DNA of 64,000 nucleotides, taken from the NCBI RefSeq assembly GCF_013141915.1, contig NZ_SROX01000003.1:124001-188000 (forward strand). Reading direction: 5' to 3'. Below the pieces are notes generated by a model. It ran no database searches. It had not been told where the DNA came from and saw only the letters and a program-made list of their open reading frames with translations. Shown here in pieces: positions 1 to 64,000 of the stretch; the stretch's first letter is position 1; every line of letters begins with the position of its first letter. The position numbers and the translations under genes are program-made. Source of the DNA: Cupriavidus necator. Its GTDB lineage: Bacteria; Pseudomonadota; Gammaproteobacteria; Burkholderiales; Burkholderiaceae.

Positions 1-176
1 GGCATGAGCGGATACGGATGCAGGTTGTCCATGATCGTGGTCTTGCCGGCGCCGTTGGGGCCGACAATTGCAATCAGGCCAGCCGGCAGATCGGTCAGAT
101 CCACCGTAACGCTGTCCCGGTGCATGCCATCGCGGATACCGTGGAAGCCGGCGAGGGTCAGTTTCAATGGGCGCAT
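1..176 (-). CDS. SbcC/Rad50-like ATPase, N-terminal part (runs off the window)
   Basis: Only the first 58 codons are visible. The product begins MRPLKLTLAGFHGIRDG and carries a clear Walker A loop, GPNGAGKTT, at about residues 40-48, the standard N-terminus of SMC/SbcC/Rad50-type ATPases that grip DNA and drive a partner nuclease. The ATG at 176 lies inside the last codons of the preceding small gene, so the two are probably translationally coupled. An SbcD-like metallophosphoesterase lies just upstream in the same direction, which supports an SbcCD-like end-processing complex. The remainder of the protein is outside the window, so coiled coil and signature motif cannot be checked. Confidence 0.8.
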   Translation of the reverse strand, partial: MRPLKLTLAGFHGIRDGMHRDSVTVDLTDLPAGLIAIVGPNGAGKTTIMDNLHPYPLM

Positions 177-625
177 TCGAGGACCTCCGCGCCAAAGGAG
201 TGGAGATAGTCAGACGGGAGCTCCATGGCGCCGCCATCAAACACCGGCATCTCGGCCGCGGCCGGCACATCCTGCTCCGGCTGGCCCGCGATTGCGCGTT
301 CGACCGAACGCACCGCCGCCGCAAACTGAACTCCGGCCATTTGCAGAAGCGCCTTCCAGTCGTCCAGGCCTGTCATGGCCCTGAGCTCCAATGCGCTCCA
401 CTGTCCGGCAAAGCCGTTCGAAAAAGACCAGATAACGTCTTGCAGCTCCTTGGACGGTGCCACGGAGTACCAGGTGTTGCCACCGTCGGTGGCAATCGCC
501 ATGACCAGTATGTGATCGCGCTTGGCAATCACTGCGCCGCGGCCGCGGCCGAACGGCTCATACATCATGCATTGCGTGAACTGGTGGTTCTCGCACAACC
601 GCTTGGCCAGATCCGTGCGGGTCAT
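164..625 (-). CDS. Hypothetical protein between sbcD-like and sbcC-like genes
   Basis: A 153-aa soluble protein of unknown family, starting MTRTDLAKRLCENHQ. The start at 625 has GAGGAA six bases upstream. An alternative in-frame ATG at 676 (MILYHAGPKW) also has GGAG at good spacing, so the N-terminus is uncertain by 17 residues. There is no signal peptide or membrane segment. It sits between the two SbcCD-like genes and overlaps the ATPase start by 13 bases, so it is probably co-expressed and may be an accessory of that nuclease. I recognise no catalytic motif. Confidence 0.65.
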   Translation of the reverse strand: MTRTDLAKRLCENHQFTQCMMYEPFGRGRGAVIAKRDHILVMAIATDGGNTWYSVAPSKELQDVIWSFSNGFAGQWSALELRAMTGLDDWKALLQMAGVQFAAAVRSVERAIAGQPEQDVPAAAEMPVFDGGAMELPSDYLHSFGAEVLECAH

Positions 626-840
626 GGCACTTTCCTCAACATGGAGCCACTTCGGACCGGCGTGATAGAGAATCATGTTGCACTCCAGGGTAGGACGGAG
701 CGCGCCCCGGACGGGAAGCACCACGTCTGGGTAGATAGAAAAGAAATGGATACTGCTGGTCGATGCGTCAACGACGCGGGTGAAACCGGGTTTCGACAGC
801 CACTCACGGCTGTCGGAACAGGGCTCGCATGTTCAGAGGG
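626..840 (-). promoter_or_regulatory. Structured leader, hairpin copy 1
   Basis: In the minus-strand transcript, GCGTC-GTT-GACGC followed by ATCGACC lies at 758-780. A longer hairpin (GACAGCC/GGCTGTC) lies just after the sbcD-like stop codon at about 796-815 and could end or separate transcripts. This is one of the recurrent leader elements of this replicon; no convincing -10 box is seen for this copy. Confidence 0.6.
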
Positions 841-2253
841 TTAGGCGGGTTGCCCCGCGAACAGGTCATCGGTGAGCCAGTCCATACTTGACTGGTCGGC
901 CAGCGGCGCCGACGCGAGAACCGCCACGGGGTCCGGGCTCGGGTCGGAGCGTTCAACACCGCTTGGTGTCACTTCCGCTCGGGGATGCTCATGCGCACCA
1001 GCCTCGCGCAGTTGGGCGAGCACGCCGTCCGCGATCGACTGTGCATCGAGCGTTTCCAGCATGGTCAAACGGTCTACCAACGGGGCAGTGTCAACGCCGG
1101 TCAGCTCACCCCAGCGGGAGAGCTTTTCCGGCAGACTGGCCGCCCGGCTGATGCCTTCAGCGCGGCTACGCACGGCCGGCAAGACGCGCGTCTCGATCTT
1201 GACCTCGGCGCTTTCTCCGAACAGCGCTAGAACCGCGTCACGGTCGACCAGTTGACGATGCTCCTCGTTGACCGTCCAACGAATGCGCACGAACTTCTCA
1301 GCGGCTTCCATGGCAATGTCGGCGAGCCTTGCCATGTCCGGCGGGCCATCGAAGTCCACACACACCGTCGCGCGTGCAGGCGTGGCCACCAACGAGGCCG
1401 TGGCATGTCCGGGGGTCACCTGCCACTGCAGGTATCCCTTCTCCCCGATCTCGCCGTAGTGGAATCGCCCGATGGAGCCGGGATATGCCACTACCCTGCC
1501 CTCCCGCTCCCATTGCTGAGCGCGGTGGATATGGCCAAGCATGAAGGCGTCACACTCGGCCTCGAACAGCGCGCCAATGGTGAACTCATGGTCGAAGCCG
1601 GCCATGGGTACGCCGTGCTCGGTCTGGCAGCCGTTCACCGTGCCGTGCGACACGCCGACCGTGCGCACGCCCCATGACCGCCATTGGCGATTGATAGCGC
1701 CAGCCGCGGCCAGGTAGTGGGCAAGCTGGTCGCCCACCGCCGTCGCTGCGTTGGCCACGCCGGCGGCAGCAGCCAGTACCGCCTTGTTGACGGTCGGCAC
1801 GCAGGTGAAGACCACTTCGGGCATGCCGTGCTGGGCCATCAGCACGTCGATTTCCGCGGGCGAGAAAACCGGGCCGTCCGACGGTACAAACTGCCCCGCG
1901 CACAGCGCGACCTGATGGATGCGATCGGCTACGTATACGGGATGGTGCGCACCGATGAGTCGGAACAGGTCCAGCGTGCCCGGTGGCTCATGACTGTAAG
2001 TGCCCTGCAGGAGCAGGACGGGCATGTGGGCCGACAGCCGGTGAATCTGCCGTGCGAGCGCGGACAACGCTGGCGTGTGCGCGTCAAGACGATGATCGGT
2101 GGAATCTCCCGACACGACCCCGACGTGGCAGCCCGACGCAATCGCATCGTCGACCGCAAAGCCAAAGCAATGGTCCGCCTCGGCCAGATGGCTGGGCGAG
2201 TAGTGCAGGTCTGAGAAATGACCCAGACGCAGGCTTTCGCCTTCGTTGAGCAT
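841..2253 (-). CDS. SbcD/Mre11-like metallophosphoesterase
   Basis: A 470-aa protein starting at 2253, where AGGAGG precedes the ATG by five bases; the longer open frame to 2322 lacks such a site. The N-terminus shows the calcineurin-like phosphoesterase pattern: GHFSDLHYS (D-x-H), VVSGDSTDH in place of the usual GD, a central QGTYSHE, and GHIHRAQQW for the final GHxH. This fits an Mn-dependent nuclease subunit acting on DNA ends with the SbcC-like ATPase next door. The C-terminal 150 residues are unlike standard SbcD. The GTYSHE segment departs from the canonical GNHD, so metal binding may be unusual. Family assignment is firm, exact substrate inferred. Confidence 0.85.
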   Translation of the reverse strand: MLNEGESLRLGHFSDLHYSPSHLAEADHCFGFAVDDAIASGCHVGVVSGDSTDHRLDAHTPALSALARQIHRLSAHMPVLLLQGTYSHEPPGTLDLFRLIGAHHPVYVADRIHQVALCAGQFVPSDGPVFSPAEIDVLMAQHGMPEVVFTCVPTVNKAVLAAAAGVANAATAVGDQLAHYLAAAGAINRQWRSWGVRTVGVSHGTVNGCQTEHGVPMAGFDHEFTIGALFEAECDAFMLGHIHRAQQWEREGRVVAYPGSIGRFHYGEIGEKGYLQWQVTPGHATASLVATPARATVCVDFDGPPDMARLADIAMEAAEKFVRIRWTVNEEHRQLVDRDAVLALFGESAEVKIETRVLPAVRSRAEGISRAASLPEKLSRWGELTGVDTAPLVDRLTMLETLDAQSIADGVLAQLREAGAHEHPRAEVTPSGVERSDPSPDPVAVLASAPLADQSSMDWLTDDLFAGQPA

Positions 2254-2359
2254 GGAACCTCCTATGGATAGGGAATGTGCCGCCGGATTGGCCAGCGAAG
2301 CGAAAGGAAGCATGGACACCATCGGGCGTCCATAAGTCGAGCCGGCACGCAGGCCAGGC

Positions 2360-3652
2360 TCAGGGAGAGATCTCGGCGGCGATAGCCTTCACCTGCTCGC
2401 GGTATGCGACCGGGTTATTCGCCAACGCAATGCGCATGTCGTTCACCACCTGCCGAACCGCTTCGGGCCGCTTCGTCCATCCGGCGCCAAAGCTGTTCTG
2501 CAGAAATACACGCAGATCCATGCGATCCTGCTCGTTGCCGAAGCCGAGGCGCCCGGCGAGCTCGTTGAACTCCGCGGCCAGGTCTTCATCGGCCGCGTGC
2601 TGGGCCTGCGCGTCGGGCAACGCACGCTCATCCTCTGGCGGAGAATCGCCTGAAGACTCACGCTGCTGCGACACTTCCGGTGTGCCCTCGAGCGCTGCGA
2701 TCGCGTGTTGCGCGGCTTCGACATGCGCGAGCTCCGGCCGATCGGAGCCGTCAAGCAGCCCGGCCAGATCGAGATCCGCATCGAGGGTGATGAGCCACTG
2801 CATCTGCCGAACCGGCTTGCCGGATTCAGGCTCGATCCGGCTGATCTCGACCTCCTGCTTGCTCAGAAAGAACTGGACCCCGACCAGACGCCCACGTGCC
2901 AGCGCGACAGTCTGCATGGCCGCGTGCGCCTTCTGCAGGACATAAATTGACGTTGTCGGCAATTCGATCAAGCCCAGGCCCCGAGTGCTCGGAACTGCGA
3001 ACAAGAACGAGGCAGACAGATTGCAGAAGCCTTGTTGGTACTGCGGGCAGCTGTGTGGATCGCACCGGCCGTCCGGGATAGCATCGTCCTGACGGAGGAT
3101 GACAGGTCGACCACCCCACACGCGCTTCGCACGATTGGCTCGCGCATCGCGTTGCACCAGCGCGTAGGTCTTGCAGTAGCGCAAGCCGTCCGGTCCGTAC
3201 TCCGAAAAGAACTGCCTGCCGCTGGCCGTGTACGTCACCAGCTCATTTGGCATGTTGCGCAGCCAGTCATCGAAGGCGAACACCACGGGGAAGCGCCATA
3301 GCTTCAGGCCATTGCCATCGCCGCGGTCTTCGCCGTAGCGCTGTAGGATGTCGTCGGCTACGGCAGGATTCGCGAAGTCCGATCCTCGACAGGTAAACCA
3401 TGGCACGTTCTTCGGCACGAGGGCGTTGCGCAATTGGGTCTTGCGCTCGATCTGGATGCCGATCGACTCAAATGAATGCCCTTGGGCAAGCATCGCGTCA
3501 TGGATTCGCACGGCTTCGGGATTCTCCCGGGCCTTGCGAGTCAGGACTTTGATTCCCGGCCGGATCTTGCCGATGATAGGCGGCCGCATGGGCCGCTCTT
3601 CTAGAAGGCTTCTCGGTCCGTCGAAGCCGCTGTAGGTAATGGGTGCATGCAT
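2360..3652 (-). CDS. Gp3-like protein (recombination-directionality-factor family resemblance)
   Basis: A 430-aa protein with AGGAG nine bases before the ATG at 3652; the start lies inside the end of the preceding small gene. Visible features are a CRGSDF element near residue 90, a CDPHSCPQYQQGFC cysteine cluster near residue 205 (possible zinc site), and the segment after it, SASFLFAVPSTRGLGLIELPT, which resembles phage phiC31 gp3-like proteins. Homologues in Burkholderiales plasmids are, as I recall, usually labelled hydrolase or metal-binding protein. The acidic, low-complexity region around residues 305-360 is probably a linker. The gp3-like call is an inference from sequence pattern, not a search. 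Confidence 0.5.
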   Translation of the reverse strand: MHAPITYSGFDGPRSLLEERPMRPPIIGKIRPGIKVLTRKARENPEAVRIHDAMLAQGHSFESIGIQIERKTQLRNALVPKNVPWFTCRGSDFANPAVADDILQRYGEDRGDGNGLKLWRFPVVFAFDDWLRNMPNELVTYTASGRQFFSEYGPDGLRYCKTYALVQRDARANRAKRVWGGRPVILRQDDAIPDGRCDPHSCPQYQQGFCNLSASFLFAVPSTRGLGLIELPTTSIYVLQKAHAAMQTVALARGRLVGVQFFLSKQEVEISRIEPESGKPVRQMQWLITLDADLDLAGLLDGSDRPELAHVEAAQHAIAALEGTPEVSQQRESSGDSPPEDERALPDAQAQHAADEDLAAEFNELAGRLGFGNEQDRMDLRVFLQNSFGAGWTKRPEAVRQVVNDMRIALANNPVAYREQVKAIAAEISP

Positions 3653-3912
3653 GCGTTCATTCTCCTTTCTGAGAGAAATCGAACGACGTTCGCCCGGATG
3701 GACGCACCATGCTCCCGTAGGCGCAAGGCTGTGTCTGCCCCGCGCTGGGTCGTTACGGTGGAAAGGAAGGCCGCACGAGCGGCTTCCGGAAGACTTGCGA
3801 CGTGTGCCGCCTCACAAAGGTTGCGCCAGGCTGCCGGCATGTCCTTGTACATCGGACGCCGACGAACCAGCATTGCCGCGATGGCGGCGGAAATCTCGGA
3901 ATCGTGGTGCAT
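3601..3912 (-). CDS. Small hypothetical protein
   Basis: A 103-aa basic protein (MHHDSEISAAIAAMLVRRRP) with GGGGAG well placed before the ATG at 3912. It overlaps the gp3-like gene downstream by about 50 bases and so is likely its translational partner. Mostly helical composition, with no membrane segment or known motif. It is the first gene after the long structured leader carrying hairpin copy 2. Confidence 0.65.
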   Translation of the reverse strand: MHHDSEISAAIAAMLVRRRPMYKDMPAAWRNLCEAAHVASLPEAARAAFLSTVTTQRGADTALRLREHGASIRANVVRFLSERRMNACMHPLPTAASTDREAF

Positions 3913-4450
3913 GACATCTCCCCGAAACAGGCTTCTCACAAACAAAGAAAGCCCGCGTCCCGGATGCGCCGGAGAGCGAGCTTTGTTCGAGAGACCTGCA
4001 TGCCACGCCCCTTCCGGGGGCGTGGCACTCAGGGAGCAGCGTGCTAATCGCCCGCCGCTCATGCTGAGGACGTAAAGTCGTCCTCGTGCAGCATGGTCAC
4101 GCTGCACAACAACCCATTTCGCGAACCCACAGGTTCGGCCGCAGGTTCACGGATCGGCTCGACGTCAGCCGTTCTGCCTAGGAGGGGCCTGGAGAGAGAC
4201 GCCACATGGTCCCAGGCTCGAACGGTGTCCAGCGTGCACTTATGAAGAGGCACAGCGAAAGACGCGTATTACGAGCTGATGAGGGAAGTGTTCGGCGAAA
4301 ACACTTATCACAAGGAATATCCACACCGGTAGCCAGCCGGTCGGCGCGTGCGCAAATGGCACGACTTGGAGCAGAAGATGGACTCGCCAGGAGTCAGGGT
4401 CGATGCGTCAGTGACGCGAGGTGTGAGTGAATTGTGGCACATCAGCACCC
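3913..4450 (-). promoter_or_regulatory. Long structured leader, hairpin copy 2, with promoter
   Basis: The transcript hairpin GCGTC-ACT-GACGC plus ATCGACC is at 4398-4420, preceded 13 nt upstream by the -10-like CACAAT (4431-4436). The next 480 nt before the start codon at 3912 contain further strong hairpins, including TGCCACGCCCC/GGGGCGTGGCA near 4000-4026 and GAGGACG/CGTCCTC near 4067-4088. A GTG-initiated 64-codon frame (4059-4253) lies inside but has no ribosome site, so I do not call it. The plus-strand promoter for the divergent gene at 4555 must also lie here. Confidence 0.6.
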
Positions 4451-4554
4451 GGAAAAAAGTCAGAAAGCTCGCCAATTATGTGTCGCTTTCTCCAGGCATC
4501 TGTGCAGCGTTGTGTCTCAGAATGCCTGCTGAGAGAGATCCCACCACATGGAAC

Positions 4555-5160
4555 ATGGCCGAACCTTCCCATCATCTGCCCGATGGCGAGCCGCATCCTA
4601 TACCGCTGATATCGTCGCGGGACGCGCCTTCTGACACCACCGCATCCGACGCCGGACCCAAGCCCATCCGGCGGATGCTCAGCGAGGGACGCGTCGCAAA
4701 GATCGTTCCTCAAACGGACAGCGGCACAGAAGTGTCCTACTGCACCGACTTCGTACGGAACTTCCTGCGCAGCGACTACAACTTCATCACGTCGAAGTTC
4801 TCGGTGGCCAGCAAAGGCAAGATCCTCGCCCTGGACGAGGCCTTCCGAGCGGCGCAGGAATGGATGGACGCGAGGCTGCAATGGATTGAGCGGCAGCCAA
4901 GGCGCCATCTCAGCCTTAGATTCGACCAACGGCAGCTCGTGGTGACACACTCGCTAGCCGGACGGCTGATCCGACTGCTTAACCAGCACGACAGACTCTT
5001 CCACCGTGCGCTCGGGGCATACATGGCCCAGTCTATTACCGACGCTGAGAAGGACGAGGCGATTTTTGGCGCTGCCAGACAAATCCGTGCGATCCACCGG
5101 CTTTGCATCCCCGACAACGACTGCTTCTCCCCCGACGGAAAGCTGATCGATCAAGCCTGA
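4555..5160 (+). CDS. Hypothetical protein, weak resemblance to AcaB/PFL_4669-type ICE proteins
   Basis: About 201 aa from the ATG at 4555; an in-frame ATG at 4522 is equally possible since neither has a good ribosome site. The first 45 residues are polar and disordered. The C-terminal 150 residues are helical, with the pattern LSLRFDQRQLVVTHSLAGRLIRLLNQHDRL followed by a long helix, loosely like the DUF1845/AcaB group of integrative-element proteins. It is followed at 15 bp by a membrane-anchored protein and then bactofilin, all on the plus strand, suggesting one operon. Function unknown. Confidence 0.5.
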   Translation: MAEPSHHLPDGEPHPIPLISSRDAPSDTTASDAGPKPIRRMLSEGRVAKIVPQTDSGTEVSYCTDFVRNFLRSDYNFITSKFSVASKGKILALDEAFRAAQEWMDARLQWIERQPRRHLSLRFDQRQLVVTHSLAGRLIRLLNQHDRLFHRALGAYMAQSITDAEKDEAIFGAARQIRAIHRLCIPDNDCFSPDGKLIDQA

Positions 5161-5175
5161 AACCTGAAAGACAGT

Positions 5176-5775
5176 ATGGACATCAACGAAATCGAACGCC
5201 TGCACGCGCACTATGCGGAGCCGCCCGTCACGATCGAACTGGCCCCGTCCGGTGCCGCCAGCCTTAGCGCCTCGTCGGCGCTGCCCCCAACTCACACGCC
5301 GTCCGGGAACGAGGCAGTGCCTGCCTGGGCGCGTATCAAGCCGATCCATTGGCGGGGCCTTGGCATTGTGCTGATTGCCGTTCTCGCCTTCGGCGGAGGT
5401 CGATGGCTCGCGTCGGGCGACACGCACAAGCGCCCCGAGTCGTCGACGGCTGCCGCTTTGCCAGCGGCCATTGGACCAGCCGAAGATGGCGGCCACGAAT
5501 GGCCCGCGTCGCAGCCAAGCGTCGCGCAGCCAGCCGCTGCTGAGCCCACGCCTGTCCCCTCGCCGTCAGCTGCGCCGGCCGTGTCCGCGCCCGCGCCTGC
5601 GGCGAGCTCAGCAGCCGCTGCCGAGAACCGGGCGAAGCCCCAAGCGCCCAAGGCGCAAGTCCCGAAGCAGAACATGGCTGCGCCGGCGCCCACCAGGCTG
5701 CAACCGGCCTCCCCCCCACAGACCGCGCAGGTAACCCCGGCATCCAGCCGCGGAAACGAGATCAAACTGTTCTGA
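5176..5775 (+). CDS. Single-span membrane protein with Ala/Pro-rich tail
   Basis: A 199-aa protein with a cytoplasmic N-terminus of about 60 residues, one membrane helix near residues 60-78 (GLGIVLIAVLAFGGG), and a 120-residue Ala/Pro/Ser-rich tail that should lie in the periplasm. This layout is typical of envelope-spanning linkers (TonB-like or pilus/secretion accessory proteins), but no conserved domain is visible. It is nine bases upstream of the bactofilin gene, so the pair may form a membrane-associated cytoskeletal unit; that link is inference. Confidence 0.6.
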   Translation: MDINEIERLHAHYAEPPVTIELAPSGAASLSASSALPPTHTPSGNEAVPAWARIKPIHWRGLGIVLIAVLAFGGGRWLASGDTHKRPESSTAAALPAAIGPAEDGGHEWPASQPSVAQPAAAEPTPVPSPSAAPAVSAPAPAASSAAAAENRAKPQAPKAQVPKQNMAAPAPTRLQPASPPQTAQVTPASSRGNEIKLF

Positions 5776-5783
5776 TTCCCGAC

Positions 5784-6191
5784 ATGACCCAGCAAAGAAC
5801 CTTCAGTTTGATTCAGGCAGGACTCAGTATCCACGGGCACGTGGCCTGCGATCACGGCGTTAGCTGCTTTGGCCTGGTCGATGGCGATTTGCGTTCATCC
5901 CGAGGCTTGGTCCATATCGGTGCGGAAGGGCTGATTCGCGGCACCGTTGAAGGCGATCACGTGCTGATCGATGGCACCGTCGAGGGAGATGTGGCGGCCC
6001 GGATTTCCTTGCATATCAATGGCCGCGTGAAAGGCCGGATTGCCTATGCCGGTACCATCCGGCTTGGTAGCTCTGCAGCCCTGGAGGGGACTATCTCGCG
6101 GATTCCCGCTCTCACCTATGGCGACGGTCCGGAGGCGACAATCACAGCCGCCGCGCCGACGGCGGAGGCCGAGCCGGCGGTAAAAGTATGA
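5784..6191 (+). CDS. Bactofilin-family cytoskeletal protein
   Basis: A 135-aa protein whose middle 90 residues are the repeating pattern of a bactofilin beta-helix: short strands with periodic G and V/I, for example GLIRGTVEGDHVLIDGTVEGDVAARISLHINGRVKGRI. Bactofilins polymerise without nucleotide into membrane-associated filaments that position envelope or DNA-segregation machinery. The tail (about 30 residues) is Ala/Pro-rich and probably disordered. The stop codon overlaps a palindromic element found twice more in this window. A rho-independent terminator follows at 6262. A plasmid-borne bactofilin is unusual; a partition or pilus-placement role is a guess. Confidence 0.85.
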   Translation: MTQQRTFSLIQAGLSIHGHVACDHGVSCFGLVDGDLRSSRGLVHIGAEGLIRGTVEGDHVLIDGTVEGDVAARISLHINGRVKGRIAYAGTIRLGSSAALEGTISRIPALTYGDGPEATITAAAPTAEAEPAVKV

Positions 6192-6219
6192 GCATGCTCA
6201 AAGCAATTTTCCGGAAAGC
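6186..6219 (-). repeat. Palindrome-containing element, copy 1
   Basis: On the minus strand this reads TTTCCGGAAAATT, then about five bases, then TGAGCATGCTCAT. The same arrangement (TTCYGGGAAAA, 3-4 bases, ATGAGCATGCTCAT) occurs at 34214-34243 and 49154-49184. This copy overlaps the bactofilin stop codon and has one palindrome arm imperfect at its outer base. Confidence 0.6.
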
Positions 6220-6261
6220 TCGCACATAAACGGCGTCTTTCTGCCAAAACCGGTAAAGAAC

Positions 6262-6300
6262 AAGGGCCCGACACGCAGACGCGTTGGGCCCTTTCCTTTC
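6262..6300 (+). terminator. Rho-independent terminator, possibly bidirectional
   Basis: Stem AAGGGCCC/GGGCCCTT with an inner GC-rich pairing, followed by TTCCTTTC. It lies between the bactofilin operon and the convergent gene ending at 6301, so it can serve both. Confidence 0.8.
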
Positions 6301-6831
6301 TCATTCGCGCAGTTCTCGCATGCTCACCATCTCTTCGATAGTAAAGAGATTTCGGACCGTGATCCACGGTCCCCGGTAGCCTGGCTCGTCAATGAAGGCC
6401 ACAAGCGGCACGCGGCCGTCAATGATGCATTGAAACGTCCTGGCGCCATGCGCCGAGTCTTCGATCGCGTATTGCTTGCCGTGGCGCAATTCGAACGCGA
6501 CATTGCCTTGCGGCAATCGCATGCCCGCCACCGCAGATTGCACCGGCATTGCAACAATCGGGAGCCAGTCGTCAAACGGCAAGAAATTTCCGTTGCGGAC
6601 AACTGAAAACCACTCGTCGACACGCAGCGCCATGCCATGCTTCGGCAGGCGGTCGACGTCCATCACAAGAAGCTGGGGCTCCAAAGCTCGCTCTTCTGGC
6701 GTCCCATGCCGGCAACACGCGCGCCGCCTTTGGCAACGGTCCAGCCGCTCACTGCGACTGGCACCTGCCGTTGTTTCGGCTACGCGAATAGTCCGACCAC
6801 ATGCTTCGGATTGGGCAATGCTTGCTGACAT
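6301..6831 (-). CDS. Hypothetical protein
   Basis: About 176 aa if started at 6831 (MSASIAQSEACGRT), with GGA six bases upstream; an internal start near 6666 is possible. The C-terminal half (FQCIIDGRVPLVAFIDEPGYRGPWITVRN) has the look of a small alpha/beta fold. The N-terminal third is Arg-rich and less convincing as coding. No family is recognised. It converges on the bactofilin terminator. Confidence 0.45.
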   Translation of the reverse strand: MSASIAQSEACGRTIRVAETTAGASRSERLDRCQRRRACCRHGTPEERALEPQLLVMDVDRLPKHGMALRVDEWFSVVRNGNFLPFDDWLPIVAMPVQSAVAGMRLPQGNVAFELRHGKQYAIEDSAHGARTFQCIIDGRVPLVAFIDEPGYRGPWITVRNLFTIEEMVSMRELRE

Positions 6832-6991
6832 AGGAATCCAAAAAAGAAAAGCGCCGGGGCTGGAGCCTGCTACGACCACTTCGGTATCCACCATCGGCAC
6901 GTCTGTGGCTCGCTTGAGGGGTTACATGAGTTGACAGCTCAGTAGTGACTTCGTTCCGCAGATAGTGCCCCGGCCGTAGCCAGGGCTTGGG

Positions 6992-8158
6992 TCAAACGAT
7001 GACCTCTACGCATTCACCGAAAGGTGGTGCGGCGATGCGATCCAACGGCGTGACTGAAGCCCAGAGGGCTGGATAGGCAGGCGCCGCGGCAGGGAATGGA
7101 CCGTACAGGTCGGTGAGGTAGACAAGGAAAGCGGGCTCGATGCCCTCCTGCTCCAGCCATACGAATGGCGGCTTAAAGCTGGTCCCCCCGCCGCCCTTCA
7201 ACGGCCGGAGATCAACCACCTCGTCACGCTCGAAGATCTGGACCTGCGTGACCCGCGTATCGCAATCGATAACGATGAGCCGGGCCGGCTGCAGGTGTTG
7301 GTGCACCGCAATAATCTCCGCCGCAAACTGCCGCTGCGTCTCGTCAAACACCGAGCCGCTGGAGTCTCTGACGAACACCGCGTCTCCGACCGCTTCCGAG
7401 TACAACGACGGCAGGTAGAGACCCAGATGCGCATAGCGACGGTTGGGCACCTTCCAGCTGTAGTCTGACCTGGCCGCCTGGGCGGCGAAGCGGTGCAGCA
7501 CCGCTCGCCAATCGACGGACGGACGTAGCGCGGCTTCCACCAGGTGCTCAAGGTCGCCAGGCAACGCGCCGCGCATCTTGGCCGCTTTCGCAGCCTGATT
7601 CACAGCTACGCGCCATTCGCCCTCTACCGCCGGCCGGTCGGCGCCCGTGTATTGCCGCACCTCGCCACATCCTGTCGACGGTGGTGCTGGCTGCTGGCCA
7701 CTGGCTTGCGGTGACGGTTCAGTTCCCGAGCCGCTGCCAGCCTCGGCATCCGGCTGCTGCGACGATTCTTCCTGTCGCAGCATCGCGTAGATTTCCTCCG
7801 CCGACTTGCCCAGGTATCGCCCATCCAGCAAGACGCCCTGAGGCAGCTTGAACTGGGCGTTGAGCACCAGCGGGTTCACCGCGTAGTCACACGCGCGGTT
7901 CCACCGCTCCTGATCCCGCGCCCCCATGCGCCAACAATGGCCATTGGCCACGTGGAGCACTTCGTGCGCGAGGACGCCCCGCAGCTCGAGGTCATCCAGG
8001 GACGCGACATACGCTGGGTTGTAGCCCAGGCGCACGCCATCGACCCACAGGCTCTGGCAGGCAGGATCCTCAACGAGGGCCAGACGCAGGGCCAGCGCAC
8101 CGAAGAACGGTTGCGATAGCACCAGCGCCGCGCGTTGCTTCACGATTCGCGCATGCAT
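6992..8158 (-). CDS. DUF2201-type protein: metallopeptidase-like domain plus VWA-like domain
   Basis: A 388-aa protein starting at 8158 after GAGG (five-base spacing). Residues 1-130 carry HEVLHVANGH, an HExxH-x3-GH zinc-peptidase-like motif of the DUF2201 N-terminal domain. A Ser/Gln/Pro-rich linker follows. The last 150 residues are a von Willebrand A-like domain with RDSSGSVFD in place of the usual MIDAS DxSGS. Such proteins act with a MoxR AAA ATPase, and here the ATPase and a DUF3150 gene are directly upstream. Probable role: ATP-driven remodelling or metal-dependent maturation of a partner. Substrate unknown. Confidence 0.8.
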   Translation of the reverse strand: MHARIVKQRAALVLSQPFFGALALRLALVEDPACQSLWVDGVRLGYNPAYVASLDDLELRGVLAHEVLHVANGHCWRMGARDQERWNRACDYAVNPLVLNAQFKLPQGVLLDGRYLGKSAEEIYAMLRQEESSQQPDAEAGSGSGTEPSPQASGQQPAPPSTGCGEVRQYTGADRPAVEGEWRVAVNQAAKAAKMRGALPGDLEHLVEAALRPSVDWRAVLHRFAAQAARSDYSWKVPNRRYAHLGLYLPSLYSEAVGDAVFVRDSSGSVFDETQRQFAAEIIAVHQHLQPARLIVIDCDTRVTQVQIFERDEVVDLRPLKGGGGTSFKPPFVWLEQEGIEPAFLVYLTDLYGPFPAAAPAYPALWASVTPLDRIAAPPFGECVEVIV

Positions 8159-8165
8159 GGCAACC

Positions 8166-9083
8166 TCACGCAGCAAGCAATTGCAGCATGGGCATGTCGC
8201 TCTGCTCGCGCGTCATCGCCGGCGGCGGGCCACCCATGAATGCGGCCATCTGCGCTTCGATTTCCATCGCGCGCTCAGCCACATTCAGCCGCAGCAGCGG
8301 GTCATCCTTCAGCTGCGCTCCGGTGTAGCAGGCAAGCTGGTCCTGGGTCGTGGCGAGGAGGTCCGCGAGCACGGGGTCTTCGGAGAAGTTCAGCTTCGGC
8401 AGTAGCGTGCTCAGCTCGCGCACCTTGTCGGCCACGTCAAGCCGCACGTTGCCCTCCCCGTACAGGCGGTTGGCGAAGTGTTGCACGGCCTCATACAGAC
8501 GGCCGACCAGGTCATTGTTGGCCGTTTTCACAGCTCCCATGACCCGCGCATCCATCTCATCGCGGATGCCTTGCAGCACGTCGGGAGGCAGATCGATGCC
8601 GAACTGGCTAGCATCGGGGAAAGGCAGCACGGAGAAGCGGATACCGAACTTCTTGCGCAGCTCTGCCTCGGTCGGATAATCCGCCTCGTCGAAGAGACCG
8701 TTGAGCGCGACGCGCGCTTCGTCCTTCAGACGAGGATAGTCGGCCAGAAACTGTGCCTTGGCGCCGTCAAACTCGTCCCGCAGGGCACGCAGCTTCTCCG
8801 CGACCTCCATATAGACAGTTGTCGGCAGCAGACGCACGCCCAGCTGATCGTAGTCCAGTGAGTGGCTATCGAACAGCGAGCGTGCACGATTGCCGATGGC
8901 GCAGACCTCCTTGTAGGACGTTGCACCGTCGGTCAGTAGCCGCTTGTTGAAGCGACCAATGTCCTTGGCCTCGTGCTTAGCCTCCACCTCCTGCGTGGCA
9001 CGGGTGTCGAAACGACGCGCGCGCCAGAGCGAGATGTTGAGGGTCGAGAGCATGACGCGAGACGTCAGATTGGTAATGTTCAT
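8166..9083 (-). CDS. DUF3150-family protein
   Basis: A 305-aa soluble, largely helical protein beginning MNITNLTSRVMLSTLNISLWRARR, matching the phage/plasmid DUF3150 family in length and N-terminal pattern. It lies between the AAA ATPase (upstream) and the VWA protein (seven bases downstream), the usual order MoxR-DUF3150-VWA. Biochemical role unknown; context suggests an adaptor or substrate of the ATPase/VWA pair. Its leader contains a terminator-like hairpin, so its level may be set separately from the ATPase. Confidence 0.8.
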   Translation of the reverse strand: MNITNLTSRVMLSTLNISLWRARRFDTRATQEVEAKHEAKDIGRFNKRLLTDGATSYKEVCAIGNRARSLFDSHSLDYDQLGVRLLPTTVYMEVAEKLRALRDEFDGAKAQFLADYPRLKDEARVALNGLFDEADYPTEAELRKKFGIRFSVLPFPDASQFGIDLPPDVLQGIRDEMDARVMGAVKTANNDLVGRLYEAVQHFANRLYGEGNVRLDVADKVRELSTLLPKLNFSEDPVLADLLATTQDQLACYTGAQLKDDPLLRLNVAERAMEIEAQMAAFMGGPPPAMTREQSDMPMLQLLAA

Positions 9084-9190
9084 GATGAATCCTCACTGGG
9101 ATGTGCCGCAAAGCGGCAGCGAAAAGAAAAGGCCGACTCGGGAAGACCCGAGCCGGCCGGCAGATGTGGTGCTGTTGCAGAAATGCGGCT
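9084..9190 (-). promoter_or_regulatory. Leader with terminator-like hairpin (attenuator candidate)
   Basis: In the transcript between the AAA gene stop and the DUF3150 start, the stem GGCCGGCTCGGG/CCCGAGTCGGCC has a TCTT loop and is followed by TTTTCTTTT (about 9123-9160): a full rho-independent terminator form. A second hairpin, GCTGCCGC/GCGGCA, and GAGG lie before the ATG. Because a gene of the same module follows immediately, partial termination or regulated read-through is likely. Confidence 0.65.
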
Positions 9191-10216
9191 TTACTGGCCG
9201 CGGATGTGAGCCCCGATCGGGCCGCCCTGCGCCACGATGAATGCAGGGGTACTGGCGATCGACGCATCGCGCTCCACGGCGTCCCGCACAAGGAGCACGG
9301 CAAACTCGCCGAGCCCCGCTTCGTGGAGCCGATTCGCATAGACCATCACGCGATCGAAGTTGTTGGCGTTGGCCAGGCGCGCGAGCGCCGTGGCAATGCC
9401 GTACTGCACCGCGATATCGGTCGGGATCGGTGCGGTAGCGGGCGCCGCGAGCACGCCATCCGGAGACGGCATCTCGCGGAAGAGGCGCTTGAACGAGACA
9501 AACTCCGTTGCAGCACCCTCCCCGACCGCGCCGGCGAAGGCCACGTGCTCGAGCTCGGCAGGGACCACCTTCGACAGCTTGCCGACCATTCCCCAGCTTC
9601 GGGGGCTGGGAAGGTTCTCGATTTCGCGAGTCCTGTTCTCAGACAGCAGCAAATCGGGCTTGAAGCGTAAGAACGCGATCAGCTCCGGCGGTTGGTTCGT
9701 TGCCACCGCCCAGCGCGTCCAGTCCTCGACCGAAGTCGTCAGTTCCACGATGGTCGCGAAGCGTGACTTCAGCGGATCCAGGATGTTTGAAACGCCGGCA
9801 TTGTCGACGCGGCGATTGGTCGCTGCAACGAAGGTGACATACGGCGGCAAAGCATGCTCGCCGATCCGGCGGGCCAGCAGCAGTTGCATCTTGGCGGCCT
9901 GAACGGCAGGCGTGGCCTGGCCCAGGTCGTCGATAAACCAGACCAGCGGACGCCTGGCACCCAGCGCGCGCTCCAGATCCCCGAAGGGCAGGAAGCGTGC
10001 GTGGGCGCCGTCCGATGACGGGAAGGGCAAGCCCTTCGAATCGGTCGGATCTTCGACTACGGGGTGGGAGATAAGCAGGTCGTGTCCAGCATCCATAGCG
10101 GCCCCGGCGACAATATCGCTCTTGCCGATGCCGGGAGCGCCCGTGACGAGGACCGGCAACGTGGCCGGAATGCAGGCGGCGAGCAGCTTTTGCAGTTGGG
10201 GGGGATTCAGTTCCAT
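9191..10216 (-). CDS. MoxR-like AAA ATPase
   Basis: A 341-aa AAA+ protein: Walker A GAPGIGKSD at about residues 26-34, Walker B LVWFIDDLGQ near residue 100, and sensor-1-like FVAATNR near residue 130. This is the AAA_5/MoxR class, chaperone-like ATPases that work with VWA-domain partners, and those partners (DUF3150, DUF2201/VWA) follow in the same direction. Cytosolic. Expression is probably set by the structured leader with hairpin copy 3. Family assignment is strong; target unknown. Confidence 0.88.
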   Translation of the reverse strand: MELNPPQLQKLLAACIPATLPVLVTGAPGIGKSDIVAGAAMDAGHDLLISHPVVEDPTDSKGLPFPSSDGAHARFLPFGDLERALGARRPLVWFIDDLGQATPAVQAAKMQLLLARRIGEHALPPYVTFVAATNRRVDNAGVSNILDPLKSRFATIVELTTSVEDWTRWAVATNQPPELIAFLRFKPDLLLSENRTREIENLPSPRSWGMVGKLSKVVPAELEHVAFAGAVGEGAATEFVSFKRLFREMPSPDGVLAAPATAPIPTDIAVQYGIATALARLANANNFDRVMVYANRLHEAGLGEFAVLLVRDAVERDASIASTPAFIVAQGGPIGAHIRGQ

Positions 10217-10360
10217 GGGATTCCTTACGGAGATCCCACAGGCCCGTCCGCACAGGGAGCGGTCCCTGTGGGAAGGTTCAAGAGATGGGCCGGCATGCCG
10301 GCGGTGGGTCGATGCGTCAGAGACGCGGGTAAAACTGTGTTTGGACTGATTCGGTTCAGT
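10217..10360 (-). promoter_or_regulatory. Structured leader, hairpin copy 3, with pseudoknot
   Basis: Transcript order: GCGTC-TCT-GACGC with ATCGACC (10307-10330), then GCCGGC-AT-GCCGGC, then stem CACAGGGA/TCCCTGTG (10251-10270) with loop CCGC. The bases directly 3' of that stem, CGG, can pair with the loop, and CCTGTGGGA further on can compete for the 5' arm, so two mutually exclusive folds exist before the start codon. Confidence 0.65.
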
Positions 10361-10482
10361 GCGAACACAGCTTGCGGTTGAGAAAGACTAACCTGCGACG
10401 CGATGCTCGGCGCCGGCGAAAGCTCACACTTATGCTATGTGTTTCCAGGAAAATCCCCCGGCCCGTAGGCCAGGGGTAATAG

Positions 10483-12042
10483 TCAAGCTGCAAGGGCGAC
10501 TGGCGCGTTGGTCTGCGCGATCACTGCCTTGGCATATGCCAGCGTGCCGTCCTTGGCGCGCAGGCGTCGCGACATGCTGCGGCGCGGATCGCGGATGCGA
10601 TACTCGCGCGCCCTGCCGCGCGGCACGTCGACGATCTCCGAGAAGCCCTCGGCGATGCAAAAGTCCACGTACTCGCGGCCATTGAGCACCTTCCCGGTCT
10701 CAAGCCGCCAGCTGGACGCCTCAGCACGCCTGCGCGCATCCTCGAAGTCCTGCACCGCGAGCCGGTTGGCTTTCGCGGCTGCCGCCTGCTGCTCCCAGCG
10801 TTGTTGCTCCGTCGGTGAGAAGCCGCACATCTCAAAGATGCGCTGGCGACGAACCGACGCGGTGCATTGCAGTAGGTCCACTTCGAGCTCTTCGCGCAAG
10901 GCACGCTTGGAGTCGACGTTCCAGTCCTTCGGATTGTCGAAGATGTGCAGAAGCGTGGCCACGTCCCGCTGGAGGACCGCCAGTGCAACCTTGTTGGGCC
11001 AGTCGAAGCTGGTCGACACGCGAGCATGCACTGCCCGCGTAGCAATATCATCGAAATGCCGCTGGCTGATCTCCAACACTTCGCGCTGCGCTTTCGCCTT
11101 ATCCATCTTCGCATGGAACTGCCGCTGCGAGATGAGGTGATGAATTCGCGAGGCGAGCGCAGAGACGGGCGCTGCGGCCTGCCCCTCTTCCGGGCGCGCC
11201 ACAGGGGTGGGCCGCGGTGCTAGTACGCCAGCCTCGTACAAGGCGTCGTCCACGTGCACATCGGTGCCGTCGGCAGGGACGCGTCGAGCGATCGCCAGGA
11301 GCTTCGGCGCGTTTTGCGGCGAGATAGCGATCTTCTCGAGTCGCAGGAGACGGCAGAGCGCCCGCAGGTGATGGGCCGGCAGCGCGCCACGCAGTGCAGG
11401 CACAGCGATCAGCGGCTGCAGCCAGTCCAGGTCGGACTGCCCGAAGCGCGGATTGTCGCGGTACGTGTTCAGCACACAATCACGAATCTTTTCGCCTCGC
11501 AAGAGCGCGTACGCGACGTGCACTTCATGACGGGCGTTCGGGATCTGAGCTGGGTCGTACAACGGCCCGTTGGTGCCATAGCCAAAACGCCGGACAAATT
11601 CGGACTGCACGTATTGCGCAATGTCGAAGGGCCCCGACTCCTCGAAGAGATCCGCTGTCTGGAACAGCGGTCCGGCCGCGCCTGGTGACAGGTCGATGGC
11701 TTCCTCCGGAAAGTAGGCCAAGCGGCCCGCCGCCAGCACGGCACCCCAGGACGCGCGGCTCATTTCCTGCGGACGCAGGATCTTTCCGCACACACGCACG
11801 ATGAAGCGATCCACCTCATCGATGACCCGCGCGATAATCGAACGGGCGCTTCCGGCAGGACGAACGCCGAGCTTGCCATGCGACAGGCGCACAACGGGGA
11901 TGTTACTGCCCTCCACGTGGCGCACTGCGATCTCTTCGAAGCGCGGCTGGGCCGTCTCGCTTCGGTCGTCGTTAAGCAGATGCAGCACGCCGGCGAGCGT
12001 CGTGCGAGTTTCGGCTCGCTGGCCGAGGGTAATGACGTACAT
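10483..12042 (-). CDS. Hypothetical protein, 519 aa
   Basis: Starts MYVITLGQRAETRTTL at 12042, where GGAG sits inside the right arm of a leader hairpin; the open frame upstream of this is leader RNA. No domain is recognised. The protein is soluble, mixed alpha/beta in its first 300 residues, then a helical, Arg/Gln-rich region (about residues 330-460) that may be a coiled coil or nucleic-acid-binding segment. It precedes the AAA/DUF3150/VWA module on the same strand but is separated from it by a promoter-bearing leader, so it is probably a separate unit. Confidence 0.7.
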   Translation of the reverse strand: MYVITLGQRAETRTTLAGVLHLLNDDRSETAQPRFEEIAVRHVEGSNIPVVRLSHGKLGVRPAGSARSIIARVIDEVDRFIVRVCGKILRPQEMSRASWGAVLAAGRLAYFPEEAIDLSPGAAGPLFQTADLFEESGPFDIAQYVQSEFVRRFGYGTNGPLYDPAQIPNARHEVHVAYALLRGEKIRDCVLNTYRDNPRFGQSDLDWLQPLIAVPALRGALPAHHLRALCRLLRLEKIAISPQNAPKLLAIARRVPADGTDVHVDDALYEAGVLAPRPTPVARPEEGQAAAPVSALASRIHHLISQRQFHAKMDKAKAQREVLEISQRHFDDIATRAVHARVSTSFDWPNKVALAVLQRDVATLLHIFDNPKDWNVDSKRALREELEVDLLQCTASVRRQRIFEMCGFSPTEQQRWEQQAAAAKANRLAVQDFEDARRRAEASSWRLETGKVLNGREYVDFCIAEGFSEIVDVPRGRAREYRIRDPRRSMSRRLRAKDGTLAYAKAVIAQTNAPVALAA

Positions 12043-12110
12043 GATGTGCTCCAAGACGGAGCACGCCCCTTCGGGGACGTGCCCCGAAAGGGTTGGAATG
12101 GGATGTAGCG
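12043..12110 (-). promoter_or_regulatory. Leader with pseudoknot and Shine-Dalgarno-sequestering hairpin
   Basis: In the transcript the stem CCCTTTCGGGG/CCCCGAAGGGG (about 12066-12092) has a loop containing GCACG. The five bases immediately 3', CGTGC, are complementary to that loop. The same bases begin GTGCTCC, which pairs with GGAGCAC (12046-12064), hiding the ribosome site of the 519-aa gene. Loop pairing and Shine-Dalgarno hairpin therefore compete, a switch layout repeated at 15659 and 28551. Confidence 0.65.
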
Positions 12111-12503
12111 CTAAGCGAAGGCGGCCATGCTCGGGGTCGGACGGGACCGGCTGCCGACGATGCGGGCAGCCCCCAGCTGCGACAGCAGCGCGGGACACGT
12201 AATGCGCCAGATGGCGCCGCCCTGGCCACAGCCTTCGATACCGCGGCCTGTGTCCGCGAACCTGCCGGTGGCAAGCAACGCCGCTTTCAAGTCCGCGGGG
12301 AGGTTCCAGTCGGCCGCCACGCAGAATTCGCCGGCGAGCAATGGCGCCTCCGGCAAGTTCACGCTGAGCGAGGCATAGGGCATGCCATCGTCAGCGCAGA
12401 CCAGTCGCAGTGCCGGGCGCAGGTTCGAGTCATAAAGGCCGACGCGCAACAGCACGCCGGCAGGATAGCTGGCCGAGCCAGCGCCATAGACGATGTCGTC
12501 CAT
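12111..12503 (-). CDS. Hypothetical protein, 130 aa
   Basis: Starts MDDIVYGAGSASYPAG at 12503 after AGGAG (nine-base spacing). Soluble, with a beta-strand-like pattern (VLLRVGLYDSNLRPALRLVCADDG) and C-terminal ALLSQLGAARIVGSR. No family is recognised. Its 166-base leader contains the hairpin CGCACTCC/GGGGTGCG at about 12571-12592. Followed at 69 bases by the leader and gene of the 519-aa protein. Confidence 0.6.
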   Translation of the reverse strand: MDDIVYGAGSASYPAGVLLRVGLYDSNLRPALRLVCADDGMPYASLSVNLPEAPLLAGEFCVAADWNLPADLKAALLATGRFADTGRGIEGCGQGGAIWRITCPALLSQLGAARIVGSRSRPTPSMAAFA

Positions 12504-12669
12504 TGGGGGATACTCCTTTGGGAGGGAGCCGCCCCATCGGGACGACGCCCGTGTGGGTCTGGAAATGAAATCGCACCCCTTGTATGGAGTGCGTTCATGC
12601 GGTGAGCCGATTGGATCGGCGTTTTCGGCCTTGCGACGCGCAGATGGCTGGGCGTGGACGAAACGGCGC

Positions 12670-12765
12670 TTAGTCCTTGTGTACACGACGACCGTTTCGG
12701 TCTGCCCAGAGCAGGAAGACCGAGATGGCACCGCCGAGAATCAATACAAAAAGGCCGAGAGTCAT
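12670..12765 (-). CDS. Small membrane protein, 31 aa
   Basis: MTLGLFVLILGGAISVFLLW then a basic tail ADRNGRRVHKD. AGGAG is eight bases before the ATG at 12765, and the gene starts three bases after the stop of the two-span membrane protein upstream. One membrane helix with a positive cytoplasmic tail. Too short for most gene callers; the ribosome site, tight spacing and clean helix make it credible. Probably works with its upstream neighbour. Confidence 0.6.
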   Translation of the reverse strand: MTLGLFVLILGGAISVFLLWADRNGRRVHKD

Positions 12766-12768
12766 AAC

Positions 12769-13239
12769 TCAATCTCCTTTGGAAAGAACTGCGCCTACGA
12801 GAAATAGTACAGCGCCAACGCCGACGAGGCTAAGAACGTCGGTTAGGGCGACCAGCATCCATACATTGCTATACCCTACGTAAACGCTGGCGCCGATGAG
12901 CGCAGCGGCTGACAGCGTGTGTGCAAAGCGGCCAGACTGCTGCCGCTGATCCTTGGTTGGCGCCGTAACAGCCTTCCAAGCTTGCTCCAGTAGCCTTTGC
13001 CGATGCCGACGCGAGCGGTCAAGCTGGTAGACACCATCTTCAACCGGCTGCAGCGGATAGCGATACCCGTCCTCATGTGCGACGAGGGCATGCCCATCAC
13101 ATGCAGCCCTGGCTCGCTGTACATGCTCAAGCAATTGTGAGGGTAGCGTCACGAGCTCAGACATCGGCTCGAACTGCGCCTGACCGTTTATCTCCTCGCC
13201 TGCCGTCGATGTGAATGTGACCTTAATAGGAGTCGTCAT
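12769..13239 (-). CDS. Hypothetical membrane protein, 156 aa
   Basis: The N-terminal 105 residues are soluble, and two adjacent membrane helices fill residues about 108-152 (FAHTLSAAALIGASVYVGYSNVW and MLVALTDVLSLVGVGAVLFLVGAVL). It resembles small plasmid-encoded C-tail-anchored proteins. Coupled to the 31-aa membrane protein downstream. No known domain. Confidence 0.65.
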   Translation of the reverse strand: MTTPIKVTFTSTAGEEINGQAQFEPMSELVTLPSQLLEHVQRARAACDGHALVAHEDGYRYPLQPVEDGVYQLDRSRRHRQRLLEQAWKAVTAPTKDQRQQSGRFAHTLSAAALIGASVYVGYSNVWMLVALTDVLSLVGVGAVLFLVGAVLSKGD

Positions 13240-13248
13240 GATGATCCC

Positions 13249-13629
13249 TCAGCTGCGCCGACCGGCAACCACGCGAAGCGTGGTCAGCAGATTGGTATAG
13301 CCATCATCGGTGGAGAGCGAAGGCAAGTGGATGGCGTTGTTGCGGCCACCGCTGAGGTCATTGCGACCGCGGCACGTCCGGTAGGACATACGAATGCCTT
13401 CGGCGCCTGGCGGATGCTGGATCTCGAGCAGCAACGATTCCGTCTGAAGCGCGAACACGGCCACCGCGCGCCGGCGTTGCCGATGCTCGCGGATCGTGTA
13501 ATCGCGTGGGCGCAAGGACATGTCACCGGCAAAGCGGCGCAGCATGCGGCATGCGTCGCGACGCAGCGCCTGGCATGCTGCCGGATTGCCGGGAGCGTGG
13601 GGACGAAGAAAAGACTTGGGAAGCTTCAT
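13249..13629 (-). CDS. Hypothetical protein, 126 aa
   Basis: Starts MKLPKSFLRPHAPGNP at 13629 after GAGG (six-base spacing). Arg-rich (many RRR runs), cysteine pair near residues 20-30 and a later CRGRNDLSGG. Possibly a nucleic-acid-binding protein, but no motif is recognised. First gene after the leader with hairpin copy 4, and followed at nine bases by the two-span membrane protein. Confidence 0.6.
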   Translation of the reverse strand: MKLPKSFLRPHAPGNPAACQALRRDACRMLRRFAGDMSLRPRDYTIREHRQRRRAVAVFALQTESLLLEIQHPPGAEGIRMSYRTCRGRNDLSGGRNNAIHLPSLSTDDGYTNLLTTLRVVAGRRS

Positions 13630-13809
13630 GGATATCCTCGAATCAGATGGGGACATCCCCTCCCTTGTCGGGACGAGTGTCCCGCAATGGGTTGGTCCGG
13701 AGTTGCCGGACAGTGGGTCGATGCGTCGATAACGCGGGTGAAAGCGACTTGCCGAACCCCGAGGGGTTGGGCAAGCCCTCTCGGGCTTGCGAATGGATAG
13801 GCCCGGATA
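13630..13809 (-). promoter_or_regulatory. Structured leader, hairpin copy 4
   Basis: Transcript: GCGTT-ATC-GACGC (one G-T pair) with ATCGACC at 13716-13739, preceded by TTTCACCC as in copies 1 and 3. Next come TCCGG-CAACT-CCGGA, then GGGAC-ACTC-GTCCC, and further on TGTCCC that can replace GTCCC as partner of the 5' arm. A GAGG ribosome site follows. Confidence 0.6.
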
Positions 13810-14214
13810 TCAGGCAATATCGAACATCTTGGTGATCGCCCTGACGGTGGCCCAAGCTTGGCGCTCGGACAGCGTCTTGCCGACCAACAGTTTCTGGGCA
13901 GTGGTGACCAGGTTGGACGCATCGCCGGTATAACCGACGCGGTCAACGAAGACCGCCCACCCTTCCGACCAGCCGCGATGCACGGAGACGGCAAGCCGTT
14001 CACGCGCACCGAACTGGGGCCACTGACGGGACGACTTCGGACCGTACAAGGCTTCGTTGTCGTCATCCATGAAGTTGGCAGCATTGAGCCATTCCGGCTC
14101 GAGCCCAGCACTGCACAGTTGACGACGGATGGCATCCGCGACTTCAAAGATGTATTTCCCTTTCGTTTCGGTGGGGATGATGGTGATAGGAGAGGCTTGT
14201 GCAACGTCGAACAT
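13810..14214 (-). CDS. Hypothetical protein, 134 aa
   Basis: Begins MFDVAQASPITIIPTETKGKYIFEVADAIRRQL. Soluble, no signal peptide. The middle (GWSEGWAVFVDRVGYTGDASNLVTTAQKLL) suggests an alpha/beta fold. Not recognised. It lies between the SlyB-like lipoprotein gene and leader copy 4; its stop at 13810 is about 70 bases before the next promoter-like region. Confidence 0.6.
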   Translation of the reverse strand: MFDVAQASPITIIPTETKGKYIFEVADAIRRQLCSAGLEPEWLNAANFMDDDNEALYGPKSSRQWPQFGARERLAVSVHRGWSEGWAVFVDRVGYTGDASNLVTTAQKLLVGKTLSERQAWATVRAITKMFDIA

Positions 14215-14299
14215 GGTGAACTCCAGTTCGCGACAAAGCCCCCCGTGCGGGAGGCCCGCGAGGCAAGGGTGAAACAGATAAGGCTACGACTGGAGCCCG

Positions 14300-14773
14300 T
14301 TAGCGAGTCAGGCGAAGACCGCCGGCACCCGAGACAAGGTACAGCTGCTCGCCGGTGACGAACTGCTGATCGGCATCCTGGGTGACAACGATCTGCCGGC
14401 CGTTGTCCGTGCGGACAATGACCTCAACGCCATTGCGGCGGCTCAGATGGTTGGCTGCCGTCTGCACGATCACCGCGGAGACGCTGCCCGACAAGGCGCC
14501 AGCCAGATAACGACCGTTGCCGTTGCCAATGACGCGAGCGCCAAGGACCGCGCCGACAACGGCACCAAGAACGCCAGGCACGCCGGTGTTTGCGGACATC
14601 AATCCGTCGCTGTCGACAATCGTGACGGGACGGACCCGGAGGACGGTGACGGTTTCGGCACTACCACGGCGCAGCGCTTCGGAACCCCGATAGGTGTTCG
14701 GCGAAGTCGGCTGTGCAGCGCAGCCGGTGAAAATGGCGCAGCAAAGGAAAAGCAGGAAGAATCGCTTGAACAT
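14300..14773 (-). CDS. SlyB-like outer-membrane lipoprotein with glycine zipper
   Basis: A 157-aa protein with a lipoprotein signal MFKRFFLLFLCCAIFTGC (lipobox FTGC, lipidated Cys18). Residues about 65-110 form a Gly-rich double membrane segment (GVLGAVVGAVLGARVIGNGNGRYLAGALSGSVSA), the glycine-zipper 2TM pattern of SlyB/PcP-type envelope lipoproteins. The C-terminal GVEVIVRTDNGRQIVVTQDADQQF is the usual SlyB-like beta tail. Role: envelope integrity or plasmid-borne surface modification. Preceded by leader hairpin copy 5; the GAGG ribosome site lies in the stem TGGCC/GGCCA. Confidence 0.8.
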   Translation of the reverse strand: MFKRFFLLFLCCAIFTGCAAQPTSPNTYRGSEALRRGSAETVTVLRVRPVTIVDSDGLMSANTGVPGVLGAVVGAVLGARVIGNGNGRYLAGALSGSVSAVIVQTAANHLSRRNGVEVIVRTDNGRQIVVTQDADQQFVTGEQLYLVSGAGGLRLTR

Positions 14774-14932
14774 GATGGCCTCAAGAAAAATCGGCCAACA
14801 TGCCCACGGGCAGGAAGGCCCGTAGGGGAGAGAAGAGATGTCCGGCTATACAACCGGAAGGGGTCGATGCGTCTGAGACGCGGTAGGTGCCGCAATGGTA
14901 GCAGGGTCGGCGCCGAATGTGGAGAGGTCCGG
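14774..14932 (-). promoter_or_regulatory. Structured leader, hairpin copy 5
   Basis: Transcript hairpin GCGTC-TCA-GACGC plus ATCGACC at 14862-14884, 13 nt after the -10-like TACCAT. Then CCGG-TTGTATAG-CCGG, ACGGGC-CTTCCT-GCCCGT and a hairpin that covers the GAGG ribosome site. The -35 is poor. Confidence 0.6.
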
Positions 14933-15658
14933 CTACGCCACACCGCCGAGCTCGCGAGCGAGACCATGCAGAACGGTTTCTGCAAACATCTCGCGCGAAA
15001 GCCTCGATGGCTCGCCGCCGTCTTCTGCTGCGACAAGCGACAACAAAGCGTCTACGACGTTGAGCCACGGTCCACTGCGCACGCGCACAGCATCGCCATC
15101 CGAAACGGGTGTTGCATGCTGCGCGCGCGACGCTGTCGCCTCGAAACCTGATAGATCGAACTTGGACCGCCCGTCTCTGCGCTCTTCACAGAAACACGCC
15201 AGAAGAAATTCGGCGTGGTGCTCCACCGACTGGCCATTCGCCCATGCGAGTTCCTGGATCCACGCCCGCACACTTGGTCGCAGGTGAAGTTGCAGGTAGC
15301 TACCCGCAAGCCAGTTCTGCACGTTCGGATCGTCCGCGTAGTCCGCGAACTGCCAACACCAGCTATCGCCGATTGCGTAGAGGTGCTGTTCCTTGCCGTC
15401 CACCACGGCGATCGAGGGACGAAACCATTCAACTTGCTGATTTTCGTCGAAGAGGAACGCCTGCCGGCGCTCCACGTAGACAAGGTTCGGCATGACCGCA
15501 CACAGTCCGTCGCCGTCTTCGCGTGTGAACATAGGGACCGGAAAGCCGTTCCACATCGTGCCATTCCAGCAGGCGCCGACCGCGGTGTTGTCTGGCAGCC
15601 AGCTCCCGGTCACGAAGATGCGACGATAAGCGCGCAGCGTGTTTGAAGAATTGCTCAT
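14933..15658 (-). CDS. Hypothetical protein, 241 aa
   Basis: Starts MSNSSNTLRAYRRIFVTGSW at 15658, whose GGAG is the right arm of a leader hairpin. Soluble protein, Trp/Asp-rich centre (GDSWCWQFADYADDPNVQNWLAGS) and C-terminal helices. No family is recognised. Located immediately downstream of the PRTRC cassette on the same strand and may be an accessory of it; spacing (174 bases with its own switch-like leader) argues for separate control. Confidence 0.65.
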   Translation of the reverse strand: MSNSSNTLRAYRRIFVTGSWLPDNTAVGACWNGTMWNGFPVPMFTREDGDGLCAVMPNLVYVERRQAFLFDENQQVEWFRPSIAVVDGKEQHLYAIGDSWCWQFADYADDPNVQNWLAGSYLQLHLRPSVRAWIQELAWANGQSVEHHAEFLLACFCEERRDGRSKFDLSGFEATASRAQHATPVSDGDAVRVRSGPWLNVVDALLSLVAAEDGGEPSRLSREMFAETVLHGLARELGGVA

Positions 15659-15831
15659 GAAGTGCTCCAAGGTAAGAGATGGAGCACGCCCGCAGGGCTA
15701 GTGCCCCAACGGGTTGATGAAGGTGGTTCGCGCCAGCGGCGCGAGTGTTACGTTCAAACGGGCCCCAGGTTAATGCAACCGGAACTCGCCGATGAAAGAA
15801 GCCATTCCCAAGGAAAGCGGGGATGGCGGGC
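15659..15831 (-). promoter_or_regulatory. Leader with pseudoknot and Shine-Dalgarno-sequestering hairpin
   Basis: Stem CCCGTTGGG/CCCTGCGGG (15689-15713) has GCAC in its loop; the next bases, CGTGC, can pair with it. GTGCTCC there can alternatively pair with GGAGCAC (15662-15687), hiding the ribosome site of the 241-aa gene. Layout matches 12043 and 28551 although the stems differ in sequence. Confidence 0.65.
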
Positions 15832-16632
15832 TCAAACGGCTTGGCGCGGGGCGGGTTTCGCACGCCGCTTCGGCTCGGGGAGGTGATACCCGAATCGTTC
15901 CCAAGCCTGGGGATCCACTGGCAGCGGATTCGTGCGACCCACCGCCAGATTCACAAACGCGCCGCAGTACTGCAAGGTACCCGTGCGAAACAGCGTCCAC
16001 AGCAGGTTGTACGCTTGCACCGCCATCGCCTGATTGATGACCAGCGACTGCTTGCTAAGTGCTTCGGCCATGGAGCACGACGGAGCCGTGTCCTTCTTGT
16101 CCCCCTTCGGGTCCAACAGCTCCGGAAAGAGATCGCCCACGTGAGGCAGGCGCTCAGCGGCCTTGCCGCGAACCTGGCCGAGGATGACCTGGCCACTGTC
16201 CGACTCGTTGCCGCAGTCAAGATAGTAGCCACCGATCCCCCGGCTCATCGCGCCCAGGATGGCCTTGCGAGCCTTCCGTGTGTCGACGCAGCCGACCACC
16301 ATGTCGCAGGTAAAGCGATCCCGGCTACCAACGCGACAGACGCGCGCTTCCCAGCGCGTTCCCATCAGATTGTTGAGCCGGTTGACCAGCAAAGTCGCCT
16401 TGGGCTGACCGACGTCCACGGGATAGAAGCCCTGACGGCCGACATTGGTCTCGCTGACCGTATCATCATCGTAGACCGTGCACTCGATGCCACCGGGGTG
16501 GCCCAGTTCGAGCATGGCGTGATGCAGCCGCGCCAGATTGGGTAGCAAGGCGCTGCCGGTACCGCCAGCACCGACGACGACGACATTCCAGGCGCGCCGG
16601 GTCATGATCTCCGGAATACGATGCTCGATCAT
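15832..16632 (-). CDS. PRTRC system ThiF-family (E1-like) protein
   Basis: A 266-aa E1/ThiF-type adenylating enzyme starting at 16632 after GGAGG, overlapping the stop of PRTRC protein A (ATGA). Visible: nucleotide-binding GAGGTGS at residues 21-27, acidic turn YDDDTVSETNVGRQG (54-68) of the ATP site, GCVDTRKAR near 115-122, and a Cys in PSCSMAEAL (Cys186) as candidate thioester residue. E1-like enzymes activate the C-terminal Gly of a ubiquitin-fold protein; the ubiquitin-like partner (C), E2-like B and JAB-like A are in the same cassette. Family call is strong; activity inferred. Confidence 0.9.
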   Translation of the reverse strand: MIEHRIPEIMTRRAWNVVVVGAGGTGSALLPNLARLHHAMLELGHPGGIECTVYDDDTVSETNVGRQGFYPVDVGQPKATLLVNRLNNLMGTRWEARVCRVGSRDRFTCDMVVGCVDTRKARKAILGAMSRGIGGYYLDCGNESDSGQVILGQVRGKAAERLPHVGDLFPELLDPKGDKKDTAPSCSMAEALSKQSLVINQAMAVQAYNLLWTLFRTGTLQYCGAFVNLAVGRTNPLPVDPQAWERFGYHLPEPKRRAKPAPRQAV

Positions 16633-17270
16633 GCCAATACCTCCAAGGACGCCGCCGCATACCACTCTGCCGGCACCGTCTCGATGACCTCGAAGATTCC
16701 CTTGGCACAAAGCCGGAGGGCCAAAGAAGGCACAGCCGCGGCGCAGTTGCCCAACACAAACGCAAACTTCACGTCGTGCCGGTCGTCTTCATCGTCCGTG
16801 GGCGAGAAGAATGCAGGTGATCGGCCATGGGAATGGCAGTCCACCACCAGCACGTCACCGTCTGCCAACACTGGCCGGTCATACTTCAGGTGACCCGCAC
16901 TGTGCTCGAGGATCTGCACCGGAACCAGCCTGAAGGCAGGGTCCTTGGTATTCCACACCACCCACGCACCCGTTTCCTTGGGATACGCGGCGCGCGCCAA
17001 TTCGGCAAACTCGCCGATCAATCGTGCGGGAATGCGGCCGCACAGTAGATCCGTCTCTTCGCTCGCGTTGCCATACGGGATAGCCGTGCGATGCTGAAAA
17101 CCGCCAAGCCGGCGAACGACCCTTAGCCAAGGGCGCGTGATCTCGAGGAACACGCCGTTGGCTGCGATGAGCAGCCGTTCCCCCGCCCGGGTCATGGGTT
17201 CGAGCCTGGAAAGGCGCGGAACCATGATGGACGGGAAGGATTGTTGCAGGGTCACATCGGCAGGATGCAT
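16629..17270 (-). CDS. PRTRC system protein A (JAB/JAMM-like)
   Basis: 213 aa from the ATG at 17270. Residues 144-159 read DCHSHGRSPAFFSPTD, giving the JAMM zinc-protease signature H146-x-H148-x7-S156-x2-D159, with Glu99 (KETGAW) as the likely catalytic acid. JAMM proteases trim or remove ubiquitin-like proteins. It overlaps the ThiF gene and follows protein B with its start two bases past B's stop, so A, B and ThiF are translationally coupled. All metal ligands look intact, which argues for an active enzyme. Confidence 0.88.
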   Translation of the reverse strand: MHPADVTLQQSFPSIMVPRLSRLEPMTRAGERLLIAANGVFLEITRPWLRVVRRLGGFQHRTAIPYGNASEETDLLCGRIPARLIGEFAELARAAYPKETGAWVVWNTKDPAFRLVPVQILEHSAGHLKYDRPVLADGDVLVVDCHSHGRSPAFFSPTDDEDDRHDVKFAFVLGNCAAAVPSLALRLCAKGIFEVIETVPAEWYAAASLEVLA

Positions 17271-17272
17271 GA

Positions 17273-17995
17273 TCAATTGTCCAATTTGCCGGCGATCAGA
17301 TCGGCCAGCGTATGTTTCATGGGGATGAAAACCTGCCTCGGGTAGTCCGGGAACTTCCCATCAAGCATGTCCTTCCAGAAGGCGTAGGCGCCGCGCTTGT
17401 ACTTCACGCGCTGGCCGCCGTGGTTGGGATGGGTAAATGCCGAGTTGAAGAACCCGGATTCCCAGCCTGCAATGGAGGTGACGTCGATCTGCCTTGGCAC
17501 ATGTGCGCTCCCAATGCAGATCTTCCCGTTGTCCCACGTGTTGAAGTAAGGCGGCTCGTAAAGCACCGTTGCCGGCACCGGCCGCTCCTGCCCGGGCAGT
17601 GCGAAGACACGGAACCCCGTGTGCGACGCCTGGAAGACGAGGGCCGGATGCGGCACCACGGCGCTGCACTCGCCAAGCTCCATGCAGTTGAAAAAGACGC
17701 GCCGACGGTCTGCCGGACACCACCACGTCACCGCGGCGGGGCTGATCGACAGCACATTGGGCGTCAGGAATTCGCCCTTTGGCAACGAGGCCTCGGCGAC
17801 CTGGCGCACCGCTTGAATCAGCGCCAGCCGATTGAGCGGCGTGCCGGCCCCGATCACGGGGCGGCCGCTGTTTCCGTCCGGCTCGATTCGATGCGCGGTG
17901 GCATACGAAAAGTCTCCGACAGCGCGGCCATAAAGCAAAATGGCCCCTTGCAGGGCCACATCATGCGACCGCGAAGCGGTCAGGATCTCGGCCAT
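17273..17995 (-). CDS. PRTRC system protein B (Prok-E2 family D, E2-like)
   Basis: 240 aa with GGAGGG before the ATG at 17995. The C-terminal half has the E2-like core: PPYFNTWDNGKICIGSAHVP with Cys160 as the candidate thioester cysteine, followed by helices with AFTHPNHGGQRV. Pfam describes this family (Prok-E2_D) as a ubiquitin-conjugating-enzyme relative found next to ThiF, JAB and ubiquitin-like genes. Presumed role: receives the ubiquitin-like protein C from the E1-like enzyme. The conjugation target is unknown. Confidence 0.88.
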   Translation of the reverse strand: MAEILTASRSHDVALQGAILLYGRAVGDFSYATAHRIEPDGNSGRPVIGAGTPLNRLALIQAVRQVAEASLPKGEFLTPNVLSISPAAVTWWCPADRRRVFFNCMELGECSAVVPHPALVFQASHTGFRVFALPGQERPVPATVLYEPPYFNTWDNGKICIGSAHVPRQIDVTSIAGWESGFFNSAFTHPNHGGQRVKYKRGAYAFWKDMLDGKFPDYPRQVFIPMKHTLADLIAGKLDN

Positions 17996-18004
17996 GGGGC
18001 CCTC

Positions 18005-19147
18005 CTATGAAGAAATGAGTGTGAGCACGCGGTCAAGCGCGCCGATGATTTGCAGCATGTCTGCCAGATCGCGGAACTGCTGGCGAATCGCGGCGGCATC
18101 GTCTGCAAGAGGAATGAAACACTGGAACATCGTGGCGTCGCCAGCGTTGTTCAGGCATTCATAGTGGTCGTCCAGGATCTCCGACACATAGTCACTGGGA
18201 CGATAGGCGATGGTCGCGGCCGAATAGGCCGGCTCTGCCCATTGGGCGCCGGCGATGGCCGACTGCTCCCCCGCCCTCGCCAGCAGCAGCCGAAGGTCGG
18301 CGAGCGCCGTACAAAACTCGCCCAGCCACCCACTATGCATGCGCGCCAGAGCGCGCAAGTTGCGCGGACCCAGCTCACGCAGATGCGCGGAAGCTGCGTC
18401 GACTTGCGCATACCTTGGCAGGGTGTCGTCCGGTGCAAGCTCGGCGCGCACCACCGACGGCAGATAGCGCTCGATGTCGGCATCCTCGCCACCGAAGTTC
18501 TCCTTGAGGAACTCCCGGGCGTTCTCGTCGTCGGCCAGGGTCGCGTCGTAATCCCAGTGCCAGCGGGCGAACTGGTCCAGCAGCATGTCAGGCGTACGAA
18601 CGAACAGCGACTTGCCGCACGCGGCATTGATCAGGTTCATTGCCGTGAAGAGCAACGACGGGTGTGCCGCACGCATGGCGTGCGCCCGCGCTTCCCCGAT
18701 CGCATACACCTCCTCGCCGGGCAGTTCGATGGCCAGGTAGAGCGGCGCTTCCAGCCCGTCTTCCCAGCCGAACTGCATGACCTGGTCCATGGCGGCGCCG
18801 CGATCGAATAATTTCGCGCCGAACTGCAATCGCTGACACGCTGGGATTCGTTTTCCCAGCCATGCGAACATGGCCTGCGCGAAAGCATCCCCCGCACTGG
18901 TCGGGTTCAACACATCACTGGCCCGAAGGATGCCGGCCGCAAATTGCGCCAGCACCAGATCTGTAACCTCTAACTCATCGCCATAGGTGAGGCGCGCAGT
19001 GGCTGGAACAGAGCCTGGAAGCTTCGGCAGTGTCAGAAAATCATGGGCAGGTCGACGTCCGGCAGTGGAATGCTGTCGGTGTGGCGTCCATGCGGGTTGC
19101 TGTCCCGGATGGATGTCAGGAACAAACGAGCGAGGATCGAACAACAT
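18005..19147 (-). CDS. PRTRC system protein F
   Basis: 380 aa, start at 19147 after GAGGAG. Mostly alpha-helical with no catalytic motif visible; size and position between B and C match PRTRC protein F. It may be the scaffold or target-recognition component. A strong terminator hairpin sits 20 bases upstream of its start, so expression of F-B-A-ThiF may depend on read-through from C. Confidence 0.85.
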   Translation of the reverse strand: MLFDPRSFVPDIHPGQQPAWTPHRQHSTAGRRPAHDFLTLPKLPGSVPATARLTYGDELEVTDLVLAQFAAGILRASDVLNPTSAGDAFAQAMFAWLGKRIPACQRLQFGAKLFDRGAAMDQVMQFGWEDGLEAPLYLAIELPGEEVYAIGEARAHAMRAAHPSLLFTAMNLINAACGKSLFVRTPDMLLDQFARWHWDYDATLADDENAREFLKENFGGEDADIERYLPSVVRAELAPDDTLPRYAQVDAASAHLRELGPRNLRALARMHSGWLGEFCTALADLRLLLARAGEQSAIAGAQWAEPAYSAATIAYRPSDYVSEILDDHYECLNNAGDATMFQCFIPLADDAAAIRQQFRDLADMLQIIGALDRVLTLISS

Positions 19148-19165
19148 TGTTGGGTCTCCTCAGAA

Positions 19166-19190
19166 TGTATAAAAACCGCCCTTTCGGGCG
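19166..19190 (-). terminator. Terminator hairpin inside the PRTRC operon
   Basis: The transcript reads CCGCCC-GAAA-GGGCGG followed by TTTTTAT, a perfect rho-independent terminator with a stable GAAA loop, located between protein C (stop 19241) and protein F (start 19147). No separate promoter for F is obvious, so this probably sets a high C/E/ParB to low F/B/A/ThiF ratio. Confidence 0.8.
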
Positions 19191-19240
19191 GCTCCTTGTT
19201 GATGGAGGCAAACTGACCCGTAGACAGTGCCTTCATGAGG

Positions 19241-19465
19241 TCAGATTTGCGCATGAGCGCCCTTTGCGCCGGCAGCGCGGACGAACGTGTAGCGCGCGAC
19301 TTCCCCCTTGTGCTCCGGGCCATCCACTGCGGCAGTGGTCAGCTCGGGGTACTGGGCGGAATAGACGTCGCGCACCTGCTGGGGCGTGAACTGCGGACCG
19401 GGGTCCATCAGCGTCATGCCGTTATAGGAGAACTCGCGCGTGAGCTTCTTAACCTCGAGTGCCAT
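19241..19465 (-). CDS. PRTRC system protein C (ubiquitin-like)
   Basis: 74 aa, with AGGAG directly overlapping the stop region of protein E, so tightly coupled. Pattern MALEVKKLTREFSYNGMTLMDPGPQFTPQQVRDVYSAQYPEL fits the beta-grasp Prok_Ub family. The tail reads FVRAAGAKGAHAQI: no di-glycine end, but Gly residues five and eight from the end, so the JAB-like protein A might trim it to expose a Gly. Role: probable modifier passed through ThiF and B. Trimming is an inference. Confidence 0.87.
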   Translation of the reverse strand: MALEVKKLTREFSYNGMTLMDPGPQFTPQQVRDVYSAQYPELTTAAVDGPEHKGEVARYTFVRAAGAKGAHAQI

Positions 19466-19476
19466 GCCAGTCTCCT

Positions 19477-19917
19477 TTACAGCAGCGATGCGAGGTCGGT
19501 GCCGGCCGTCTTGGCCGCGCCGTCGTTCGCCGTTGCCTGCGCGCCAACACTGCCTTCCGGCTTGTCGTTGTCATCGTCCTCCTCGGACGTTTCGGATGCC
19601 GTCGGCGCCGCCGCCGTGGTCAGGGCCTTCGTGGCTTTGGTCGACTGCGAGGTCTTGGCCGCCTCCAGGATGGACCTGGTGGCCTCGACCTGCTCAGCCA
19701 GCGACTGACGCGCAGCGCTGACTCCTGCAATCGCGGCGGCGAAACCTTCATCAAGCTCCGCCGGTGTCGCCGACAGCGCCAAGGGGGTGCTCAGCGCAGC
19801 ATCCGCAGCGTCCTTGACAACGGGCACGACAACGACAGACATAGTGTCGCCTTGCGTAGTGAGCGTGACGACGACCTTTTCGCTCGCGCGAACGAGCGCA
19901 GCCAATTCAGTGAACAT
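19477..19917 (-). CDS. PRTRC system protein E
   Basis: 146 aa, starts MFTELAALVRASEKVVVTLT. The N-terminal 60 residues form a compact beta-rich unit (VVVTLTTQGDTMSVVVVPVV). The centre is helical and the last 45 residues are acidic and Ala-rich, ending DLASLL. Position between ParB and protein C and the sequence pattern match PRTRC protein E, whose function is unknown. Confidence 0.85.
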   Translation of the reverse strand: MFTELAALVRASEKVVVTLTTQGDTMSVVVVPVVKDAADAALSTPLALSATPAELDEGFAAAIAGVSAARQSLAEQVEATRSILEAAKTSQSTKATKALTTAAAPTASETSEEDDDNDKPEGSVGAQATANDGAAKTAGTDLASLL

Positions 19918-19979
19918 AGTGAATCCTTGGGAAATGAATGAGGCGGAGGACGCCCTGGCGCCTCCGATTGGAAAGAAGC

Positions 19980-21647
19980 TTAGTAGCCGAGGACCTTGGG
20001 GACCTTGCCGGTGTAGTCGAAGCCGTCGACGGACAGAAGTCCAGCAACAACTTCAGCCTTTGATTTGCCGAACAGCTTGGCAAAGCCATCTCCCAGCACC
20101 TTGCGGATGCCAAGTTCGTCAGCCAGGACCTTCATCTCGGACTTGGTCAGCATCTCCAGGAAGTCCTGCGATTTCTGCAGGTTCCAGTGATCGCGCAGGT
20201 CGAGCTTGTGGTACCGGCACAGTTCCCGGAGGTTGTTCACCTCCATGCCGTCGATTGCCGCCACCGTCATGCCGATCGTCAGCTGCTGGCGACGGCCCGC
20301 GTCCATGGCATGGACGGCCGTGAGACAACCTTGCAGGGTCGAGGACGACTTCTGCTCGGTGAGCTTCTCGAAGAACTTGCCCATCACGTCGCCGCCAATG
20401 TTGCGCGACAGACCGTTCAGGGCGACGGCCAGCAGGTAGGCATTGGCCTGTTCAGCGTTCTGCGCAACTTCCTTGCGCAGCGCCTTGCGCCAGAGCTCGG
20501 TGCGGTACTGCTTCACCCTCTCCGACTCGCTGATCACCGTGGCCGGCTTCTCGGCAGCCGCGGACGACTTGTCGCCCTTCGTTGCCGCAGCCGTCTTGCC
20601 GGCGGTCTGCTTGACAGCAGGCGCCTTGGCCGCATCACGCTCCGCCTTGATTCGGGCCGCTACCTTCTTCTGATTGCATGCCGTGTCGAAGCACTGGCCG
20701 CTATAGACCTTGCCCATGGAATCCGGCAGACCGCTGACCGCGGCACCGAAGTTCTGGCAGGCATGGCAAGCTTTGGCCTGTTCCTCACCGACCCCGGTTG
20801 GTCCATCCACCTTCAGCTGAATGCGGGTATGGTTGTCGCCGGACCGGATGATGCGCACGATCGGATACTCTTCCTTGAGCCCGTAGACGATGCCCTCGAG
20901 CTTACGGTCGGTCTTCTCGGCGTAGCAGGCTTTGTTGGTGCAGTTGCCGGTAGCGATCGCCTCGCCAAACATCTCCGTTTGCAACGAGGAGTTGTGCGGG
21001 CACGTGGCGCAGTCGGTCTTGTCGAAGATCGCCACTTCCAGGCTGCACGCAGCCGCCTCGATCGTTTTCTTCAACTCCGACACCGCCTTCTTCTCGCTGA
21101 GGATGACCGGCAGGAGCTTGTCCTGCTTGTCCTTGGCGAGTGTGGCGAGCAACTCGGCGTGACCGAGTTGAATCTTGCGCTCATTCAGTGCCGCCTGAAC
21201 ATCCGGGCTGCAATTCATGAGAGCAAGGCGCTTATCCAGCGTCGCGCGGGACCAGCCCAGGAGCCTGGCGGCTTCCTCGCGATCCCCTTTGCAATGGCCG
21301 ACGATCTTCGAGGCGGCAACGGCCTCTTCAGACGGCGACATGTTCGCGCGCTGGGCGTTCTCGATGAGCGCCGCTCGGTCGGCCTCGTCGTCGGTCATTA
21401 CTTTGACGAGGGCGGGAATCACCCAGTCGATGCCGTGGGCCTCCACGGCACCGCGGTAGCGACGCTCGCCTGCGATGAGCTCGAACTCGAACTCGTCGTC
21501 TTCGATGGGGCGAAGCAGGATGGGCTGGTAGACACCGGAAGTCCGGATGGACTCGGTGAGTTCAGCCATTTCGACCGGATCGAAGTACATGCGCGGATTA
21601 CGGCCAGTACGGATCTTGCGAAGGGCAACAGCAGATGGAAATTGCAT
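19980..21647 (-). CDS. parB: PRTRC system ParB-family protein
   Basis: 555 aa from the ATG at 21647 (GGAG upstream). Residues 1-100 are a ParB/Srx domain with ELIAGERRYRGAV as the CTP/DNA-clamp box and ALIENAQRANMSPSEEA after it. A helix-turn-helix follows (EEAARLLGWSRATLDKRL). The middle carries two cysteine clusters (CATCPHN with GNCTNKACY, and CHACQNF with GQCFDTACN) that could bind zinc, a feature of long PRTRC ParBs. The C-terminal 180 residues are helical. No ParA is nearby; partition may rely on the actin-like protein at 36597. First gene of the cassette, behind a promoter and leader hairpin copy 6. Confidence 0.9.
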   Translation of the reverse strand: MQFPSAVALRKIRTGRNPRMYFDPVEMAELTESIRTSGVYQPILLRPIEDDEFEFELIAGERRYRGAVEAHGIDWVIPALVKVMTDDEADRAALIENAQRANMSPSEEAVAASKIVGHCKGDREEAARLLGWSRATLDKRLALMNCSPDVQAALNERKIQLGHAELLATLAKDKQDKLLPVILSEKKAVSELKKTIEAAACSLEVAIFDKTDCATCPHNSSLQTEMFGEAIATGNCTNKACYAEKTDRKLEGIVYGLKEEYPIVRIIRSGDNHTRIQLKVDGPTGVGEEQAKACHACQNFGAAVSGLPDSMGKVYSGQCFDTACNQKKVAARIKAERDAAKAPAVKQTAGKTAAATKGDKSSAAAEKPATVISESERVKQYRTELWRKALRKEVAQNAEQANAYLLAVALNGLSRNIGGDVMGKFFEKLTEQKSSSTLQGCLTAVHAMDAGRRQQLTIGMTVAAIDGMEVNNLRELCRYHKLDLRDHWNLQKSQDFLEMLTKSEMKVLADELGIRKVLGDGFAKLFGKSKAEVVAGLLSVDGFDYTGKVPKVLGY

Positions 21648-21850
21648 TGTGGATTCTCCGGAGAGCAATGGGGAACCCGTTGCCGCACCGGGAACGGGTT
21701 CCCGGTGGGATGGAATGGATGGACTGGCCCGGCTAAGCGGGCGGCCACCGTACTGCAGAAGCTGGCACCTTGCGGTGCGGGGTCGATGCGTCTGGGACGC
21801 GGAAAGTGATGTGAGGATAGCCAATATTGGCTTGCGTAGCAAGATCCCGC
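21648..21850 (-). promoter_or_regulatory. parB promoter and structured leader, hairpin copy 6
   Basis: Promoter TTGCTA (21837-21842), 17 bases, TATCCT (21814-21819). Thirteen bases on, the transcript has GCGTC-CCA-GACGC plus ATCGACC (21781-21802), then CACC-GCAA-GGTG, a GC hairpin, and ACCGGGAA-CCCG-TTCCCGGT (21687-21706). The loop CCCG can pair with CGGG a few bases 3', and AACGGGTTCCC can instead pair with GGGAACCCGTT, giving alternative folds before the GGAG ribosome site. This is the clearest example of the leader family. Confidence 0.75.
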
Positions 21851-22038
21851 AAAATGGTTGCTGCCACGTGGCGGCGAATAACAACCAGGCACAGACCAGG
21901 TTCGTATGGAAGGCGGCCTTGAGGAAAACGTAAAAGTTTTGGTGACAGCTGGCGGCCGCTTGCCGCGCCTACATGGCTTCTGCGCCTTACAGCACGAACA
22001 TGCATTGGCACCTCAATTCTTACCATGGCGTGAAACGG
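21851..22038. other. Intergenic stretch upstream of the parB promoter
   Basis: No gene, repeat or terminator was found that I can support. It separates the parB promoter from the stop of the DUF5983-like gene at 22039. Confidence 0.5.
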
Positions 22039-22317
22039 CTACGACCACTCATACCGCGGCAAAACCTCTATCTCGTCGGCCGTGACATCGAAATGCAGCA
22101 ACGTGATGCCAAGTGACATCGCGTATTGCATTACCTTCTCCAGGTCCTCTGGTATTGCATAGTGTCTAGCAGAAGGTGCGTAGACGTTGATGACCTCCAC
22201 AAAATAGCTCGCAAAGTTGTTAGCCAAAACGGGCTCTTGTCCAAAGCAGCAAAAAGTCTCTTCCGATAGGTGGAAGGCGGAAAGCGTCAAGTAGTCGTTA
22301 ACCGGCAATTTTTTCAT
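22039..22317 (-). CDS. Small hypothetical protein, DUF5983-like
   Basis: About 92 aa from the ATG at 22317 (MKKLPVNDYLTLSAFHLSEET). The pattern YLTLSAFHLSEET, then a tail HFDVTADEIEVLPRYEW, resembles DUF5983 proteins common on plasmids and integrative elements. The ribosome site is weak. It sits directly downstream of a truncated parB copy and so probably now uses the duplicated parB promoter and leader. Confidence 0.6.
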   Translation of the reverse strand: MKKLPVNDYLTLSAFHLSEETFCCFGQEPVLANNFASYFVEVINVYAPSARHYAIPEDLEKVMQYAMSLGITLLHFDVTADEIEVLPRYEWS

Positions 22318-22336
22318 TGTGATTCCCAATCGTAAT

Positions 22337-22549
22337 TCAGCGGAGAGCGACGTCACGGTAGCGCTGCTCTCCAGCGACGAGCTTGAAATCGAACGCATCG
22401 TCCGTTGATAGGGCGAAGTAGGATGGGTTGGTAGACACCGGAAGCCCGGATGGACTCGGTGATTTCAGCCATTTCAACCGGACAAAGTACGTGCGCGGAC
22501 TGCGAGCCGTACGGATCTTGCGAAGGGCGACAGCAGTTGGGTATAGCAT
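22337..22549 (-). pseudogene. Truncated, frameshifted duplicate of the parB 5' end
   Basis: MLYPTAVALRKIRTARSPRTYF copies MQFPSAVALRKIRTGRNPRMYF of parB. A frameshift follows; in the next frame PVEMAEITESIRASGVYQPILLRPI is parB again, then a second shift restores FKLVAGEQRYRDVA. Homology ends after about 70 codons. The upstream leader is duplicated too. Confidence 0.85.
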
Positions 22550-22740
22550 TGGGGTTCTCCGAAGAGGAATGGGGAACCCGTTGCCGCACCGGGAACGTGG
22601 TTCCCGGCGGGATGGAATGGATGGACTGGCCCGGCGGCCACCGTACTGCAGAAGCTGGCACCTTGCGGTGCCGGATCGATGCGTCTGGGACGCGGAAAGT
22701 GGTAAGAGAGTATCCGAAGTCAGCCCTCCGGATCAATAGG
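22550..22740 (-). promoter_or_regulatory. Duplicated parB promoter and leader, hairpin copy 7
   Basis: Promoter TTGATC (22731-22736), 18 bases, TACTCT (22707-22712), then GCGTC-CCA-GACGC with ATCGATCC at 22673-22695 and the same downstream hairpins as the parB leader, about 85-90 % identical by eye. The -35/-10 sequence differs from copy 6 although the leader is conserved. Confidence 0.7.
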
Positions 22741-22799
22741 CCCACGCTAGCCCACCCGACCTGATGATCGTAGCAACGGATTGGCTCCTGCGGTTGTTC

Positions 22800-22828
22800 A
22801 AAAAAAAATGCCCTCTGGAAGGGAGGGC
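22800..22828 (-). terminator. Rho-independent terminator after the 81-aa gene
   Basis: The transcript reads GCCCTC-CCTTCCA-GAGGGC followed by a run of nine T. It ends the transcript of the methylase-helicase and 81-aa genes. Confidence 0.8.
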
Positions 22829-23000
22829 TGGGAGCAAGTGCGAGAGGGTTTCCGTAGCGGGGGCTGCCGAAACCAGCATGGGGCGAACAGCTTTCGCTGT
22901 CGCCCAAACGCTCGCCAATTTCTTTCGTCTTTCGCCTGATATTGACTCGGTCGAGTCAGGTACGAGCGAAAGCCCGGCCGCGCGCGACCAGGCGATTCGA

Positions 23001-23246
23001 TTAGTGGTGCACGCCATGCCGCGGGCCGATGGGCCGCGACAGCAGCGTGGTGACCGCGCCGGCAACTTGCCAGCCGTCCAGCTCCGATTCAAAAATGCCA
23101 TGCACCAGCCGATCCAGGCAGATCACCTCCATCCCGTCTGCCTCGACGGTACCCAGGATCCTTGCCACGGTGGTACCGCGGGTGCCGCGGCACTTGATCG
23201 TCGCCAAGCCATCGCCAATGGCGATCCTGCAGTCGTCAGTCTTCAT
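23001..23246 (-). CDS. Hypothetical protein, 81 aa
   Basis: MKTDDCRIAIGDGLATIKCRGTRGTTVARILGTVEADGMEVICLDRLVH: a small beta-rich soluble protein. Its ATG overlaps the stop codon of the methylase-helicase gene (ATGA), so it is translationally coupled and probably a partner or regulator of that enzyme. No family is recognised. Confidence 0.65.
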   Translation of the reverse strand: MKTDDCRIAIGDGLATIKCRGTRGTTVARILGTVEADGMEVICLDRLVHGIFESELDGWQVAGAVTTLLSRPIGPRHGVHH

Positions 23247-26200
23247 GCCGCCTCCTTAAGCAGCTCGCGTTGATCCCGGACCTTGCGGCCGTGCAGCTTG
23301 GCGAGATCTTCAACAAAATGGTCTAACAGCGTGTCCATGTGCAGGAACGCCTCGTCTTCGAGTTCCGGCGTCGCCCAGTCCAGACCAGCCTCCATGGCGT
23401 CCCGTTTGTGCGCCACCATCTGGTCCTGATAGCAATCGACGCTTCCCGGCAGATGGAAATACACCACCTTTAACTGCCCTTTCCGGTTCCACCGCAGCGC
23501 GCGCCGCATCGCCTGATACTCGATGCGCCACGTCCACGAACGATCATAGAAGAGGACGTAGTCAGCATTGGGCAGGTTGTAGCCAGCCCGGCCGGACGCC
23601 TTGGTACAAAGAAGCCCTGTGGCGTTGCCGCCGACGAACCGCTTGTCCTTGTCGGCCACGCGCTTCGCAATCGGAATGCCACCATGGAACGGCACGGTCT
23701 CCACCCCCTTCGCCTTCAGCTGACTGGCGATGAGGTCGATAACCCCCGGGTTCTCGGCAAACAGGATGGCCTGCTTCCCTTCGGCGGCAATTGCCACCAG
23801 CCGTTTAACCACGGCGCGTTGCTTGCTGGTGAGCTGCGCCAGCCCGCCGACACCGTCTACCCCGTGCTGCGGGTAGTTGGCGGCGAAATGCACCGCACGG
23901 ATCCTGGCAAGAATGGCAATCAGATTGTTCGGCCGGCCATCCTTGCGGACGTCCCGGTACCATTCGGCAAACTCGTCCGCCGTACGCAGGTAGAGCGACA
24001 GGTGAGCAGGATCCCAGTCCGTCTCGACCACCTCCACAGCTGGTGGCTCGATCTGGATGTACCGCGACACGTCGGGCTCGCAGACCAAGCGACGCTTCAC
24101 GTGCGGCGCCAGCATCTGGCGATACCGCGGGAGATTGCCAATCTTCGGCACTTCGCGCTTCGCCCCGTCCTGCAGGCTCTCCGCAAATTCCCAGGTCACC
24201 CACTCCAGCACCACAAAATCACTGCGGAAGCGGTCGATACCTCGTTCGGCATGCTGCGCCGTGGCCAGCCAGTTCGCCTCGAGGTAGCCGCGCCGGTAGC
24301 CGTACGGCTGGGCCGCAGTGCCGTCGCCACCCGTGAACGCGATCAGTCCGAAGATGTCACGCGGATAGTTGGCGATCGGGCTGCCTGTCAGGATATAGCG
24401 GCGTCTGGCCGACAGCTGCCATAGCGCGCGGCTCTGGTCACTGGTCGGGTTCGACAACCGCTCGCCCTCGTCTGCCACCAGCAGACTGATACGCCGGCGC
24501 AGCCGATGGGCATAGGTGACACGCCGCGACGCCTTCCGGCATACCGGCATGCGAAGCCGTTCGTAGGCGATCAGGTTGATTCGTCCCAGCGTACTCAGGT
24601 CTTCCGGCGACTCGATCACGTGAACATCCGACGCCGGCAGAATTTGCCCCAGTTCCGCGCGCATCTCCGGGACCAGTCTGGCTTCCACCACGATCAGGCC
24701 ATGCCGAACCCCGGACAGCAGGATCAGTGCCGCAGCGAGCCGCGACTTGCCACAGCCCTGCTCCCATGCCGCTACTGCGCCGTTGGGCTTCATCAGCAGC
24801 TCGACCAGGTCTTCCTGCTGGAATTGCCAGTCCAACCACTTGTCGATTCCCAACGCCAGCAGCCGCTTGCGCAGCTGGTTGGCCTGTTGCGGATAACGGC
24901 GTTGCAGCCCTTCATGGACGATTTCCCAGGCCTGCGCCGATTTCTCGACACTGTATCGGGTGGTGATTTCGTCCAACGAGACGACGTAGCGCTTCCCGCG
25001 CACCTCGTACTCATATCGACCATCTGCCTGCCGGGCAAACTGCACTGCCTGGCCAGCTTTGATAATCGGGCTTCCCCAGACGGTGGTGTCGACCACATGC
25101 GTCTTGGTCGCGACCGCAACGAGCATGTTCACGGCGCCGACGCCCGTTGTCCAAACGGCATGGCGCAGAGGCAGCGCCTGCCGCGCACTGCGGCGCAGCC
25201 GCTGGTGCAAATGCTCCAGAAAGCCCGGCGCGAACTCCGGCTCGCCGCCTGCGCGCTTCACCAGCCTCACGAGCTCGCGAAGCGCAGCGATCGGATCTGC
25301 CTGCACGAGGTAGGTTTCCAGATCCAGCCGACCCGTGCCCGCATAGCAAAAGCCGCTCGGTAGCCGCTGACCTTCCTGCGATACGATTCGGCGTTCCAAC
25401 ACATGGTTGAGCACCATCGCCTCGGTGAATCCGCACTCGAAGCCGAGGATGATCCGGCGGCCGTCATGCGAGATGCGTACCCGTTTCTGCGAGGTTACAG
25501 GCCGCGTGATAGCGGGACCGTGATCGTCCAGCAGCTGGTGTGCCAGCTTCGGCTCTCCATATCGCCGCTCGTCCCACTCCAGCTGGAGCTTCGGCAACGG
25601 TGTCGACAGATCCCGCACCGGCTGGCGCAGAATGCCTCCCCGCACGCGGTAGCGAGCAAACACGGCGATGGAGGTGCGCACTTCGGCGCCTTCCTCACGA
25701 AACGCGTTCGCGGGTAGGTCGAATGCACCCACCACGCGACGCGAGGCATCGCTATATGGCTCGCCATGCGGAATCGACCCATCAGCAAACTTGTCGACAA
25801 ACGTGGTCGGAAGCAAGGCGACCACGACTTGTGAGGCGTCGAGTGCCTGGGCAAGTGCGTACTCATGGCTCAGCGCGCTGGTACGCGGGCCAAACCGGCC
25901 CCATGTCGTGCAGTCGTAGGGCTGCAGGTGTGGCGACTCCAGATGAATCGAGAACGGGGGATTTATTAGCGCGATATCGAATCTGCGCGGATGAATATCC
26001 TCCATCCCAGCGTGCCGAAAGCTGCCGTCGAAGCCGGCTGCCTCGATTGCTTGTTGAATTATCTCGATCGTTGGTTTGTGCACGTCCACACCAAAGAGGC
26101 TGTACCTGACCGGATCTGCAAACTGCAGCAGACGGCCGGACCCGACAGAATTGTCCAGGATGGACACCTTCCGATCCGGCAACCAGTCGGCCACCACACC

Positions 26201-26347
26201 CCACATCAGGCGGGCGATCACATCCGGGGTGAAGAACTGCGAAAGATGGCGCTTACGCGCCGCGTGCAACTCGCCCATGTGCGCGACTTTTTCGGCTTGC
26301 GAGCCGAGGCTCACAATAGCCCGTAAGGGCTCGTACCAATTGGTCAT
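23243..26347 (-). CDS. N6-adenine-type methyltransferase fused to SF2/SNF2-like helicase
   Basis: 1034 aa. N-terminal domain: SAM-binding DNSVGSG (residues 65-71) and the amino-methyltransferase motif NPPF (129-132), as in type I/IIG DNA methylases. C-terminal half: Walker A WEQGCGKS (528-535), LLVADEGERL (Walker B DEGE, 626-629), ILTGSPIAN, and a helicase lobe 2 ending KASGRAGYNLPNADYVLFYDRSW...QAMRRALRW. No nuclease motif is visible. Such methylase-helicase fusions occur on phages and plasmids (DarB-like) and are linked to protection of incoming DNA from host restriction, or to defence. Followed by a coupled 81-aa gene. Domain calls are firm; role inferred. Confidence 0.85.
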   Translation of the reverse strand: MTNWYEPLRAIVSLGSQAEKVAHMGELHAARKRHLSQFFTPDVIARLMWGVVADWLPDRKVSILDNSVGSGRLLQFADPVRYSLFGVDVHKPTIEIIQQAIEAAGFDGSFRHAGMEDIHPRRFDIALINPPFSIHLESPHLQPYDCTTWGRFGPRTSALSHEYALAQALDASQVVVALLPTTFVDKFADGSIPHGEPYSDASRRVVGAFDLPANAFREEGAEVRTSIAVFARYRVRGGILRQPVRDLSTPLPKLQLEWDERRYGEPKLAHQLLDDHGPAITRPVTSQKRVRISHDGRRIILGFECGFTEAMVLNHVLERRIVSQEGQRLPSGFCYAGTGRLDLETYLVQADPIAALRELVRLVKRAGGEPEFAPGFLEHLHQRLRRSARQALPLRHAVWTTGVGAVNMLVAVATKTHVVDTTVWGSPIIKAGQAVQFARQADGRYEYEVRGKRYVVSLDEITTRYSVEKSAQAWEIVHEGLQRRYPQQANQLRKRLLALGIDKWLDWQFQQEDLVELLMKPNGAVAAWEQGCGKSRLAAALILLSGVRHGLIVVEARLVPEMRAELGQILPASDVHVIESPEDLSTLGRINLIAYERLRMPVCRKASRRVTYAHRLRRRISLLVADEGERLSNPTSDQSRALWQLSARRRYILTGSPIANYPRDIFGLIAFTGGDGTAAQPYGYRRGYLEANWLATAQHAERGIDRFRSDFVVLEWVTWEFAESLQDGAKREVPKIGNLPRYRQMLAPHVKRRLVCEPDVSRYIQIEPPAVEVVETDWDPAHLSLYLRTADEFAEWYRDVRKDGRPNNLIAILARIRAVHFAANYPQHGVDGVGGLAQLTSKQRAVVKRLVAIAAEGKQAILFAENPGVIDLIASQLKAKGVETVPFHGGIPIAKRVADKDKRFVGGNATGLLCTKASGRAGYNLPNADYVLFYDRSWTWRIEYQAMRRALRWNRKGQLKVVYFHLPGSVDCYQDQMVAHKRDAMEAGLDWATPELEDEAFLHMDTLLDHFVEDLAKLHGRKVRDQRELLKEAA

Positions 26348-26417
26348 GATAGGTCCCATAAGAAAAACGCCCCATCAAAGACGAGGCATGTAGTGGATCG
26401 AATGCGAAATCCGCCAT

Positions 26418-26654
26418 TCAAACTCGGTAGGTGCCAGCCTGCTGCTGGACGAAGGCCAGCAACGTGCCCGCGATCGGAAGTGCGAAGCGCAACTCCCAGT
26501 ACTCGTTTAACTGGATGTTGTTGAGGCCAGGGAGGGTCTGACGCTGCTGCGGCTGGAATGGATCGCTTGCGTGGCACCTTGCCAGGCAACTTGCCAGCGG
26601 CGCGTGGCTCATGCAGCGCGCAAACACTGCCAGCGCGAAGAAGGCGGCTATCAC
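26418..26654 (-). CDS. Possible small membrane or exported protein
   Basis: A 78-aa frame opening with GTG at 26654 (MIAAFFALAVFARCMSHAPLASCLARCH), giving one N-terminal hydrophobic helix and a Cys-rich stretch. The same open frame continues upstream without a start codon for about 45 residues of coding-like sequence (AHSHGDADAFGG...), so the true 5' end may be lost. Low confidence. Confidence 0.35.
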   Translation of the reverse strand: MIAAFFALAVFARCMSHAPLASCLARCHASDPFQPQQRQTLPGLNNIQLNEYWELRFALPIAGTLLAFVQQQAGTYRV

Positions 26655-26971
26655 CGCTCCAGCGAGCCGAAATGCAGTTGCCGCATCGGATGTTCGGCGC
26701 CGTCGACCTGTTCCGATATCGCCACCAAACGCATCCGCATCGCCGTGGCTGTGCGCCGGGCTGCCATACTGCTGGCTAGCCCAAGGGCCCGTGGGAGTGT
26801 CTGGGCCGTTTACTGAACGGCCATGGCGTGTCCGTTGGCCCCATAGATGCGGCGCAGACGTTTCCCGGAAGTCATCGAGATCGGGTGCATCGCCGGCTCG
26901 AATGGCTTCTCAGATTTGGCATGGCCGGTGACGGGAATCCGCGTCTCACCATCGGTAGCTTACATCGCGTG
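26655..26971. other. No confident gene
   Basis: Contains the startless open frame that runs into the gene at 26654, and a 26-codon minus-strand frame (26810-26890, MHPISMTSGKRLRRIYGANG). Neither has a good ribosome site. It may hold the damaged 5' end of a membrane-protein gene. Confidence 0.4.
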
Positions 26972-27757
26972 TCAGGCCGTCTCTTCCATGAACGCAGCGC
27001 CAAATTCGCCGATGAACAGCATCAACGCCTCGGCCACCTGGTGGGAAAACTTGAACTCCCACCCGTCTTTGAAGAAGACGATGTCAAGCCCAGGATGGCT
27101 TTGCTTCTCGCGGTAGTTGTACTCAATGTTGTGGACATTGATACGCGAGAGGCCACTGGCCAGCGACGAGTGACCCGCTTTGGCAGCAAAAGCGGTGAGG
27201 CCCTGCAGGCAATCCGCGGCAGTCTGGCAGCTGTAGTAGCCCACCTTCCTGCACGATCGCCCGTAGCAGCCTTCCGAAGTCACTCGCATGCGCAGAATCA
27301 CCGCTGACGCGGTGCGCTGAACCTCATTGCGCCGGTTGAGCCAGAAGCCTTTGATGATCCGCTGCGCAGCTTGCTGGTAGGCCAGTTCCTTGCCGCCACT
27401 CCCGCCATAGCGGTCATGAAGCGACGCCCACAGCCCGTCAATGTCGGGGATCTTCCCAGCCTTGAGCGCCTTGCCGATGTCCAGGCCCGCGTGCTCATGC
27501 TCTTTGGTATCGTCGATGTCCAGACGTGTTCCCGCAGGAGCAAACTCGCGGCGAGCGCGGTTGACCACATTGCCGGCAAGCGAAGAGCAGAAGCTTTCAA
27601 GCTCCCTGGCCGTTCCATACTCGGAGCGAATCTCCACAGTGTGGCTGTTCCCGGGGATGCCTGCCAGGCACTCGCGCTCGAAGCTCGCAGCCGAACGATA
27701 GGCTGCACATGCCGCCTCCTGGGCCCTGACGAAGCGCTCAATGATTTCGTTGTACAT
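26972..27757 (-). CDS. Hypothetical protein, 261 aa
   Basis: Starts MYNEIIERFVRAQEAACAAYR with GGAGG before the ATG at 27757. Helical and polar; central segment DIDGLWASLHDRYGGSGGKELAYQQAAQRIIKGFWL, a Cys group (CYGRSCRKVGYYSCQTAADC) near residue 165, and a C-terminal VFFKDGWEFKFSHQVAEALMLFIGEF. Similar proteins are, as I recall, known from plasmids and integrative elements as uncharacterised families. Twelve bases after the 160-aa gene, hence one operon. Confidence 0.65.
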   Translation of the reverse strand: MYNEIIERFVRAQEAACAAYRSAASFERECLAGIPGNSHTVEIRSEYGTARELESFCSSLAGNVVNRARREFAPAGTRLDIDDTKEHEHAGLDIGKALKAGKIPDIDGLWASLHDRYGGSGGKELAYQQAAQRIIKGFWLNRRNEVQRTASAVILRMRVTSEGCYGRSCRKVGYYSCQTAADCLQGLTAFAAKAGHSSLASGLSRINVHNIEYNYREKQSHPGLDIVFFKDGWEFKFSHQVAEALMLFIGEFGAAFMEETA

Positions 27758-27769
27758 GCGGCCTCCAAA

Positions 27770-28252
27770 TTAGTGCAGGGAGATCGCCGGACCAGCGGGC
27801 AAGGGCGAGAAGCCCATCGCCCACCAGGCCGAAACCGGGTGATCAGGGAAATCCGGAATCGTGGTGCTGCAGAACACGGCCGGCACTTCCGTCATGTCGA
27901 CAGCTCCGGCAACGACCTGCTCGCGCCACCGTGCTTGTAGGCGCAGCCATGTGAGCTCCGCGCGCGCTATCGCATCCCAGCCCGTCGGGACCTTGGCTTC
28001 GTCGAATAGATCCGCGCCCGCAGCCGTCATGATGGCAACCACTTCATGGTAACGGCCGAGGTCGTGCGCAAATCCGCGGCGCTCAAACGTGAGCGTGAGC
28101 GGATCCGGATTGCCAAAGACCCGCTTCAGCTGACGGATGTAGACCGCGCATTCCAGGCGAGATTTCGCCTCATAGTCGGGGTGCCCGACCTGCGCGCAGG
28201 ATTCATCGGCAGGCACCGGCCCGACTTCGATGGAAAGAGAGTGGATGAACAT
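27770..28252 (-). CDS. Hypothetical protein, 160 aa
   Basis: Starts MFIHSLSIEVGPVPADESCAQVGHPDYEAKSRLECAVYIRQLKRVFG. Soluble, moderately acidic, with no recognised motif. Translation is preceded by a leader whose hairpin loop pairs with the bases just 3' of the stem. Shares an operon with the 261-aa gene. Confidence 0.65.
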   Translation of the reverse strand: MFIHSLSIEVGPVPADESCAQVGHPDYEAKSRLECAVYIRQLKRVFGNPDPLTLTFERRGFAHDLGRYHEVVAIMTAAGADLFDEAKVPTGWDAIARAELTWLRLQARWREQVVAGAVDMTEVPAVFCSTTIPDFPDHPVSAWWAMGFSPLPAGPAISLH

Positions 28253-28312
28253 AGCGTTTCCTCAAGCGAGTTGGAGAAACGCCCCACCGGGGACGTTTCC
28301 CCGGTGGGTAGT
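28253..28312 (-). promoter_or_regulatory. Leader pseudoknot
   Basis: Transcript stem CCCACCGGGG/CCCCGGTGGG (28283-28308) has loop AAACG; the following bases, CGTTT, are its exact complement, so an H-type pseudoknot can form just upstream of the GAGG ribosome site. Confidence 0.65.
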
Positions 28313-28340
28313 GGATGGATTGGCAGGCGCCCGCGATGGG

Positions 28341-28550
28341 TCAGCCTGCAATGGAAGGCTTCTGCTCCGCAATCGACAGCTTCGCAAGAAGCCAACTGAT
28401 CAGGACCAGAAACTCGATTTCGGCAACGAAGTGCACTTGCATCATCGCAAGGCGATCGTCGGCGGTGAAGATAAGAAAATACAGGACCGCGAACAGGTTG
28501 ATGACCGTCGCAAAGACAGCCAGAGCGCTGATACGGGAGGAGACAACCAT
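28341..28550 (-). CDS. Small two-span membrane protein, 69 aa
   Basis: MVVSSRISALAVFATVINLFAVLYFLIFTADDRLAMMQVHFVAEIEFLVLISWLLAKLS: two membrane helices joined by a short acidic loop, with a soluble tail. The start at 28550 uses GGAG that lies in the right arm of a leader hairpin. It belongs to the leader-controlled gene set (hairpin copy 8). Function unknown; the layout is holin- or exclusion-like, but nothing proves it. Confidence 0.6.
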   Translation of the reverse strand: MVVSSRISALAVFATVINLFAVLYFLIFTADDRLAMMQVHFVAEIEFLVLISWLLAKLSIAEQKPSIAG

Positions 28551-28700
28551 GCAAGGCTCCAAAAAAGAATGGAGCCTTCCCCATTGGGCAAAGCCCCAAT
28601 GGGTGGAAAAAAAAGATGGCCGGTACACCGGCAGGGTCGATGCGCTGAAAGCGCGAAGAATCGGGCGGATATTACTGCGAATCGTCGCTCGGGGACAAGT
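28551..28700 (-). promoter_or_regulatory. Promoter and switch-like leader, hairpin copy 8
   Basis: Promoter TTGTCC (28693-28698), 18 bases, TAATAT (28669-28674). Fourteen bases on: GCGC-TTTCA-GCGC plus ATCGACC (28635-28656), a stem that differs from other copies by compensating changes. Then GCCGGT/ACCGGC, stem CCCATTGGG/CCCAATGGG (28580-28603) whose loop GCTTT pairs with AAGGC 3' of it, and AAGGCTCC/GGAGCCTT (28553-28578), which hides the Shine-Dalgarno. Confidence 0.75.
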
Positions 28701-28715
28701 CCCCCCAGCTGCGGC

Positions 28716-29231
28716 TCAACCTGTCGCGCGTCGCTGCCGGCTTGCCTCGCGCACGCGGTTCACCACATCCCACCGGCGCAGGTCAACCTCTTCCGGGTTC
28801 TCCAGGTTGGAGTGATCCAGCACCGGCCCATCGTCCCCGAACGGCTCATAGTCAGCGGGCAGCTTGCCCTCTGCCTTCAGCTTGGCGGTCTGCATCTTCG
28901 ACAGGCCGTGACTGGTTTCGCTGATGGCGACATAGTCCCATCGTGCGGGCACTGCGGCCTCAGAAAACCACGCCTCGCCCTCCCCCGACGCGACCAGCGC
29001 CACGACGTCGTAGATGCTGCCGGTCGGCGACGGCATCGCCCGAACCTCGAAGCGCAGCACTTCCCGCCTCGGGTACCAGAACGTCCGGTCGAGATAGCGC
29101 TTGAACGTGAAGGCATCAAGCATCGCGATTTCCGCGTATTGCGGGTCGCCGGGCGGGATGAACTCGCGTTCGCTCTTGGGCCGCGCGCCGAGGGAAACCT
29201 CGCGAACGGCGGGGGTCTGGGGTGATGACAT
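28716..29231 (-). CDS. Hypothetical protein, 171 aa
   Basis: Starts MSSPQTPAVREVSLGARPKSE at 29231 (GGGAAA upstream). Soluble; central EVLRFEVRAMPSPTGSIYDVVALVASGEGEAWFSEAA. No motif known. It is divergent from the plus-strand gene at 29390, and the 158 bases between them must hold both promoters. Confidence 0.6.
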   Translation of the reverse strand: MSSPQTPAVREVSLGARPKSEREFIPPGDPQYAEIAMLDAFTFKRYLDRTFWYPRREVLRFEVRAMPSPTGSIYDVVALVASGEGEAWFSEAAVPARWDYVAISETSHGLSKMQTAKLKAEGKLPADYEPFGDDGPVLDHSNLENPEEVDLRRWDVVNRVREASRQRRATG

Positions 29232-29389
29232 GGGATTTCCCGAAAAGATACCCCAAATTCTATAGCTTTCGGGCGCAACTCCCGCCACGGGCGCCTTGAG
29301 AATGTGTTTGGCGAATCTCGCCGGCCGGCGGCCTTGACTTCGCGATGGCGCCGGTATCTTGGTCATAGACCATTCGATACCTCGTTACC

Positions 29390-29839
29390 ATGCGCTTCAC
29401 CCGCTTCGGGCGCTACACCCCCATCGAGTTCAACGCCCGCCGGCAGGCCGCTTTCGCGCGCAAGCAGCAGCGCGAGCGCGACCGATACCCGCTCTTCCCC
29501 GAGCACGTCGCCGCGGAGCAGCACCAAGCCGACGAAGAGATTGATCGCCGGCAACGGCAAGCGGACAGGTTCGAAGCGAGCCAGCGTGCGTTCGAGGCCC
29601 GCGTGTGGCGCAAGGCCCGTACCCGATTCTTTTCGTTGCCGGAAGCCGGCAAGGCGCAGATCCGCGCGAAGTGGCTGTCCTGGCCCGGCCCGACTACCGC
29701 AACCAATTTCATCTACATCGTCGACGAACTGAGCGGTGACCGGGCACGCCGGGTGGCCGAGGCCGACGCCGGCCACGCCGAGATCCGACGCCGCGCGTGG
29801 GAATCCGTGAACCGCCAAGCCGCGCTGGAGGTGGTCTAA
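29390..29839 (+). CDS. Hypothetical protein, 149 aa, basic and coiled-coil-like
   Basis: MRFTRFGRYTPIEFNARRQAAFARKQQRERDRYPLF: a highly charged helical N-terminal 75 residues (many R/E/Q), then a globular C-terminal half ending RRRAWESVNRQAALEVV. The stop codon overlaps the ATG of a truncated helicase gene. In intact relatives this small gene would precede a helicase; the family is not recognised. Confidence 0.55.
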   Translation: MRFTRFGRYTPIEFNARRQAAFARKQQRERDRYPLFPEHVAAEQHQADEEIDRRQRQADRFEASQRAFEARVWRKARTRFFSLPEAGKAQIRAKWLSWPGPTTATNFIYIVDELSGDRARRVAEADAGHAEIRRRAWESVNRQAALEVV

Positions 29840-30456
29840 TGGCCCCGACCGACGAGCGGGACGCCGTCGTTGACGCGGTGAAGGGCGGCGACGCCCTCAA
29901 GGTCAAGGCTTACGCCGGCGCGGGCAAGACCTCCACGCTCCGCCCGACGCTAGTGATACGGCGCCACCGAGATATTTTCCTGCTCGCCCGCTGGCGGCGC
30001 TCCCATGGCACGGCGCTCGCGGGGGCGGGTCAACCTGATCAGCGTTGTGTGGCGATCCTGCTGTTCGAACGATCCAAGTCGAACTACCTGACGATCGCGG
30101 ACGCGGCCGCGATGCTCACCAACGCGCAGTTTCTGCCTTGCGACTCGGCGCACGAGGTGGCGATGGCGGACCACCTGGTGGCACAGCGGCGCGCCTTCCG
30201 CAAACCGCTCCGGCACATCGTCAACGCGCCGGTTCATCCCGATTTCGTGCTGACCGACACATCGCCGGAGGTGGTAATCGAAGTGCTGGGAATGGCTGGC
30301 AACCCGGAGTACGTCACCCGAATGGCGGCAAAGCGCCAGCACTACCGCGCCGCCAGCGTGCCGTTCGTCGAATGGAACGCTCCCGCGCAACCGCTTTCCG
30401 CGGTTCGGCTGCCGTCCCCTGTCGGGACAGCCTCGGAGGCCACCCATGCAGGCTGA
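29839..30456 (+). pseudogene. Chimera of truncated UvrD-like helicase and DUF1173-like C-terminus
   Basis: The first 35 codons read MAPTDERDAVVDAVKGGDALKVKAYAGAGKTSTL, an SF1 helicase N-terminus with Walker A AGAGKTST. The sequence changes at about 29940 and then, after roughly 40 unrelated codons, gives a C-terminal domain with KPLRHIVNAPVHPDFVLTD and EVLGMAGNPEYVTRM, a DUF1173-like pattern. The frame is open throughout but the product lacks all later helicase motifs, so it looks like a deletion fusion. Confidence 0.7.
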
Positions 30457-30889
30457 ACACGCAGCGATGGATGGAGAATTGTTCCATAGGGCAATGGAAC
30501 TGGTCCACCAACACCGCGCCGCGTCGGTGGCGCTAATCCAGCGCCATCTGCGCATTGGCTGGGAGGCTGCGGAAGCACTGTTGGCCCGCATGGCCGCCGA
30601 AACGATGGCCGTTCGCAAGATGCAGAACGGCCTTTACCTCTACATCCACGGCCCTATCGGCGCGGAACTTGCGCGCCTGAACGGCTTTGCGCAGGAGGTG
30701 TTGGCCGCGCTTACCGAAGATTGCATCGACGCGGCCCACCTTCGGGCCTCTGCCATTCGCTATGGCCTGGCTGAAGAGACAACCGTCTCGGCTCGTTGCG
30801 GCGACCAGTGCGCCTGCGCGACGCTCTTCGAGTTCCCGGTCCGATGCTTCAGGGCAAGCGGGGCGGCGCTGGACTCTGGTGAGCCTTAG
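30446..30889 (+). CDS. FtsK gamma-like winged-helix protein
   Basis: 147 aa, GGAGG upstream of the ATG at 30446. Residues 9-60, DGELFHRAMELVHQHRAASVALIQRHLRIGW then EAAEALLARM, match the FtsK/SpoIIIE gamma domain (xLYxxAxxxVxxxxxAS...LQRxxRIGYxRAAxLxxxM), which reads KOPS-like sequences. No motor domain is present, so it is a free-standing DNA-binding module. The last 55 residues contain several Cys and look unrelated, possibly a replaced tail. The start overlaps the preceding chimera. Confidence 0.65.
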   Translation: MQAEHAAMDGELFHRAMELVHQHRAASVALIQRHLRIGWEAAEALLARMAAETMAVRKMQNGLYLYIHGPIGAELARLNGFAQEVLAALTEDCIDAAHLRASAIRYGLAEETTVSARCGDQCACATLFEFPVRCFRASGAALDSGEP

Positions 30890-31068
30890 GCATCCACGAC
30901 TTGAGCGAGATACAGGGGATCATCGTCGCCCCTGTGCGTTGGTCCAACCCGGGCGAGCGGATTTCTATGTTCACACCCAAGGCAGGTGAAAAAGAAGCCG
31001 CGTTCGTCCAGCTGTGGGTCTGCCGTGTTAAACATCACCGAGAGACGGCACTTCGTGCAAGTCCACAT
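30886..31068 (-). CDS. Small zinc-ribbon protein, 60 aa
   Basis: MWTCTKCRLSVMFNTADPQLDERGFFFTCLGCEHRNPLAR: two CxxC pairs (CTKC, CLGC) spaced as a zinc ribbon. AGGAG precedes the ATG at 31068. Lone minus-strand gene in a plus-strand region, convergent with the FtsK-gamma gene (four-base overlap). Probably a nucleic-acid-binding accessory. Confidence 0.7.
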   Translation of the reverse strand: MWTCTKCRLSVMFNTADPQLDERGFFFTCLGCEHRNPLARVGPTHRGDDDPLYLAQVVDA

Positions 31069-31185
31069 GGTTCACTCCTTGCGTGACTTCGGGTCGCGCG
31101 CGCTACGCTAGGTTCACGATAGTTCAGGCGGTCCACTAAAGCATTCACCATCCACGAAAGCCTGGTAGGCAAGGAGGATTCACCA

Positions 31186-31668
31186 ATGCCGCTCTACAAC
31201 ACTGAGATCGTCTACCGCGCCGTCATTCAAGCCGATGACGCCGAGGCCGCGCTCGTCGCCACCAAACGTGAGCGCCGGGACATCGAGGGCGACTGCGCGG
31301 AGCCGCGCTACGAGCTGGTCGGCCCCTATCGGACTCCTGCGGACTTCGAAGATGGCTGGACCGAGACCGATTACCCTTACTGTGGTCTCGGATCGGCCTA
31401 TATCGGTCAAATACTGCTCGCCGAGGACGGCCAGCCCGAACGCGACACGCCGTACCATCGACATGTTCGAGGATGTGCCAGCATGAGTGAGAACACCCGT
31501 ATCGAGTGGGCAGACCACAGCTGGAAACCGTGGCAGGGGTGCCCGAAAGTGGGCCCGGGCTGCGACAACTGCTATGCCGAGTACTCTGGCTCACGAACGA
31601 CCCGGCCAGCGTCCGCGCCAACAACCTGCGTGTGCTGGAGGCGCACACGGCATGTCACCAGCGCCTGA
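31186..31668 (+). CDS. Hypothetical protein fused in frame to a truncated DUF5131 (Gp37/Gp68-like) start
   Basis: AGGAGG precedes MPLYNTEIVYRAVIQADDAEAAL. The first 99 codons are a small soluble protein of unknown family. Without a stop the frame runs into MSENTRIEWADHSWKPWQG, then GCDNCYAE, the typical N-terminus of DUF5131 phage-like proteins, including its CxxC. Homology stops at about 31582 and the frame ends in unrelated residues. The DUF5131 piece is a remnant; the first part could still be functional. Confidence 0.55.
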   Translation: MPLYNTEIVYRAVIQADDAEAALVATKRERRDIEGDCAEPRYELVGPYRTPADFEDGWTETDYPYCGLGSAYIGQILLAEDGQPERDTPYHRHVRGCASMSENTRIEWADHSWKPWQGCPKVGPGCDNCYAEYSGSRTTRPASAPTTCVCWRRTRHVTSA

Positions 31669-32079
31669 TGGACGCCGGCGGGGAGCGCAGAACCACCGTC
31701 TATGGTGATGGCGCCTACCGAATCCGGCCCCGGTCCTTTGGCGAGCCCACACCGGGCCGACTATCGCGAAATGTGCTCGAGCGGGGCCAGCGGTGCAGTA
31801 CGGCAGGAAGCCGTAGCGCTCGGGTTGCCACTTCATGGCACCATGCAGCCGACGGCAATTCCTGAGTTCTTTGTCCGCTTTCTCACCGAACCAGGCGACC
31901 GGGTCATCGAACCGTTCCGCGGCACGGTTCGAACTGGCCTCGGCGCTGGACGTATTGGCCGACGCAGGCTCGTCTCAGAATGGATTCTTCAATATATCCG
32001 CCGTGCCGCCGAGTTGTTTCGAGAGGCCGCCGGGTTCCACCTCCACCCGGCCCTGCACTGGGCCAATCAACCAAGGTAG
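31582..32079 (+). pseudogene. C-terminal remnant of a DNA methyltransferase, frameshifted
   Basis: One frame gives LWLTNDPASVRANNLRVLE, then DGAYRIRPRSFGEPTPGRLSRNVLERGQRC. After a shift at about 31790 another gives LPLHGTMQPTAIPEFFVRF, LTEPGDRVIEPFRGTV and GRRRLVSEWILQYI. Together these are the C-terminal half of an amino-methyltransferase (PGDxVxxPFxG motif). The catalytic N-terminal part is missing. Confidence 0.75.
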
Positions 32080-32081
32080 CA

Positions 32082-32354
32082 ATGCAGCAGTTCGAAAACG
32101 ACCAATCCGAATACCCGAAGCCTGAGACCGTCCTAGCCATCCGCGGCGCGATCGCAACCGGCCGCCACGGCGGTTCGATGGGGCCTGAGGGTCACTGGCT
32201 CAACGAGTTCTGGCAGATCGGCCGGACGCTTCGCGACCACAGCGAAATGCTGCAGGGCTTCCAGGGCACGGCGCGCCGCGGCCTGCTCAGCACTTCGACG
32301 CGATACCTCGCCATCAACGAGCCGGTATTCGAACAGCCCGACGAGCGATCTTAA
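32082..32354 (+). CDS. Small hypothetical protein, 90 aa
   Basis: MQQFENDQSEYPKPETVLAIRGAIATGRHGGSMGPEGHWLNEFWQIGRTLRDH, with AAGGT before the ATG, starting just after the methylase remnant. Soluble, no recognised motif. The same short family is probably widespread in such accessory regions, but I cannot name it. Confidence 0.5.
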   Translation: MQQFENDQSEYPKPETVLAIRGAIATGRHGGSMGPEGHWLNEFWQIGRTLRDHSEMLQGFQGTARRGLLSTSTRYLAINEPVFEQPDERS

Positions 32355-32408
32355 CGGGCAGCCGGCCGGTGCAAGGCATAATTCCGGCTTCTCCACCCGG
32401 ACCTTGCC

Positions 32409-32999
32409 ATGCCAACCGGCCTGCTCAACTGCGCCCACTGCGATGGCGCCCCCCTCTTCATCGCCGGCCGTCTGCAGGCTGTCGTCGTCTGTGAGGAATG
32501 CGGTATCTCAACGTCGCCAGTCCGCCTGGAATCCACCGACACGGACACCGCTTCTGCGCAGTTGCGCGCGATCTGGAACTCCCGGGTGGAACACCGGCCG
32601 GCAGACCAGCAGACGATTTCCATGCTCGCCCGGCGTGAGCTGACCTCGTCCGACATCCCCTATTTCCTGAACCTGCTCGCATCGACTACCACCGATTGGG
32701 CAACGAACGGGCCGAAATTCGCAGCCATGGCCGCAGCGTTGGCGCAGCCGGGTTTTCAGTTCAAGCACGTCTCGCCGCCGGAGACCGTCATCGAGGATGC
32801 CGGCCGCTATCGTAAGGTTGTTCGGCGATCCAAGGTTATCTATATCGATGGTGCCCCAATGGTCCGGTTCGAACACGTACCCGCCCTGACTGCGATCATC
32901 GCTGAAGAGGCGAAGGAGAACGACGAATGGCCGTTCCCAATTCTAGAAGAGTTCGTCGCCCGAGCCGTGGACAGCCTTCCGGATAGCACCGAACCTTGA
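32409..32999 (+). CDS. Lar-like zinc-ribbon protein, 196 aa
   Basis: N-terminal 60 residues: LNCAHCDGAPLFIAGRLQAVVVCEECG, then LRAIWNSR, the CxxC...CxxC and A-x-x-WN-x-R pattern of restriction-alleviation (Lar)-like small zinc proteins. The remaining 130 residues are a separate domain of unknown type with several hydrophobic strands. Lar-like modules are typical of phage and plasmid anti-restriction genes; whether this longer version has that role is an inference. Confidence 0.6.
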   Translation: MPTGLLNCAHCDGAPLFIAGRLQAVVVCEECGISTSPVRLESTDTDTASAQLRAIWNSRVEHRPADQQTISMLARRELTSSDIPYFLNLLASTTTDWATNGPKFAAMAAALAQPGFQFKHVSPPETVIEDAGRYRKVVRRSKVIYIDGAPMVRFEHVPALTAIIAEEAKENDEWPFPILEEFVARAVDSLPDSTEP

Positions 33000-34332
33000 C
33001 TTCGCCCGGCCTGCGGCAAGCTGGAAGCGCTACTTTGATCTGGAAATCCAAATGCTGCGGCCGCCCGCCCTCTCGATCCTCTTCTTCCTCGCACCGACCA
33101 AGGTCGGCGCCAAGGACTTACCGGCACCAGCCTGTGCTTACGTATTCGCTCATGGCCAGCAGCCGGTCATCACCAAGGCCAGCCACACCCGAATTCTGTG
33201 CTAATGCGCATATGCGGTCATGCACTCCGCCCAGACGCGAACGGCGCTCTGGTCTGCGAACACCTCACTCGGGGGGCGGCTGATGCCGCTCGCGCGCTGC
33301 CGCGGGACAGCGACTTCTACGAGGAAGAGCGGTTGCCTGCCGGTGAGCGAGGCAGCTTGCGCGACTATGGACGTGGCGCTGGGCTCGACCGTGGCACCTG
33401 GCATCCAGCGCCGACTTTGGCGACAAGGCGTCGCAGGCCGAGAGCTTTAGGCTGGCAGGCCTTCCGGACGAAATCAGGGAAGCGGATTCGCCCCCGCAGC
33501 GCGCCAGCGTCGCGGATGAATGCCGACTTTTGCGCACCAGCCGCAGCCTACATCGCGCGCAATGATGCGGCACCTGCATACAGTGTAGTGAGCATCGCAG
33601 AACTGGTTCACTTTGCCGGCGTGGATCCCTTCCCATCGCTGCCAAAGTCGATGCGAATGTCCCCGATGGACTTGCCACCGCCCATGCCGGCATCCGGGCG
33701 AGCGGCCAGCGCGGGCGCGTTTCATTCGCCTGGCTGGCCAGCGCCGACTCGGCAAAGGCGGTGCCGGCTCCAGACGCTGTACAGGAGCTTGTCCGCGCGG
33801 CCGGCTCCTTGGTCGCGCTGGCGGCAGCCTACGCACGATCGTCCCCAACTCGCGTTCCACAGCGCACCGACCTTCACGGTTGTTGGATGAGCTCTTGCGG
33901 CCGTACGCTGGCTTTGCACGCAGTCGATTGTCGCGGTTCGATAAGGCAAAGCGATACCGGACGAAACGACCCAAGTGCAGGCCATGGCGCTACCAGTTCC
34001 TGCAAAAGGGATCGCAAGGACCGCCGTGAGTACGAGTATGGAAAGAACCAGCCAGCCCCAGTCCAGATAGCTTTGCTAGCTCAAAGACCCCCCAGTTGCC
34101 GCAACAGAAATGGCAACGTGCCGCTCGCGGCAGCGCTGGATCGAGCCCTCGCTAGATTTTGCTCGATGGAGCGACGCGGCTTTTCGGTAAAAGCGACCCT
34201 TCTCCTGCGAGCATTCTGGGAAAACAGTATGAGCATGCTCATACCTTCGCGATCGAGCGTTTGCCGATACTGGCCGGAAGGCCGGCCGACCAGCGTCGGA
34301 TAAGAGCCCGCTTCCGAAGAGCAGTCCCGGCC
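33000..34332. other. Gene debris, no confident intact gene
   Basis: Several open stretches exist in plus frames (33052-33204, 50 codons MLRPPALSILFFLAPTKVGAK; the frame from 33204, MRICGHALRPDANGALVCEH; an Ala-rich frame about 33600-33860, FAWLASADSAKAVPAPDAVQELVRA when read in pieces), but none keeps a consistent frame with a good start. It looks like decayed accessory genes. It contains palindrome element copy 2 at 34214. Confidence 0.5.
34214..34243 (+). repeat. Palindrome-containing element, copy 2
   Basis: TTCTGGGAAAACAGT followed by the perfect 14-base palindrome ATGAGCATGCTCAT (34229-34242). Matches the copy at 49154-49184 and, inverted, that at 6186-6219. Lies 90 bases from the end of the tyrosine recombinase gene. 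Confidence 0.65.
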
Positions 34333-35484
34333 TCAGCCCTCCTTCGCGAGAATTCGATAAAGCTTGGTCCTTGAAATCCCAAGCTGCCGCGCAGCCACTG
34401 CTTTGTTGCCATCGGCGGCCAAGATAGCGGCCTTGACCTCATTCAGAGTGGGTTCCTTCTTACCCAAGCTCAACTGGGTGGAATAGGTAGAAAGATAGGC
34501 ATTCGCTTTGGTCGCCCGGCTGTGGCCAGCGGCCTCCACCACCTTGCGCATCGCTTCGCGGTGTGCCTCCACATCAACAACTGGCCCGCTCCCCTTCACA
34601 GCCGCCGGCTGGCCGCTCTCCCGCTTATACATCTGCTGCAGGTATTGGTGACGCAGCCCGTGCGCCGTCACACCGTCGCCGTCTTTGGTGATTCCGTGCT
34701 TCTCCAGAACGGTATAGAAGCGTCGGCGCCACCGAGTCTGGGAGAAGGAAGCAGGCATCAGCGTGCCTCGCTCCGGATTCGTGACGTATGCAAGTGTTGC
34801 CGCTTGCCCGAGCAACTCGTACTGCCAGCCGAACTCTATCGGGACCCGGCGGGCGCGCCCGCCTTTTGTGCCGTCATGCACGAGCAGCATTCCCGATGGC
34901 AGGACGTCCAAAGCAGGCCGCAATCGCCAGCTTTCCTTTGCTCGCAGGCCAAAGCCAGCTTCCAGCTTGAGCTGCAGTGCGACGTGGGCGTCCGTGACCG
35001 CGATCTCGGCGATCTTCGCCGCCGCATCAATGCCCTTGCCATCCCACGAACGGTCTTCGCGCGCAACATAGCTGCGCTCGTATCCGGCCGGTCGCTGCAC
35101 ATAGTCTTCGATTCGGCCGACCACGTTGGTCTTCCCCATCCATGACATCAGCGCACGCAGGTGGGTGAGGCGTAGCTCCACCGTTCCCACGTTCAGCTTG
35201 CGCTCCTCCACCCAATACTGGACCAGCCAGCGGATGTGCTTCTGCCGAATGCTGTAGGGCGAGGTTACGGCCATGCCACCAATGCTGCGCAGCTCCACGA
35301 ACATGGCGAGAAGTGCCTGCACGCGCTGTCGCTGTGACATCTGCGACAGCGATCTGCCGCTAACTCGCGTCCCGCTATGCGGCAGGTGCAAGTGTTCCGC
35401 AGCCAGTACTGCGAACTCAGCCTTGAATCTCTCCGGCAGGTTGTATTGGTTAATGATGGGGCGCAGGTTGATAGTCTTAGTCAT
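34333..35484 (-). CDS. Tyrosine recombinase (Integrase_1-type) with C-terminal helix-turn-helix
   Basis: 383 aa from MTKTINLRPIINQYNLP at 35484; the longer open frame upstream lacks a ribosome site. Catalytic residues are recognisable: Arg181 (GFGLRAKES), HGLRH with His275 and Arg278, His321 (AAGHSRATKANAY) and nucleophile Tyr330. The last 40 residues, EVKAAILAADGNKAVAARQLGISRTKLYRIL when read through, form a Fis-type helix-turn-helix, unusual for an integrase and perhaps used for autoregulation or site pairing. A plasmid role in dimer resolution or cassette movement is likely. Neighbouring debris suggests an insertion-prone area. Confidence 0.8.
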   Translation of the reverse strand: MTKTINLRPIINQYNLPERFKAEFAVLAAEHLHLPHSGTRVSGRSLSQMSQRQRVQALLAMFVELRSIGGMAVTSPYSIRQKHIRWLVQYWVEERKLNVGTVELRLTHLRALMSWMGKTNVVGRIEDYVQRPAGYERSYVAREDRSWDGKGIDAAAKIAEIAVTDAHVALQLKLEAGFGLRAKESWRLRPALDVLPSGMLLVHDGTKGGRARRVPIEFGWQYELLGQAATLAYVTNPERGTLMPASFSQTRWRRRFYTVLEKHGITKDGDGVTAHGLRHQYLQQMYKRESGQPAAVKGSGPVVDVEAHREAMRKVVEAAGHSRATKANAYLSTYSTQLSLGKKEPTLNEVKAAILAADGNKAVAARQLGISRTKLYRILAKEG

Positions 35485-35696
35485 ACGGCGTTCTCGAACT
35501 TTTGCGCTTCGCGCGTGCGGCCACGGGCGAGTGTCCGCCATGGGACCTCGCAGCTCGCTGCTGGACAGCGCCGACCCCCGATCCGGCTTTGTCCCCTCGG
35601 TGCTCCGGGGTACCACCCCCAGCTTTCCAGCCCACCCAGCCGGTCTTGCCACTACCTTCCTGTCCTTTAGCGATGCCAAACCGATCAGCCCTGAGC

Positions 35697-36017
35697 ATGG
35701 AAGCAATGCGTCGTGACTGTCCGCAGTGCGGGCGCAGGCCTTCGCCTTGCACGCCGCTGCGCGGCCACCCTATCCGGTGCATCAATGGATGCCAGCCTGA
35801 CGGCGCCAGGGATTTCGTCCTGGTGCAGCCGGCCGATGCCGTGATGAGTGATTACTTGTTGCGCCGTTCTGGTACCGGTAGCGCCCCCCGGGTCGATATT
35901 GCTCAGAAGCCTGCGTCCACCGCTCGTTCGGTACGCAAACAGCTCCCCGCCCCAAAGCCGGATCATCCCTGCTGCGGTGTGTCGGGCTTCGTGATCCGCG
36001 CCCAGCCAAGCGGCTGA
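35697..36017 (+). CDS. Possible small cysteine-rich protein
   Basis: 106 aa, MEAMRRDCPQCGRRPSPCTPLRGHPIRC then INGC: a CxxC plus further Cys, compatible with a zinc-binding N-terminus. The rest is low in structure. Ribosome-site evidence is weak. It overlaps open frames on the other strand. Low confidence. Confidence 0.35.
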   Translation: MEAMRRDCPQCGRRPSPCTPLRGHPIRCINGCQPDGARDFVLVQPADAVMSDYLLRRSGTGSAPRVDIAQKPASTARSVRKQLPAPKPDHPCCGVSGFVIRAQPSG

Positions 36018-36278
36018 AAGGGCGTCGGGCATTCGTGGAAATTCCACAGAGCACCTGTCCGGTGTCCGGCTTCGGAATTGTCCACACTGCGGTCTATTTT
36101 CACGAACAGACCGCCAATCGGCTTGGTATCGCGGTGTCCGGTGTCCTCACTATCCGACACGGTCCATTTGATTTAATTGAAAAAAATGCCGTTTCAATTT
36201 CCGGCGTGAACAACTGGCGATCGCAAGGCCCGAATGTCGGGGTTTTGCGTGCTGGATTTGCCGCGCAACTGGCGGCGA
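36018..36278. other. Non-coding stretch, probable remnant of a deleted leader-controlled gene
   Basis: No gene is supported here. The direct repeats GTGTCCGG at about 36056-36071 and 36137-36150 and an AT-rich patch at 36170-36200 are visible. It lies downstream of the orphan leader at 36279 in the minus direction. Confidence 0.4.
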
Positions 36279-36345
36279 GGTCGATGCGTCGGGGACGCGG
36301 TAAGTGCTCGAAGCATATACCAGGCATGGGCCAAACGGCAACGTT
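36279..36345 (-). promoter_or_regulatory. Orphan promoter and leader, hairpin copy 9
   Basis: TTGCCG (36336-36341), 18 bases, TATGCT (36312-36317), then thirteen bases and GCGTC-CCC-GACGC plus ATCGACC (36279-36300), followed by GCCGC/GCGGC and CCCGA/TCGGG hairpins. No gene follows on the minus strand for about 800 bases, so its gene has been lost or it feeds the recombinase at 35484. Confidence 0.6.
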
Positions 36346-36596
36346 TGCCACTGCAAAATCGCGAGCTTTCGGCGACTTGACTTCGATTTTCCGACGGTAG
36401 AGTGGGCTATGTCGATGTGCCATCTAATCCGACGCTCTCAAAGCAAGACCGACAAAGTCCGACCAAGTCCCAGATGCTCCCACCGACCTGAGGCGAGTGA
36501 ATGGGGCTCGGAGGTACAAAGTCCCACTTGCTCGGAACACGAAGGACATTCGACACATCGGAGCCATCCACTTCAATGAATCGCCAAGGAGCACAA
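36346..36596 (+). promoter_or_regulatory. Upstream region of the actin-like segregation gene, possible promoter/centromere
   Basis: A TTGACT box at about 36378 with TAGAGT 15 bases on is a weak promoter. Near the gene, ACAAAGTCC occurs twice (about 36449 and 36516) with a related GACCAAGTCC between, and CCACTTGCTC resembles CCAGATGCTC. Repeats upstream of a parM-type operon often form the centromere bound by the adaptor; this is only suggestive. Confidence 0.4.
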
Positions 36597-37598
36597 ATGA
36601 GAATCTCGACCGTCGCAATCGATGTTGGCTACGGCAACACCAAGTCCGCCTTTCCGCTTGGCTCGGACATCGCAACCAACATGTTCCCCTCGCTGGCACC
36701 CATTGCCGCAACGTCCTCTCTCACCGCGCATACCGGCGGCATCTTCCGGGCTCGAAACGTAGTGAATGTGGAGGTCGATGGTGCGCGATACGAGGTCGGA
36801 CCCGATGTTTCGCTGAGCGCCGCTCATGTCCATACCGGTCGCTCCCTGTCTGAGGATTATGTAACGACACCCAACTACGCTGCCCTGCTCGCCGGCTCGC
36901 TGCACTATGCCAATGCCATGGAAGTTGATCGGCTCGTCCTGGGCCTGCCGGTGCACAATACGCTGAAGTACGCTGCCTACCTCAAGGACCGTTTCACCGG
37001 CACCCATAACTTTGGGTGGGGCGACGTTCACATCAACAGCGTGCTCCCGCTGCCGCAGCCGCTGGGCACGCTGATTACGTACATCCAGCAAAACGGCAAG
37101 AAGTACGACCCTGAGAACGCATACCTGGTGATCGATGTCGGCTACTTCACAACCGATTGGGTGGTGGCGCGTGGCTACACCATGGACGACACGCGAAGCG
37201 GCGGGGTGCCTGGAGGCGTCGCGCGCATCTACCAACAGGTGGCAAGCCTCATCTCGGCTGACCGTGGGCATCCCACCGACAGCATCGAACGCATCGACAA
37301 GGCCATCCGCGACGCCAAGCCAATGGTGTTTTTCGGTCAGGATCTGGACGTTTCGCCCTACCTGGCAGAGGCCATGGCCGTCACCCATCAGCCGGTCAAG
37401 GAAATCCAGGCACGCGTCGGCCGCACCGACGATATCCGGGCAATCATCCTGACTGGTGGCGGGGCCCAGCTCTACGCCCCGACAATTCGTGCTGCCTTCC
37501 CGCACAACGTGATCCACATCATGGACGCGCCCTGCTTCGCCAACGTTCGCGGCTTCTATACCATCGGTTCCGCACGGCAAGTCGCCAAGGCCGCCTGA
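36597..37598 (+). CDS. Actin-like plasmid segregation protein (ParM/StbA type, PRTRC protein D-like)
   Basis: 333 aa with AAGGAG before the ATG at 36597. Actin-fold signatures: phosphate-1 AIDVGYGNTK (residues 7-16), phosphate-2 LVIDVGYFTTDW (near 178-189), connector-like SGGVPGG, and adenosine-site ILTGGGAQLY (near 290). Such proteins polymerise with ATP to push plasmid copies apart. Its N-terminus and length fit the PRTRC protein D group, which is often encoded away from the other PRTRC genes, as here 15 kb from parB. A small partner gene follows at 11 bases. Confidence 0.85.
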   Translation: MRISTVAIDVGYGNTKSAFPLGSDIATNMFPSLAPIAATSSLTAHTGGIFRARNVVNVEVDGARYEVGPDVSLSAAHVHTGRSLSEDYVTTPNYAALLAGSLHYANAMEVDRLVLGLPVHNTLKYAAYLKDRFTGTHNFGWGDVHINSVLPLPQPLGTLITYIQQNGKKYDPENAYLVIDVGYFTTDWVVARGYTMDDTRSGGVPGGVARIYQQVASLISADRGHPTDSIERIDKAIRDAKPMVFFGQDLDVSPYLAEAMAVTHQPVKEIQARVGRTDDIRAIILTGGGAQLYAPTIRAAFPHNVIHIMDAPCFANVRGFYTIGSARQVAKAA

Positions 37599-37609
37599 GG
37601 ACGCCCGCC

Positions 37610-38092
37610 ATGGACAAGCTCCAGATGACCGTGACGCTGTCCGCCGACTCGGCTCCTGATCTGCTCGCGTATCTGCGGCAGTTCCCGGGAGCTCGGGAGC
37701 GGGCGTTCATGCTTAAACTGCTCGCGCAACGGGGGCTGCAGCTTGTGCTCAGCGCTGGTCCCGACACGCTGCTGCGTCCTCCCACTGCTGCAACGACGCC
37801 GACCGTTGCAGCACCGGTACCGCCTCCACCGCTGCTGGCTCACCCCGAACCCTCAGGAGCGAGGGAGCGGGAGACCGCCGCACCATACGCTACAGTAGCC
37901 GCGATCCTGCCATTGTCGCCGGCTGCGGCAGGCCGGCTTGCTGCGGATCGACCGCAGGTTGCCTCAGCCCATGCACAGGAGCGGCCACGGGCTACACCGG
38001 CGCCCGCATCTGAGCCTGCCGCGGACGGTCCTGATCCGCTTGCGGGACTGGATCTCGGTGCGCTCAATGACGCAATGGCGCGATTCGGCTAA
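37610..38092 (+). CDS. Probable segregation adaptor (ParR/StbB-like position)
   Basis: 160 aa. The N-terminal 50 residues, MDKLQMTVTLSADSAPDLLAYLRQFPGARERAFMLKLL when read through, look like a strand followed by two helices, as in ribbon-helix-helix DNA-binding adaptors. The rest is a Pro/Ala-rich linker ending LAGLDLGALNDAMARFG, a short helical tail that could contact the actin-like filament. Gene order and size match the adaptor of ParM-type systems; homology itself is not obvious. Confidence 0.6.
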   Translation: MDKLQMTVTLSADSAPDLLAYLRQFPGARERAFMLKLLAQRGLQLVLSAGPDTLLRPPTAATTPTVAAPVPPPPLLAHPEPSGARERETAAPYATVAAILPLSPAAAGRLAADRPQVASAHAQERPRATPAPASEPAADGPDPLAGLDLGALNDAMARFG

Positions 38093-38182
38093 GCGAGAAT
38101 CTGCGGCGCACGGCGGCGCTTGACTCCGCCTCTTCATGTGGCAACCTAATAGCATTCAGAGAAAACAGGAGGATACCGAGCC

Positions 38183-38308
38183 ATGTTTGAATACCTGTCC
38201 ACGACTCAAGGCATTAACCGCTTCGTCTTCACTGTCCTGATTGGGTGGTGTCTTCTGGAGGCCGTCCTGGTCGTCTACAACGGCGTCAAAAACCGAAAGC
38301 GCGGCTGA
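38183..38308 (+). CDS. Small membrane protein, 41 aa
   Basis: MFEYLSTTQGINRFVFTVLIGWCLLEAVLVVYNGVKNRKRG. CAGGAGG lies nine bases upstream. One membrane helix, positive-inside tail. The stop is a few bases from the 3' end of the group II intron. Probably the last gene of the segregation operon or an independent peptide. Confidence 0.6.
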   Translation: MFEYLSTTQGINRFVFTVLIGWCLLEAVLVVYNGVKNRKRG

Positions 38309-38391
38309 TCTTCGATCGGGATAGGGGCAGGCCTCGCGGCCTGCCTCCTCCCACACCACCGTGCATACGGGTCCGTACACGGCGGTTCGGA

Positions 38392-39395
38392 TCAGTTGAT
38401 CGGCGATGGTCCCAGCGACGGAAGGCCCAACGAGCGGAAGTAACGATTCGACAGCGCCTTGTTCAGTGCCGGGCTGTGGCTTAGGCGCCAGACACCGTGG
38501 GGCGAACCCGCCGTTTGTGCGGCAAGGTTGCGGTCCACGCCTCGCGCAACTAGCTCCCGGAATCGGGTCCGGCCACGCTTCCACTGCGTCCAGAAGAAGC
38601 AGCGTAGGCGGCGTCGGGTCCATTCATCCAGTTGCTTGAGCACGCTGGGCGTTTCACAGAAACCAAAGTAGCCACGCCAGCCCGTCAGATATCGTTTCAG
38701 CGTGCCGATCAACTGGTCGACGCTGATCCCGCGCGAGCGTTGCGTCAGTTCCCGGACCCGATCCTTGAAGCGAGCCAGGGCCTTGGGCGCGATGCGCCTT
38801 CTGACCTGCTCCCGCCCCAAGAAGGTGAAGCCCAGAAACTTCCGAGTGTGTGGCCGGGCGACCGCGCTCTTCGCCTCGTTGACCTTCAACTTCAGCTTGC
38901 TGGTGAGGAAGGCTTTCAGCCCACCCATCACCCGTTGGCCCGCGCGTTCGCTGCGCACGTAGACGTTACAGTCGTCTGCGTACCTCACGAAGCGCAGTCC
39001 GCGTCGCTCAAGCTCGCGGTCTAGATCGTCGAGCAACAGATTGGATAACAACGGTGACAGCGGACCGCCCTGGGGCGTGCCCTCGTCCGTTGCACCAACC
39101 AGCCCGTTCTCCAGCACACCTGCCGTCAGGAAGGAGCGGATCAGCTTCAGGACGCGCCTGTCGCTGACCCGCTTCGCCACCCGGCTCATCAGGATATCGT
39201 GGTTCACGCGATCGAAAAATTTCTCGAGGTCGAGGTCTACAACCCAGCGATGCCCTGCCTGGATGTAGCCCTGTGCGCGCTCCACGGCCTGATGCGCCGA
39301 GCGTCCCGGACGGAAGCCGTAACTGGAGTCCGAGAACGTCGGGTCCCACTGCCTTTGCAGCACCTGCAACACTGCCTGCTGGACGAACCTGTCGA
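38392..39395 (-). pseudogene. ltrA: Group II intron reverse transcriptase/maturase, C-terminal part
   Basis: From DRFVQQAVLQVLQRQWDPTF through the polymerase motifs GFRPGRSAHQAV, TPQGGPLSPLLSNLLLDDLD and YADD (FVRYADDCNVYV), then the maturase X domain (FKDRVRELTQRSRGIS) and a C-terminus ending SLGPSPIN. About 333 codons. The N-terminal 110 codons are at 42340-42669. Joining the two across the inserted element restores ...LGIPTVI-DRFVQQAV in frame, so the gene was intact before insertion. Confidence 0.88.
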
Positions 39396-39443
39396 GCGCA
39401 GAGGGGACGGTCAGCGCGAACTGCACAAGCGCTCAACGAGCAT

Positions 39444-39731
39444 TTGGGATGGGCTGAGATCCGCCATCCGTTTCATCCGCTCCGGGGCCAGCGTTTTCCG
39501 GTCCTGAAGACGCGCCGGGTGACAGGCGTCGACACATTGCTACTGGGTCATGTCGAGCGCGGCAGCTTCAGCATTGCCCGCGAATGGACCGACTGGGGCG
39601 CGCCTGCCGTCGAAGACGATTGCGAGATCCCTGTGTCTCGCTTCGATCTGGGCATGCTGCTGGAGCTGATCGCGTTGATCGACCAGCTTGCCGCTTCGTC
39701 CTCCAAGAAGTCATCAACCAAAGGAGCTTGA
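39444..39731 (+). CDS. DUF5372-like small protein of the recombinase element
   Basis: About 95 aa from TTG at 39444 (LGWAEIRHPFHPLRGQRFPV). The R/T-HPFHPLxGxxF motif and later WTDWGAP are typical of DUF5372 proteins found ahead of large recombinases in such elements. Start codon choice is uncertain. It likely assists recombinase expression or targeting; function unknown. Confidence 0.6.
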   Translation: MGWAEIRHPFHPLRGQRFPVLKTRRVTGVDTLLLGHVERGSFSIAREWTDWGAPAVEDDCEIPVSRFDLGMLLELIALIDQLAASSSKKSSTKGA

Positions 39732-39783
39732 TCAATGCATTTCATTGCCCTACTATCAGACCAGTTTTTAACGTGGTCCGCCA

Positions 39784-40116
39784 ATGGAAGATATTCCGTC
39801 GTCAACATTACGCAGGCGTCGCGCGCAATTGCTCAAGCAAATGCCGGCGTTGGACACGCTCTTGCGGGGCTCGCTCATCGAACGCTACAAGCGCTGCGGC
39901 AAGCCCGGCTGCAAGTGCGCCGATGGCCCAGGTCATGGCCCCAAGTACTACTTGTCGGTGAGTTTTCCCGGGCGCCGACCACAAATGGACTACGTGCCAC
40001 AGGCCGATTACGCCGACGTCACCGAACACCTGGCGAACTATCACCGGGTCCGCGAGATCATCGAGGAGATCTGCGAGATCAATCGCGAACTATTACGCCG
40101 CCGCGAGGCGCTATAA
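39784..40116 (+). CDS. DUF6788-like protein of the recombinase element
   Basis: 110 aa, MEDIPSSTLRRRRAQLLKQMPALDTLLRGSLIERYKRCGKPGCKCADG when read through. CGKPGCKCADG is the CxxxxCxC signature of the DUF6788 family, which accompanies large serine recombinases. Basic and probably DNA- or zinc-binding. About 135 bases before the recombinase start. Confidence 0.75.
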   Translation: MEDIPSSTLRRRRAQLLKQMPALDTLLRGSLIERYKRCGKPGCKCADGPGHGPKYYLSVSFPGRRPQMDYVPQADYADVTEHLANYHRVREIIEEICEINRELLRRREAL

Positions 40117-40252
40117 GGGGCGTCGGTGAGCCAGTCGCCGCTGTCGCTCACCAACTCCATCGACCTGCAATCGGCCGGCGTACTCATCGCCAACATGCTC
40201 GAAGCCTGGCTCATCGCAGAGCCCGCGCTGGAGTTGACCGAGGAGGCCGTCG

Positions 40253-42325
40253 ATGAACACCAAGATCACCCCCCAACATCAGAGCAAGCCGGCGTACATC
40301 TATATCCGCCAATCGACGCTGGCCCAGGTGCGACACCATCAGGAGAGCACGGAGCGCCAGTATGCGTTGCGCGACAAAGCGCTGGCATTGGGCTGGCCAC
40401 AAACGTCGATCCGGATCCTGGATCGGGACCTCGGTCAGTCAGGCGCGCAGATGACGGGCCGCGAGGACTTCAAGACGCTGGTGGCAGATGTCTCGATGGG
40501 GCACGTGGGCGCCGTGTTTGCGCTGGAGGTCTCGCGCCTGGCGCGCTCGAATCTGGACTGGCATCGCCTGCTCGAGTTGTGCGCCCTCACCCATACCCTG
40601 GTAATCGACGCCGATGGCTGTTACGACCCAGGCGACTTCAACGACGGCCTGCTGCTCGGTCTCAAAGGCACAATGGCACAGGCGGAACTGCACTTTTTGC
40701 GCGGGCGCCTCCAAGGCGGCAAGCTCAACAAGGCGCAGAAGGGTGAGCTGCGCTTTCCGCTCCCGGTTGGGTTGTGCTATGACGACGAAGGCCACATCGT
40801 CCTGGATCCCGATGACGAGGTGCGCGGCGCCGTGCAGTTGGTGTTTCGTCTCTTTCGAGAGACCGGCAGCGCATACGCGGTCGTCAAGCGCTTTGCCGAA
40901 GATGGCCTGCGCTTTCCGAAGCGCGCCTATGGCGGCGCCTGGGCGGGCCGGCTCATCTGGGGGCGCCTGAGCCATGAGCGCGTGATCGGCCTGATCAAGA
41001 ATCCTTCGTATGCGGGCATTTATGTCTTTGGACGGTACCAGTACCGCCAGCGCATCACGCCACAGGGGGAGGTGCATAAGCGCGTGCAGCCGGTACCCAA
41101 GGCAGACTGGCGCGTCCATCTACCCGACCATCACGAGGGATACATCAGCCCGGAGGAGTTTGAGCGGAACCAGGCACGCCTGGCGGGCAACCGGACCAAC
41201 GGTGAAGGCACCGTGCTCAGCGGTCCGGCGCGTGAAGGATTGGCGCTGCTTCAGGGGATGCTGATCTGTGGCTGCTGTGGTCGGGCGCTGACCGTGCGCT
41301 ACCAGGGTAACGGTGGCATCTACCCAATGTACTTGTGCAATGCGCAGCGCCGCCAGGGTTTAGCGACCAGAGATTGCATGAGCGTGCGCAGCGACCTGCT
41401 CGACAACGCGATCGGCGAAGCGATGCTCGCGGCCCTGCGGCCAGCCGAACTCGAACTCGCCGTGACCGCCCTGAACGAACTCGAGCAGCGGGATCAGGCC
41501 ATCATGCGTCAGTGGCATATGCGCATCGAACGCGCCGAGTATGAAGTCGCTCTTGCCGAGCGTCGCTATCAGGAATGCGATCCCGCCAACCGTCTGGTCA
41601 CGGGCACCCTCGAGCGGCGCTGGAATGACGCGATGCTTCGCCTCGCAGCGATCAAGACGGAAGCCGCCCAGTTCCAGAGCCAGAAGGCGCGCGTTGCCAC
41701 ACCCGAACAGAAGGCCCAGATCCTCGCACTGGCGCGCAATCTGCCGCGCCTCTGGCGTGCTCCGGCGACCCCGGCGAAGGATCGCAAGCGCATGCTGCGA
41801 CTGCTCATCCGGGACATTACGGTCGAGAAACTTCCCGCAACCAGACAGGTGGTCCTACACGTGCGTTGGCAGGGCGGCACCTGTACCGACACCACCGTGA
41901 CTTTGCCCAAGCCGGTCGCCGACGCGATGCGCTATCCCACTGCAACCGTCGAGCACGTGCGCAAACTGTCGCAACATTTGTCCGACCCGCAAATCGCTGC
42001 GCACCTCAATCAGGAAGGCCTGCGCAGTTCAACTGGCAAATCGTTCACGCTCTCCATGGTCAAATGGATCCGCTTCCGGTACGGGATTGCGGCGACCAAC
42101 TTCATGCGGCCTGACGAACTCACGGTTCAGCAACTCGCTCACCGACTGGGCATCAGTCCACACGTCGTGTATTACTGGATTGAGCGCCAAGTCGTCCACG
42201 CTCGTAAGCTCGACGGGCGGGGCCCATGGTGGATCACGCTGGATCCCGTCAAGGAACAGCAACTGCGGGACTGGGTGCGCACTTCAGGGCATCTTCGGGG
42301 GCAACATTCCCACACTCAACTGTGA
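40253..42325 (+). CDS. Large serine recombinase
   Basis: 690 aa. The N-terminal resolvase domain starts YIYIRQSTLAQVRHH with nucleophile Ser21 and continues with ALEVSRLARSNLDWHRLLE. The recombinase domain has PSYAGIYVFGRYQYR, and the zinc ribbon LICGCCGRALTVRY with a later Cys pair. A long coiled coil lies near residues 400-490. The C-terminal helix-turn-helix LTVQQLAHRLGISPHVVYYWI is fused, as in related transposon recombinases. It inserts DNA without host factors at a short core. GAGG lies six bases upstream. All catalytic features look intact. Confidence 0.9.
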   Translation: MNTKITPQHQSKPAYIYIRQSTLAQVRHHQESTERQYALRDKALALGWPQTSIRILDRDLGQSGAQMTGREDFKTLVADVSMGHVGAVFALEVSRLARSNLDWHRLLELCALTHTLVIDADGCYDPGDFNDGLLLGLKGTMAQAELHFLRGRLQGGKLNKAQKGELRFPLPVGLCYDDEGHIVLDPDDEVRGAVQLVFRLFRETGSAYAVVKRFAEDGLRFPKRAYGGAWAGRLIWGRLSHERVIGLIKNPSYAGIYVFGRYQYRQRITPQGEVHKRVQPVPKADWRVHLPDHHEGYISPEEFERNQARLAGNRTNGEGTVLSGPAREGLALLQGMLICGCCGRALTVRYQGNGGIYPMYLCNAQRRQGLATRDCMSVRSDLLDNAIGEAMLAALRPAELELAVTALNELEQRDQAIMRQWHMRIERAEYEVALAERRYQECDPANRLVTGTLERRWNDAMLRLAAIKTEAAQFQSQKARVATPEQKAQILALARNLPRLWRAPATPAKDRKRMLRLLIRDITVEKLPATRQVVLHVRWQGGTCTDTTVTLPKPVADAMRYPTATVEHVRKLSQHLSDPQIAAHLNQEGLRSSTGKSFTLSMVKWIRFRYGIAATNFMRPDELTVQQLAHRLGISPHVVYYWIERQVVHARKLDGRGPWWITLDPVKEQQLRDWVRTSGHLRGQHSHTQL

Positions 42326-42339
42326 GAGGTGCATTATGA

Positions 42340-42669
42340 GATCACCGTCGGTATGCCGAGATTGCGGAACTCCCCCGGTTTGCCGACTTTCGGGATCGAG
42401 ACCTGCCGGACCGGTTGCGGCTGATAGGTCCGCGCACGCAGTTCTGCCTGCAGACGGTCCAGATGCTGGTCCGCCTGTTCGGCAAAGTCTGCCACGCTGA
42501 TTCCATCGACACCGCCACTGCCCCGGTTGGCCCGGACTCGCTCCCAGGCGACTTCCAGATTCTTCCGTTGAAAAACCTTGTCAATTAATGAGTGGACCTT
42601 CCTTGCTTCCATCGGGTTGATCCAGTCAGACAGTCTCCTCGGGCGCGGATGTACGGGTATTTCACTCAT
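42340..42669 (-). pseudogene. ltrA: Group II intron reverse transcriptase, N-terminal part
   Basis: MSEIPVHPRPRRLSDWINPM then VFQRKNLEVAWERVRANRG, GGVDGISVADF and VSIPKVGKPGEFRNLGIPTVI: RT domain 0/1 of a bacterial group II maturase. The open frame runs a few codons into the inserted element and stops. The remainder is at 38392-39395. Confidence 0.88.
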
Positions 42670-43619
42670 GGAACTGATCCTCCTCCGTGTCCTTACTCAC
42701 TGTCGTCCGGGCTCTTCCCAATCATCTTCGCCGGCTGCCTTCCCCGACCCACTTCTGTCGCCGATCGCTCGGTCACGTGGTTTTGGCCACGCTTCAGGTA
42801 CTACTCAGCCGTCCGACTACTGGCACAGCACCGCTCGCCACTTCGCTCCTCGCTTATAGGCTCACTTCCCGCGGTGCCACCCGCAGACTGTGCCAGTCCT
42901 CCTGAGGTCACACGCTGTTCTTCCGTACCGTGCCGTCCGCAAACACCTTGGTGCGGTGGGTGAATGAGAACGCCTTCGCCCCCATACTGCGGGCTCGACC
43001 TTGCCCCACCTTTGGCCGACCGGTTCGTCATCGGGGCAGCCCCCATCGACTACGGCCCGGTACTTCTCCTCATGCCCTTCGGATTCCACCTCGCGGTGGA
43101 CACCCTGCCCTCCGGAGACCTACGGGAAGGTGGCTCCAGGTCTGCCTTGGCTGTCTCCGGCTTTCGCCTTCGTGCCCGGTTAGGCATCTCCATACCTGCC
43201 TTCTCTCTCCGGCCAGCGAGGCATTACCCCCGCTTTTGGATATGACGCCCCTCATCTGAGCGTCAGAGGGACTTGAACCCTCCCGAACAACGCGCTGCTC
43301 AGCGCACAATATGGCCTCTGCTGACTTCTACACCGCCATCCCGACGCCTCTCGACGTCGGTAGCACCATGGCAGCGGTGCAGATCTCCCCGGGTATGACG
43401 CACCCACCTTCACGCTTATGCCTGTCGGATATACGCCGCACCGTTCCGTGCAAGTACTGGGCTTTGGCAATTTTGGCTACCTCACCCCGATACGACGCCT
43501 CATCCGCTTCCTGTTCGTCAGGCCAGCGCTTTGCCTCGGACTTCCTTCAGACTCCCAGTCGCCCGGGAAACCCTTGTCTCTGGCTAACACTTCCCCTTGC
43601 CGGGTGTGTAAGGGACTTG

Positions 43620-43652
<33 letters not shown>

Positions 43653-43663
43653 CAAAAAAAAAA

Positions 43664-44995
43664 GGTTCTTCACCGATTTCCGGGGAAGGCCGCCCGGATC
43701 TTCAGGAAGAAGTAATGGTCATCGCGGAAGCCATAGGCCATCCGTTTGATGACCTTGATCCGGTTATTGATGCCTTCCACCAGATTGGTTCCCAACGGCC
43801 AGCGGCTGTGAGCCAGGATGCCGGGTAAATATGGCTTGAGGCGTTTGGCGAACAGGCACAGAGGTGCGATGCCGCTGGCCATTGCGCGCTCGTACCACCC
43901 TTGCCAGAAGCGCCGGGCGTAGCCGGGATGCCGATATGTCCAGAGCGTCTTGAGATCGTCCTTGAGCACGTAGACGGTCATCAGCGCTTGGTTGGCAGCC
44001 AGTATTTCATCAAGCCGGATCTGATCGGCCTCACGCGTGACGTTCTCCCGATTGCGCAGCAGTAACCAACGAGAAGACTTCACCACCTGACGAGCGGTCT
44101 TGTCGCCGCGCAGCCGATTAGCCTCATCCACCCTGACGCGGTCGATGACCTCACGACCGTACTTGGCCACCACGTGGAACAGGTCATAGACAACCTCCGC
44201 TTGCGGGCAGTGCATCCGCACTTCCAGGTCGTAGGCGGTATTCATGTCCATCACCGCGGCGCGAAGCCGGGCACAGCCTTCAGGGCCAAGCAGCTTGAAG
44301 AAGGGCCGGATTTCCTCTCGGGAGCGACCGCGCCCGACCCAGAGTACCCGCTTGCTCGACGGCTCGACGATGACTGTGGCATAGCGATGGCCCTTCTGGA
44401 TCGCAAACTCGTCCATCGCGATCACCGTGACCCCGCTCAGATCGACCGGTCCCAATTCCCGCTCAAGATGGCGCAGATCGATGCGCTTGACCGTGGTCCA
44501 GGCCAACCGGTAGAAGGCCGCGACATGGCGCAACGACATGACCTTGCACAGTTGCGCTACGCTGGCCGCAAGCCGCGTCGTAACCCGCGCATAGGGCGCG
44601 AGCCAGTCCAGGCGCTCCAGCTTCGGGCCACATCGCCGGCAAGCCAGACGAAGTCGCGGCACGATCAGCTCCACCGGAATCTCGAACACAGGCAGATCCC
44701 GCACGCGCCGCTCTACCCGATCATGGATACTGCTAACGCCCCGACCACAGCCATCGCAGCACCGCCTACGGCGCCCCTTAGGTTCCAGCCGGATGATGCA
44801 AATACGCTGCCCATTGCGGGTCTCTTCCCAACTATCGCGCATGCGATAGCCTTCCCAGCAGCCGAGCTGGGCCATACAATCGCGTGGGGCCAACCTCCAC
44901 CTTCCTGATTCTTGTTGTGTCGCAACTCCAAGATAACAGTGGTGGGCGTGTTGGCCCTTTTTGTTTCTAAACGGTCACGCAGATCGGCGAAGAAC
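43664..44995 (-). mobile_element. ISL3-family insertion sequence
   Basis: Ends are inverted repeats: GGTTCTTCACCGAT at 43664 and ATCGGCGAAGAACC ending 44995 (13 of 14 complementary). Flanks are runs of A (43654-43663 and 44996-45004), compatible with the 8-bp target duplication of ISL3 elements. One transposase gene fills it. Inserted in the T-tract (minus strand) of the terminator at 44996. Confidence 0.88.
43670..44893 (-). CDS. ISL3-family transposase
   Basis: 407 aa. The N-terminal zinc-finger region has CCDGCGRGV and [13 protein letters not shown]. The DDE domain follows: [21 protein letters not shown] (first Asp), VVMD-like [14 protein letters not shown] (second Asp) and [20 protein letters not shown] (Glu). 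Ends FPGNR at the left inverted repeat. Full length and without frameshift, so probably active. Confidence 0.9.
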
Positions 44996-45030
44996 CAAAA
45001 AAAAGCCCAGCAGTTTGCTGGGCTTTTTTG
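44996..45030 (-). terminator. Rho-independent terminator used as landing site by two mobile elements
   Basis: AGCCCAGCA-AAC-TGCTGGGCT followed in the transcript by a T run that is split by the ISL3 element and continues at 43663-43654, then GGT and the group II intron 5' end. It also works on the other strand (TTTTTT on both sides). It ends the primase operon. Confidence 0.88.
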
Positions 45031-45046
45031 TGAATGGGATGGCCTC

Positions 45047-45256
45047 TCAGTGAAGAGTCGGCGCCAAACAGTAGTCGAGGGCGGAATCGAACGAGAACTT
45101 CCGGTCTAGGAACGTGAAGCCACCGGACGGCTCTCGGCGGTACACATCGAAGAATTGCGCTTCCGATTGTCCGGCCTGAACTTCCGTAGCGGCGGTCGCA
45201 CGCATAGCTTGGATATGCAGTTTATTGATGATTGCTGTGAAACCCTTTTGCGGCAT
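45047..45256 (-). CDS. Small hypothetical protein, 69 aa
   Basis: MPQKGFTAIINKLHIQAMRATAATEVQAGQSEAQFFDVYRREPSGG, with GAGGAG well placed before the ATG at 45256. Soluble, the C-terminal FTFLDRKFSFDSALDYCLAP suggests a small beta-alpha fold. Last gene before the terminator, translated from a leader with a clear pseudoknot. Unknown family. Confidence 0.65.
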   Translation of the reverse strand: MPQKGFTAIINKLHIQAMRATAATEVQAGQSEAQFFDVYRREPSGGFTFLDRKFSFDSALDYCLAPTLH

Positions 45257-45359
45257 TGCTTTTCTCCTCGGAGAGCCTGCCAAGGGGGGACTCCTTCCCT
45301 GTGGGAAGGACCCACAGGGCAGAGGTTAGGTAAGGCGCCACCGGCTGGTGGCGAACTGA
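45257..45359 (-). promoter_or_regulatory. Leader with pseudoknot
   Basis: Transcript: CGCCACC/GGTGGCG hairpin, then CCCTGTGGG-TCCTT-CCCACAGGG (45297-45319) followed at once by AAGGA, the exact complement of the loop. AAGGA also resembles a Shine-Dalgarno, so loop pairing could mask ribosome entry; the main site GAGGAG lies further on. Confidence 0.65.
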
Positions 45360-46436
45360 TCAGGCGGTAACAGCCTGTTGAGACATCAGGCGCAACTGGT
45401 ACTCGGTGCGCCATTGATCGCAGAAGTCGGTTCCACGAACCTTTGGTCGATGCATGACGGTGTGCAGCCCTTCGGCGCGCAACCGCTTTTCCAACGCGAG
45501 CGCGTCGGCCATGCCTGGGGACTTTCGGGTCTTCGGGTCGATCCTGTCAAAATCCGCGAAGATGTGGACCGTGCGGATGCCCAGGTCCGGCGGCACCACA
45601 AACTGACTCAGCAGTACCCGGTTGAGGCAATTCCATGCCGGCACGCCGAAGAGCATGTACGCCGCATAGGCGCTCTCCAGCCCTTCCGCGACACCAACTT
45701 CACCATCGCGCGGTTGCATCAGACGCACTGCACCACCGGTCAGCGGCAACGCAGACACACCATTGCGCTTGGCCGGGAGGATCTCCCCATCCGCAGTGAT
45801 TATCGTCGCCTTGGCGGGCTGTCGCGGGTCGAGCGACGTGCGATGCACCGTGGCCATGCGCCCATCTGGCCGTGTGAATTGCGCAACGATGGTCGGGTAG
45901 CGGCCAACAAGCTGGCCTTCATACCAATAGTCCTGCACCGCCAGGCGCAAGGCCGTTGGCCGCGGCGCGCGCAGGCCAGGAACCCGGGCAGCAAGATAGC
46001 GCATGGCGTGATCGCCAGGCACCAGCCCGGCAGCAGCTTCCCACTGCTTCGCAATACGCCGCATCTTGGTGGCGGGATCTACTGCTTTCCCCCGGCGAGC
46101 TGAATTTGGCCTCGTAAAGGGGGGGTCGATCGGCACAGCCCGCTCGCCATTCAAGTCCCGCCACAGTTCCGAGTAGGTCATGCCGGTGTAGCAACGCACG
46201 AGCTCGAGGCCGTCGCCGGCTTTCGGATTCCCTGCATTGCACTTCCGGCAGACCCAATCGCCGCGGCCGCGTTTGTTGTCATAGGTAAAGCGGTCATGGC
46301 CACCACAGAGGGGGCACGGACCTGGGCGTCCTCGCCAGAAGTTGTCCGTCAGGACTTCCGCTGGCACGTACTGCCTCACCAGAGCGTCCCATTGAGCGGG
46401 CGTCCAGCTTTTTACGATATCACTCAGTTCTTTCAT
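45360..46436 (-). CDS. DNA primase with zinc finger and TOPRIM domain
   Basis: 358 aa. Zinc-binding N-terminus CPLCGGHDRFTYDNKRGRGDWVC when read through, then RKCNAGNPKAGDGLELV (CxxC...CxxC), as in P4- and plasmid-type primases. The TOPRIM domain has VGVAEGLESAYAA (catalytic Glu) and VHIFADFDRIDP (DxD). It makes RNA primers for plasmid lagging-strand or transferred-strand synthesis. Preceded by leader hairpin copy 10 only 24 bases upstream of the ATG, followed by the 69-aa gene. No helicase domain is fused. Confidence 0.88.
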   Translation of the reverse strand: MKELSDIVKSWTPAQWDALVRQYVPAEVLTDNFWRGRPGPCPLCGGHDRFTYDNKRGRGDWVCRKCNAGNPKAGDGLELVRCYTGMTYSELWRDLNGERAVPIDPPFTRPNSARRGKAVDPATKMRRIAKQWEAAAGLVPGDHAMRYLAARVPGLRAPRPTALRLAVQDYWYEGQLVGRYPTIVAQFTRPDGRMATVHRTSLDPRQPAKATIITADGEILPAKRNGVSALPLTGGAVRLMQPRDGEVGVAEGLESAYAAYMLFGVPAWNCLNRVLLSQFVVPPDLGIRTVHIFADFDRIDPKTRKSPGMADALALEKRLRAEGLHTVMHRPKVRGTDFCDQWRTEYQLRLMSQQAVTA

Positions 46437-46500
46437 GGGATGGCTCCAGGTGGAGGGTTGGTCGATGCCTGAGACAGGCGAAGGAACGCTTGCTCAAAAG
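46437..46500 (-). promoter_or_regulatory. Short primase leader, hairpin copy 10
   Basis: Transcript GCCTG-TCT-CAGGC plus ATCGACC at 46460-46481, with the stem changed on both sides compared with other copies, then CTCC-ACCT-GGAG and the primase ATG. The leader is unusually short, so ribosome binding would have to occur within or beside the hairpins. Confidence 0.65.
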
Positions 46501-46648
46501 ACATCCCGGCCGAGGCCAGAAGGTCTTTTCAGCATTGCGTTTAGCTGAGGGGAATATGGGGATTTGGCCGAGCGGCCGAGAAAGGCACCGCTGCTACCGG
46601 GCAAGCCGGTAGCAGTTAGTTCAAAGAGGCACTTCTTGGAGGAGCGCG

Positions 46649-47218
46649 TCAGTACATCGGCGCGCCATCGTTGCGGAAGGGAATGCCATCGAGCACTGCA
46701 GGTCGCGCGAAGGGAATCTCATTGTCGTCGAATCCGCCGAATCCACCCGACGGCGGTTGCGCAGGCTGCTGACGCGCCGCGCCCGAGCGTTGCGTTGGCG
46801 GAGCCGAGCGCTGCTCGCTCCCACGACGCTGCTGCGAATCCGCTCGCTCTGCGCCGGCATCGCCGTCGTCATCGTTGACACCCGCGCGACCACTGAGCAT
46901 CTGCATTTGATCGGCGACGATCTCGGTACTGTACTTGTCCTGGCCGGACTGATCCTGCCACTTGCGCGTACGAATGCGGCCTTCGATGTAGACCGGCGAA
47001 CCCTTGCGCAGGTACTGACCAGCAATTTCTGCCAGCTTGCCGAAGAACGAAATGCGATGCCATTCGGTGGCTTCCTTCATTTCGCCGGACTGCTTGTCCT
47101 TGTAGCGATCGGTGGTCGCAATACGGATGTTTGTCACCGCGTCGCCACTGGGCATGTAACGAGTTTCAGGATCTGCCCCGAGGTTGCCCAGGAGGATGAC
47201 TTTGTTGACGGATGCCAT
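46649..47218 (-). CDS. ssb: Single-stranded DNA-binding protein
   Basis: 189 aa. OB-fold signature [25 protein letters not shown], then [31 protein letters not shown] Gln/Gly/Pro-rich linker follows. The acidic tip that recruits partners appears as FDDNEIPF but is followed by about 20 further residues instead of being terminal. It coats plasmid single strands during replication and transfer. Same strand as primase, 212 bases apart. Confidence 0.93.
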
Positions 47219-47230
47219 GGTGCTTCCTAT

Positions 47231-48031
47231 TCAATGAACGAGATTGATGTTCCAGACCCACCTGTCCCAGAGCTTCTGCTCTCCGGTCCTTGGGTCCTTA
47301 ATGGGATCGCCAGTCTTCTTATCGAAGGCTGGCACCTTTTCCTTGCGCAGGCGTTTGACCGCAACACGGTCACCCAGCTTGCAACCGGCTTCTGCGAGAG
47401 CGTCCTTCAGACCTTCGCCCTGCAGGGTCTTCTCGCCGGCACTCGTGTACAGCTTGACGGCAAACGAAGTGTAGGTACGAGGCCCGCCAGACTTACGGTT
47501 GGGGAACTCCATTTCGCCCCACTCGATGAGCTTGCCCACGGTGTAGGCGGAAGAGGAACCCTTTTCAGAGGAGGCGCTTCCGCCCCCTTCCCGCTCGCCG
47601 TCTTCGCGTTTGCTGCGCGATGGCTGGGCGCCATCCAAGCTACGCGTTGGCTGAAAGCGGCGCCCTCCTGCTGGCGCGTCACTACTTGTCGGCACGTCCG
47701 GCGTGAGTTCGCGCTCGGCTTGAAAAATGACGTCAGCCGCGACCTTCTCCAGCGCTTCGCCTGGATGCACGCTGACCTGTTTCCAACGAGGGATCACCTC
47801 CGGCAGCAGCTTGTCGCCATACGGCGTGCTTTGCAGCCGATGATGAAAGCCCCCAACGAAGTGGATCACGCGATCACCTTCGTCCCGAAGCAGATGGGGG
47901 ACGCCGTGAACATAGAACTGCCGCTCGTTGGCGGCGCCCGTGCCGACCGGGATCGTGCTGGGAGAGGATGACCCTCTGTGTTCCGCGCTCAGAACACCGG
48001 CCACACGCTTGATGAGATTGAGCCAAGTCAT
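47231..48031 (-). CDS. Hypothetical protein with C-terminal domain seen in plasmid polyvalent proteins
   Basis: 266 aa. The N-terminal 100 residues are unknown; the middle is Ser/Gly/Arg-rich linker. The last 90 residues, VGKLIEWGEMEFPNRKSGG through LYTSAGEKTLQGEGLKDAL and AGCKLGDRVAVKRLRK, resemble the small beta domain found at the ends of relaxase-, zeta-toxin- and TraC-like plasmid proteins (GxLxxxGxAxY...WGxDLxxAL...GDxVxL). Twelve bases upstream of ssb, so probably acts in DNA processing. Confidence 0.55.
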   Translation of the reverse strand: MTWLNLIKRVAGVLSAEHRGSSSPSTIPVGTGAANERQFYVHGVPHLLRDEGDRVIHFVGGFHHRLQSTPYGDKLLPEVIPRWKQVSVHPGEALEKVAADVIFQAERELTPDVPTSSDAPAGGRRFQPTRSLDGAQPSRSKREDGEREGGGSASSEKGSSSAYTVGKLIEWGEMEFPNRKSGGPRTYTSFAVKLYTSAGEKTLQGEGLKDALAEAGCKLGDRVAVKRLRKEKVPAFDKKTGDPIKDPRTGEQKLWDRWVWNINLVH

Positions 48032-48034
48032 GGT

Positions 48035-48463
48035 CTAAAGAAGGGAGCCACAGCACAAACGTCGGACCACATCGAGGTCGCAACGCAGCCTGGCATGATT
48101 GAGAATCACGTCTTGCAGGGTCTCAGGGTCGACCCCGGATACTGCGCAGACGTAGCTATATGGCAACGCGCCATTCCAGTAGCCAAAGATCCAGCCGAGC
48201 GTCATCGAGTATTCCTCCAGATCGAGAGGCCGATTGCGCATGCGGGCACGCAGCATCTCGGCACAGTCGATGAGGGACTCCGGCATGTTGTCGCCGCGCC
48301 GGCTATCGCAGGCGAGGCTGATGAGAGCGTCGACCATTTTCTCGCGCACCGCCTTGCTCCAGAGAGAAGGGTCGGGCAACGGGTCGAGCTTGGGAGGGGG
48401 CACTACGATGGCGGCCGCCTCACCGAAGAAGTCGAGCTGCCATCCCGCTGTTGTCGTTTCCAT
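48035..48463 (-). CDS. Hypothetical protein, 142 aa
   Basis: METTTAGWQLDFFGEAAAIVVPPPKLDPLPDPSLWSKAVREKMVDAL: short disordered start, then helices; the C-terminal ALPYSYVCAVSGVDPETLQDVILNHARLRCDLDVV may be a small helical domain. GGAG lies in a leader stem before the ATG. Three bases from the next gene, so one operon with the 266-aa protein and ssb. Confidence 0.6.
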   Translation of the reverse strand: METTTAGWQLDFFGEAAAIVVPPPKLDPLPDPSLWSKAVREKMVDALISLACDSRRGDNMPESLIDCAEMLRARMRNRPLDLEEYSMTLGWIFGYWNGALPYSYVCAVSGVDPETLQDVILNHARLRCDLDVVRRLCCGSLL

Positions 48464-48559
48464 GATGGTCTCCGGACAGGCACCCGGAGACCCGCCAGCC
48501 GGCGGATAACGGGTACCCGCGACAGGTGGAAAGCGCCGCCTCAGAGAGGCGGCAACGGA
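48464..48559 (-). promoter_or_regulatory. Leader with ribosome-site hairpin
   Basis: Transcript hairpins: GCCGCCTC-TCT-GAGGCGGC (48535-48553), and GTCTCCGG/CCGGAGAC (48468-48491), whose right arm contains the GGAG Shine-Dalgarno of the gene at 48463. The first resembles an extended version of the common 5' hairpin, but the ATCGACC tail is missing. Confidence 0.55.
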
Positions 48560-48868
48560 TCAGGAACGGTCGTGCGTTCCCGCTCGACGAAGCGGCGTCA
48601 CCACAGCCGAGCGTTCATACGGTTGCTCGAGCGGATCTCCCACTTGATGCGATTCGTGCTTCGATTTGGATTGGGTATCCGGCATCGAAACCTTCGGCGC
48701 TGCGGGCACGGCCTTGTTCCAGACCATGGCCCGGTGATACAGGAATGACAGTCCAACGACGGTCACAAAGGCACCGACGATGAACGACTGCGACGCCATG
48801 TACAACACCATGCAGAGCATGAAGAATTTGAATGGACGCTTGATGAGATTCGTGACAAAGGATTCCAT
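48560..48868 (-). CDS. Small membrane protein, 102 aa
   Basis: MESFVTNLIKRPFKFFMLCMVLYMASQSFIVGAFVTVVGLSFLYHR: two closely spaced membrane helices in the first 50 residues, then a polar tail. GGAGAG precedes the ATG at 48868. It sits behind the leader with hairpin copies 11 and 12. No family is recognised. Confidence 0.65.
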   Translation of the reverse strand: MESFVTNLIKRPFKFFMLCMVLYMASQSFIVGAFVTVVGLSFLYHRAMVWNKAVPAAPKVSMPDTQSKSKHESHQVGDPLEQPYERSAVVTPLRRAGTHDRS

Positions 48869-49110
48869 AGTTTCTCTCCAGAAACGTTGCAAGGGATTTC
48901 CTGGCAGATGCCAGGCGATGGTTCGATGCTCCGAGGGAGCAAGGAATCTCTGGAGGAACAGCTGCGCTTCAACGCGCTTGCGGCATGCAGTAGCGCATGG
49001 CGAAAGCACGCTGGCGTGGGCGGGGGACTATGAGATTGAGCGCTGCCGCCATTCGGCGCGCACTAGGTCGATGCGTCTGAACGCAGGTTTGTCACGATCC
49101 TAACGACAGA
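48869..49110 (-). promoter_or_regulatory. Leader with two hairpin copies (11 and 12)
   Basis: Copy 11, GCGT-TCAG-ACGC plus ATCGACC at 49066-49087, twelve bases after the -10-like TAGGAT. Further downstream, copy 12 is GCTCC-CTC-GGAGC plus ATCGAACC at 48920-48940: same layout, every stem pair changed together. Then CCTGGCA/TGCCAGG (48900-48915) and the GGAGAG ribosome site. Confidence 0.65.
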
Positions 49111-49153
49111 GGATCAAGGAAGGTAGGCAGAAAGCTAACCAAAACACGGTGGC

Positions 49154-49184
49154 TTTCCGGGAAAAACGCATGAGCATGCTCATG
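49154..49184 (+). repeat. Palindrome-containing element, copy 3
   Basis: TTTCCGGGAAAAACGC followed by the perfect palindrome ATGAGCATGCTCAT (49170-49183). Located in the divergent intergenic region between the 102-aa membrane gene and the plus-strand coiled-coil gene. Confidence 0.65.
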
Positions 49185-49247
49185 GTTTGAGGTCGCGTCC
49201 GCAAATTAAGGTTTGTTTATTTCTGTTTTTCGAATGTCTAATATCGA

Positions 49248-49352
49248 CCCCTAACGTTAGGGGTAAACCCCTAAATTCCCGGGCAAACGGTACCGATAAG
49301 CGAAGCATAAGCAACCAGCTTTGCACCTGTCCCGGCAAATGACACCCCTAAA
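49248..49352 (+). repeat. CCCCTAA repeats in an AT-rich intergenic region
   Basis: A perfect 16-base palindrome, CCCCTAACGTTAGGGG (49248-49263), then CCCCTAAA at 49268 (20 bases from the first, about two helix turns) and again at 49345. The preceding 40 bases are unusually AT-rich for this window. Iteron-like or operator-like; it lies upstream of the coiled-coil/FlhC-like pair. Confidence 0.55.
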
Positions 49353-49465
49353 TGAAGAGCTTTTGCTGACCAAAAGGCGTCGCACGTTCCGTACTCTCCA
49401 TGAGGACTTGACAACGCTTCTGGGCCGTAACGCTGGTTGTCAGGTTCCTTCCAAGTGAGCGAAAA

Positions 49466-50674
49466 ATGCCGCAGAAAAAAATCAAAACTGAAGACGTTCC
49501 TGCCGTGCGGGCAGACATCGTGAATTTCCCTGTGCAACCTGAGGTCTCCCGAGCGGAGATAGCCTTACGCAATGCGCTCGGGACTGTCCCAGTCAACGAG
49601 GACGCATTCAGCCGTCTTCTTCAATGTGTCCGAAACATTCAGCGCACGAAGGACAAGATCTCTCGTCTGCTCCAGGACCTTGGGGCGGACCTTCAGCTCA
49701 TGCATGAATCAACGACGGAAATCGTCGCTGCTGAGTATGGCGACACCCGAGCGGCACGGTCACGCGCGCGGGAGATGTTCTTCACCATCGCTGAGGACGC
49801 ACTCGACCTCACTCGTAGCCAGGCACAGCTATACCTGAGTCTCTACCATCGCTTTCTTCAGCACAACGGCGCGCTTTCGAAGCTCAATATTGGTGAACTT
49901 ATGGTTCTACGCCGGCGTGACTACTCCGCGGAGGAAATTGACGCGGTCATCGAATTCAAGGAGAACGACCCGGCCTACCATCGCAAGGACATTCGCAAGT
50001 TCGTCGAGCGGCTTCGTAAGCAGGAGGAGGAGGTTATCGACGTCCAAACCAAGTTGGACATCGCGACAGCGGAACTTGCAAGTACGGTTTCCGAGAATGC
50101 CGACAAGGATTTTGAGATTAGGCGCCTCAACACTGAGCTCGGACGATTGGCGTCAGAACGCGACGCGGATCGGGAAGCGCTGAGTCACGTACGGGAGGAG
50201 ATGACCCGGCAAAACTTGAGCTACAGCGCTATCCGGATGCAGATCGATGATCTGGAGCGCGAGAAGCGAGAGCTGCAGGACCGCATGGCGTTCTCGAAGG
50301 CCAATACCCGCCCGGAAACCGTTGAAGTGCAAGTGGTTCCGCTAGGCTACGCCTCCCTGGAAGACGCCCTGGCCGCCAAGAATGACGAACTCTCCGCGGC
50401 AAAGGCAGAGCTGGCCGATATCCAGTCGCGGCGCCAGCAGATTGAGGACGAAATCGCAGAACGCTCGTCCGTCCTGGATAAGCGTGCGCGCGCCCGTGAT
50501 GAACTCGCCAAACTGGTGACGGAATTCGAGCAAGTCGTTTCGACATTCGCGTCGGTGCAGCTCGCCGTACAGATGGCCGGAGACGTTTCCGAATTCCGCC
50601 CGGCCTTGACGGTGCTCGACAGCATCGTCTCACGTCTCCACGCCGACATTCGCTCGGCCCTGAATGCCCGATGA
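49466..50674 (+). CDS. Coiled-coil protein, 402 aa, partner of the FlhC-like gene
   Basis: Residues 1-160 are helical, with a helix-turn-helix-like stretch LDLTRSQAQLYLSLYHRFLQ then LSKLNIGELMVLRRRDYSAEEI. Residues 165-375 form long coiled coils rich in E/K/R/L (KQEEEVIDVQTKLDIATAEL; AEIADIQSRR-type repeats). No enzymatic motif. KfrA-like plasmid proteins share this combination of DNA-binding head and coiled-coil tail, but sequence similarity is not evident. Twelve bases upstream of the FlhC-like gene, behind the CCCCTAA repeats that it may bind. Confidence 0.65.
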   Translation: MPQKKIKTEDVPAVRADIVNFPVQPEVSRAEIALRNALGTVPVNEDAFSRLLQCVRNIQRTKDKISRLLQDLGADLQLMHESTTEIVAAEYGDTRAARSRAREMFFTIAEDALDLTRSQAQLYLSLYHRFLQHNGALSKLNIGELMVLRRRDYSAEEIDAVIEFKENDPAYHRKDIRKFVERLRKQEEEVIDVQTKLDIATAELASTVSENADKDFEIRRLNTELGRLASERDADREALSHVREEMTRQNLSYSAIRMQIDDLEREKRELQDRMAFSKANTRPETVEVQVVPLGYASLEDALAAKNDELSAAKAELADIQSRRQQIEDEIAERSSVLDKRARARDELAKLVTEFEQVVSTFASVQLAVQMAGDVSEFRPALTVLDSIVSRLHADIRSALNAR

Positions 50675-50686
50675 GAGCAAAGAGCT

Positions 50687-51862
50687 ATGCTACAGCACTC
50701 CCCCACCGCCGAGTTTGAGCGTTTGCGACTCACCAGGATGACATGCGATCGGATTCGGTCGGCAAACTATCACCTCACCGATCACCTTGCGGAACTGCTC
50801 GGCGCGCACCCTGAGCTTGAGCAGATGCTGCATATTGGCAAAGGTGGCGTCGACAAGGTCCGCAAGGCGGAGGCCACGCAACGCGATTTGATGGGCACCC
50901 CGTTCCTCGTTGTCGTGCCGACGCTCTCCGAGGTACAGGACTGGCGTTGCTTGAGTGAAAACACAACGACCACACTGGCCGTCGACACACTGCGTTCTCA
51001 GTTACCTGGCTGGACCAACGACGACAAGCTTCGCTTGTTCTACAACAATCGCCATTACATTTGGCTGATGGTCGAGTTGCTCCACGTCAGCATTCTGGCC
51101 GCGCCGCTTCTCGGGATCACCAAGGAGCTAGCAGAGTATCTGCGTTCGCTCCCGCAGCACGTCCTTGACACGGCCATTGCGCGGGTGGACTTCCCGATTT
51201 TCCGTTGGCGCCTGCATAGCAAGACTTTCTGGATCGACTTTGATTCCAGTCGGCTGGGGACCGATTCGAAAGGGCATCACTTCCTGACCTCCACCCCGCT
51301 GCGCGCCGATCGCTTGGCGACGAAGAACAGCTGGACGAACCTCCGGTTGGAGCCATTCCAGAAGAAGGTCTACAGCGAAATGATGGTCCGAAGCTACTGC
51401 CGCGCCTCGACTATCACATCGCTGCTGGGCATAACCTCGACACGTACCCGCAAGCTGTTCCACCTGATCCACGGAAAATCCTCTCCCTCCGGTCAGCTAC
51501 CGACGTCGACCGCCTGGTACTTCGAACATCCTACCCATCGCCTTCAGGCGACGACCATCGTCACGCTGTATCGCATTGCATTGGCGTTCGGCGCCAATGT
51601 TCCGGAGGCATTCATCGCAGCCTACGATCTTTTTGAAAAATTCTTCGGAACTTCGTCCAAGATCTCTGCCGATCGGGCATGTCACATTTGCCGAACCATG
51701 TCCACCGATGCGCAATTGGAATTGGCACCTTGCAGGGTATGTCGGACCCCCTATCTCATTGCAAACGCGGCGCCCCGTATTGAACTCAGCCACGCATTCT
51801 CCTGCCCCGGCTGCAGTGGGCTACTTGGCGGTCCAAATGGCGCGGCGCGCCGGCACAAATAG
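50687..51862 (+). CDS. FlhC-like transcriptional activator
   Basis: 391 aa. The C-terminal 170 residues have the FlhC layout: helices VYSEMMVRSYCRASTITSLLG, a dimer/DNA-binding segment with RIALAFGANVPEAFIAAYDLFEKF, then a zinc site from CRVCRTPYLI and FSCPGC. The N-terminal 220 residues are an additional unknown domain. Plasmid and ICE FlhC relatives (SetC, AcaC) switch on conjugation genes with an FlhD-like partner. No FlhD-like gene is visible; the coiled-coil protein just upstream may replace it. The pilus operon 11 kb away is a plausible target (inference). Confidence 0.7.
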   Translation: MLQHSPTAEFERLRLTRMTCDRIRSANYHLTDHLAELLGAHPELEQMLHIGKGGVDKVRKAEATQRDLMGTPFLVVVPTLSEVQDWRCLSENTTTTLAVDTLRSQLPGWTNDDKLRLFYNNRHYIWLMVELLHVSILAAPLLGITKELAEYLRSLPQHVLDTAIARVDFPIFRWRLHSKTFWIDFDSSRLGTDSKGHHFLTSTPLRADRLATKNSWTNLRLEPFQKKVYSEMMVRSYCRASTITSLLGITSTRTRKLFHLIHGKSSPSGQLPTSTAWYFEHPTHRLQATTIVTLYRIALAFGANVPEAFIAAYDLFEKFFGTSSKISADRACHICRTMSTDAQLELAPCRVCRTPYLIANAAPRIELSHAFSCPGCSGLLGGPNGAARRHK

Positions 51863-51880
51863 ATCAAAGAGGACTGAAGG

Positions 51881-52255
51881 ATGATGAGTACCGCTATTCT
51901 ATTCGTTCTCGTCTTTGTAGTGCCCCCGGTCCTGGCATACATGCTCGCGCGGCAATGGGGATGAAGCGGCTGGAAGTGGGCGTTGATCTGCTTCTGCACG
52001 CATTACATCGGCCTCTTCCTGCTGTATCTGCTGCCGTCAAGGGAGACCCCAAAGCTTCAGCAGTACTGCGAGAAGCATCCCGAATGCGCAACGAATATTG
52101 GCATGGCCTGCTATTGCGGATCGCGCAGCATCCGCCTGTGGCGCGAACAACGGTTCCTCTCCATGCGGCAGCACCATATTTGCAACCACTGCGGCCGGAC
52201 CCCTTACACCACTGATGCTGAAGCCCCACCTTCAGGGGGTCAAAGTTGGCTTTAG
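51881..52255 (+). pseudogene. Membrane protein gene interrupted by an in-frame TGA
   Basis: GAGG precedes MMSTAILFVLVFVVPPVLAYMLARQWG, then TGA at 51962-51964. The same frame goes on without another stop for 97 codons: SGWKWALICFCTHYIGLFLLYLL, a second membrane helix, then C-rich CEKHPECATNIGMACYCGS and HHICNHCGRTPY. Both halves make sense as one two-span protein with a zinc-binding tail. Either a recent nonsense mutation (CGA to TGA is one step), read-through, or a functional 27-aa peptide. Confidence 0.6.
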
Positions 52256-52392
52256 TTTGTCGTCTAGATGGTGTTCCCCTTCGTGTATGCTCACGCCGGC
52301 CGAAGGCTGGGCGCGGACTTGACTTTGCGCCCCGGACGTTAAGCTAAAAATAACGGACCGATCCCCGGCCGATTCAAAATCAGAGAAGAAAA

Positions 52393-53406
52393 ATGCAAAA
52401 CTCCAAATTCGCTTTCTCGGTCCTGGCCACGGCCACGGCGCTCACTTTGGCCGCATGTGGCGGTGGTGGTGGCGACGACGGTGGCTCCAAGCAGGAGCCG
52501 AGTACACCAACCACGCCAACGGTTCCGCAGGCTCCGACGTCGGTGCCGCCGGCGACAACGGTCTCCGCCCCTTCGTACCCCAGTGGCGACCTGCGTCTGG
52601 CAGCGTTCAATGCCCTGAGCGACTATCGGATCAAGATGGGCGTCGGTGCCCTGAAGCAAGATACAGCCCTCGATGTTGCCGCGGACAACCACGTCGCGTA
52701 CCTGAAAGCAAATTCTGCGGTTGGCCACGACGAAACTGCCGGCAAGCCCGGCTTTACCGGTGCAACTCCTTACGAACAGGGCGTAGCCGCGGGTGCCTCG
52801 AAGGACCAGTGGATCAGCCAAGCGGCAGATGGTTCCATCGGCTGCCTGGCGGACTTTAGGAACTCGGTGTATCACCTGCAGGGCATCACCAGCAACCAGG
52901 AGACGATCGGCCTTTCCATTCGTGACGGTTATTGCGTTATGAATTTTGGCGTAAAGACCGGTGCAAACGGCAGCGGATATGGCCTCCCGCAGTGGGGTGG
53001 ACAGCAAATGGCGACGAACGCCTTTGCTTATTCTCCAATCGACGCCGAAAGCGTCCCAGGAACATTCACCGCCACCGCCGAGTCGCCAAGCCCGGCACCA
53101 GATCTGCCGAGCGCAGGCCACCCTGTCATGTTCAGGGTTCCAGCTCCCAATGCAAGTGACGTGCTGACGGTCTCAAACTTTATCCTCACGGGCCCAGCGG
53201 GTAACGCAGTTCCCGCCAGAGTTCTGGTTGCCAGCGCCGCGAAGCCGAGCTCAGTCGCTTCGGCTATCTCGGATCCCTACGTCTACAGTGGAGTGGCCTT
53301 CCTTCTCCCTACCCAACCGCTCTCGGCTGGCACTTACACCGCAACTTTCGCGGGCGCTCGCAACGGCGTAGCCATCAGCAAGTCTTGGAGCTTCACGGTA
53401 TACTGA
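52393..53406 (+). CDS. CAP/SCP-domain lipoprotein
   Basis: 337 aa. Lipoprotein signal ending LTLAACGGGGG, Thr/Pro linker, then a CAP-like domain from about residue 70 (RLAAFNALSDYRIKMGVGAL then DVAADNHVAYLKANSAVGHDE, GYCVMNFGV). The last 110 residues are a beta-rich domain with SAGTYTATFAGARNGVAISKSWSF. Exposed on the cell surface or periplasm. Single gene with its own terminator. Its function on plasmids is unknown; roles in surface contact have been proposed for related proteins. Confidence 0.8.
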   Translation: MQNSKFAFSVLATATALTLAACGGGGGDDGGSKQEPSTPTTPTVPQAPTSVPPATTVSAPSYPSGDLRLAAFNALSDYRIKMGVGALKQDTALDVAADNHVAYLKANSAVGHDETAGKPGFTGATPYEQGVAAGASKDQWISQAADGSIGCLADFRNSVYHLQGITSNQETIGLSIRDGYCVMNFGVKTGANGSGYGLPQWGGQQMATNAFAYSPIDAESVPGTFTATAESPSPAPDLPSAGHPVMFRVPAPNASDVLTVSNFILTGPAGNAVPARVLVASAAKPSSVASAISDPYVYSGVAFLLPTQPLSAGTYTATFAGARNGVAISKSWSFTVY

Positions 53407-53430
53407 CGTAGCGCCAAGCTGCAAAATTGG

Positions 53431-53470
53431 AAATGGCCCGCATCGATGCGGGCCATTTTCTCTTCTTCCG
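53431..53470 (+). terminator. Bidirectional rho-independent terminator
   Basis: AAATGGCCCGCAT-CG-ATGCGGGCCATTT followed by TCTCTTCTT. Lies between the CAP lipoprotein gene and the convergent end of the pilus operon, serving both. Confidence 0.85.
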
Positions 53471-53480
53471 CGGGCTAGTC

Positions 53481-54092
53481 TCACTGCACTGTAGCGCCGT
53501 TATTACAAACACTGGCCGGCGCCAGGTATGTCCAAGTGAAGCACGTCCCTGGGCCGTTGCTGCCGCCGCCGGTCAAGGCCGAGTCGAACCCAGGCCCAGT
53601 AACGGCTTGAAACTGCATTGACGGTGTGCCATGAGTGATGACCCACCCGTTCACGACCGTCGACGCCCCCGGATTTCTCACGGTGACCAGCGCAGACGTC
53701 AATGCTGCGTATCCGCCAGAAGCTTTCAACTGATCGTAGGGGACACTGCCGAACAGCACATACTCTACATTACTGCCCCCGAAACCTTGCCGGGATGTGT
53801 ACGAGTATGCGTACGGGGTAGCCGCTGGAACCGGCACGCCGCCACCCGCCGCAAAGCCGCCAGCAACAAGCACAAACGTCACCGTGTTTGGCGGTGGTGG
53901 AGGCGGTGGTGGAGGTGGTGGCGGCGGGGGCGGTGCCGGAGCGCCGCAAGTGGCCAGACCATTCTGGACGAGCCAGATCTTCCCGGCAGGACAGTCTGCC
54001 ACTGTCATTGGTGACGCCGGAAACGTGTACAACTGTGCGGCCGCTGTTGAGAATTCGGCAGCGAGAACGCTCGCCAAAAGAATGCGCTTCAT
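53481..54092 (-). CDS. Secreted polyproline protein at the end of the pilus operon
   Basis: 203 aa. Signal peptide MKRILLASVLAAEFSTAAAQ, a short domain with two Cys (DCPAGKIWLVQNGLATCGA), a run of about 16 prolines, then a Gly/Ser/Thr-rich C-terminal domain with a final Cys pair. It follows pilV by 15 bases, so it may be a second tip or surface adhesin. The proline run is encoded by near-perfect CCG/CCA/CCC repeats and is likely length-variable by slippage. Confidence 0.6.
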   Translation of the reverse strand: MKRILLASVLAAEFSTAAAQLYTFPASPMTVADCPAGKIWLVQNGLATCGAPAPPPPPPPPPPPPPPPNTVTFVLVAGGFAAGGGVPVPAATPYAYSYTSRQGFGGSNVEYVLFGSVPYDQLKASGGYAALTSALVTVRNPGASTVVNGWVITHGTPSMQFQAVTGPGFDSALTGGGSNGPGTCFTWTYLAPASVCNNGATVQ

Positions 54093-54107
54093 AGATCGAT
54101 CTTGCTT

Positions 54108-55355
54108 CTAGTACATGCAGCCTGTCGTGACGGTGCCCAGCAGTTGCCCTCCAAGAGCCCCGGTATCGTTGCCGCTATACCAAGCCGCTGGCGACATGGC
54201 GCTTGCCTGCGCGTACCAGTAGGTGCCATAGTCGTTCACTGAGAAGTACGTTCCTTGAATGGGCGGCATTACGGTTCCAGTGATATTCACCATTTCCTGC
54301 CTTGGTGTGTACATCGCCCAAGCGGTGCCGCCAGGGCAGTTGTCCTTAGAGAACGTCATTCCATCCGATACGTTCTCGAATTTCCGCGTGATCGACAAGT
54401 TCCCCAACCCGTTGGTCAACGCGACATACCGGTTCCCTTTGCAGATGTAGCCGACGTTTGTACCGCTCGTGGCAAGCTGGCCATTGTTTCCGCACCACGT
54501 ACCGTCGGTCACATTCGTGACGGCCGTGCCGATCGGCTGCCAAATGCCGCCGAAGCAAATCACGAGCCCCGTTCCCGTTGTGCTCGTCCGGATCGATTTG
54601 TCGACACCGCATGCGCTGCCTGGGCTTCCGGTGCTGGTCAGGTATGTCTCACCGTTGCTTGTGAGGGATGTGTTTGCCGACACCCGCCTTGCGTTGTTGA
54701 CGTCATTGCCGCCCAGGTCGAGCGATGTCTGCATCTGGTTCAGCTCGGGATGCCCCGGTACCTGGACCCGGTACAGATACCCGTTATTGGCCTGCGCTCC
54801 GGTGAAGGCCAACAACGAAGCCAGCCGGCCACTCCCCGGGTTGGTGTAGTTCGCCAGCGGCACCTGCCACGCGCCGTACGCCCCATAGGCCCTGGTTGGC
54901 ACCATCGTCGGGTCTCCGTTCTGCCCTGCGTATGGTACGAAGCCGCCCTGCGCACCGGCTTGCGCAGCGATCTGCACCAGCTGGCGCGTGTCTGTGATGG
55001 CACGGCCGCCCTGCGATGTGACAAGCGCCTGCAGGTTGTTTGGCGTTGGCTGCATGACCTGGAGCAACCACGTCTGCCCGAACACGTTCGTCACTGAGAA
55101 ACCAGCGGGCAGATAGCCACCATTGACTAGCATCGCCGGCGTGACCGACACCGGCACACTCGCCGTGGCCTGGGCGACCAGCGTTGCGGCTTCGTCCTGC
55201 ACGAACTGCAGGGCGGCCTTATCGAAAACCAGCATCTGGCTCGCCGCGGCTGCGGTCTGCACGTTCGTGACGCCGGCTTTCGCCCACGTCGCGAAGCCGG
55301 CAAGGCTCAGCATCGAGAGCATCAGCGCGATGAGATATCCGAGTATCGCTTCCAT
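54108..55355 (-). CDS. pilV: PilV minor pilin / pilus-tip adhesin
   Basis: 415 aa. Prepilin-like N-terminus MEAILGYLIALMLSMLSLAGFATWA, a conserved PilV body with LDLGGNDVNNARRVSA, and a C-terminal receptor-binding domain rich in G/T/N with several Cys. In IncI plasmids PilV decides recipient specificity and its tail is swapped by a shufflon. No sfx-type repeats or Rci recombinase are seen here, so the tail seems fixed. Confidence 0.85.
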   Translation of the reverse strand: MEAILGYLIALMLSMLSLAGFATWAKAGVTNVQTAAAASQMLVFDKAALQFVQDEAATLVAQATASVPVSVTPAMLVNGGYLPAGFSVTNVFGQTWLLQVMQPTPNNLQALVTSQGGRAITDTRQLVQIAAQAGAQGGFVPYAGQNGDPTMVPTRAYGAYGAWQVPLANYTNPGSGRLASLLAFTGAQANNGYLYRVQVPGHPELNQMQTSLDLGGNDVNNARRVSANTSLTSNGETYLTSTGSPGSACGVDKSIRTSTTGTGLVICFGGIWQPIGTAVTNVTDGTWCGNNGQLATSGTNVGYICKGNRYVALTNGLGNLSITRKFENVSDGMTFSKDNCPGGTAWAMYTPRQEMVNITGTVMPPIQGTYFSVNDYGTYWYAQASAMSPAAWYSGNDTGALGGQLLGTVTTGCMY

Positions 55356-55362
55356 GCGTTTC

Positions 55363-55842
55363 TCAGGTGTTCAGCTGGACCCAGTGGACCAGCGCCCCAA
55401 CGGGAATGTTCGCCGGCACGCTGTACGCCATGCCGGTTGCAAGATTGACGCCCGTGCCCTGACTTCGGACGCGGAACCACGCCAGGCTGCCTTGGGTGGT
55501 GCCGAGCAGCGACGCGCCCGCCCCTGAGGACACGCGCACATAGCCGTACACGTCCCGCCCCCCAGCTGGGTTGGCCACGGCCATGCAGCCCGCGCCGGCA
55601 GGAGTCACCATGCCCGCCGGCAGCACCGGCGTGACACTTGCTCCGACCAGGCCGGGCGTCGCGCCGGCCGTAGCTACGCAGGCTGCGCCGTAGGCCTGCG
55701 CCTGCTGTGCGGTGATGGTTGCCACCGATTCCATGCGACCGGGCACACCGGCACCGGGCGCCGCTTGCGACAACTGCGCGAGCTGCGCCACGAATCCAAG
55801 ACAAAACAGGACCGTGGCGATGGGCATGATCAGGTAACCCAT
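55363..55842 (-). CDS. pilM: PilM-like type IVb pilus biogenesis protein
   Basis: 159 aa. N-terminal hydrophobic helix MGYLIMPIATVLFCLGFVAQLAQLS then a periplasmic domain (ITAQQAQAYGAACVATAG...YVRVSSGAGASLLGTTQGSLAWF). Size, topology and position next to pilV fit the IncI PilM family. It starts 20 bases after the pilS remnant and seven bases before pilV. Symbol assigned from context and pattern. Confidence 0.65.
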   Translation of the reverse strand: MGYLIMPIATVLFCLGFVAQLAQLSQAAPGAGVPGRMESVATITAQQAQAYGAACVATAGATPGLVGASVTPVLPAGMVTPAGAGCMAVANPAGGRDVYGYVRVSSGAGASLLGTTQGSLAWFRVRSQGTGVNLATGMAYSVPANIPVGALVHWVQLNT

Positions 55843-55879
55843 GACATTTCTCCTGAGGAACCAGCACGGGCCCTCGACC

Positions 55880-56294
55880 TCACTGGAAGGTGAGCGTAAA
55901 GGCGGCAGTCCTTGAGAAGCAGGGCCGCGCTCACGCCCTGCTTTGCGGTCCGACCGCCGCCTTCACCAAACTGAATTACCCCTTGCGAGCCACCGTTGGC
56001 AGAAGACAGCGTCATGGCATGCCCCAGGAATCGAGCAGCGTGGTGCTGCGAACCATGTCCGTCGGGAACACCCGCCGGTAATCATCGACGGAACGATCGC
56101 CGTCGTGAAGTTCGGTGGAGCCGTCGTAGCCCTGCGAGAACCCTGCGCGGGCAATCGTGCTCAGCTGTGCAATGTTGGTTGCCACTGCCCCGGCCTTGTG
56201 GCTCTGGATGCGGTTGTACCCCGCGTAGGAAACTACCAATGAGTGCCAACTGGCCCAGAACAATCGCGATGATCCGACCAAGAATCCCATCCAC
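55880..56294 (-). pseudogene. pilS: Degenerate duplicate of pilS
   Basis: Three frames each keep a part: VDGILGRIIAIVLGQLALIG, then YAGYNRIQSHKAGAVATNIAQL with FPTDMVRSTTLLDSWG, then MTLSSANGGSQGVIQFGEGGGRTAKQGVSAALLLKD. These match pilS at 56392-56892 in order. The start is now GTG and about 86 bases near the 3' end are deleted. Expressed only as fragments at best. Confidence 0.88.
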
Positions 56295-56391
56295 GTCATA
56301 CCCCTAAAGTGCCATGCTCGATTACGTTGCCTTCCATCGTGGATGTGATACCGATGCAGAAGCGGTCGCTGTAGCCGCACGCTCGCCTTAC

Positions 56392-56892
56392 TCACTGGAA
56401 TGTCAGAGCGAAGGTCGCCGTGGCGCTACAGGCCGCGCCGGCGGTCGCCTGGTCGGGAAGGTTGGCCTGGTTGAACGTCGTCGAGCCGACTGTCAGCGTC
56501 ACATAGTCCTTGAGACCCACGGCTGCGCTTACGCATTGCTTTGCGGTCTGTGCGTTGCCGCCGCCGAAGGTGATCACGCCCTGCGAGCCATTGTTGGCGG
56601 ACGAAAGCGTCACTGCATTGCCCCACGGATCGACCAGCGTCGTACCGCGCACCATGTCCGTCGGAAACATGCCGCCAGTAACCATGGCCGCGATGTTCGC
56701 CGTCGTGAAGTTGGTATACCCGTTGTTCCCTTGCGAGAATCCGGCACGAGCGTTCGTAATCAGCTGCGTGAGGTTGGTCGCGACTACACCGGCTTTATGG
56801 GTCTGAAAGCCGTTGTAACCCGCGTAGGCAATGCCAACCAGTGCGAGCAGGCCCAAGACAATGGCGACGATGCGCCCGAGAATTCCATCCAT
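56392..56892 (-). CDS. pilS: PilS type IVb major prepilin
   Basis: 166 aa. Very short leader MDG then ILGRIVAIVLGLLALVGIAYAGY, the N-terminal helix used for pilus assembly; the cleavage site is atypical (processing may occur before Ile or after Gly). The globular part has GFSQGNNGYTNFTTANIAAMVTGGMFP and two Cys near the end (CVSAAVG, GAACSATA) that can form the usual disulfide. It follows pilR by 36 bases. A degenerate copy lies directly downstream. Confidence 0.85.
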   Translation of the reverse strand: MDGILGRIVAIVLGLLALVGIAYAGYNGFQTHKAGVVATNLTQLITNARAGFSQGNNGYTNFTTANIAAMVTGGMFPTDMVRGTTLVDPWGNAVTLSSANNGSQGVITFGGGNAQTAKQCVSAAVGLKDYVTLTVGSTTFNQANLPDQATAGAACSATATFALTFQ

Positions 56893-56928
56893 TCGATACC
56901 CCTTTTTGAGTTTGAAATAAGCCGTTTG

Positions 56929-57969
56929 TTAGAACTGTCCCATCGAGGACGTGAGGATCGATGAGAGAGAGTTGGAGCCGAGCTGCAGCACCACGAAGGC
57001 CAGGAACATCAACCCGGTGAAGATCGCGGACATGACCATCCCTTTGGCGAGCAACTGCCGCTCGATGACCTCAGCGTTTTGGCGCACGGCCACCGTGATC
57101 TTTTCGGTGAAGTCATCGAAGCCCGCATATGCGCCGATTTCGTCGATTAGATCCAAGGACGGGAATCCATTGCCGGCCTGACGCATGGCCTCCGCCAGGT
57201 CCAGACCATCAGCAAGCCCAAGACGGATCGGCCGCAGCCGTGACGCCAGCCAGGGCGACGCCGAGCTGATCTGTCCCTCCAGCGCAACGGTGTCAGGTAC
57301 GTTCGCCCGCAACAGTGCGACGAAGGACATCAGCCAGGTGAAGCCAGTAATCTCTCGGTACGCCGTGAACGGGAACACGTGCCGGTCACAGACTCGCCTG
57401 CCCGGCCCCGTCCATCGAGACAGCGCCCACCAACTCCAGCCGGCATATGCACCGATCCCGCCGAAAATCACTGGCGCTGGCCACCCCACCGCCAACTGCC
57501 CCATCCAGTACATCGCATAGGCCCAGTCCGTCCATCTTTGGAGCGGCAGTACATCGAGGAACTGCGGGACGATGTATCCCCCGATCAGCAGCAAGACCAC
57601 GTAGAGCGTCACGAGATACACCGTTGGCGCGAAGAAGCTCGCCTGTAGCTTCTGACGAAGGCGTGTCGTCAGGTCCCGAACGTCCAGCACGAGCCGCATC
57701 GCTTCCGGCAATTGCCCCGCCCTCTCACCCGCGTCCAGCACGCTGCGCTCGAGATCGCTAAGGCTTGCGCCCATTGCCGCCATCAGTGTCTTGCCGTCGC
57801 GTACCTGGCGACCCACCTCGTTCGCCGCCTCGGCCGCGCGCTTTCTGCCGCGCCGAGCTTGCCGTTCGCGGAAATCCTCCAGAACCTGCGCGAGAGTCAG
57901 CCCATTCTCCAACTGGCTGGATGCCTGCTGATACAGGCGCCGCCGCATTCCCCAGGACAATCCGTTCAC
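56929..57969 (-). CDS. pilR: PilR inner-membrane platform protein (GspF/PilC family)
   Basis: 346 aa, GTG start overlapping the pilQ stop. Two GspF-type domains: GLTLAQVLEDF...GRQVRDGKTLMAAM and later GLDLAEAMRQAGNGFPSLDLIDEI. Three to four membrane helices (PTVYLVTLYVVLLLIGGYIVP; VIFGGIGAYAGWSWW; VMSAIFTGLMFLAFVVLQLG). It anchors the assembly ATPase PilQ to the membrane. Confidence 0.88.
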   Translation of the reverse strand: MNGLSWGMRRRLYQQASSQLENGLTLAQVLEDFRERQARRGRKRAAEAANEVGRQVRDGKTLMAAMGASLSDLERSVLDAGERAGQLPEAMRLVLDVRDLTTRLRQKLQASFFAPTVYLVTLYVVLLLIGGYIVPQFLDVLPLQRWTDWAYAMYWMGQLAVGWPAPVIFGGIGAYAGWSWWALSRWTGPGRRVCDRHVFPFTAYREITGFTWLMSFVALLRANVPDTVALEGQISSASPWLASRLRPIRLGLADGLDLAEAMRQAGNGFPSLDLIDEIGAYAGFDDFTEKITVAVRQNAEVIERQLLAKGMVMSAIFTGLMFLAFVVLQLGSNSLSSILTSSMGQF

Positions 57970-59768
57970 ACTTGCTCCCGCATCGGAATGGCATCGACAT
58001 TTCGCTCGGCGTCAACCGGATCGAGCCGGCCGGCCAGGACCAGGTCCATGGCGTGAGCGATCATCGGCTTGTCGGAGCCGGGCCGCGCCCTGTGGTTGCG
58101 CCTCGCCGCCAACACCCCGTCGTTGATGCAGTCTTGCATCAGCGCCTCGTTGGTCACTACGACCTCTGCCACTGCCTGCTGACCGACAATGCCTTCGCCA
58201 TGGCAGTGTTCGCACCCTGCGCCGCGAACGCGCACGCCAAACAGATCCCCCCAAGAGCGCATCGCACGCATCATGTAGTCCGGCAGCGGTTCTGCCGCGC
58301 TTTCAATTGGCACGCAGCATTCCGAGCAAAGCAACGGGACGATCCGTTGCGCAATCAGACCGATGACCTGGTTGTGATTGCAGATCACGTCCATCGCCAG
58401 ACGCACGTGGTCGAGCATGACGAGCCGCAAGAAGGTTTCGAACGGATCGGTCACGTGCAGGGTGGTCAGTACCAGGTGACCAGTGGCCGCGGCCTGCAGC
58501 GTTGCGATCGCCTCTTCAACACCACGGATTTCGCCCAGCAGTACGGCATCCGGGTCCATCCGCAGTGTCATGCGCAGCATCTCCGGAAAGCGTTCGCTTT
58601 CCGTGACAAGCTGGATCGCCCAGTCCATCGGGTACTCGGTCGGGTTCTCGATCGTGACCAGCCGCTTCTGGGGGAATAGACGGGCCTGGTGGCGGGTGCA
58701 CTCGAAGAGCGTCGTCGTCTTGCCGCTGCCGGTTGGGCCCGTCACGACGATCACCCCCATGGGCCGACGAAGTAACTGCGAGATCAGTTCCACCTGTAAG
58801 GGCGTGTATCCCATCTCGCCGAGCTTGAAATCGCCCATCGGACTCTCTGGCATCCGAAGGTCCAATCGCTTCGCCGCCTCGAGCGCTTCGGACTTCTTGG
58901 CTCCCTGGTGATGTTCCCGGTATTGCAGGCGCGCCACGAGAAAGCCACCGCCGCTCTCCACCGGATAGGCCGGCCCGCGGACGATCCGCACACTGGAAAG
59001 GCCCGTGCCGGGCAGCGCGTCGCCGGCAATCTGCGCATCCTGGACGTCCAGCGGATTGTAGGTAGCGGCCTTCACGGTGGCCAAGCCCGTGTACATTGCC
59101 CGGATCAGTCGCTCCCCCTCTTCCCTGCGCATGGACAGGGCGGCGACCGTGCGCAGGTCCCCTTTGACCCGCACCTGGATCTCGGTATGGTGCTCACGGA
59201 CCAGGATGTGGATATCCGAGGCGACCAGCACGGCGCAATCGGCAATCAGCCGGCGCGCCAGGCTCAACGTATGCAGGTCTGCATCCTGCAACAGGCCTGT
59301 ACCGCGCTGCTGCCGCAATACCGAGAGTTCCTGCGCGGACACCTTGCGCACTTGTGGCGCCGCACCGCTGCGCCGCAGCTTCGCTTCCCAGGTAAGGAAG
59401 CGAGGCGTACCAAAGTGCCGCGCGTCCACGTAGATTTCGCAACCGTGCACCGCCAGCACCTGCTGCACTTCATCATTGGTGAGGCCGAACTCCTCGACGA
59501 GATTCTCGACATAGAGTCCGCTCTCGGACGCGCGCTGACGCAGAGCCGCCGCTTGCTCAGCCGTCAGGCGGTTCATGTTGCAGGCAACGCGGTCGAAGGT
59601 TGCCGGAATGGTCTTCGGATAGAGGATATGGGGCGCCAACACATCCGGTGGCGGCGGCAAGGTCAGCACGTCGGATTTCACCGACGGCTCGGCCCGCAAG
59701 GCAATTGCCGTGAAACGGGCAGGATCTCGGCTCGGATTGCGCCACAGGCGCGAAATGGTCCCGATCAT
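57966..59768 (-). CDS. pilQ: PilQ pilus assembly ATPase (GspE/PulE family)
   Basis: 600 aa from the ATG at 59768, overlapping the pilO stop (ATGA). Walker A VVTGPTGSGKTTT, Asp box RLVTIENPTEY, Walker B DAVLLGEIRGVEE, His box TGHLVLTTLHVTD, and a four-Cys zinc site CSECC...CEHCHGEG: all hallmarks of a complete secretion ATPase. It hydrolyses ATP to extend the conjugative thin pilus. No frameshift or missing motif. Confidence 0.92.
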   Translation of the reverse strand: MIGTISRLWRNPSRDPARFTAIALRAEPSVKSDVLTLPPPPDVLAPHILYPKTIPATFDRVACNMNRLTAEQAAALRQRASESGLYVENLVEEFGLTNDEVQQVLAVHGCEIYVDARHFGTPRFLTWEAKLRRSGAAPQVRKVSAQELSVLRQQRGTGLLQDADLHTLSLARRLIADCAVLVASDIHILVREHHTEIQVRVKGDLRTVAALSMRREEGERLIRAMYTGLATVKAATYNPLDVQDAQIAGDALPGTGLSSVRIVRGPAYPVESGGGFLVARLQYREHHQGAKKSEALEAAKRLDLRMPESPMGDFKLGEMGYTPLQVELISQLLRRPMGVIVVTGPTGSGKTTTLFECTRHQARLFPQKRLVTIENPTEYPMDWAIQLVTESERFPEMLRMTLRMDPDAVLLGEIRGVEEAIATLQAAATGHLVLTTLHVTDPFETFLRLVMLDHVRLAMDVICNHNQVIGLIAQRIVPLLCSECCVPIESAAEPLPDYMMRAMRSWGDLFGVRVRGAGCEHCHGEGIVGQQAVAEVVVTNEALMQDCINDGVLAARRNHRARPGSDKPMIAHAMDLVLAGRLDPVDAERNVDAIPMREQV

Positions 59769-61027
59769 CGTGGTTTTCCGACGTTGTGATTGGCCGCTAC
59801 CGGCGGCGATGCACCGTCCCGCAGTGCGTATAGCTTCCCGGTTCCCTTCCATGCCTGAGTGGCTGCGTCGTAGCTGACTTCCGTGAGCCGCAAGCCAGGC
59901 ACGGCATCAAGACCTCCGCCCGTGCCGAGCCAAGGCGGTGCGCCGAACGAGATATCTGCTGTCATGGAAAGCCAGGGATCAACCGGTGGATTGCCATTTG
60001 ACGGAGGCAGCGCGGGCGGCATGGTCAACTGCAAGCCCACGCCACTGCCGTGCGCGTAGGTCCACATTGACCGCTGTGCATCCGCAACGGAATGAACAGC
60101 CGACGCCGAAGGCAGAAAGGCAGCCGGGACATTTGACGAGGCATTCGCCTGATTGCCGTCCGACGTGAGCACACCCGGCGCATTGGCGGCGATCCCGCCA
60201 TCCCGCTTCCAGTTCGTTTCGATCGTCATGGTCGTCGAGGTGGCTCGCTTGCAGTGCCATCCGGCGAGCGTCCACCCAGCCTCAGCGAGCGCCTGGTTGT
60301 CCCACGCACGGCGGCATGCCTGAAGGAAGGCCGCCGGCGCGGCCTCTTCCACCCAAGGCAACACCCGTTGCTGCGCGGCCTCATTGGCACGCTGCGCGGC
60401 GGCGATTGCGCGTTGACGCATCAGCTGGGCTTCGCGCTCCGCCTTTTGCTGTTGGTCATACCAATACCACCCGCCCCCGGCGAGCGCGGCTGTCCCCGCG
60501 ATCGCCGCCGCGACGTAAGCGGTCGACTTCCATGGCCCCGTCAGGACGTCCCGCATGGCCGACACGCCCTTCGACGCACGCGCCATCGCCGCCAGGTCGC
60601 GCAGCGTCCCCTCAACCTCCGTCCATTCGCCAAGCGCCCGATGCTGCGCGCGGACTGCAGTCAACTCTTCCAGAGTGCCGACTTGATCTCCACCGGTAAT
60701 GACGGCATGGCCTTGTCTGACCGCCACATACCAGCAGCGGCTGCCTTGCAGGTGAAAGAGGCCCATCCATGGCTGACGATGCTGGCTCGCCACGATGGCG
60801 GCGAGCGGCTTTAGCCCAGCAGGCTTCGCGCCGGCCATGGGTTCGCAGAAGCCACTTTGGACCGCACCTTCGGCGCTTTCATGGACCACGCCCCAACGAA
60901 CATTGCGGCCAAGCTCCAGAGCGCTTGCACGCAAGGCGCTATTGGTAGGCTGTGCCTCCTCGTGCAGCCAGGACAACCCAATAGCAAAGCCGCCCTTCAG
61001 CCCGGGGAATGACAGGATCTCGGCCAT
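59765..61027 (-). CDS. pilO: PilO pilus assembly protein
   Basis: 420 aa. N-terminal cytoplasmic domain with SRCWYVAVRQGHAVITGGDQV, a membrane helix near residues 170-190 (AYVAAAIAGTAALAGGGWYWY), a coiled coil (QQQKAEREAQLMRQRAIAAAQ), then a periplasmic domain. The order N-O-P-Q-R-S and the topology match IncI PilO, which links the inner-membrane complex with the secretin. Confidence 0.85.
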   Translation of the reverse strand: MAEILSFPGLKGGFAIGLSWLHEEAQPTNSALRASALELGRNVRWGVVHESAEGAVQSGFCEPMAGAKPAGLKPLAAIVASQHRQPWMGLFHLQGSRCWYVAVRQGHAVITGGDQVGTLEELTAVRAQHRALGEWTEVEGTLRDLAAMARASKGVSAMRDVLTGPWKSTAYVAAAIAGTAALAGGGWYWYDQQQKAEREAQLMRQRAIAAAQRANEAAQQRVLPWVEEAAPAAFLQACRRAWDNQALAEAGWTLAGWHCKRATSTTMTIETNWKRDGGIAANAPGVLTSDGNQANASSNVPAAFLPSASAVHSVADAQRSMWTYAHGSGVGLQLTMPPALPPSNGNPPVDPWLSMTADISFGAPPWLGTGGGLDAVPGLRLTEVSYDAATQAWKGTGKLYALRDGASPPVAANHNVGKPR

Positions 61028-61030
61028 GGC

Positions 61031-61699
61031 TCAGGGCCTCAGCGTGCGCACGCGCTTGCCGTTGGCAAGCCTCACGCCGGCGTCATCGATGCTCACCACC
61101 TTCCAGCCGCCATCCAGCGTGTCACCGGCTTGAACCGGCACGGTACGCCCGTCGACATCGAGAATGGCGTTGTAGTGGCCGTCGAAGGCGCGTAGCGACA
61201 CGAGGCGTGTCCCATCTGACAGCCTTGGGCTGGCCCCACCCGTCGGCATCGGACCGGTCAGCGAAATTGAAGGTGCCCCGCCTGGCTGCGGCGCCCCCGC
61301 AGGTGCGGCCGTGATCGAGTCCTCCGCGCGCTTCACTTCCGCCTTGTACTTGGCGATCTCCGCACGGGCCTTCCACAGCGCGAGCTGCGACTGCAGGGTG
61401 GCCAGCTCCGGCGCATCCGTGTTCCGAGACGGCTGGGTGGCTTCGACCGGAGCGCCTGCAGTGGTGCCTGCAGTCGCACTCGCTGCAGCGATCGCTGCGG
61501 TAGGATCCGTGACCGATTTCGCCGTCGGACTGGAAGCCGGGGGCGAGGTCACGTGGGCAGCCCCAACTGAGGCAACTGCGGCAGCAGCCGGATTGGGCGA
61601 CGCGAGAGCCGCAGTGGTCGTGGCGGTCGCCGACAGACAAGCAACGGCGATGGTCAAGGCAGCCGCAGCCCAACGAAGATTCAATGCGCGTTTCTGCAT
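61031..61699 (-). CDS. pilP: PilP pilus assembly protein
   Basis: 222 aa. Signal peptide (MQKRALNLRWAAAALTIAVA), long Ala/Ser/Thr-rich linker, a helix (LATLQSQLALWKARAEIAKYK) and a compact C-terminal beta domain (LVSLRAFDGHYNAILDVDGRTVPVQAGD...WKVVSIDDAGVRL), the usual PilP/GspC-like homology domain. Periplasmic; three bases upstream of pilO. Confidence 0.85.
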   Translation of the reverse strand: MQKRALNLRWAAAALTIAVACLSATATTTAALASPNPAAAAVASVGAAHVTSPPASSPTAKSVTDPTAAIAAASATAGTTAGAPVEATQPSRNTDAPELATLQSQLALWKARAEIAKYKAEVKRAEDSITAAPAGAPQPGGAPSISLTGPMPTGGASPRLSDGTRLVSLRAFDGHYNAILDVDGRTVPVQAGDTLDGGWKVVSIDDAGVRLANGKRVRTLRP

Positions 61700-61714
61700 A
61701 GTGTTGTCTCTGTG

Positions 61715-63376
61715 TTACAGGAGGCGAGCCGAGATCACGATTGCGATGACCGTGTCTCCCCTGGTGGCGCCGACACCGCCACCAAGAGCAGCCATCCATG
61801 GCTCACCGACGCCGTTGTTGGTCGTCGCTGCCTTCTGATTGCGCAGGCCTGTCAGCACCAGGGATTCGCCCGGCTTGAGGCTTACCGACTGCGCGAAGCG
61901 ATTGGTCGGCATGGTGCGCAGCTGCACGCTGGTCTGATTCGCGTCGCCGCCTGCGTTGAACCGCTGCAGCGGAAGCAGGTCCGACAACGTCATATCGAAG
62001 TTCATCAGGATCCGGCCATCGACGACCTTGGGCAGGAACGCGCTGGTAAAGCCATAGGTCACGGTGCCTGTCTGGATGGAACTGGTCGAGCCGACATTCG
62101 CTGCCAACGTCGTCTGCGACTGCGGCACGTAGTCCTGCAGGGTTGCCGTCTGCAGGGCGAGCACCTTGCCGTTCTGGGTGACGCCTGAGCGCGACACCAC
62201 CTGCGACACGTTGCCGAGGCTGGAGAGCGCCTGGACCACGGCCTTGCTTCCTGCCAGGGGGCCGCTCATGATCGTTGCGCCCAGGTTCATGGGCGAGGCG
62301 CTGCCGGAGATAGTCGGCGTGCTGGGCGAGCTGAAGGAGACGCCGGTGTGGCCGCTCGAGCTTTGGTAAGCGAGCGACAGGTTCAGGCCGTAGTTGTCCT
62401 CGCGCGTTACGCGGACTTCATAGACCTGCACATCGATGGCAACCTGCTTGCCATACATGGCAGCCAGGCTCTTCACGAACTGCTCGACGCGATCGCACTG
62501 TACGGGGTCGCCAGTGACCGTCAAAGTGCCCAAGTTCTTGTCAACAACGACCTCAGCACTGGCGCCGGCAACCGCCTTTGCCGTGTGCTGGAGTGTTTCC
62601 CAGGGCTTCATCTCGACCGACATGTTCGTCGACTGACCGCTCCTACCCGCGCCGGTCCCGCCAGCACCGCTGCCATTGCTGCTGGCACCGGACATGCCGC
62701 CGGAACTGCTGTCCGAGGTGGTGATCGATCCGGCCATGGATGAGGAGTCCGCAAGGCTCGGAAGCATGTAGGTACGCGTCTCGGTCCTGAAGAACGTCAC
62801 GGTGCCGTCGTTATAGCGAGACCACGCGACAAAATGCGCCTCAAGCACCTCCAGAAATCCTTTGAAATTGCCTTCATAGCGCAGGGTCAACGGCAATGCC
62901 GGCGCCATGCTTGCGCCATTCGCCGATACCGAGGCTCCGCCGGCCAGCGGAGCACCCAGGTCCACCACACGCGGAGCCCCACCCATCGGGATAGGCCCAC
63001 TTGGTCGTGGCCCGGATGCCGGTTGTACTTGAGCCGGGATGACTGGCAGCGCCGACGCGTCCACGGTGGCGCGCACACCGACGCTTTGCGCGATCCAGTT
63101 GGCGGCCTCGGTCAGCGAGCCGATGCTGCCTTTGAACACCACATGCTTGCTGTAAATGTCCGGTTGTGGCTTGCTTGCGCGAACCTTCTCTCCCATCAGC
63201 CATGCGCCCTCATGCACACGGAACACCGGCCGGCTGCGCGGCGCATCGGCATAGTGCGCGTTGGCCTCACTGCCGATCGCAGTTTGTACATTGCGTGTTT
63301 CGATCACGCCGCAGCCGGACATCAACGTGGCGGCCGCCACGGCAGCCGCCGTAAAGCGTTTCCTTCGCATACTCAT
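61715..63376 (-). CDS. pilN: PilN outer-membrane secretin lipoprotein
   Basis: 553 aa. Lipobox LMSGC in the first 22 residues; N-domains; a Ser/Gly-rich insert near residues 230-250; and a secretin core with VAIDVQVYEVRVTREDNYGLNLSLAYQ, GKVLALQTATLQDYVPQSQ and the C-terminal VSLKPGESLVLTGLRNQKA. It forms the ring through which the thin pilus passes. Start overlaps the pilL stop (ATGA). Confidence 0.9.
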   Translation of the reverse strand: MSMRRKRFTAAAVAAATLMSGCGVIETRNVQTAIGSEANAHYADAPRSRPVFRVHEGAWLMGEKVRASKPQPDIYSKHVVFKGSIGSLTEAANWIAQSVGVRATVDASALPVIPAQVQPASGPRPSGPIPMGGAPRVVDLGAPLAGGASVSANGASMAPALPLTLRYEGNFKGFLEVLEAHFVAWSRYNDGTVTFFRTETRTYMLPSLADSSSMAGSITTSDSSSGGMSGASSNGSGAGGTGAGRSGQSTNMSVEMKPWETLQHTAKAVAGASAEVVVDKNLGTLTVTGDPVQCDRVEQFVKSLAAMYGKQVAIDVQVYEVRVTREDNYGLNLSLAYQSSSGHTGVSFSSPSTPTISGSASPMNLGATIMSGPLAGSKAVVQALSSLGNVSQVVSRSGVTQNGKVLALQTATLQDYVPQSQTTLAANVGSTSSIQTGTVTYGFTSAFLPKVVDGRILMNFDMTLSDLLPLQRFNAGGDANQTSVQLRTMPTNRFAQSVSLKPGESLVLTGLRNQKAATTNNGVGEPWMAALGGGVGATRGDTVIAIVISARLL

Positions 63377-63915
63377 TGCACTATTCCGTTTTGGCTGATG
63401 ATCACCGTGCGGTTGCCGCGCCAGCTATCGCCGACCACGTCCGCACCATTGCTCGCGAGCTCTTCGACGACACGCTTGACGGCCGTTTCGAAGTCACTGC
63501 CGTAAGCTTTGTCGCCGGGGACGATCCAACCGTCCGGGACGTTCCATGCCACTGTCCAGCCAGCCCGGGTAGCCCAGCCTTGAAGCTGTTGTTGGAGGGG
63601 CTCCCCTTTGAGGAGTCTGAACTCATGAGCCACCGGCGCGACGGCCGCCGCAGCGGGCGAGGTGTCACCGGAGCCCAACACGGCGCTGCCTGTTACAGTG
63701 GTCCTCATGGGCGACACAGCGGCCAGCAGTGCCTCCCCGCCGGCGGCCTTGCTGGTGCGCTCGGGCTGCAACGACTGCCACCCATCGCTCGACAGTTGTT
63801 GTGCTGGATGCGCGCTGGGTGCCTTGGAAGCGTTGGCGGCCGGCGTGACGCACAGACTGGTGACCAGCGAGGCAATAGCCCCGGCGATGCGGATGGTTCG
63901 GTTGGATTGGCGCAT
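63373..63915 (-). CDS. pilL: PilL-like periplasmic protein with TcpQ domain
   Basis: 180 aa from MRQSNRTIRIAGAIASL at 63915. Signal peptide, variable linker, and a C-terminal 85-residue TcpQ-type domain (FRLLKGEPLQQQLQGWATRAGWTVAWNV...DFETAVKRVVEELASNG). TcpQ-type proteins stabilise the secretin. Shorter than IncI PilL (about 350 aa), keeping essentially the C-terminal functional part. Confidence 0.8.
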   Translation of the reverse strand: MRQSNRTIRIAGAIASLVTSLCVTPAANASKAPSAHPAQQLSSDGWQSLQPERTSKAAGGEALLAAVSPMRTTVTGSAVLGSGDTSPAAAAVAPVAHEFRLLKGEPLQQQLQGWATRAGWTVAWNVPDGWIVPGDKAYGSDFETAVKRVVEELASNGADVVGDSWRGNRTVIISQNGIVQ

Positions 63916-63943
63916 AGCTATGCTTTCGAATGAACGGAATGGA

Positions 63944-64000
63944 CTACCGCAATGCGGCACGTTGCAGCGCCTGCCACCGGGCATGGATCTGGTTGGCGTA
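63944..64000 (-). CDS. C-terminal end of an upstream gene (runs off the window)
   Basis: Nineteen codons, YANQIHARWQALQRAALR then stop, in the same direction as pilL and 28 bases before its start. Coding is inferred from the open frame and operon position only. Confidence 0.35.
   Translation of the reverse strand, partial: YANQIHARWQALQRAALR

What the first reader, a model, noticed from the sequence alone, without database searches (positions are those of the whole stretch)
626..49110. Family of at least eleven repeated mRNA leaders with a covarying 5' hairpin and conserved ATCGACC
Copies at 758-780, 4398-4420, 10307-10330, 13716-13739, 14862-14884, 21781-21802, 22673-22695, 28635-28656, 36279-36300, 46460-46481 and 49066-49087, plus a degenerate twelfth at 48920-48940. 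All read in the minus direction: a short stem, ATCGACC, then other hairpins and (except one orphan) a gene start. Stem pairs change together: GCGTC/GACGC, GCGC/GCGC, GCCTG/CAGGC, GCGT/ACGC, GCTCC/GGAGC. In copies 2, 5, 6, 7, 8, 9 and 11 the hairpin begins 12-14 bases after a -10-like box, so it should form at the very 5' end of the mRNA. Genes served: parB, primase, MoxR-like ATPase, SlyB-like lipoprotein and many small proteins. I do not know a named RNA family with this description.
Basis: partly seen in the sequence, partly recalled or inferred. Interest (0 to 1): 0.9.

Follow-up and report, generated by a model that had tools for sequence, protein, structure and literature searches.

The report
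Shared RNA leader of plasmid operons
A small folded RNA tag stands at the start of about a dozen transcripts of a large soil-bacterium plasmid and its relatives; because the operons behind it are studded with predicted transcription stop signals, it is probably a built-in pass that lets RNA polymerase read through them.

Summary
Twelve copies of hairpin + ATCGACC lie on one strand of a Cupriavidus PRTRC-type megaplasmid (first 20 kb identical to pRK1-1). The hairpin covaries. In the 7-Mb genome the 23 best model hits lie only on this plasmid and a second PRTRC contig. Hits occur in 35 of 60 Cupriavidus genomes, on pHG1, pMOL28 and a Burkholderia plasmid; no Rfam 15 family matches the module.

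The module is larger than reported: weak sigma-70 promoter, likely start about 7 nt before hp1, hp1, AUCGACC, second hairpin. In most mRNA leaders a third hairpin and an SD-sequestering fourth follow, with competing pairings. Copy 2 is the 5' end of a conserved ~480-nt structured RNA with its own terminator; Rfam's sbcD RNA is only part of it.

New here: gaps between genes behind a module carry a strong sense-strand terminator in 30 of 68 cases (1 of 68 antisense; 4 of 83 other gaps). 18 of the 30 end at most 60 nt before the next start codon with no module between.

Best reading: a cis-acting antitermination RNA module, working like HK022 put or conAn2 (inferred, about 0.5). Rivals: translation regulon, 5'-end stabiliser. 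No transcript data were accessible.

The parts
758..781 (-). module copy 1 (intercistronic, no -10), before gene 164-676
   Evidence: (34.6 bits)
4398..4421 (-). module copy 2, 5' end of the ~480-nt structured RNA
   Evidence: (35.5 bits)
3944..4424 (-). conserved structured RNA from module to intrinsic terminator; Rfam sbcD (RF01757) is its part 3992-4145
   Evidence: 32 of 106 predicted pairs with compensatory changes
10307..10330 (-). module copy 3 (intercistronic), MoxR leader
   Evidence: 36.9 bits
13716..13739 (-). module copy 4 (intercistronic), before gene 13249-13629
   Evidence: 32.8 bits
14862..14885 (-). module copy 5, leader of glycine-zipper gene 14300-14773, U run behind arm C
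15726..15746 (-). decayed copy (GCGCC-GCT-GGCGC GAACC) before gene 14933-15658; hp3/hp4 still visible
   Evidence: (14.6 bits)
21645..21809 (-). parB leader: module copy 6 (21781-21804), hp2, hp3, SD hairpin
22674..22697 (-). module copy 7, a near-duplicate of the parB leader followed by a parB-like start; annotated gene 22039-22356 further on
   Evidence: (30.9 bits)
28635..28658 (-). module copy 8, leader of gene 28341-28550, terminator-like B:C with U run
36179..36305 (-). module copy 9 (36279-36302) and ~120-nt inferred transcript to a terminator, upstream of the integrase gene
46460..46483 (-). module copy 10, primase leader; its second hairpin holds the SD
   Evidence: (32.0 bits)
48921..48944 (-). 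module copy 12 (degenerate), second module before gene 48560-48868
   Evidence: 27.6 bits
49066..49088 (-). module copy 11, first of the tandem pair
   Evidence: 28.3 bits
9122..9158 (-). predicted intrinsic terminator between MoxR and DUF3150 genes (GGCCGGCTCGGG..GTCGGCC TTTTCTTTT)
19167..19191 (-). predicted intrinsic terminator between PRTRC C and F genes, 19 nt before the next start
10446..10476 (-). predicted intrinsic terminator after gene 10483-12042, before module copy 3
12563..12593 (-). weak predicted intrinsic terminator before gene 12111-12503
15792..15827 (-). weak predicted intrinsic terminator after PRTRC ThiF gene, before the decayed module
26358..26389 (-). predicted intrinsic terminator 10 nt before the helicase gene

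Best explanation
The repeated element is a cis-acting RNA module (hp1, AUCGACC, hp2; about 45 nt) made as the first part of transcripts of one family of conjugative PRTRC megaplasmids of Burkholderiaceae. Most likely it folds as it leaves RNA polymerase, stays with or modifies the polymerase (alone, as putRNA does, or with a host or plasmid factor), and so lets it read through the intrinsic terminators set between the genes of these operons; polymerases that entered without passing a module stop at the first terminator. Modules inside operons would reload the polymerase. In most mRNA leaders a second layer follows: hp3 and an SD-sequestering hp4 whose 5' arm can instead pair with hp3, so that translation, and in 10 of 77 leaders perhaps termination, is also gated. 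Shown by sequence: the module, its covariation, the -10 register, the ~480-nt RNA, predicted terminators concentrated behind modules, competing pairings. Inferred: start sites, that the terminators work, that the module defeats them, any partner.
For: Module-led co-directional gaps hold a strong sense-strand terminator in 30 of 68 cases, against 1 of 68 antisense, 0.7 expected from shuffles and 3 of 28 other gaps in the same loci. Four further stretches of pRK1-1, pHG1 and pMOL28 gave 1 of 55. 30/68 against 4/83: Fisher p 6e-9; 26/68 without the four that have a module between, p 2.5e-7. In 18 of the 30 the T run ends at most 60 nt (in 11 of these 10-19 nt) before the next start with no module between, so a later promoter has little or no room; the nearest upstream module is 84 to 6025 nt away. 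Recurrence of single junctions, score >=12: PRTRC C-F 16 of 16 loci, MoxR-DUF3150 7 of 11 with differing sequences, Gp3-SbcD 7 of 10, before MoxR 6 of 8, ParB-E 6 of 16. The ~480-nt RNA ends in a terminator in the 15 copies aligned. The module has a -10 in register in 95 of 143 and two hairpins (hp2 mean z -2.15), as putRNA has two stem-loops (PMC9378689, passages). PMC8955417 (passages) describes conAn: conjugation operons full of terminators that open with an RNA-plus-protein antiterminator. Carriage is tied to the plasmid backbone: 29 of 30 genomes with PRTRC ThiF, 6 of 30 without.
Against: No transcript, readthrough or RNAP-binding data; terminators were predicted by stem and T-run rules only. 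The gaps of the four plasmids are partly homologous (30 gaps are 19 distinct junctions by my count), and some are probably operon ends (for instance the one before the ISL3 transposase gene at 43670-44893). Not every junction behind a module has one: DUF3150-VWA 0 of 11, glycine zipper-next gene 0 of 7, next pair 1 of 7, SbcD-next gene 1 of 9. Six PRTRC plasmids of other families, where R1 finds no module (best 14.2 bits), still have terminators in 6 of 38 gaps, all in Comamonadaceae. The same-locus contrast alone is weaker (3 of 28, p 0.002). Plain scans of the whole stretches gave terminator counts near shuffles. 48 of 143 modules have no -10. Antitermination alone does not explain the SD hairpins. 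R1 does not match phage HK022 (best 13.4 bits); the genome has no second NusG. Partial terminators could simply set expression ratios.
Confidence: 0.5

Rival explanations
1. Translational regulon: a trans-acting factor (protein or RNA) binds hp1-AUCGA-hp2 and shifts the hp3/hp4 switch, so that the SD is hidden or freed in all leaders together; the ~480-nt RNA and the short copy-9 RNA compete for the factor as sponges.
For: hp3 carries a mimic (B) of the SD arm (D), both complementary to the arm between them (C). Own B:C energies sum to -237.9 against -197.9 (sd 7.3) when 20 gene groups are permuted, 0 of 20000 as good. In 16 parB leaders the 7 pairs of B (GGGAACC) with C (GGTTCCC) never vary. 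The 40 nt before the start are more folded (z -1.74) than coding control (-0.32) in 94 leaders. SD paired 0.83 (92 leaders) against 0.70 in 29 other window genes, p 3e-4. In the primase leader hp2 itself holds the SD.
Against: No candidate RNA-binding protein among 30 window proteins in Pfam; the only ProQ match lies on contig C11, not on the plasmid contigs, and no CsrA was found. I saw no hp3/hp4 part in the two non-coding transcripts, and it does not explain the terminators. 3 of 21 gene groups, MoxR among them, fit B:C worse than the median control. 63 of 77 MFE folds pair C with D and 11 of 77 C with B, but these leaders were picked for having a hairpin there.
Confidence: 0.25
2. 5'-end stabiliser: hp1 close to every primary or processed 5' end keeps RNase E and the pyrophosphohydrolase away; in operons the RNA is cut in the short T run just upstream, leaving hp1 at the new 5' end.
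For: Stem about 7 nt from the likely start; most intercistronic copies sit a few bases behind a stem-loop and short T run. Coding and non-coding RNAs alike carry it.
Against: A plain stabiliser needs no fixed AUCGA, which is kept in 142 of 143 representatives (the search model favours it). It gives no reason for terminators behind the module.
Confidence: 0.15
3. DNA-level element (operator, recombination or replication site) that merely overlaps starts.
For: The strong hits of the own genome are confined to two plasmid-type contigs; all copies of >=24 bits lie on one strand in each of the four annotated plasmids.
Against: Stem arms change together while the loop is free; -10 in fixed register; a second hairpin of varying sequence follows.
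Confidence: 0.05

Closest known systems
HK022 putL/putR RNA (factor-free processive antitermination)
   Same: Two hairpins in the early transcript of a mobile element; putL lies just behind its promoter; acts on terminators downstream (PMC9378689, passages).
   Different: putRNA is about 70 nt with its own structure; here about 45 nt with a 7-nt conserved linker, many copies per plasmid, some inside operons. R1 finds nothing convincing in HK022. Activity untested here.
conAn of pLS20-type plasmids (protein ConAn1 + RNA conAn2)
   Same: Plasmid operons rich in intrinsic terminators that open with an antitermination RNA (PMC8955417, passages).
   Different: Gram-positive, one system at the start of a long conjugation operon, protein partner known; here a dozen shorter backbone transcripts, no partner identified.
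Rfam RF01757 sbcD RNA (Weinberg 2010, PMC2864571, passages)
   Same: The same RNA: in the window and in 14 of 15 loci scanned the Rfam match starts 266-286 nt behind the start of a copy-2 module; the fifteenth (L130) has no such module.
   Different: Rfam covers 155 nt; the transcript inferred here is 460-490 nt, begins with the module and ends in a terminator.
RfaH/ops (JUMPstart) and LoaP antitermination
   Same: Leader-located recruitment site for antitermination (RfaH: PMC8955417 passages; LoaP and JUMPstart recalled).
   Different: They need a NusG paralogue; the genome has one NusG match, not on the plasmid contigs.

Membership tests
put-type antitermination RNA | two stem-loops in the nascent 5' RNA of the operon | tested here: met
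   hp1 covaries; hp2 z -2.15; -10 placing the start about 7 nt upstream in 95 of 143. The other 48 have no promoter in place; starts are predicted, not seen.
put-type antitermination RNA | covariance similarity to known put sites | tested here: not met
   R1 on bases 1-40000 of HK022: best 13.4 bits; the put sites themselves were not aligned
put-type antitermination RNA | suppresses downstream terminators in cis | not testable with these tools
   only the presence of predicted terminators behind modules was tested
processive antitermination system (general) | operons contain internal intrinsic terminators | tested here: met
   30 of 68 against 4 of 83 gaps; prediction only
NusG-paralogue system (RfaH, LoaP) | a second NusG-family gene in the element or genome | tested here: not met
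   one NusG match in the genome, contig C27
Rfam sbcD RNA (copy 2 only) | matches RF01757 above gathering score | tested here: met
   139.8 bits, gathering 40; 14 of 15 relatives scanned
Rfam family for the module itself | any Rfam 15 match overlapping a module | tested here: not met
   none in the window at gathering or E<=1
metabolite riboswitch | conserved ligand-binding core plus expression platform | tested here: inconclusive
   an expression-platform-like hp3/hp4 is present; the conserved core is one short hairpin and 7 nt, and the genes share no evident metabolite
CsrA regulon | CsrA in the genome | tested here: not met
   PF02599: no match at E<=0.01 in the own genome

The most novel reading that the evidence does not exclude
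A new class of dispersed antitermination RNA: a plasmid marks most of its backbone operons with one small 5' RNA module and guards the genes behind it with terminators, so that only polymerases started at its own promoters express it; the same module opens a ~480-nt ornate RNA of which only a third was known.
Probability: 0.45. Interest if true: 0.9.

Novelty: new variant of a known kind. Interest (0 to 1): 0.78.

Why it matters
RNA antiterminators are known from few systems: PMC8955417 (passages) names put, EAR and the RNA half of conAn, and names RfaH as the only antitermination known to affect conjugation operons of Gram-negative bacteria. If true, a widespread group of megaplasmids (pHG1, pMOL28 and relatives) uses a short transferable RNA to tell its own transcription from stray transcription. 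The claim is directly testable in a laboratory Cupriavidus strain whose TSS maps exist (CH34), and it gives a context and a full-length form for the orphan sbcD RNA.

Tried and rejected
Rfam at gathering and E<=1: nothing on the modules. A NusG paralogue, ProQ or CsrA on the plasmid: none. Pfam on 30 window proteins for an RNA-binding partner: none. A gene present in all 17 carrier regions compared: none, with incomplete coverage; two regions (G037, G047) matched no window protein. An sRNA with the complement GGTCGAT: the ~480-nt RNA has none; scattered plasmid matches were not followed. Phage search with a module consensus: 20 of 26 records listed, best E 2. Viral contigs: 10 single exact pattern hits, not followed. 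Order-wide scan: outside the family only single hits of 28.7-30.7 bits in 5 genomes (stricter filters, E<=1e-4), not followed. First view that the intercistronic hairpins just before modules are strong terminators: most have only 3-4 T, so this argument was dropped. Whole-stretch scans: terminator-like sites 16, 16, 16 against 12.4, 11.5, 14.6 in shuffles; promoter-like sites 0, 2, 2 against 2.8, 3.4, 4.5, so the terminator signal appears only when gaps behind modules are asked for. Copy 9 as a free sRNA: not excluded, but a guarded leader of the integrase gene fits as well. A diverged module in Comamonadaceae: one candidate only.

Rows dropped: 20 of 226 R1 matches (the weakest); 12 loci with isolated hits before (155 to 143 representatives). 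One search kept 78 of 155 leaders by start distance, SD strength and a hairpin at the start, which favours C:D pairing and contains one isolated locus; searches used 77 of these. Start codons were called by my own rule. One search covers gaps of 35-450 nt in four loci; one search ran 9 of the 11 gene pairs it names; one search counts all of L351 as control although it holds one module.


Full report
WHERE IT IS. The window is part of a 425-kb contig (C32) of a Cupriavidus genome; its first 20 kb are 100% identical to C. basilensis pRK1-1 and to a plasmid of Cupriavidus sp. P-10, and 93.9% identical to a C. necator plasmid. Annotation of pRK1-1 gives ParB and the PRTRC cassette, an exonuclease and ATPase of SbcCD type, MoxR-like and VWA genes, a helicase, primase, SSB and a FlhC-like regulator (SbcD, SbcC and MoxR are my short names for the annotated products).

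THE OBSERVATION. All twelve copies are present. A model from 11 of them shows a 5-bp stem in which three of five pairs change on both sides. In the whole genome the 23 best hits fall only on C32 (12, all inside the window) and on the 58-kb contig C18 (11), a second PRTRC element; a 20-kb piece of C18 aligns at 78.6-79.8% identity to the plasmids that match the window. Of 60 Cupriavidus genomes 35 have hits at E<=0.001, of 398 family genomes 103, in 8 of 25 genera at E<=3e-4; a part of these are single weak hits, in two of the genera (G066, G251) the only one. In 300 genomes of the order there are, beyond the family, five single hits. Named carriers are pHG1, pMOL28 and a B. cenocepacia plasmid, and Cupriavidus, Paraburkholderia, Burkholderia and Caballeronia contigs plus one R. 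pickettii contig with the exact pattern. Carriage goes with the backbone: 29 of 30 genomes with PRTRC ThiF have it, 6 of 30 without; the exception, G049, has one hit at E 0.004. On 104 distinct relatives 99.8% of cells pair.

ANATOMY. Over 143 representatives (155 clusters minus 12 isolated loci) the stem is 5 bp with a 3-nt loop in 123, preceded by C in 97%, and followed by ATCGACC in 101; ATCGA is kept in 142 (the search favours this). The loop is free. A -10-like box starts 19 nt before the stem and an A is favoured at -7, so the RNA should start about 7 nt before hp1; strict promoter scans list nothing there. 48 of 143 lack a -10; most of these are a few recurring positions where the module lies a few bases behind another stem-loop and a short T run. 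A second hairpin of varying sequence follows AUCGACC (mean z -2.15 for the next 30 nt; -0.18 and -0.09 at 150-236 nt). In most mRNA leaders come a pyrimidine-rich stretch, hp3 (mean z -2.05, 58 leaders) and a hairpin over the SD (mean z -1.74, 94 leaders; coding control -0.32).

A SWITCH BEFORE THE START CODON. hp3 contains a stretch B that resembles the SD arm D; both are complementary to the arm C between them. Examples from the sequences: GGGAACC / GGTTCCC / GGAGAACC (parB); GGGGCTTT / AAGGCTCC / GGAGCC (copy 8); GGGCAATC / GATTGCCC / GGCAATC (B. cenocepacia). In 16 parB leaders B and C are invariant. Swapping B among 20 unrelated gene groups destroys the fit (0 of 20000 permutations as good). 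Of 78 leaders 70 beat the median cross-leader control and 44 lie in its best tenth; 3 of 21 groups do not fit, among them MoxR (own -10.2 against control -12.0). In 10 of 77 leaders a U run follows C, making B:C look like a terminator.

THE LONG RNA. Fifteen chosen orthologues of copy 2 align from the module to a terminator over 460-490 nt, with long invariant stretches. In 13 of them folded together, 32 of 106 predicted pairs, some in the terminator stem, have compensatory changes. RF01757 (sbcD) starts 266-286 nt behind the module start in the window and in 14 of 15 loci scanned; the fifteenth has no module of this type. In Weinberg 2010 sbcD is listed for Burkholderiales with its cis-regulatory role marked '?' (PMC2864571, passages). 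In pMOL28 a co-directional gene starts 38 nt after the terminator, and in the window an ATG follows at a similar distance. So Rfam holds only part of this RNA.

TERMINATORS BEHIND MODULES. Because that gene, and the integrase behind copy 9, can apparently be reached only through a terminator, I scored all co-directional gaps of 35-450 nt in the window, pHG1, pMOL28 and the B. cenocepacia plasmid loci (rule: stem of at least 6 pairs, at most one mismatch, at least 5 G-C pairs, at least 5 T in 9; score at least 12). Behind a module 30 of 68 gaps have a sense-strand terminator, 1 of 68 an antisense one, 0.7 expected; other gaps of the same loci 3 of 28. Four other stretches of these plasmids: 1 of 55. 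Together 30/68 against 4/83, p 6e-9; leaving out the four with a module between, 26/68, p 2.5e-7; same loci only, p 0.002. 18 of 30 end at most 60 nt before the next start with no module between. The 30 are 19 distinct junctions by my count, and some are probably operon ends. By junction (score >=12): PRTRC C-F 16 of 16 loci, MoxR-DUF3150 7 of 11, Gp3-SbcD 7 of 10, before MoxR 6 of 8, ParB-E 6 of 16; but DUF3150-VWA 0 of 11, glycine zipper-next 0 of 7, next pair 1 of 7, SbcD-next 1 of 9. In six PRTRC plasmids of other families, where R1 finds no module, 6 of 38 gaps have one (p 0.005 against 30/68): none of 19 in Piscinibacter, Sphingomonas and Pseudomonas, 6 of 19 in Hydrogenophaga, Polaromonas and Rhodoferax. 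This speaks partly against a strict link, unless those plasmids have a diverged module; one candidate is the two-hairpin Hydrogenophaga parB leader.

READING. Operons rich in terminators behind a promoter-proximal two-hairpin RNA are the pattern of processive antitermination. putRNA is about 70 nt, two stem-loops, putL just behind its promoter, and acts on terminators 10 kb away without a dedicated protein factor (PMC9378689, passages). conAn does the like for terminator-rich conjugation operons (PMC8955417, passages). I therefore put antitermination first (0.5), a translational regulon second (0.25), a 5' stabiliser third (0.15). It works like put/conAn2; membership in either is not shown, and similarity to HK022 was tested and not found. 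A NusG-paralogue system is disfavoured.

LITERATURE. That the module is not in print rests on searches of open-licence PMC papers only. PMC7563307 (outline, passages, sections 3.2.2 and 3.2.6) mapped CH34 starts and reports that the TAnAAT motif was not found for pMOL28; this neither supports nor refutes the boxes seen here. PMC9045368 (outline and passages) holds another TSS map; the passages seen say nothing of this element.

Noticed in passing
window 3944-4424 (-): Rfam sbcD RNA is part of a 460-490-nt conserved RNA with the module at its 5' end and a terminator at its 3' end.
   Followed up: yes
contig C18 of the same genome (loci L040-L042): A second PRTRC element (78.6-79.8% identical where a 20-kb piece aligns) with 11 strong modules and one weak one sits in the same genome as the window plasmid.
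   Followed up: partly
window 15726-15746 (-): A decayed thirteenth module before gene 14933-15658; what look like orthologous copies in C18 (34377) and pMOL28 (L104:30838) are intact, and hp3/hp4 are still visible.
   Followed up: partly
window 21645-21809 and ~22530-22700 (-): Copies 6 and 7 are a duplication of the parB leader together with the first codons of parB.
   Followed up: no
window 48921-49088 (-): Two modules in tandem in one leader; the second is degenerate, and a similar second copy shows in relatives (for instance L105:1254-1277, 19.2 bits).
   Followed up: no
window ~36050-36180 (-): Behind the copy-9 terminator lies a stretch with GAGGACACCGGACAC-like units seen in several relatives, between divergent integrase and PRTRC D genes; possibly a replication or recombination site.
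   Followed up: no
window 49466-51862 (+): A gene with a weak DUF2857 match (below cut-off) next to a FlhC-family gene, reminiscent (recalled) of the BisDC activators of ICEclc.
   Followed up: no
window 43277-43568 (-) and 38315-38387 (-): Group II intron pieces (RF02001, RF01998; RF00029 just below its gathering score).
   Followed up: no
window 19241-19465 (-): PRTRC C matches prokaryotic ubiquitin (PF14454), in one operon with a ThiF-type gene.
   Followed up: no
L355:4600-4728: Hydrogenophaga PRTRC parB leader has a -10, two 5' hairpins around ACC and a U run before the SD: same layout, different sequence.
   Followed up: partly
L202:118-177, L128:11064-11123, L114:16504-16562, L151:14277-14335: Rfam 'Betaproteobacteria toxic sRNA' (RF02278) lies about 2.4-2.9 kb from the ~480-nt RNA in four of the fifteen loci scanned.
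   Followed up: no
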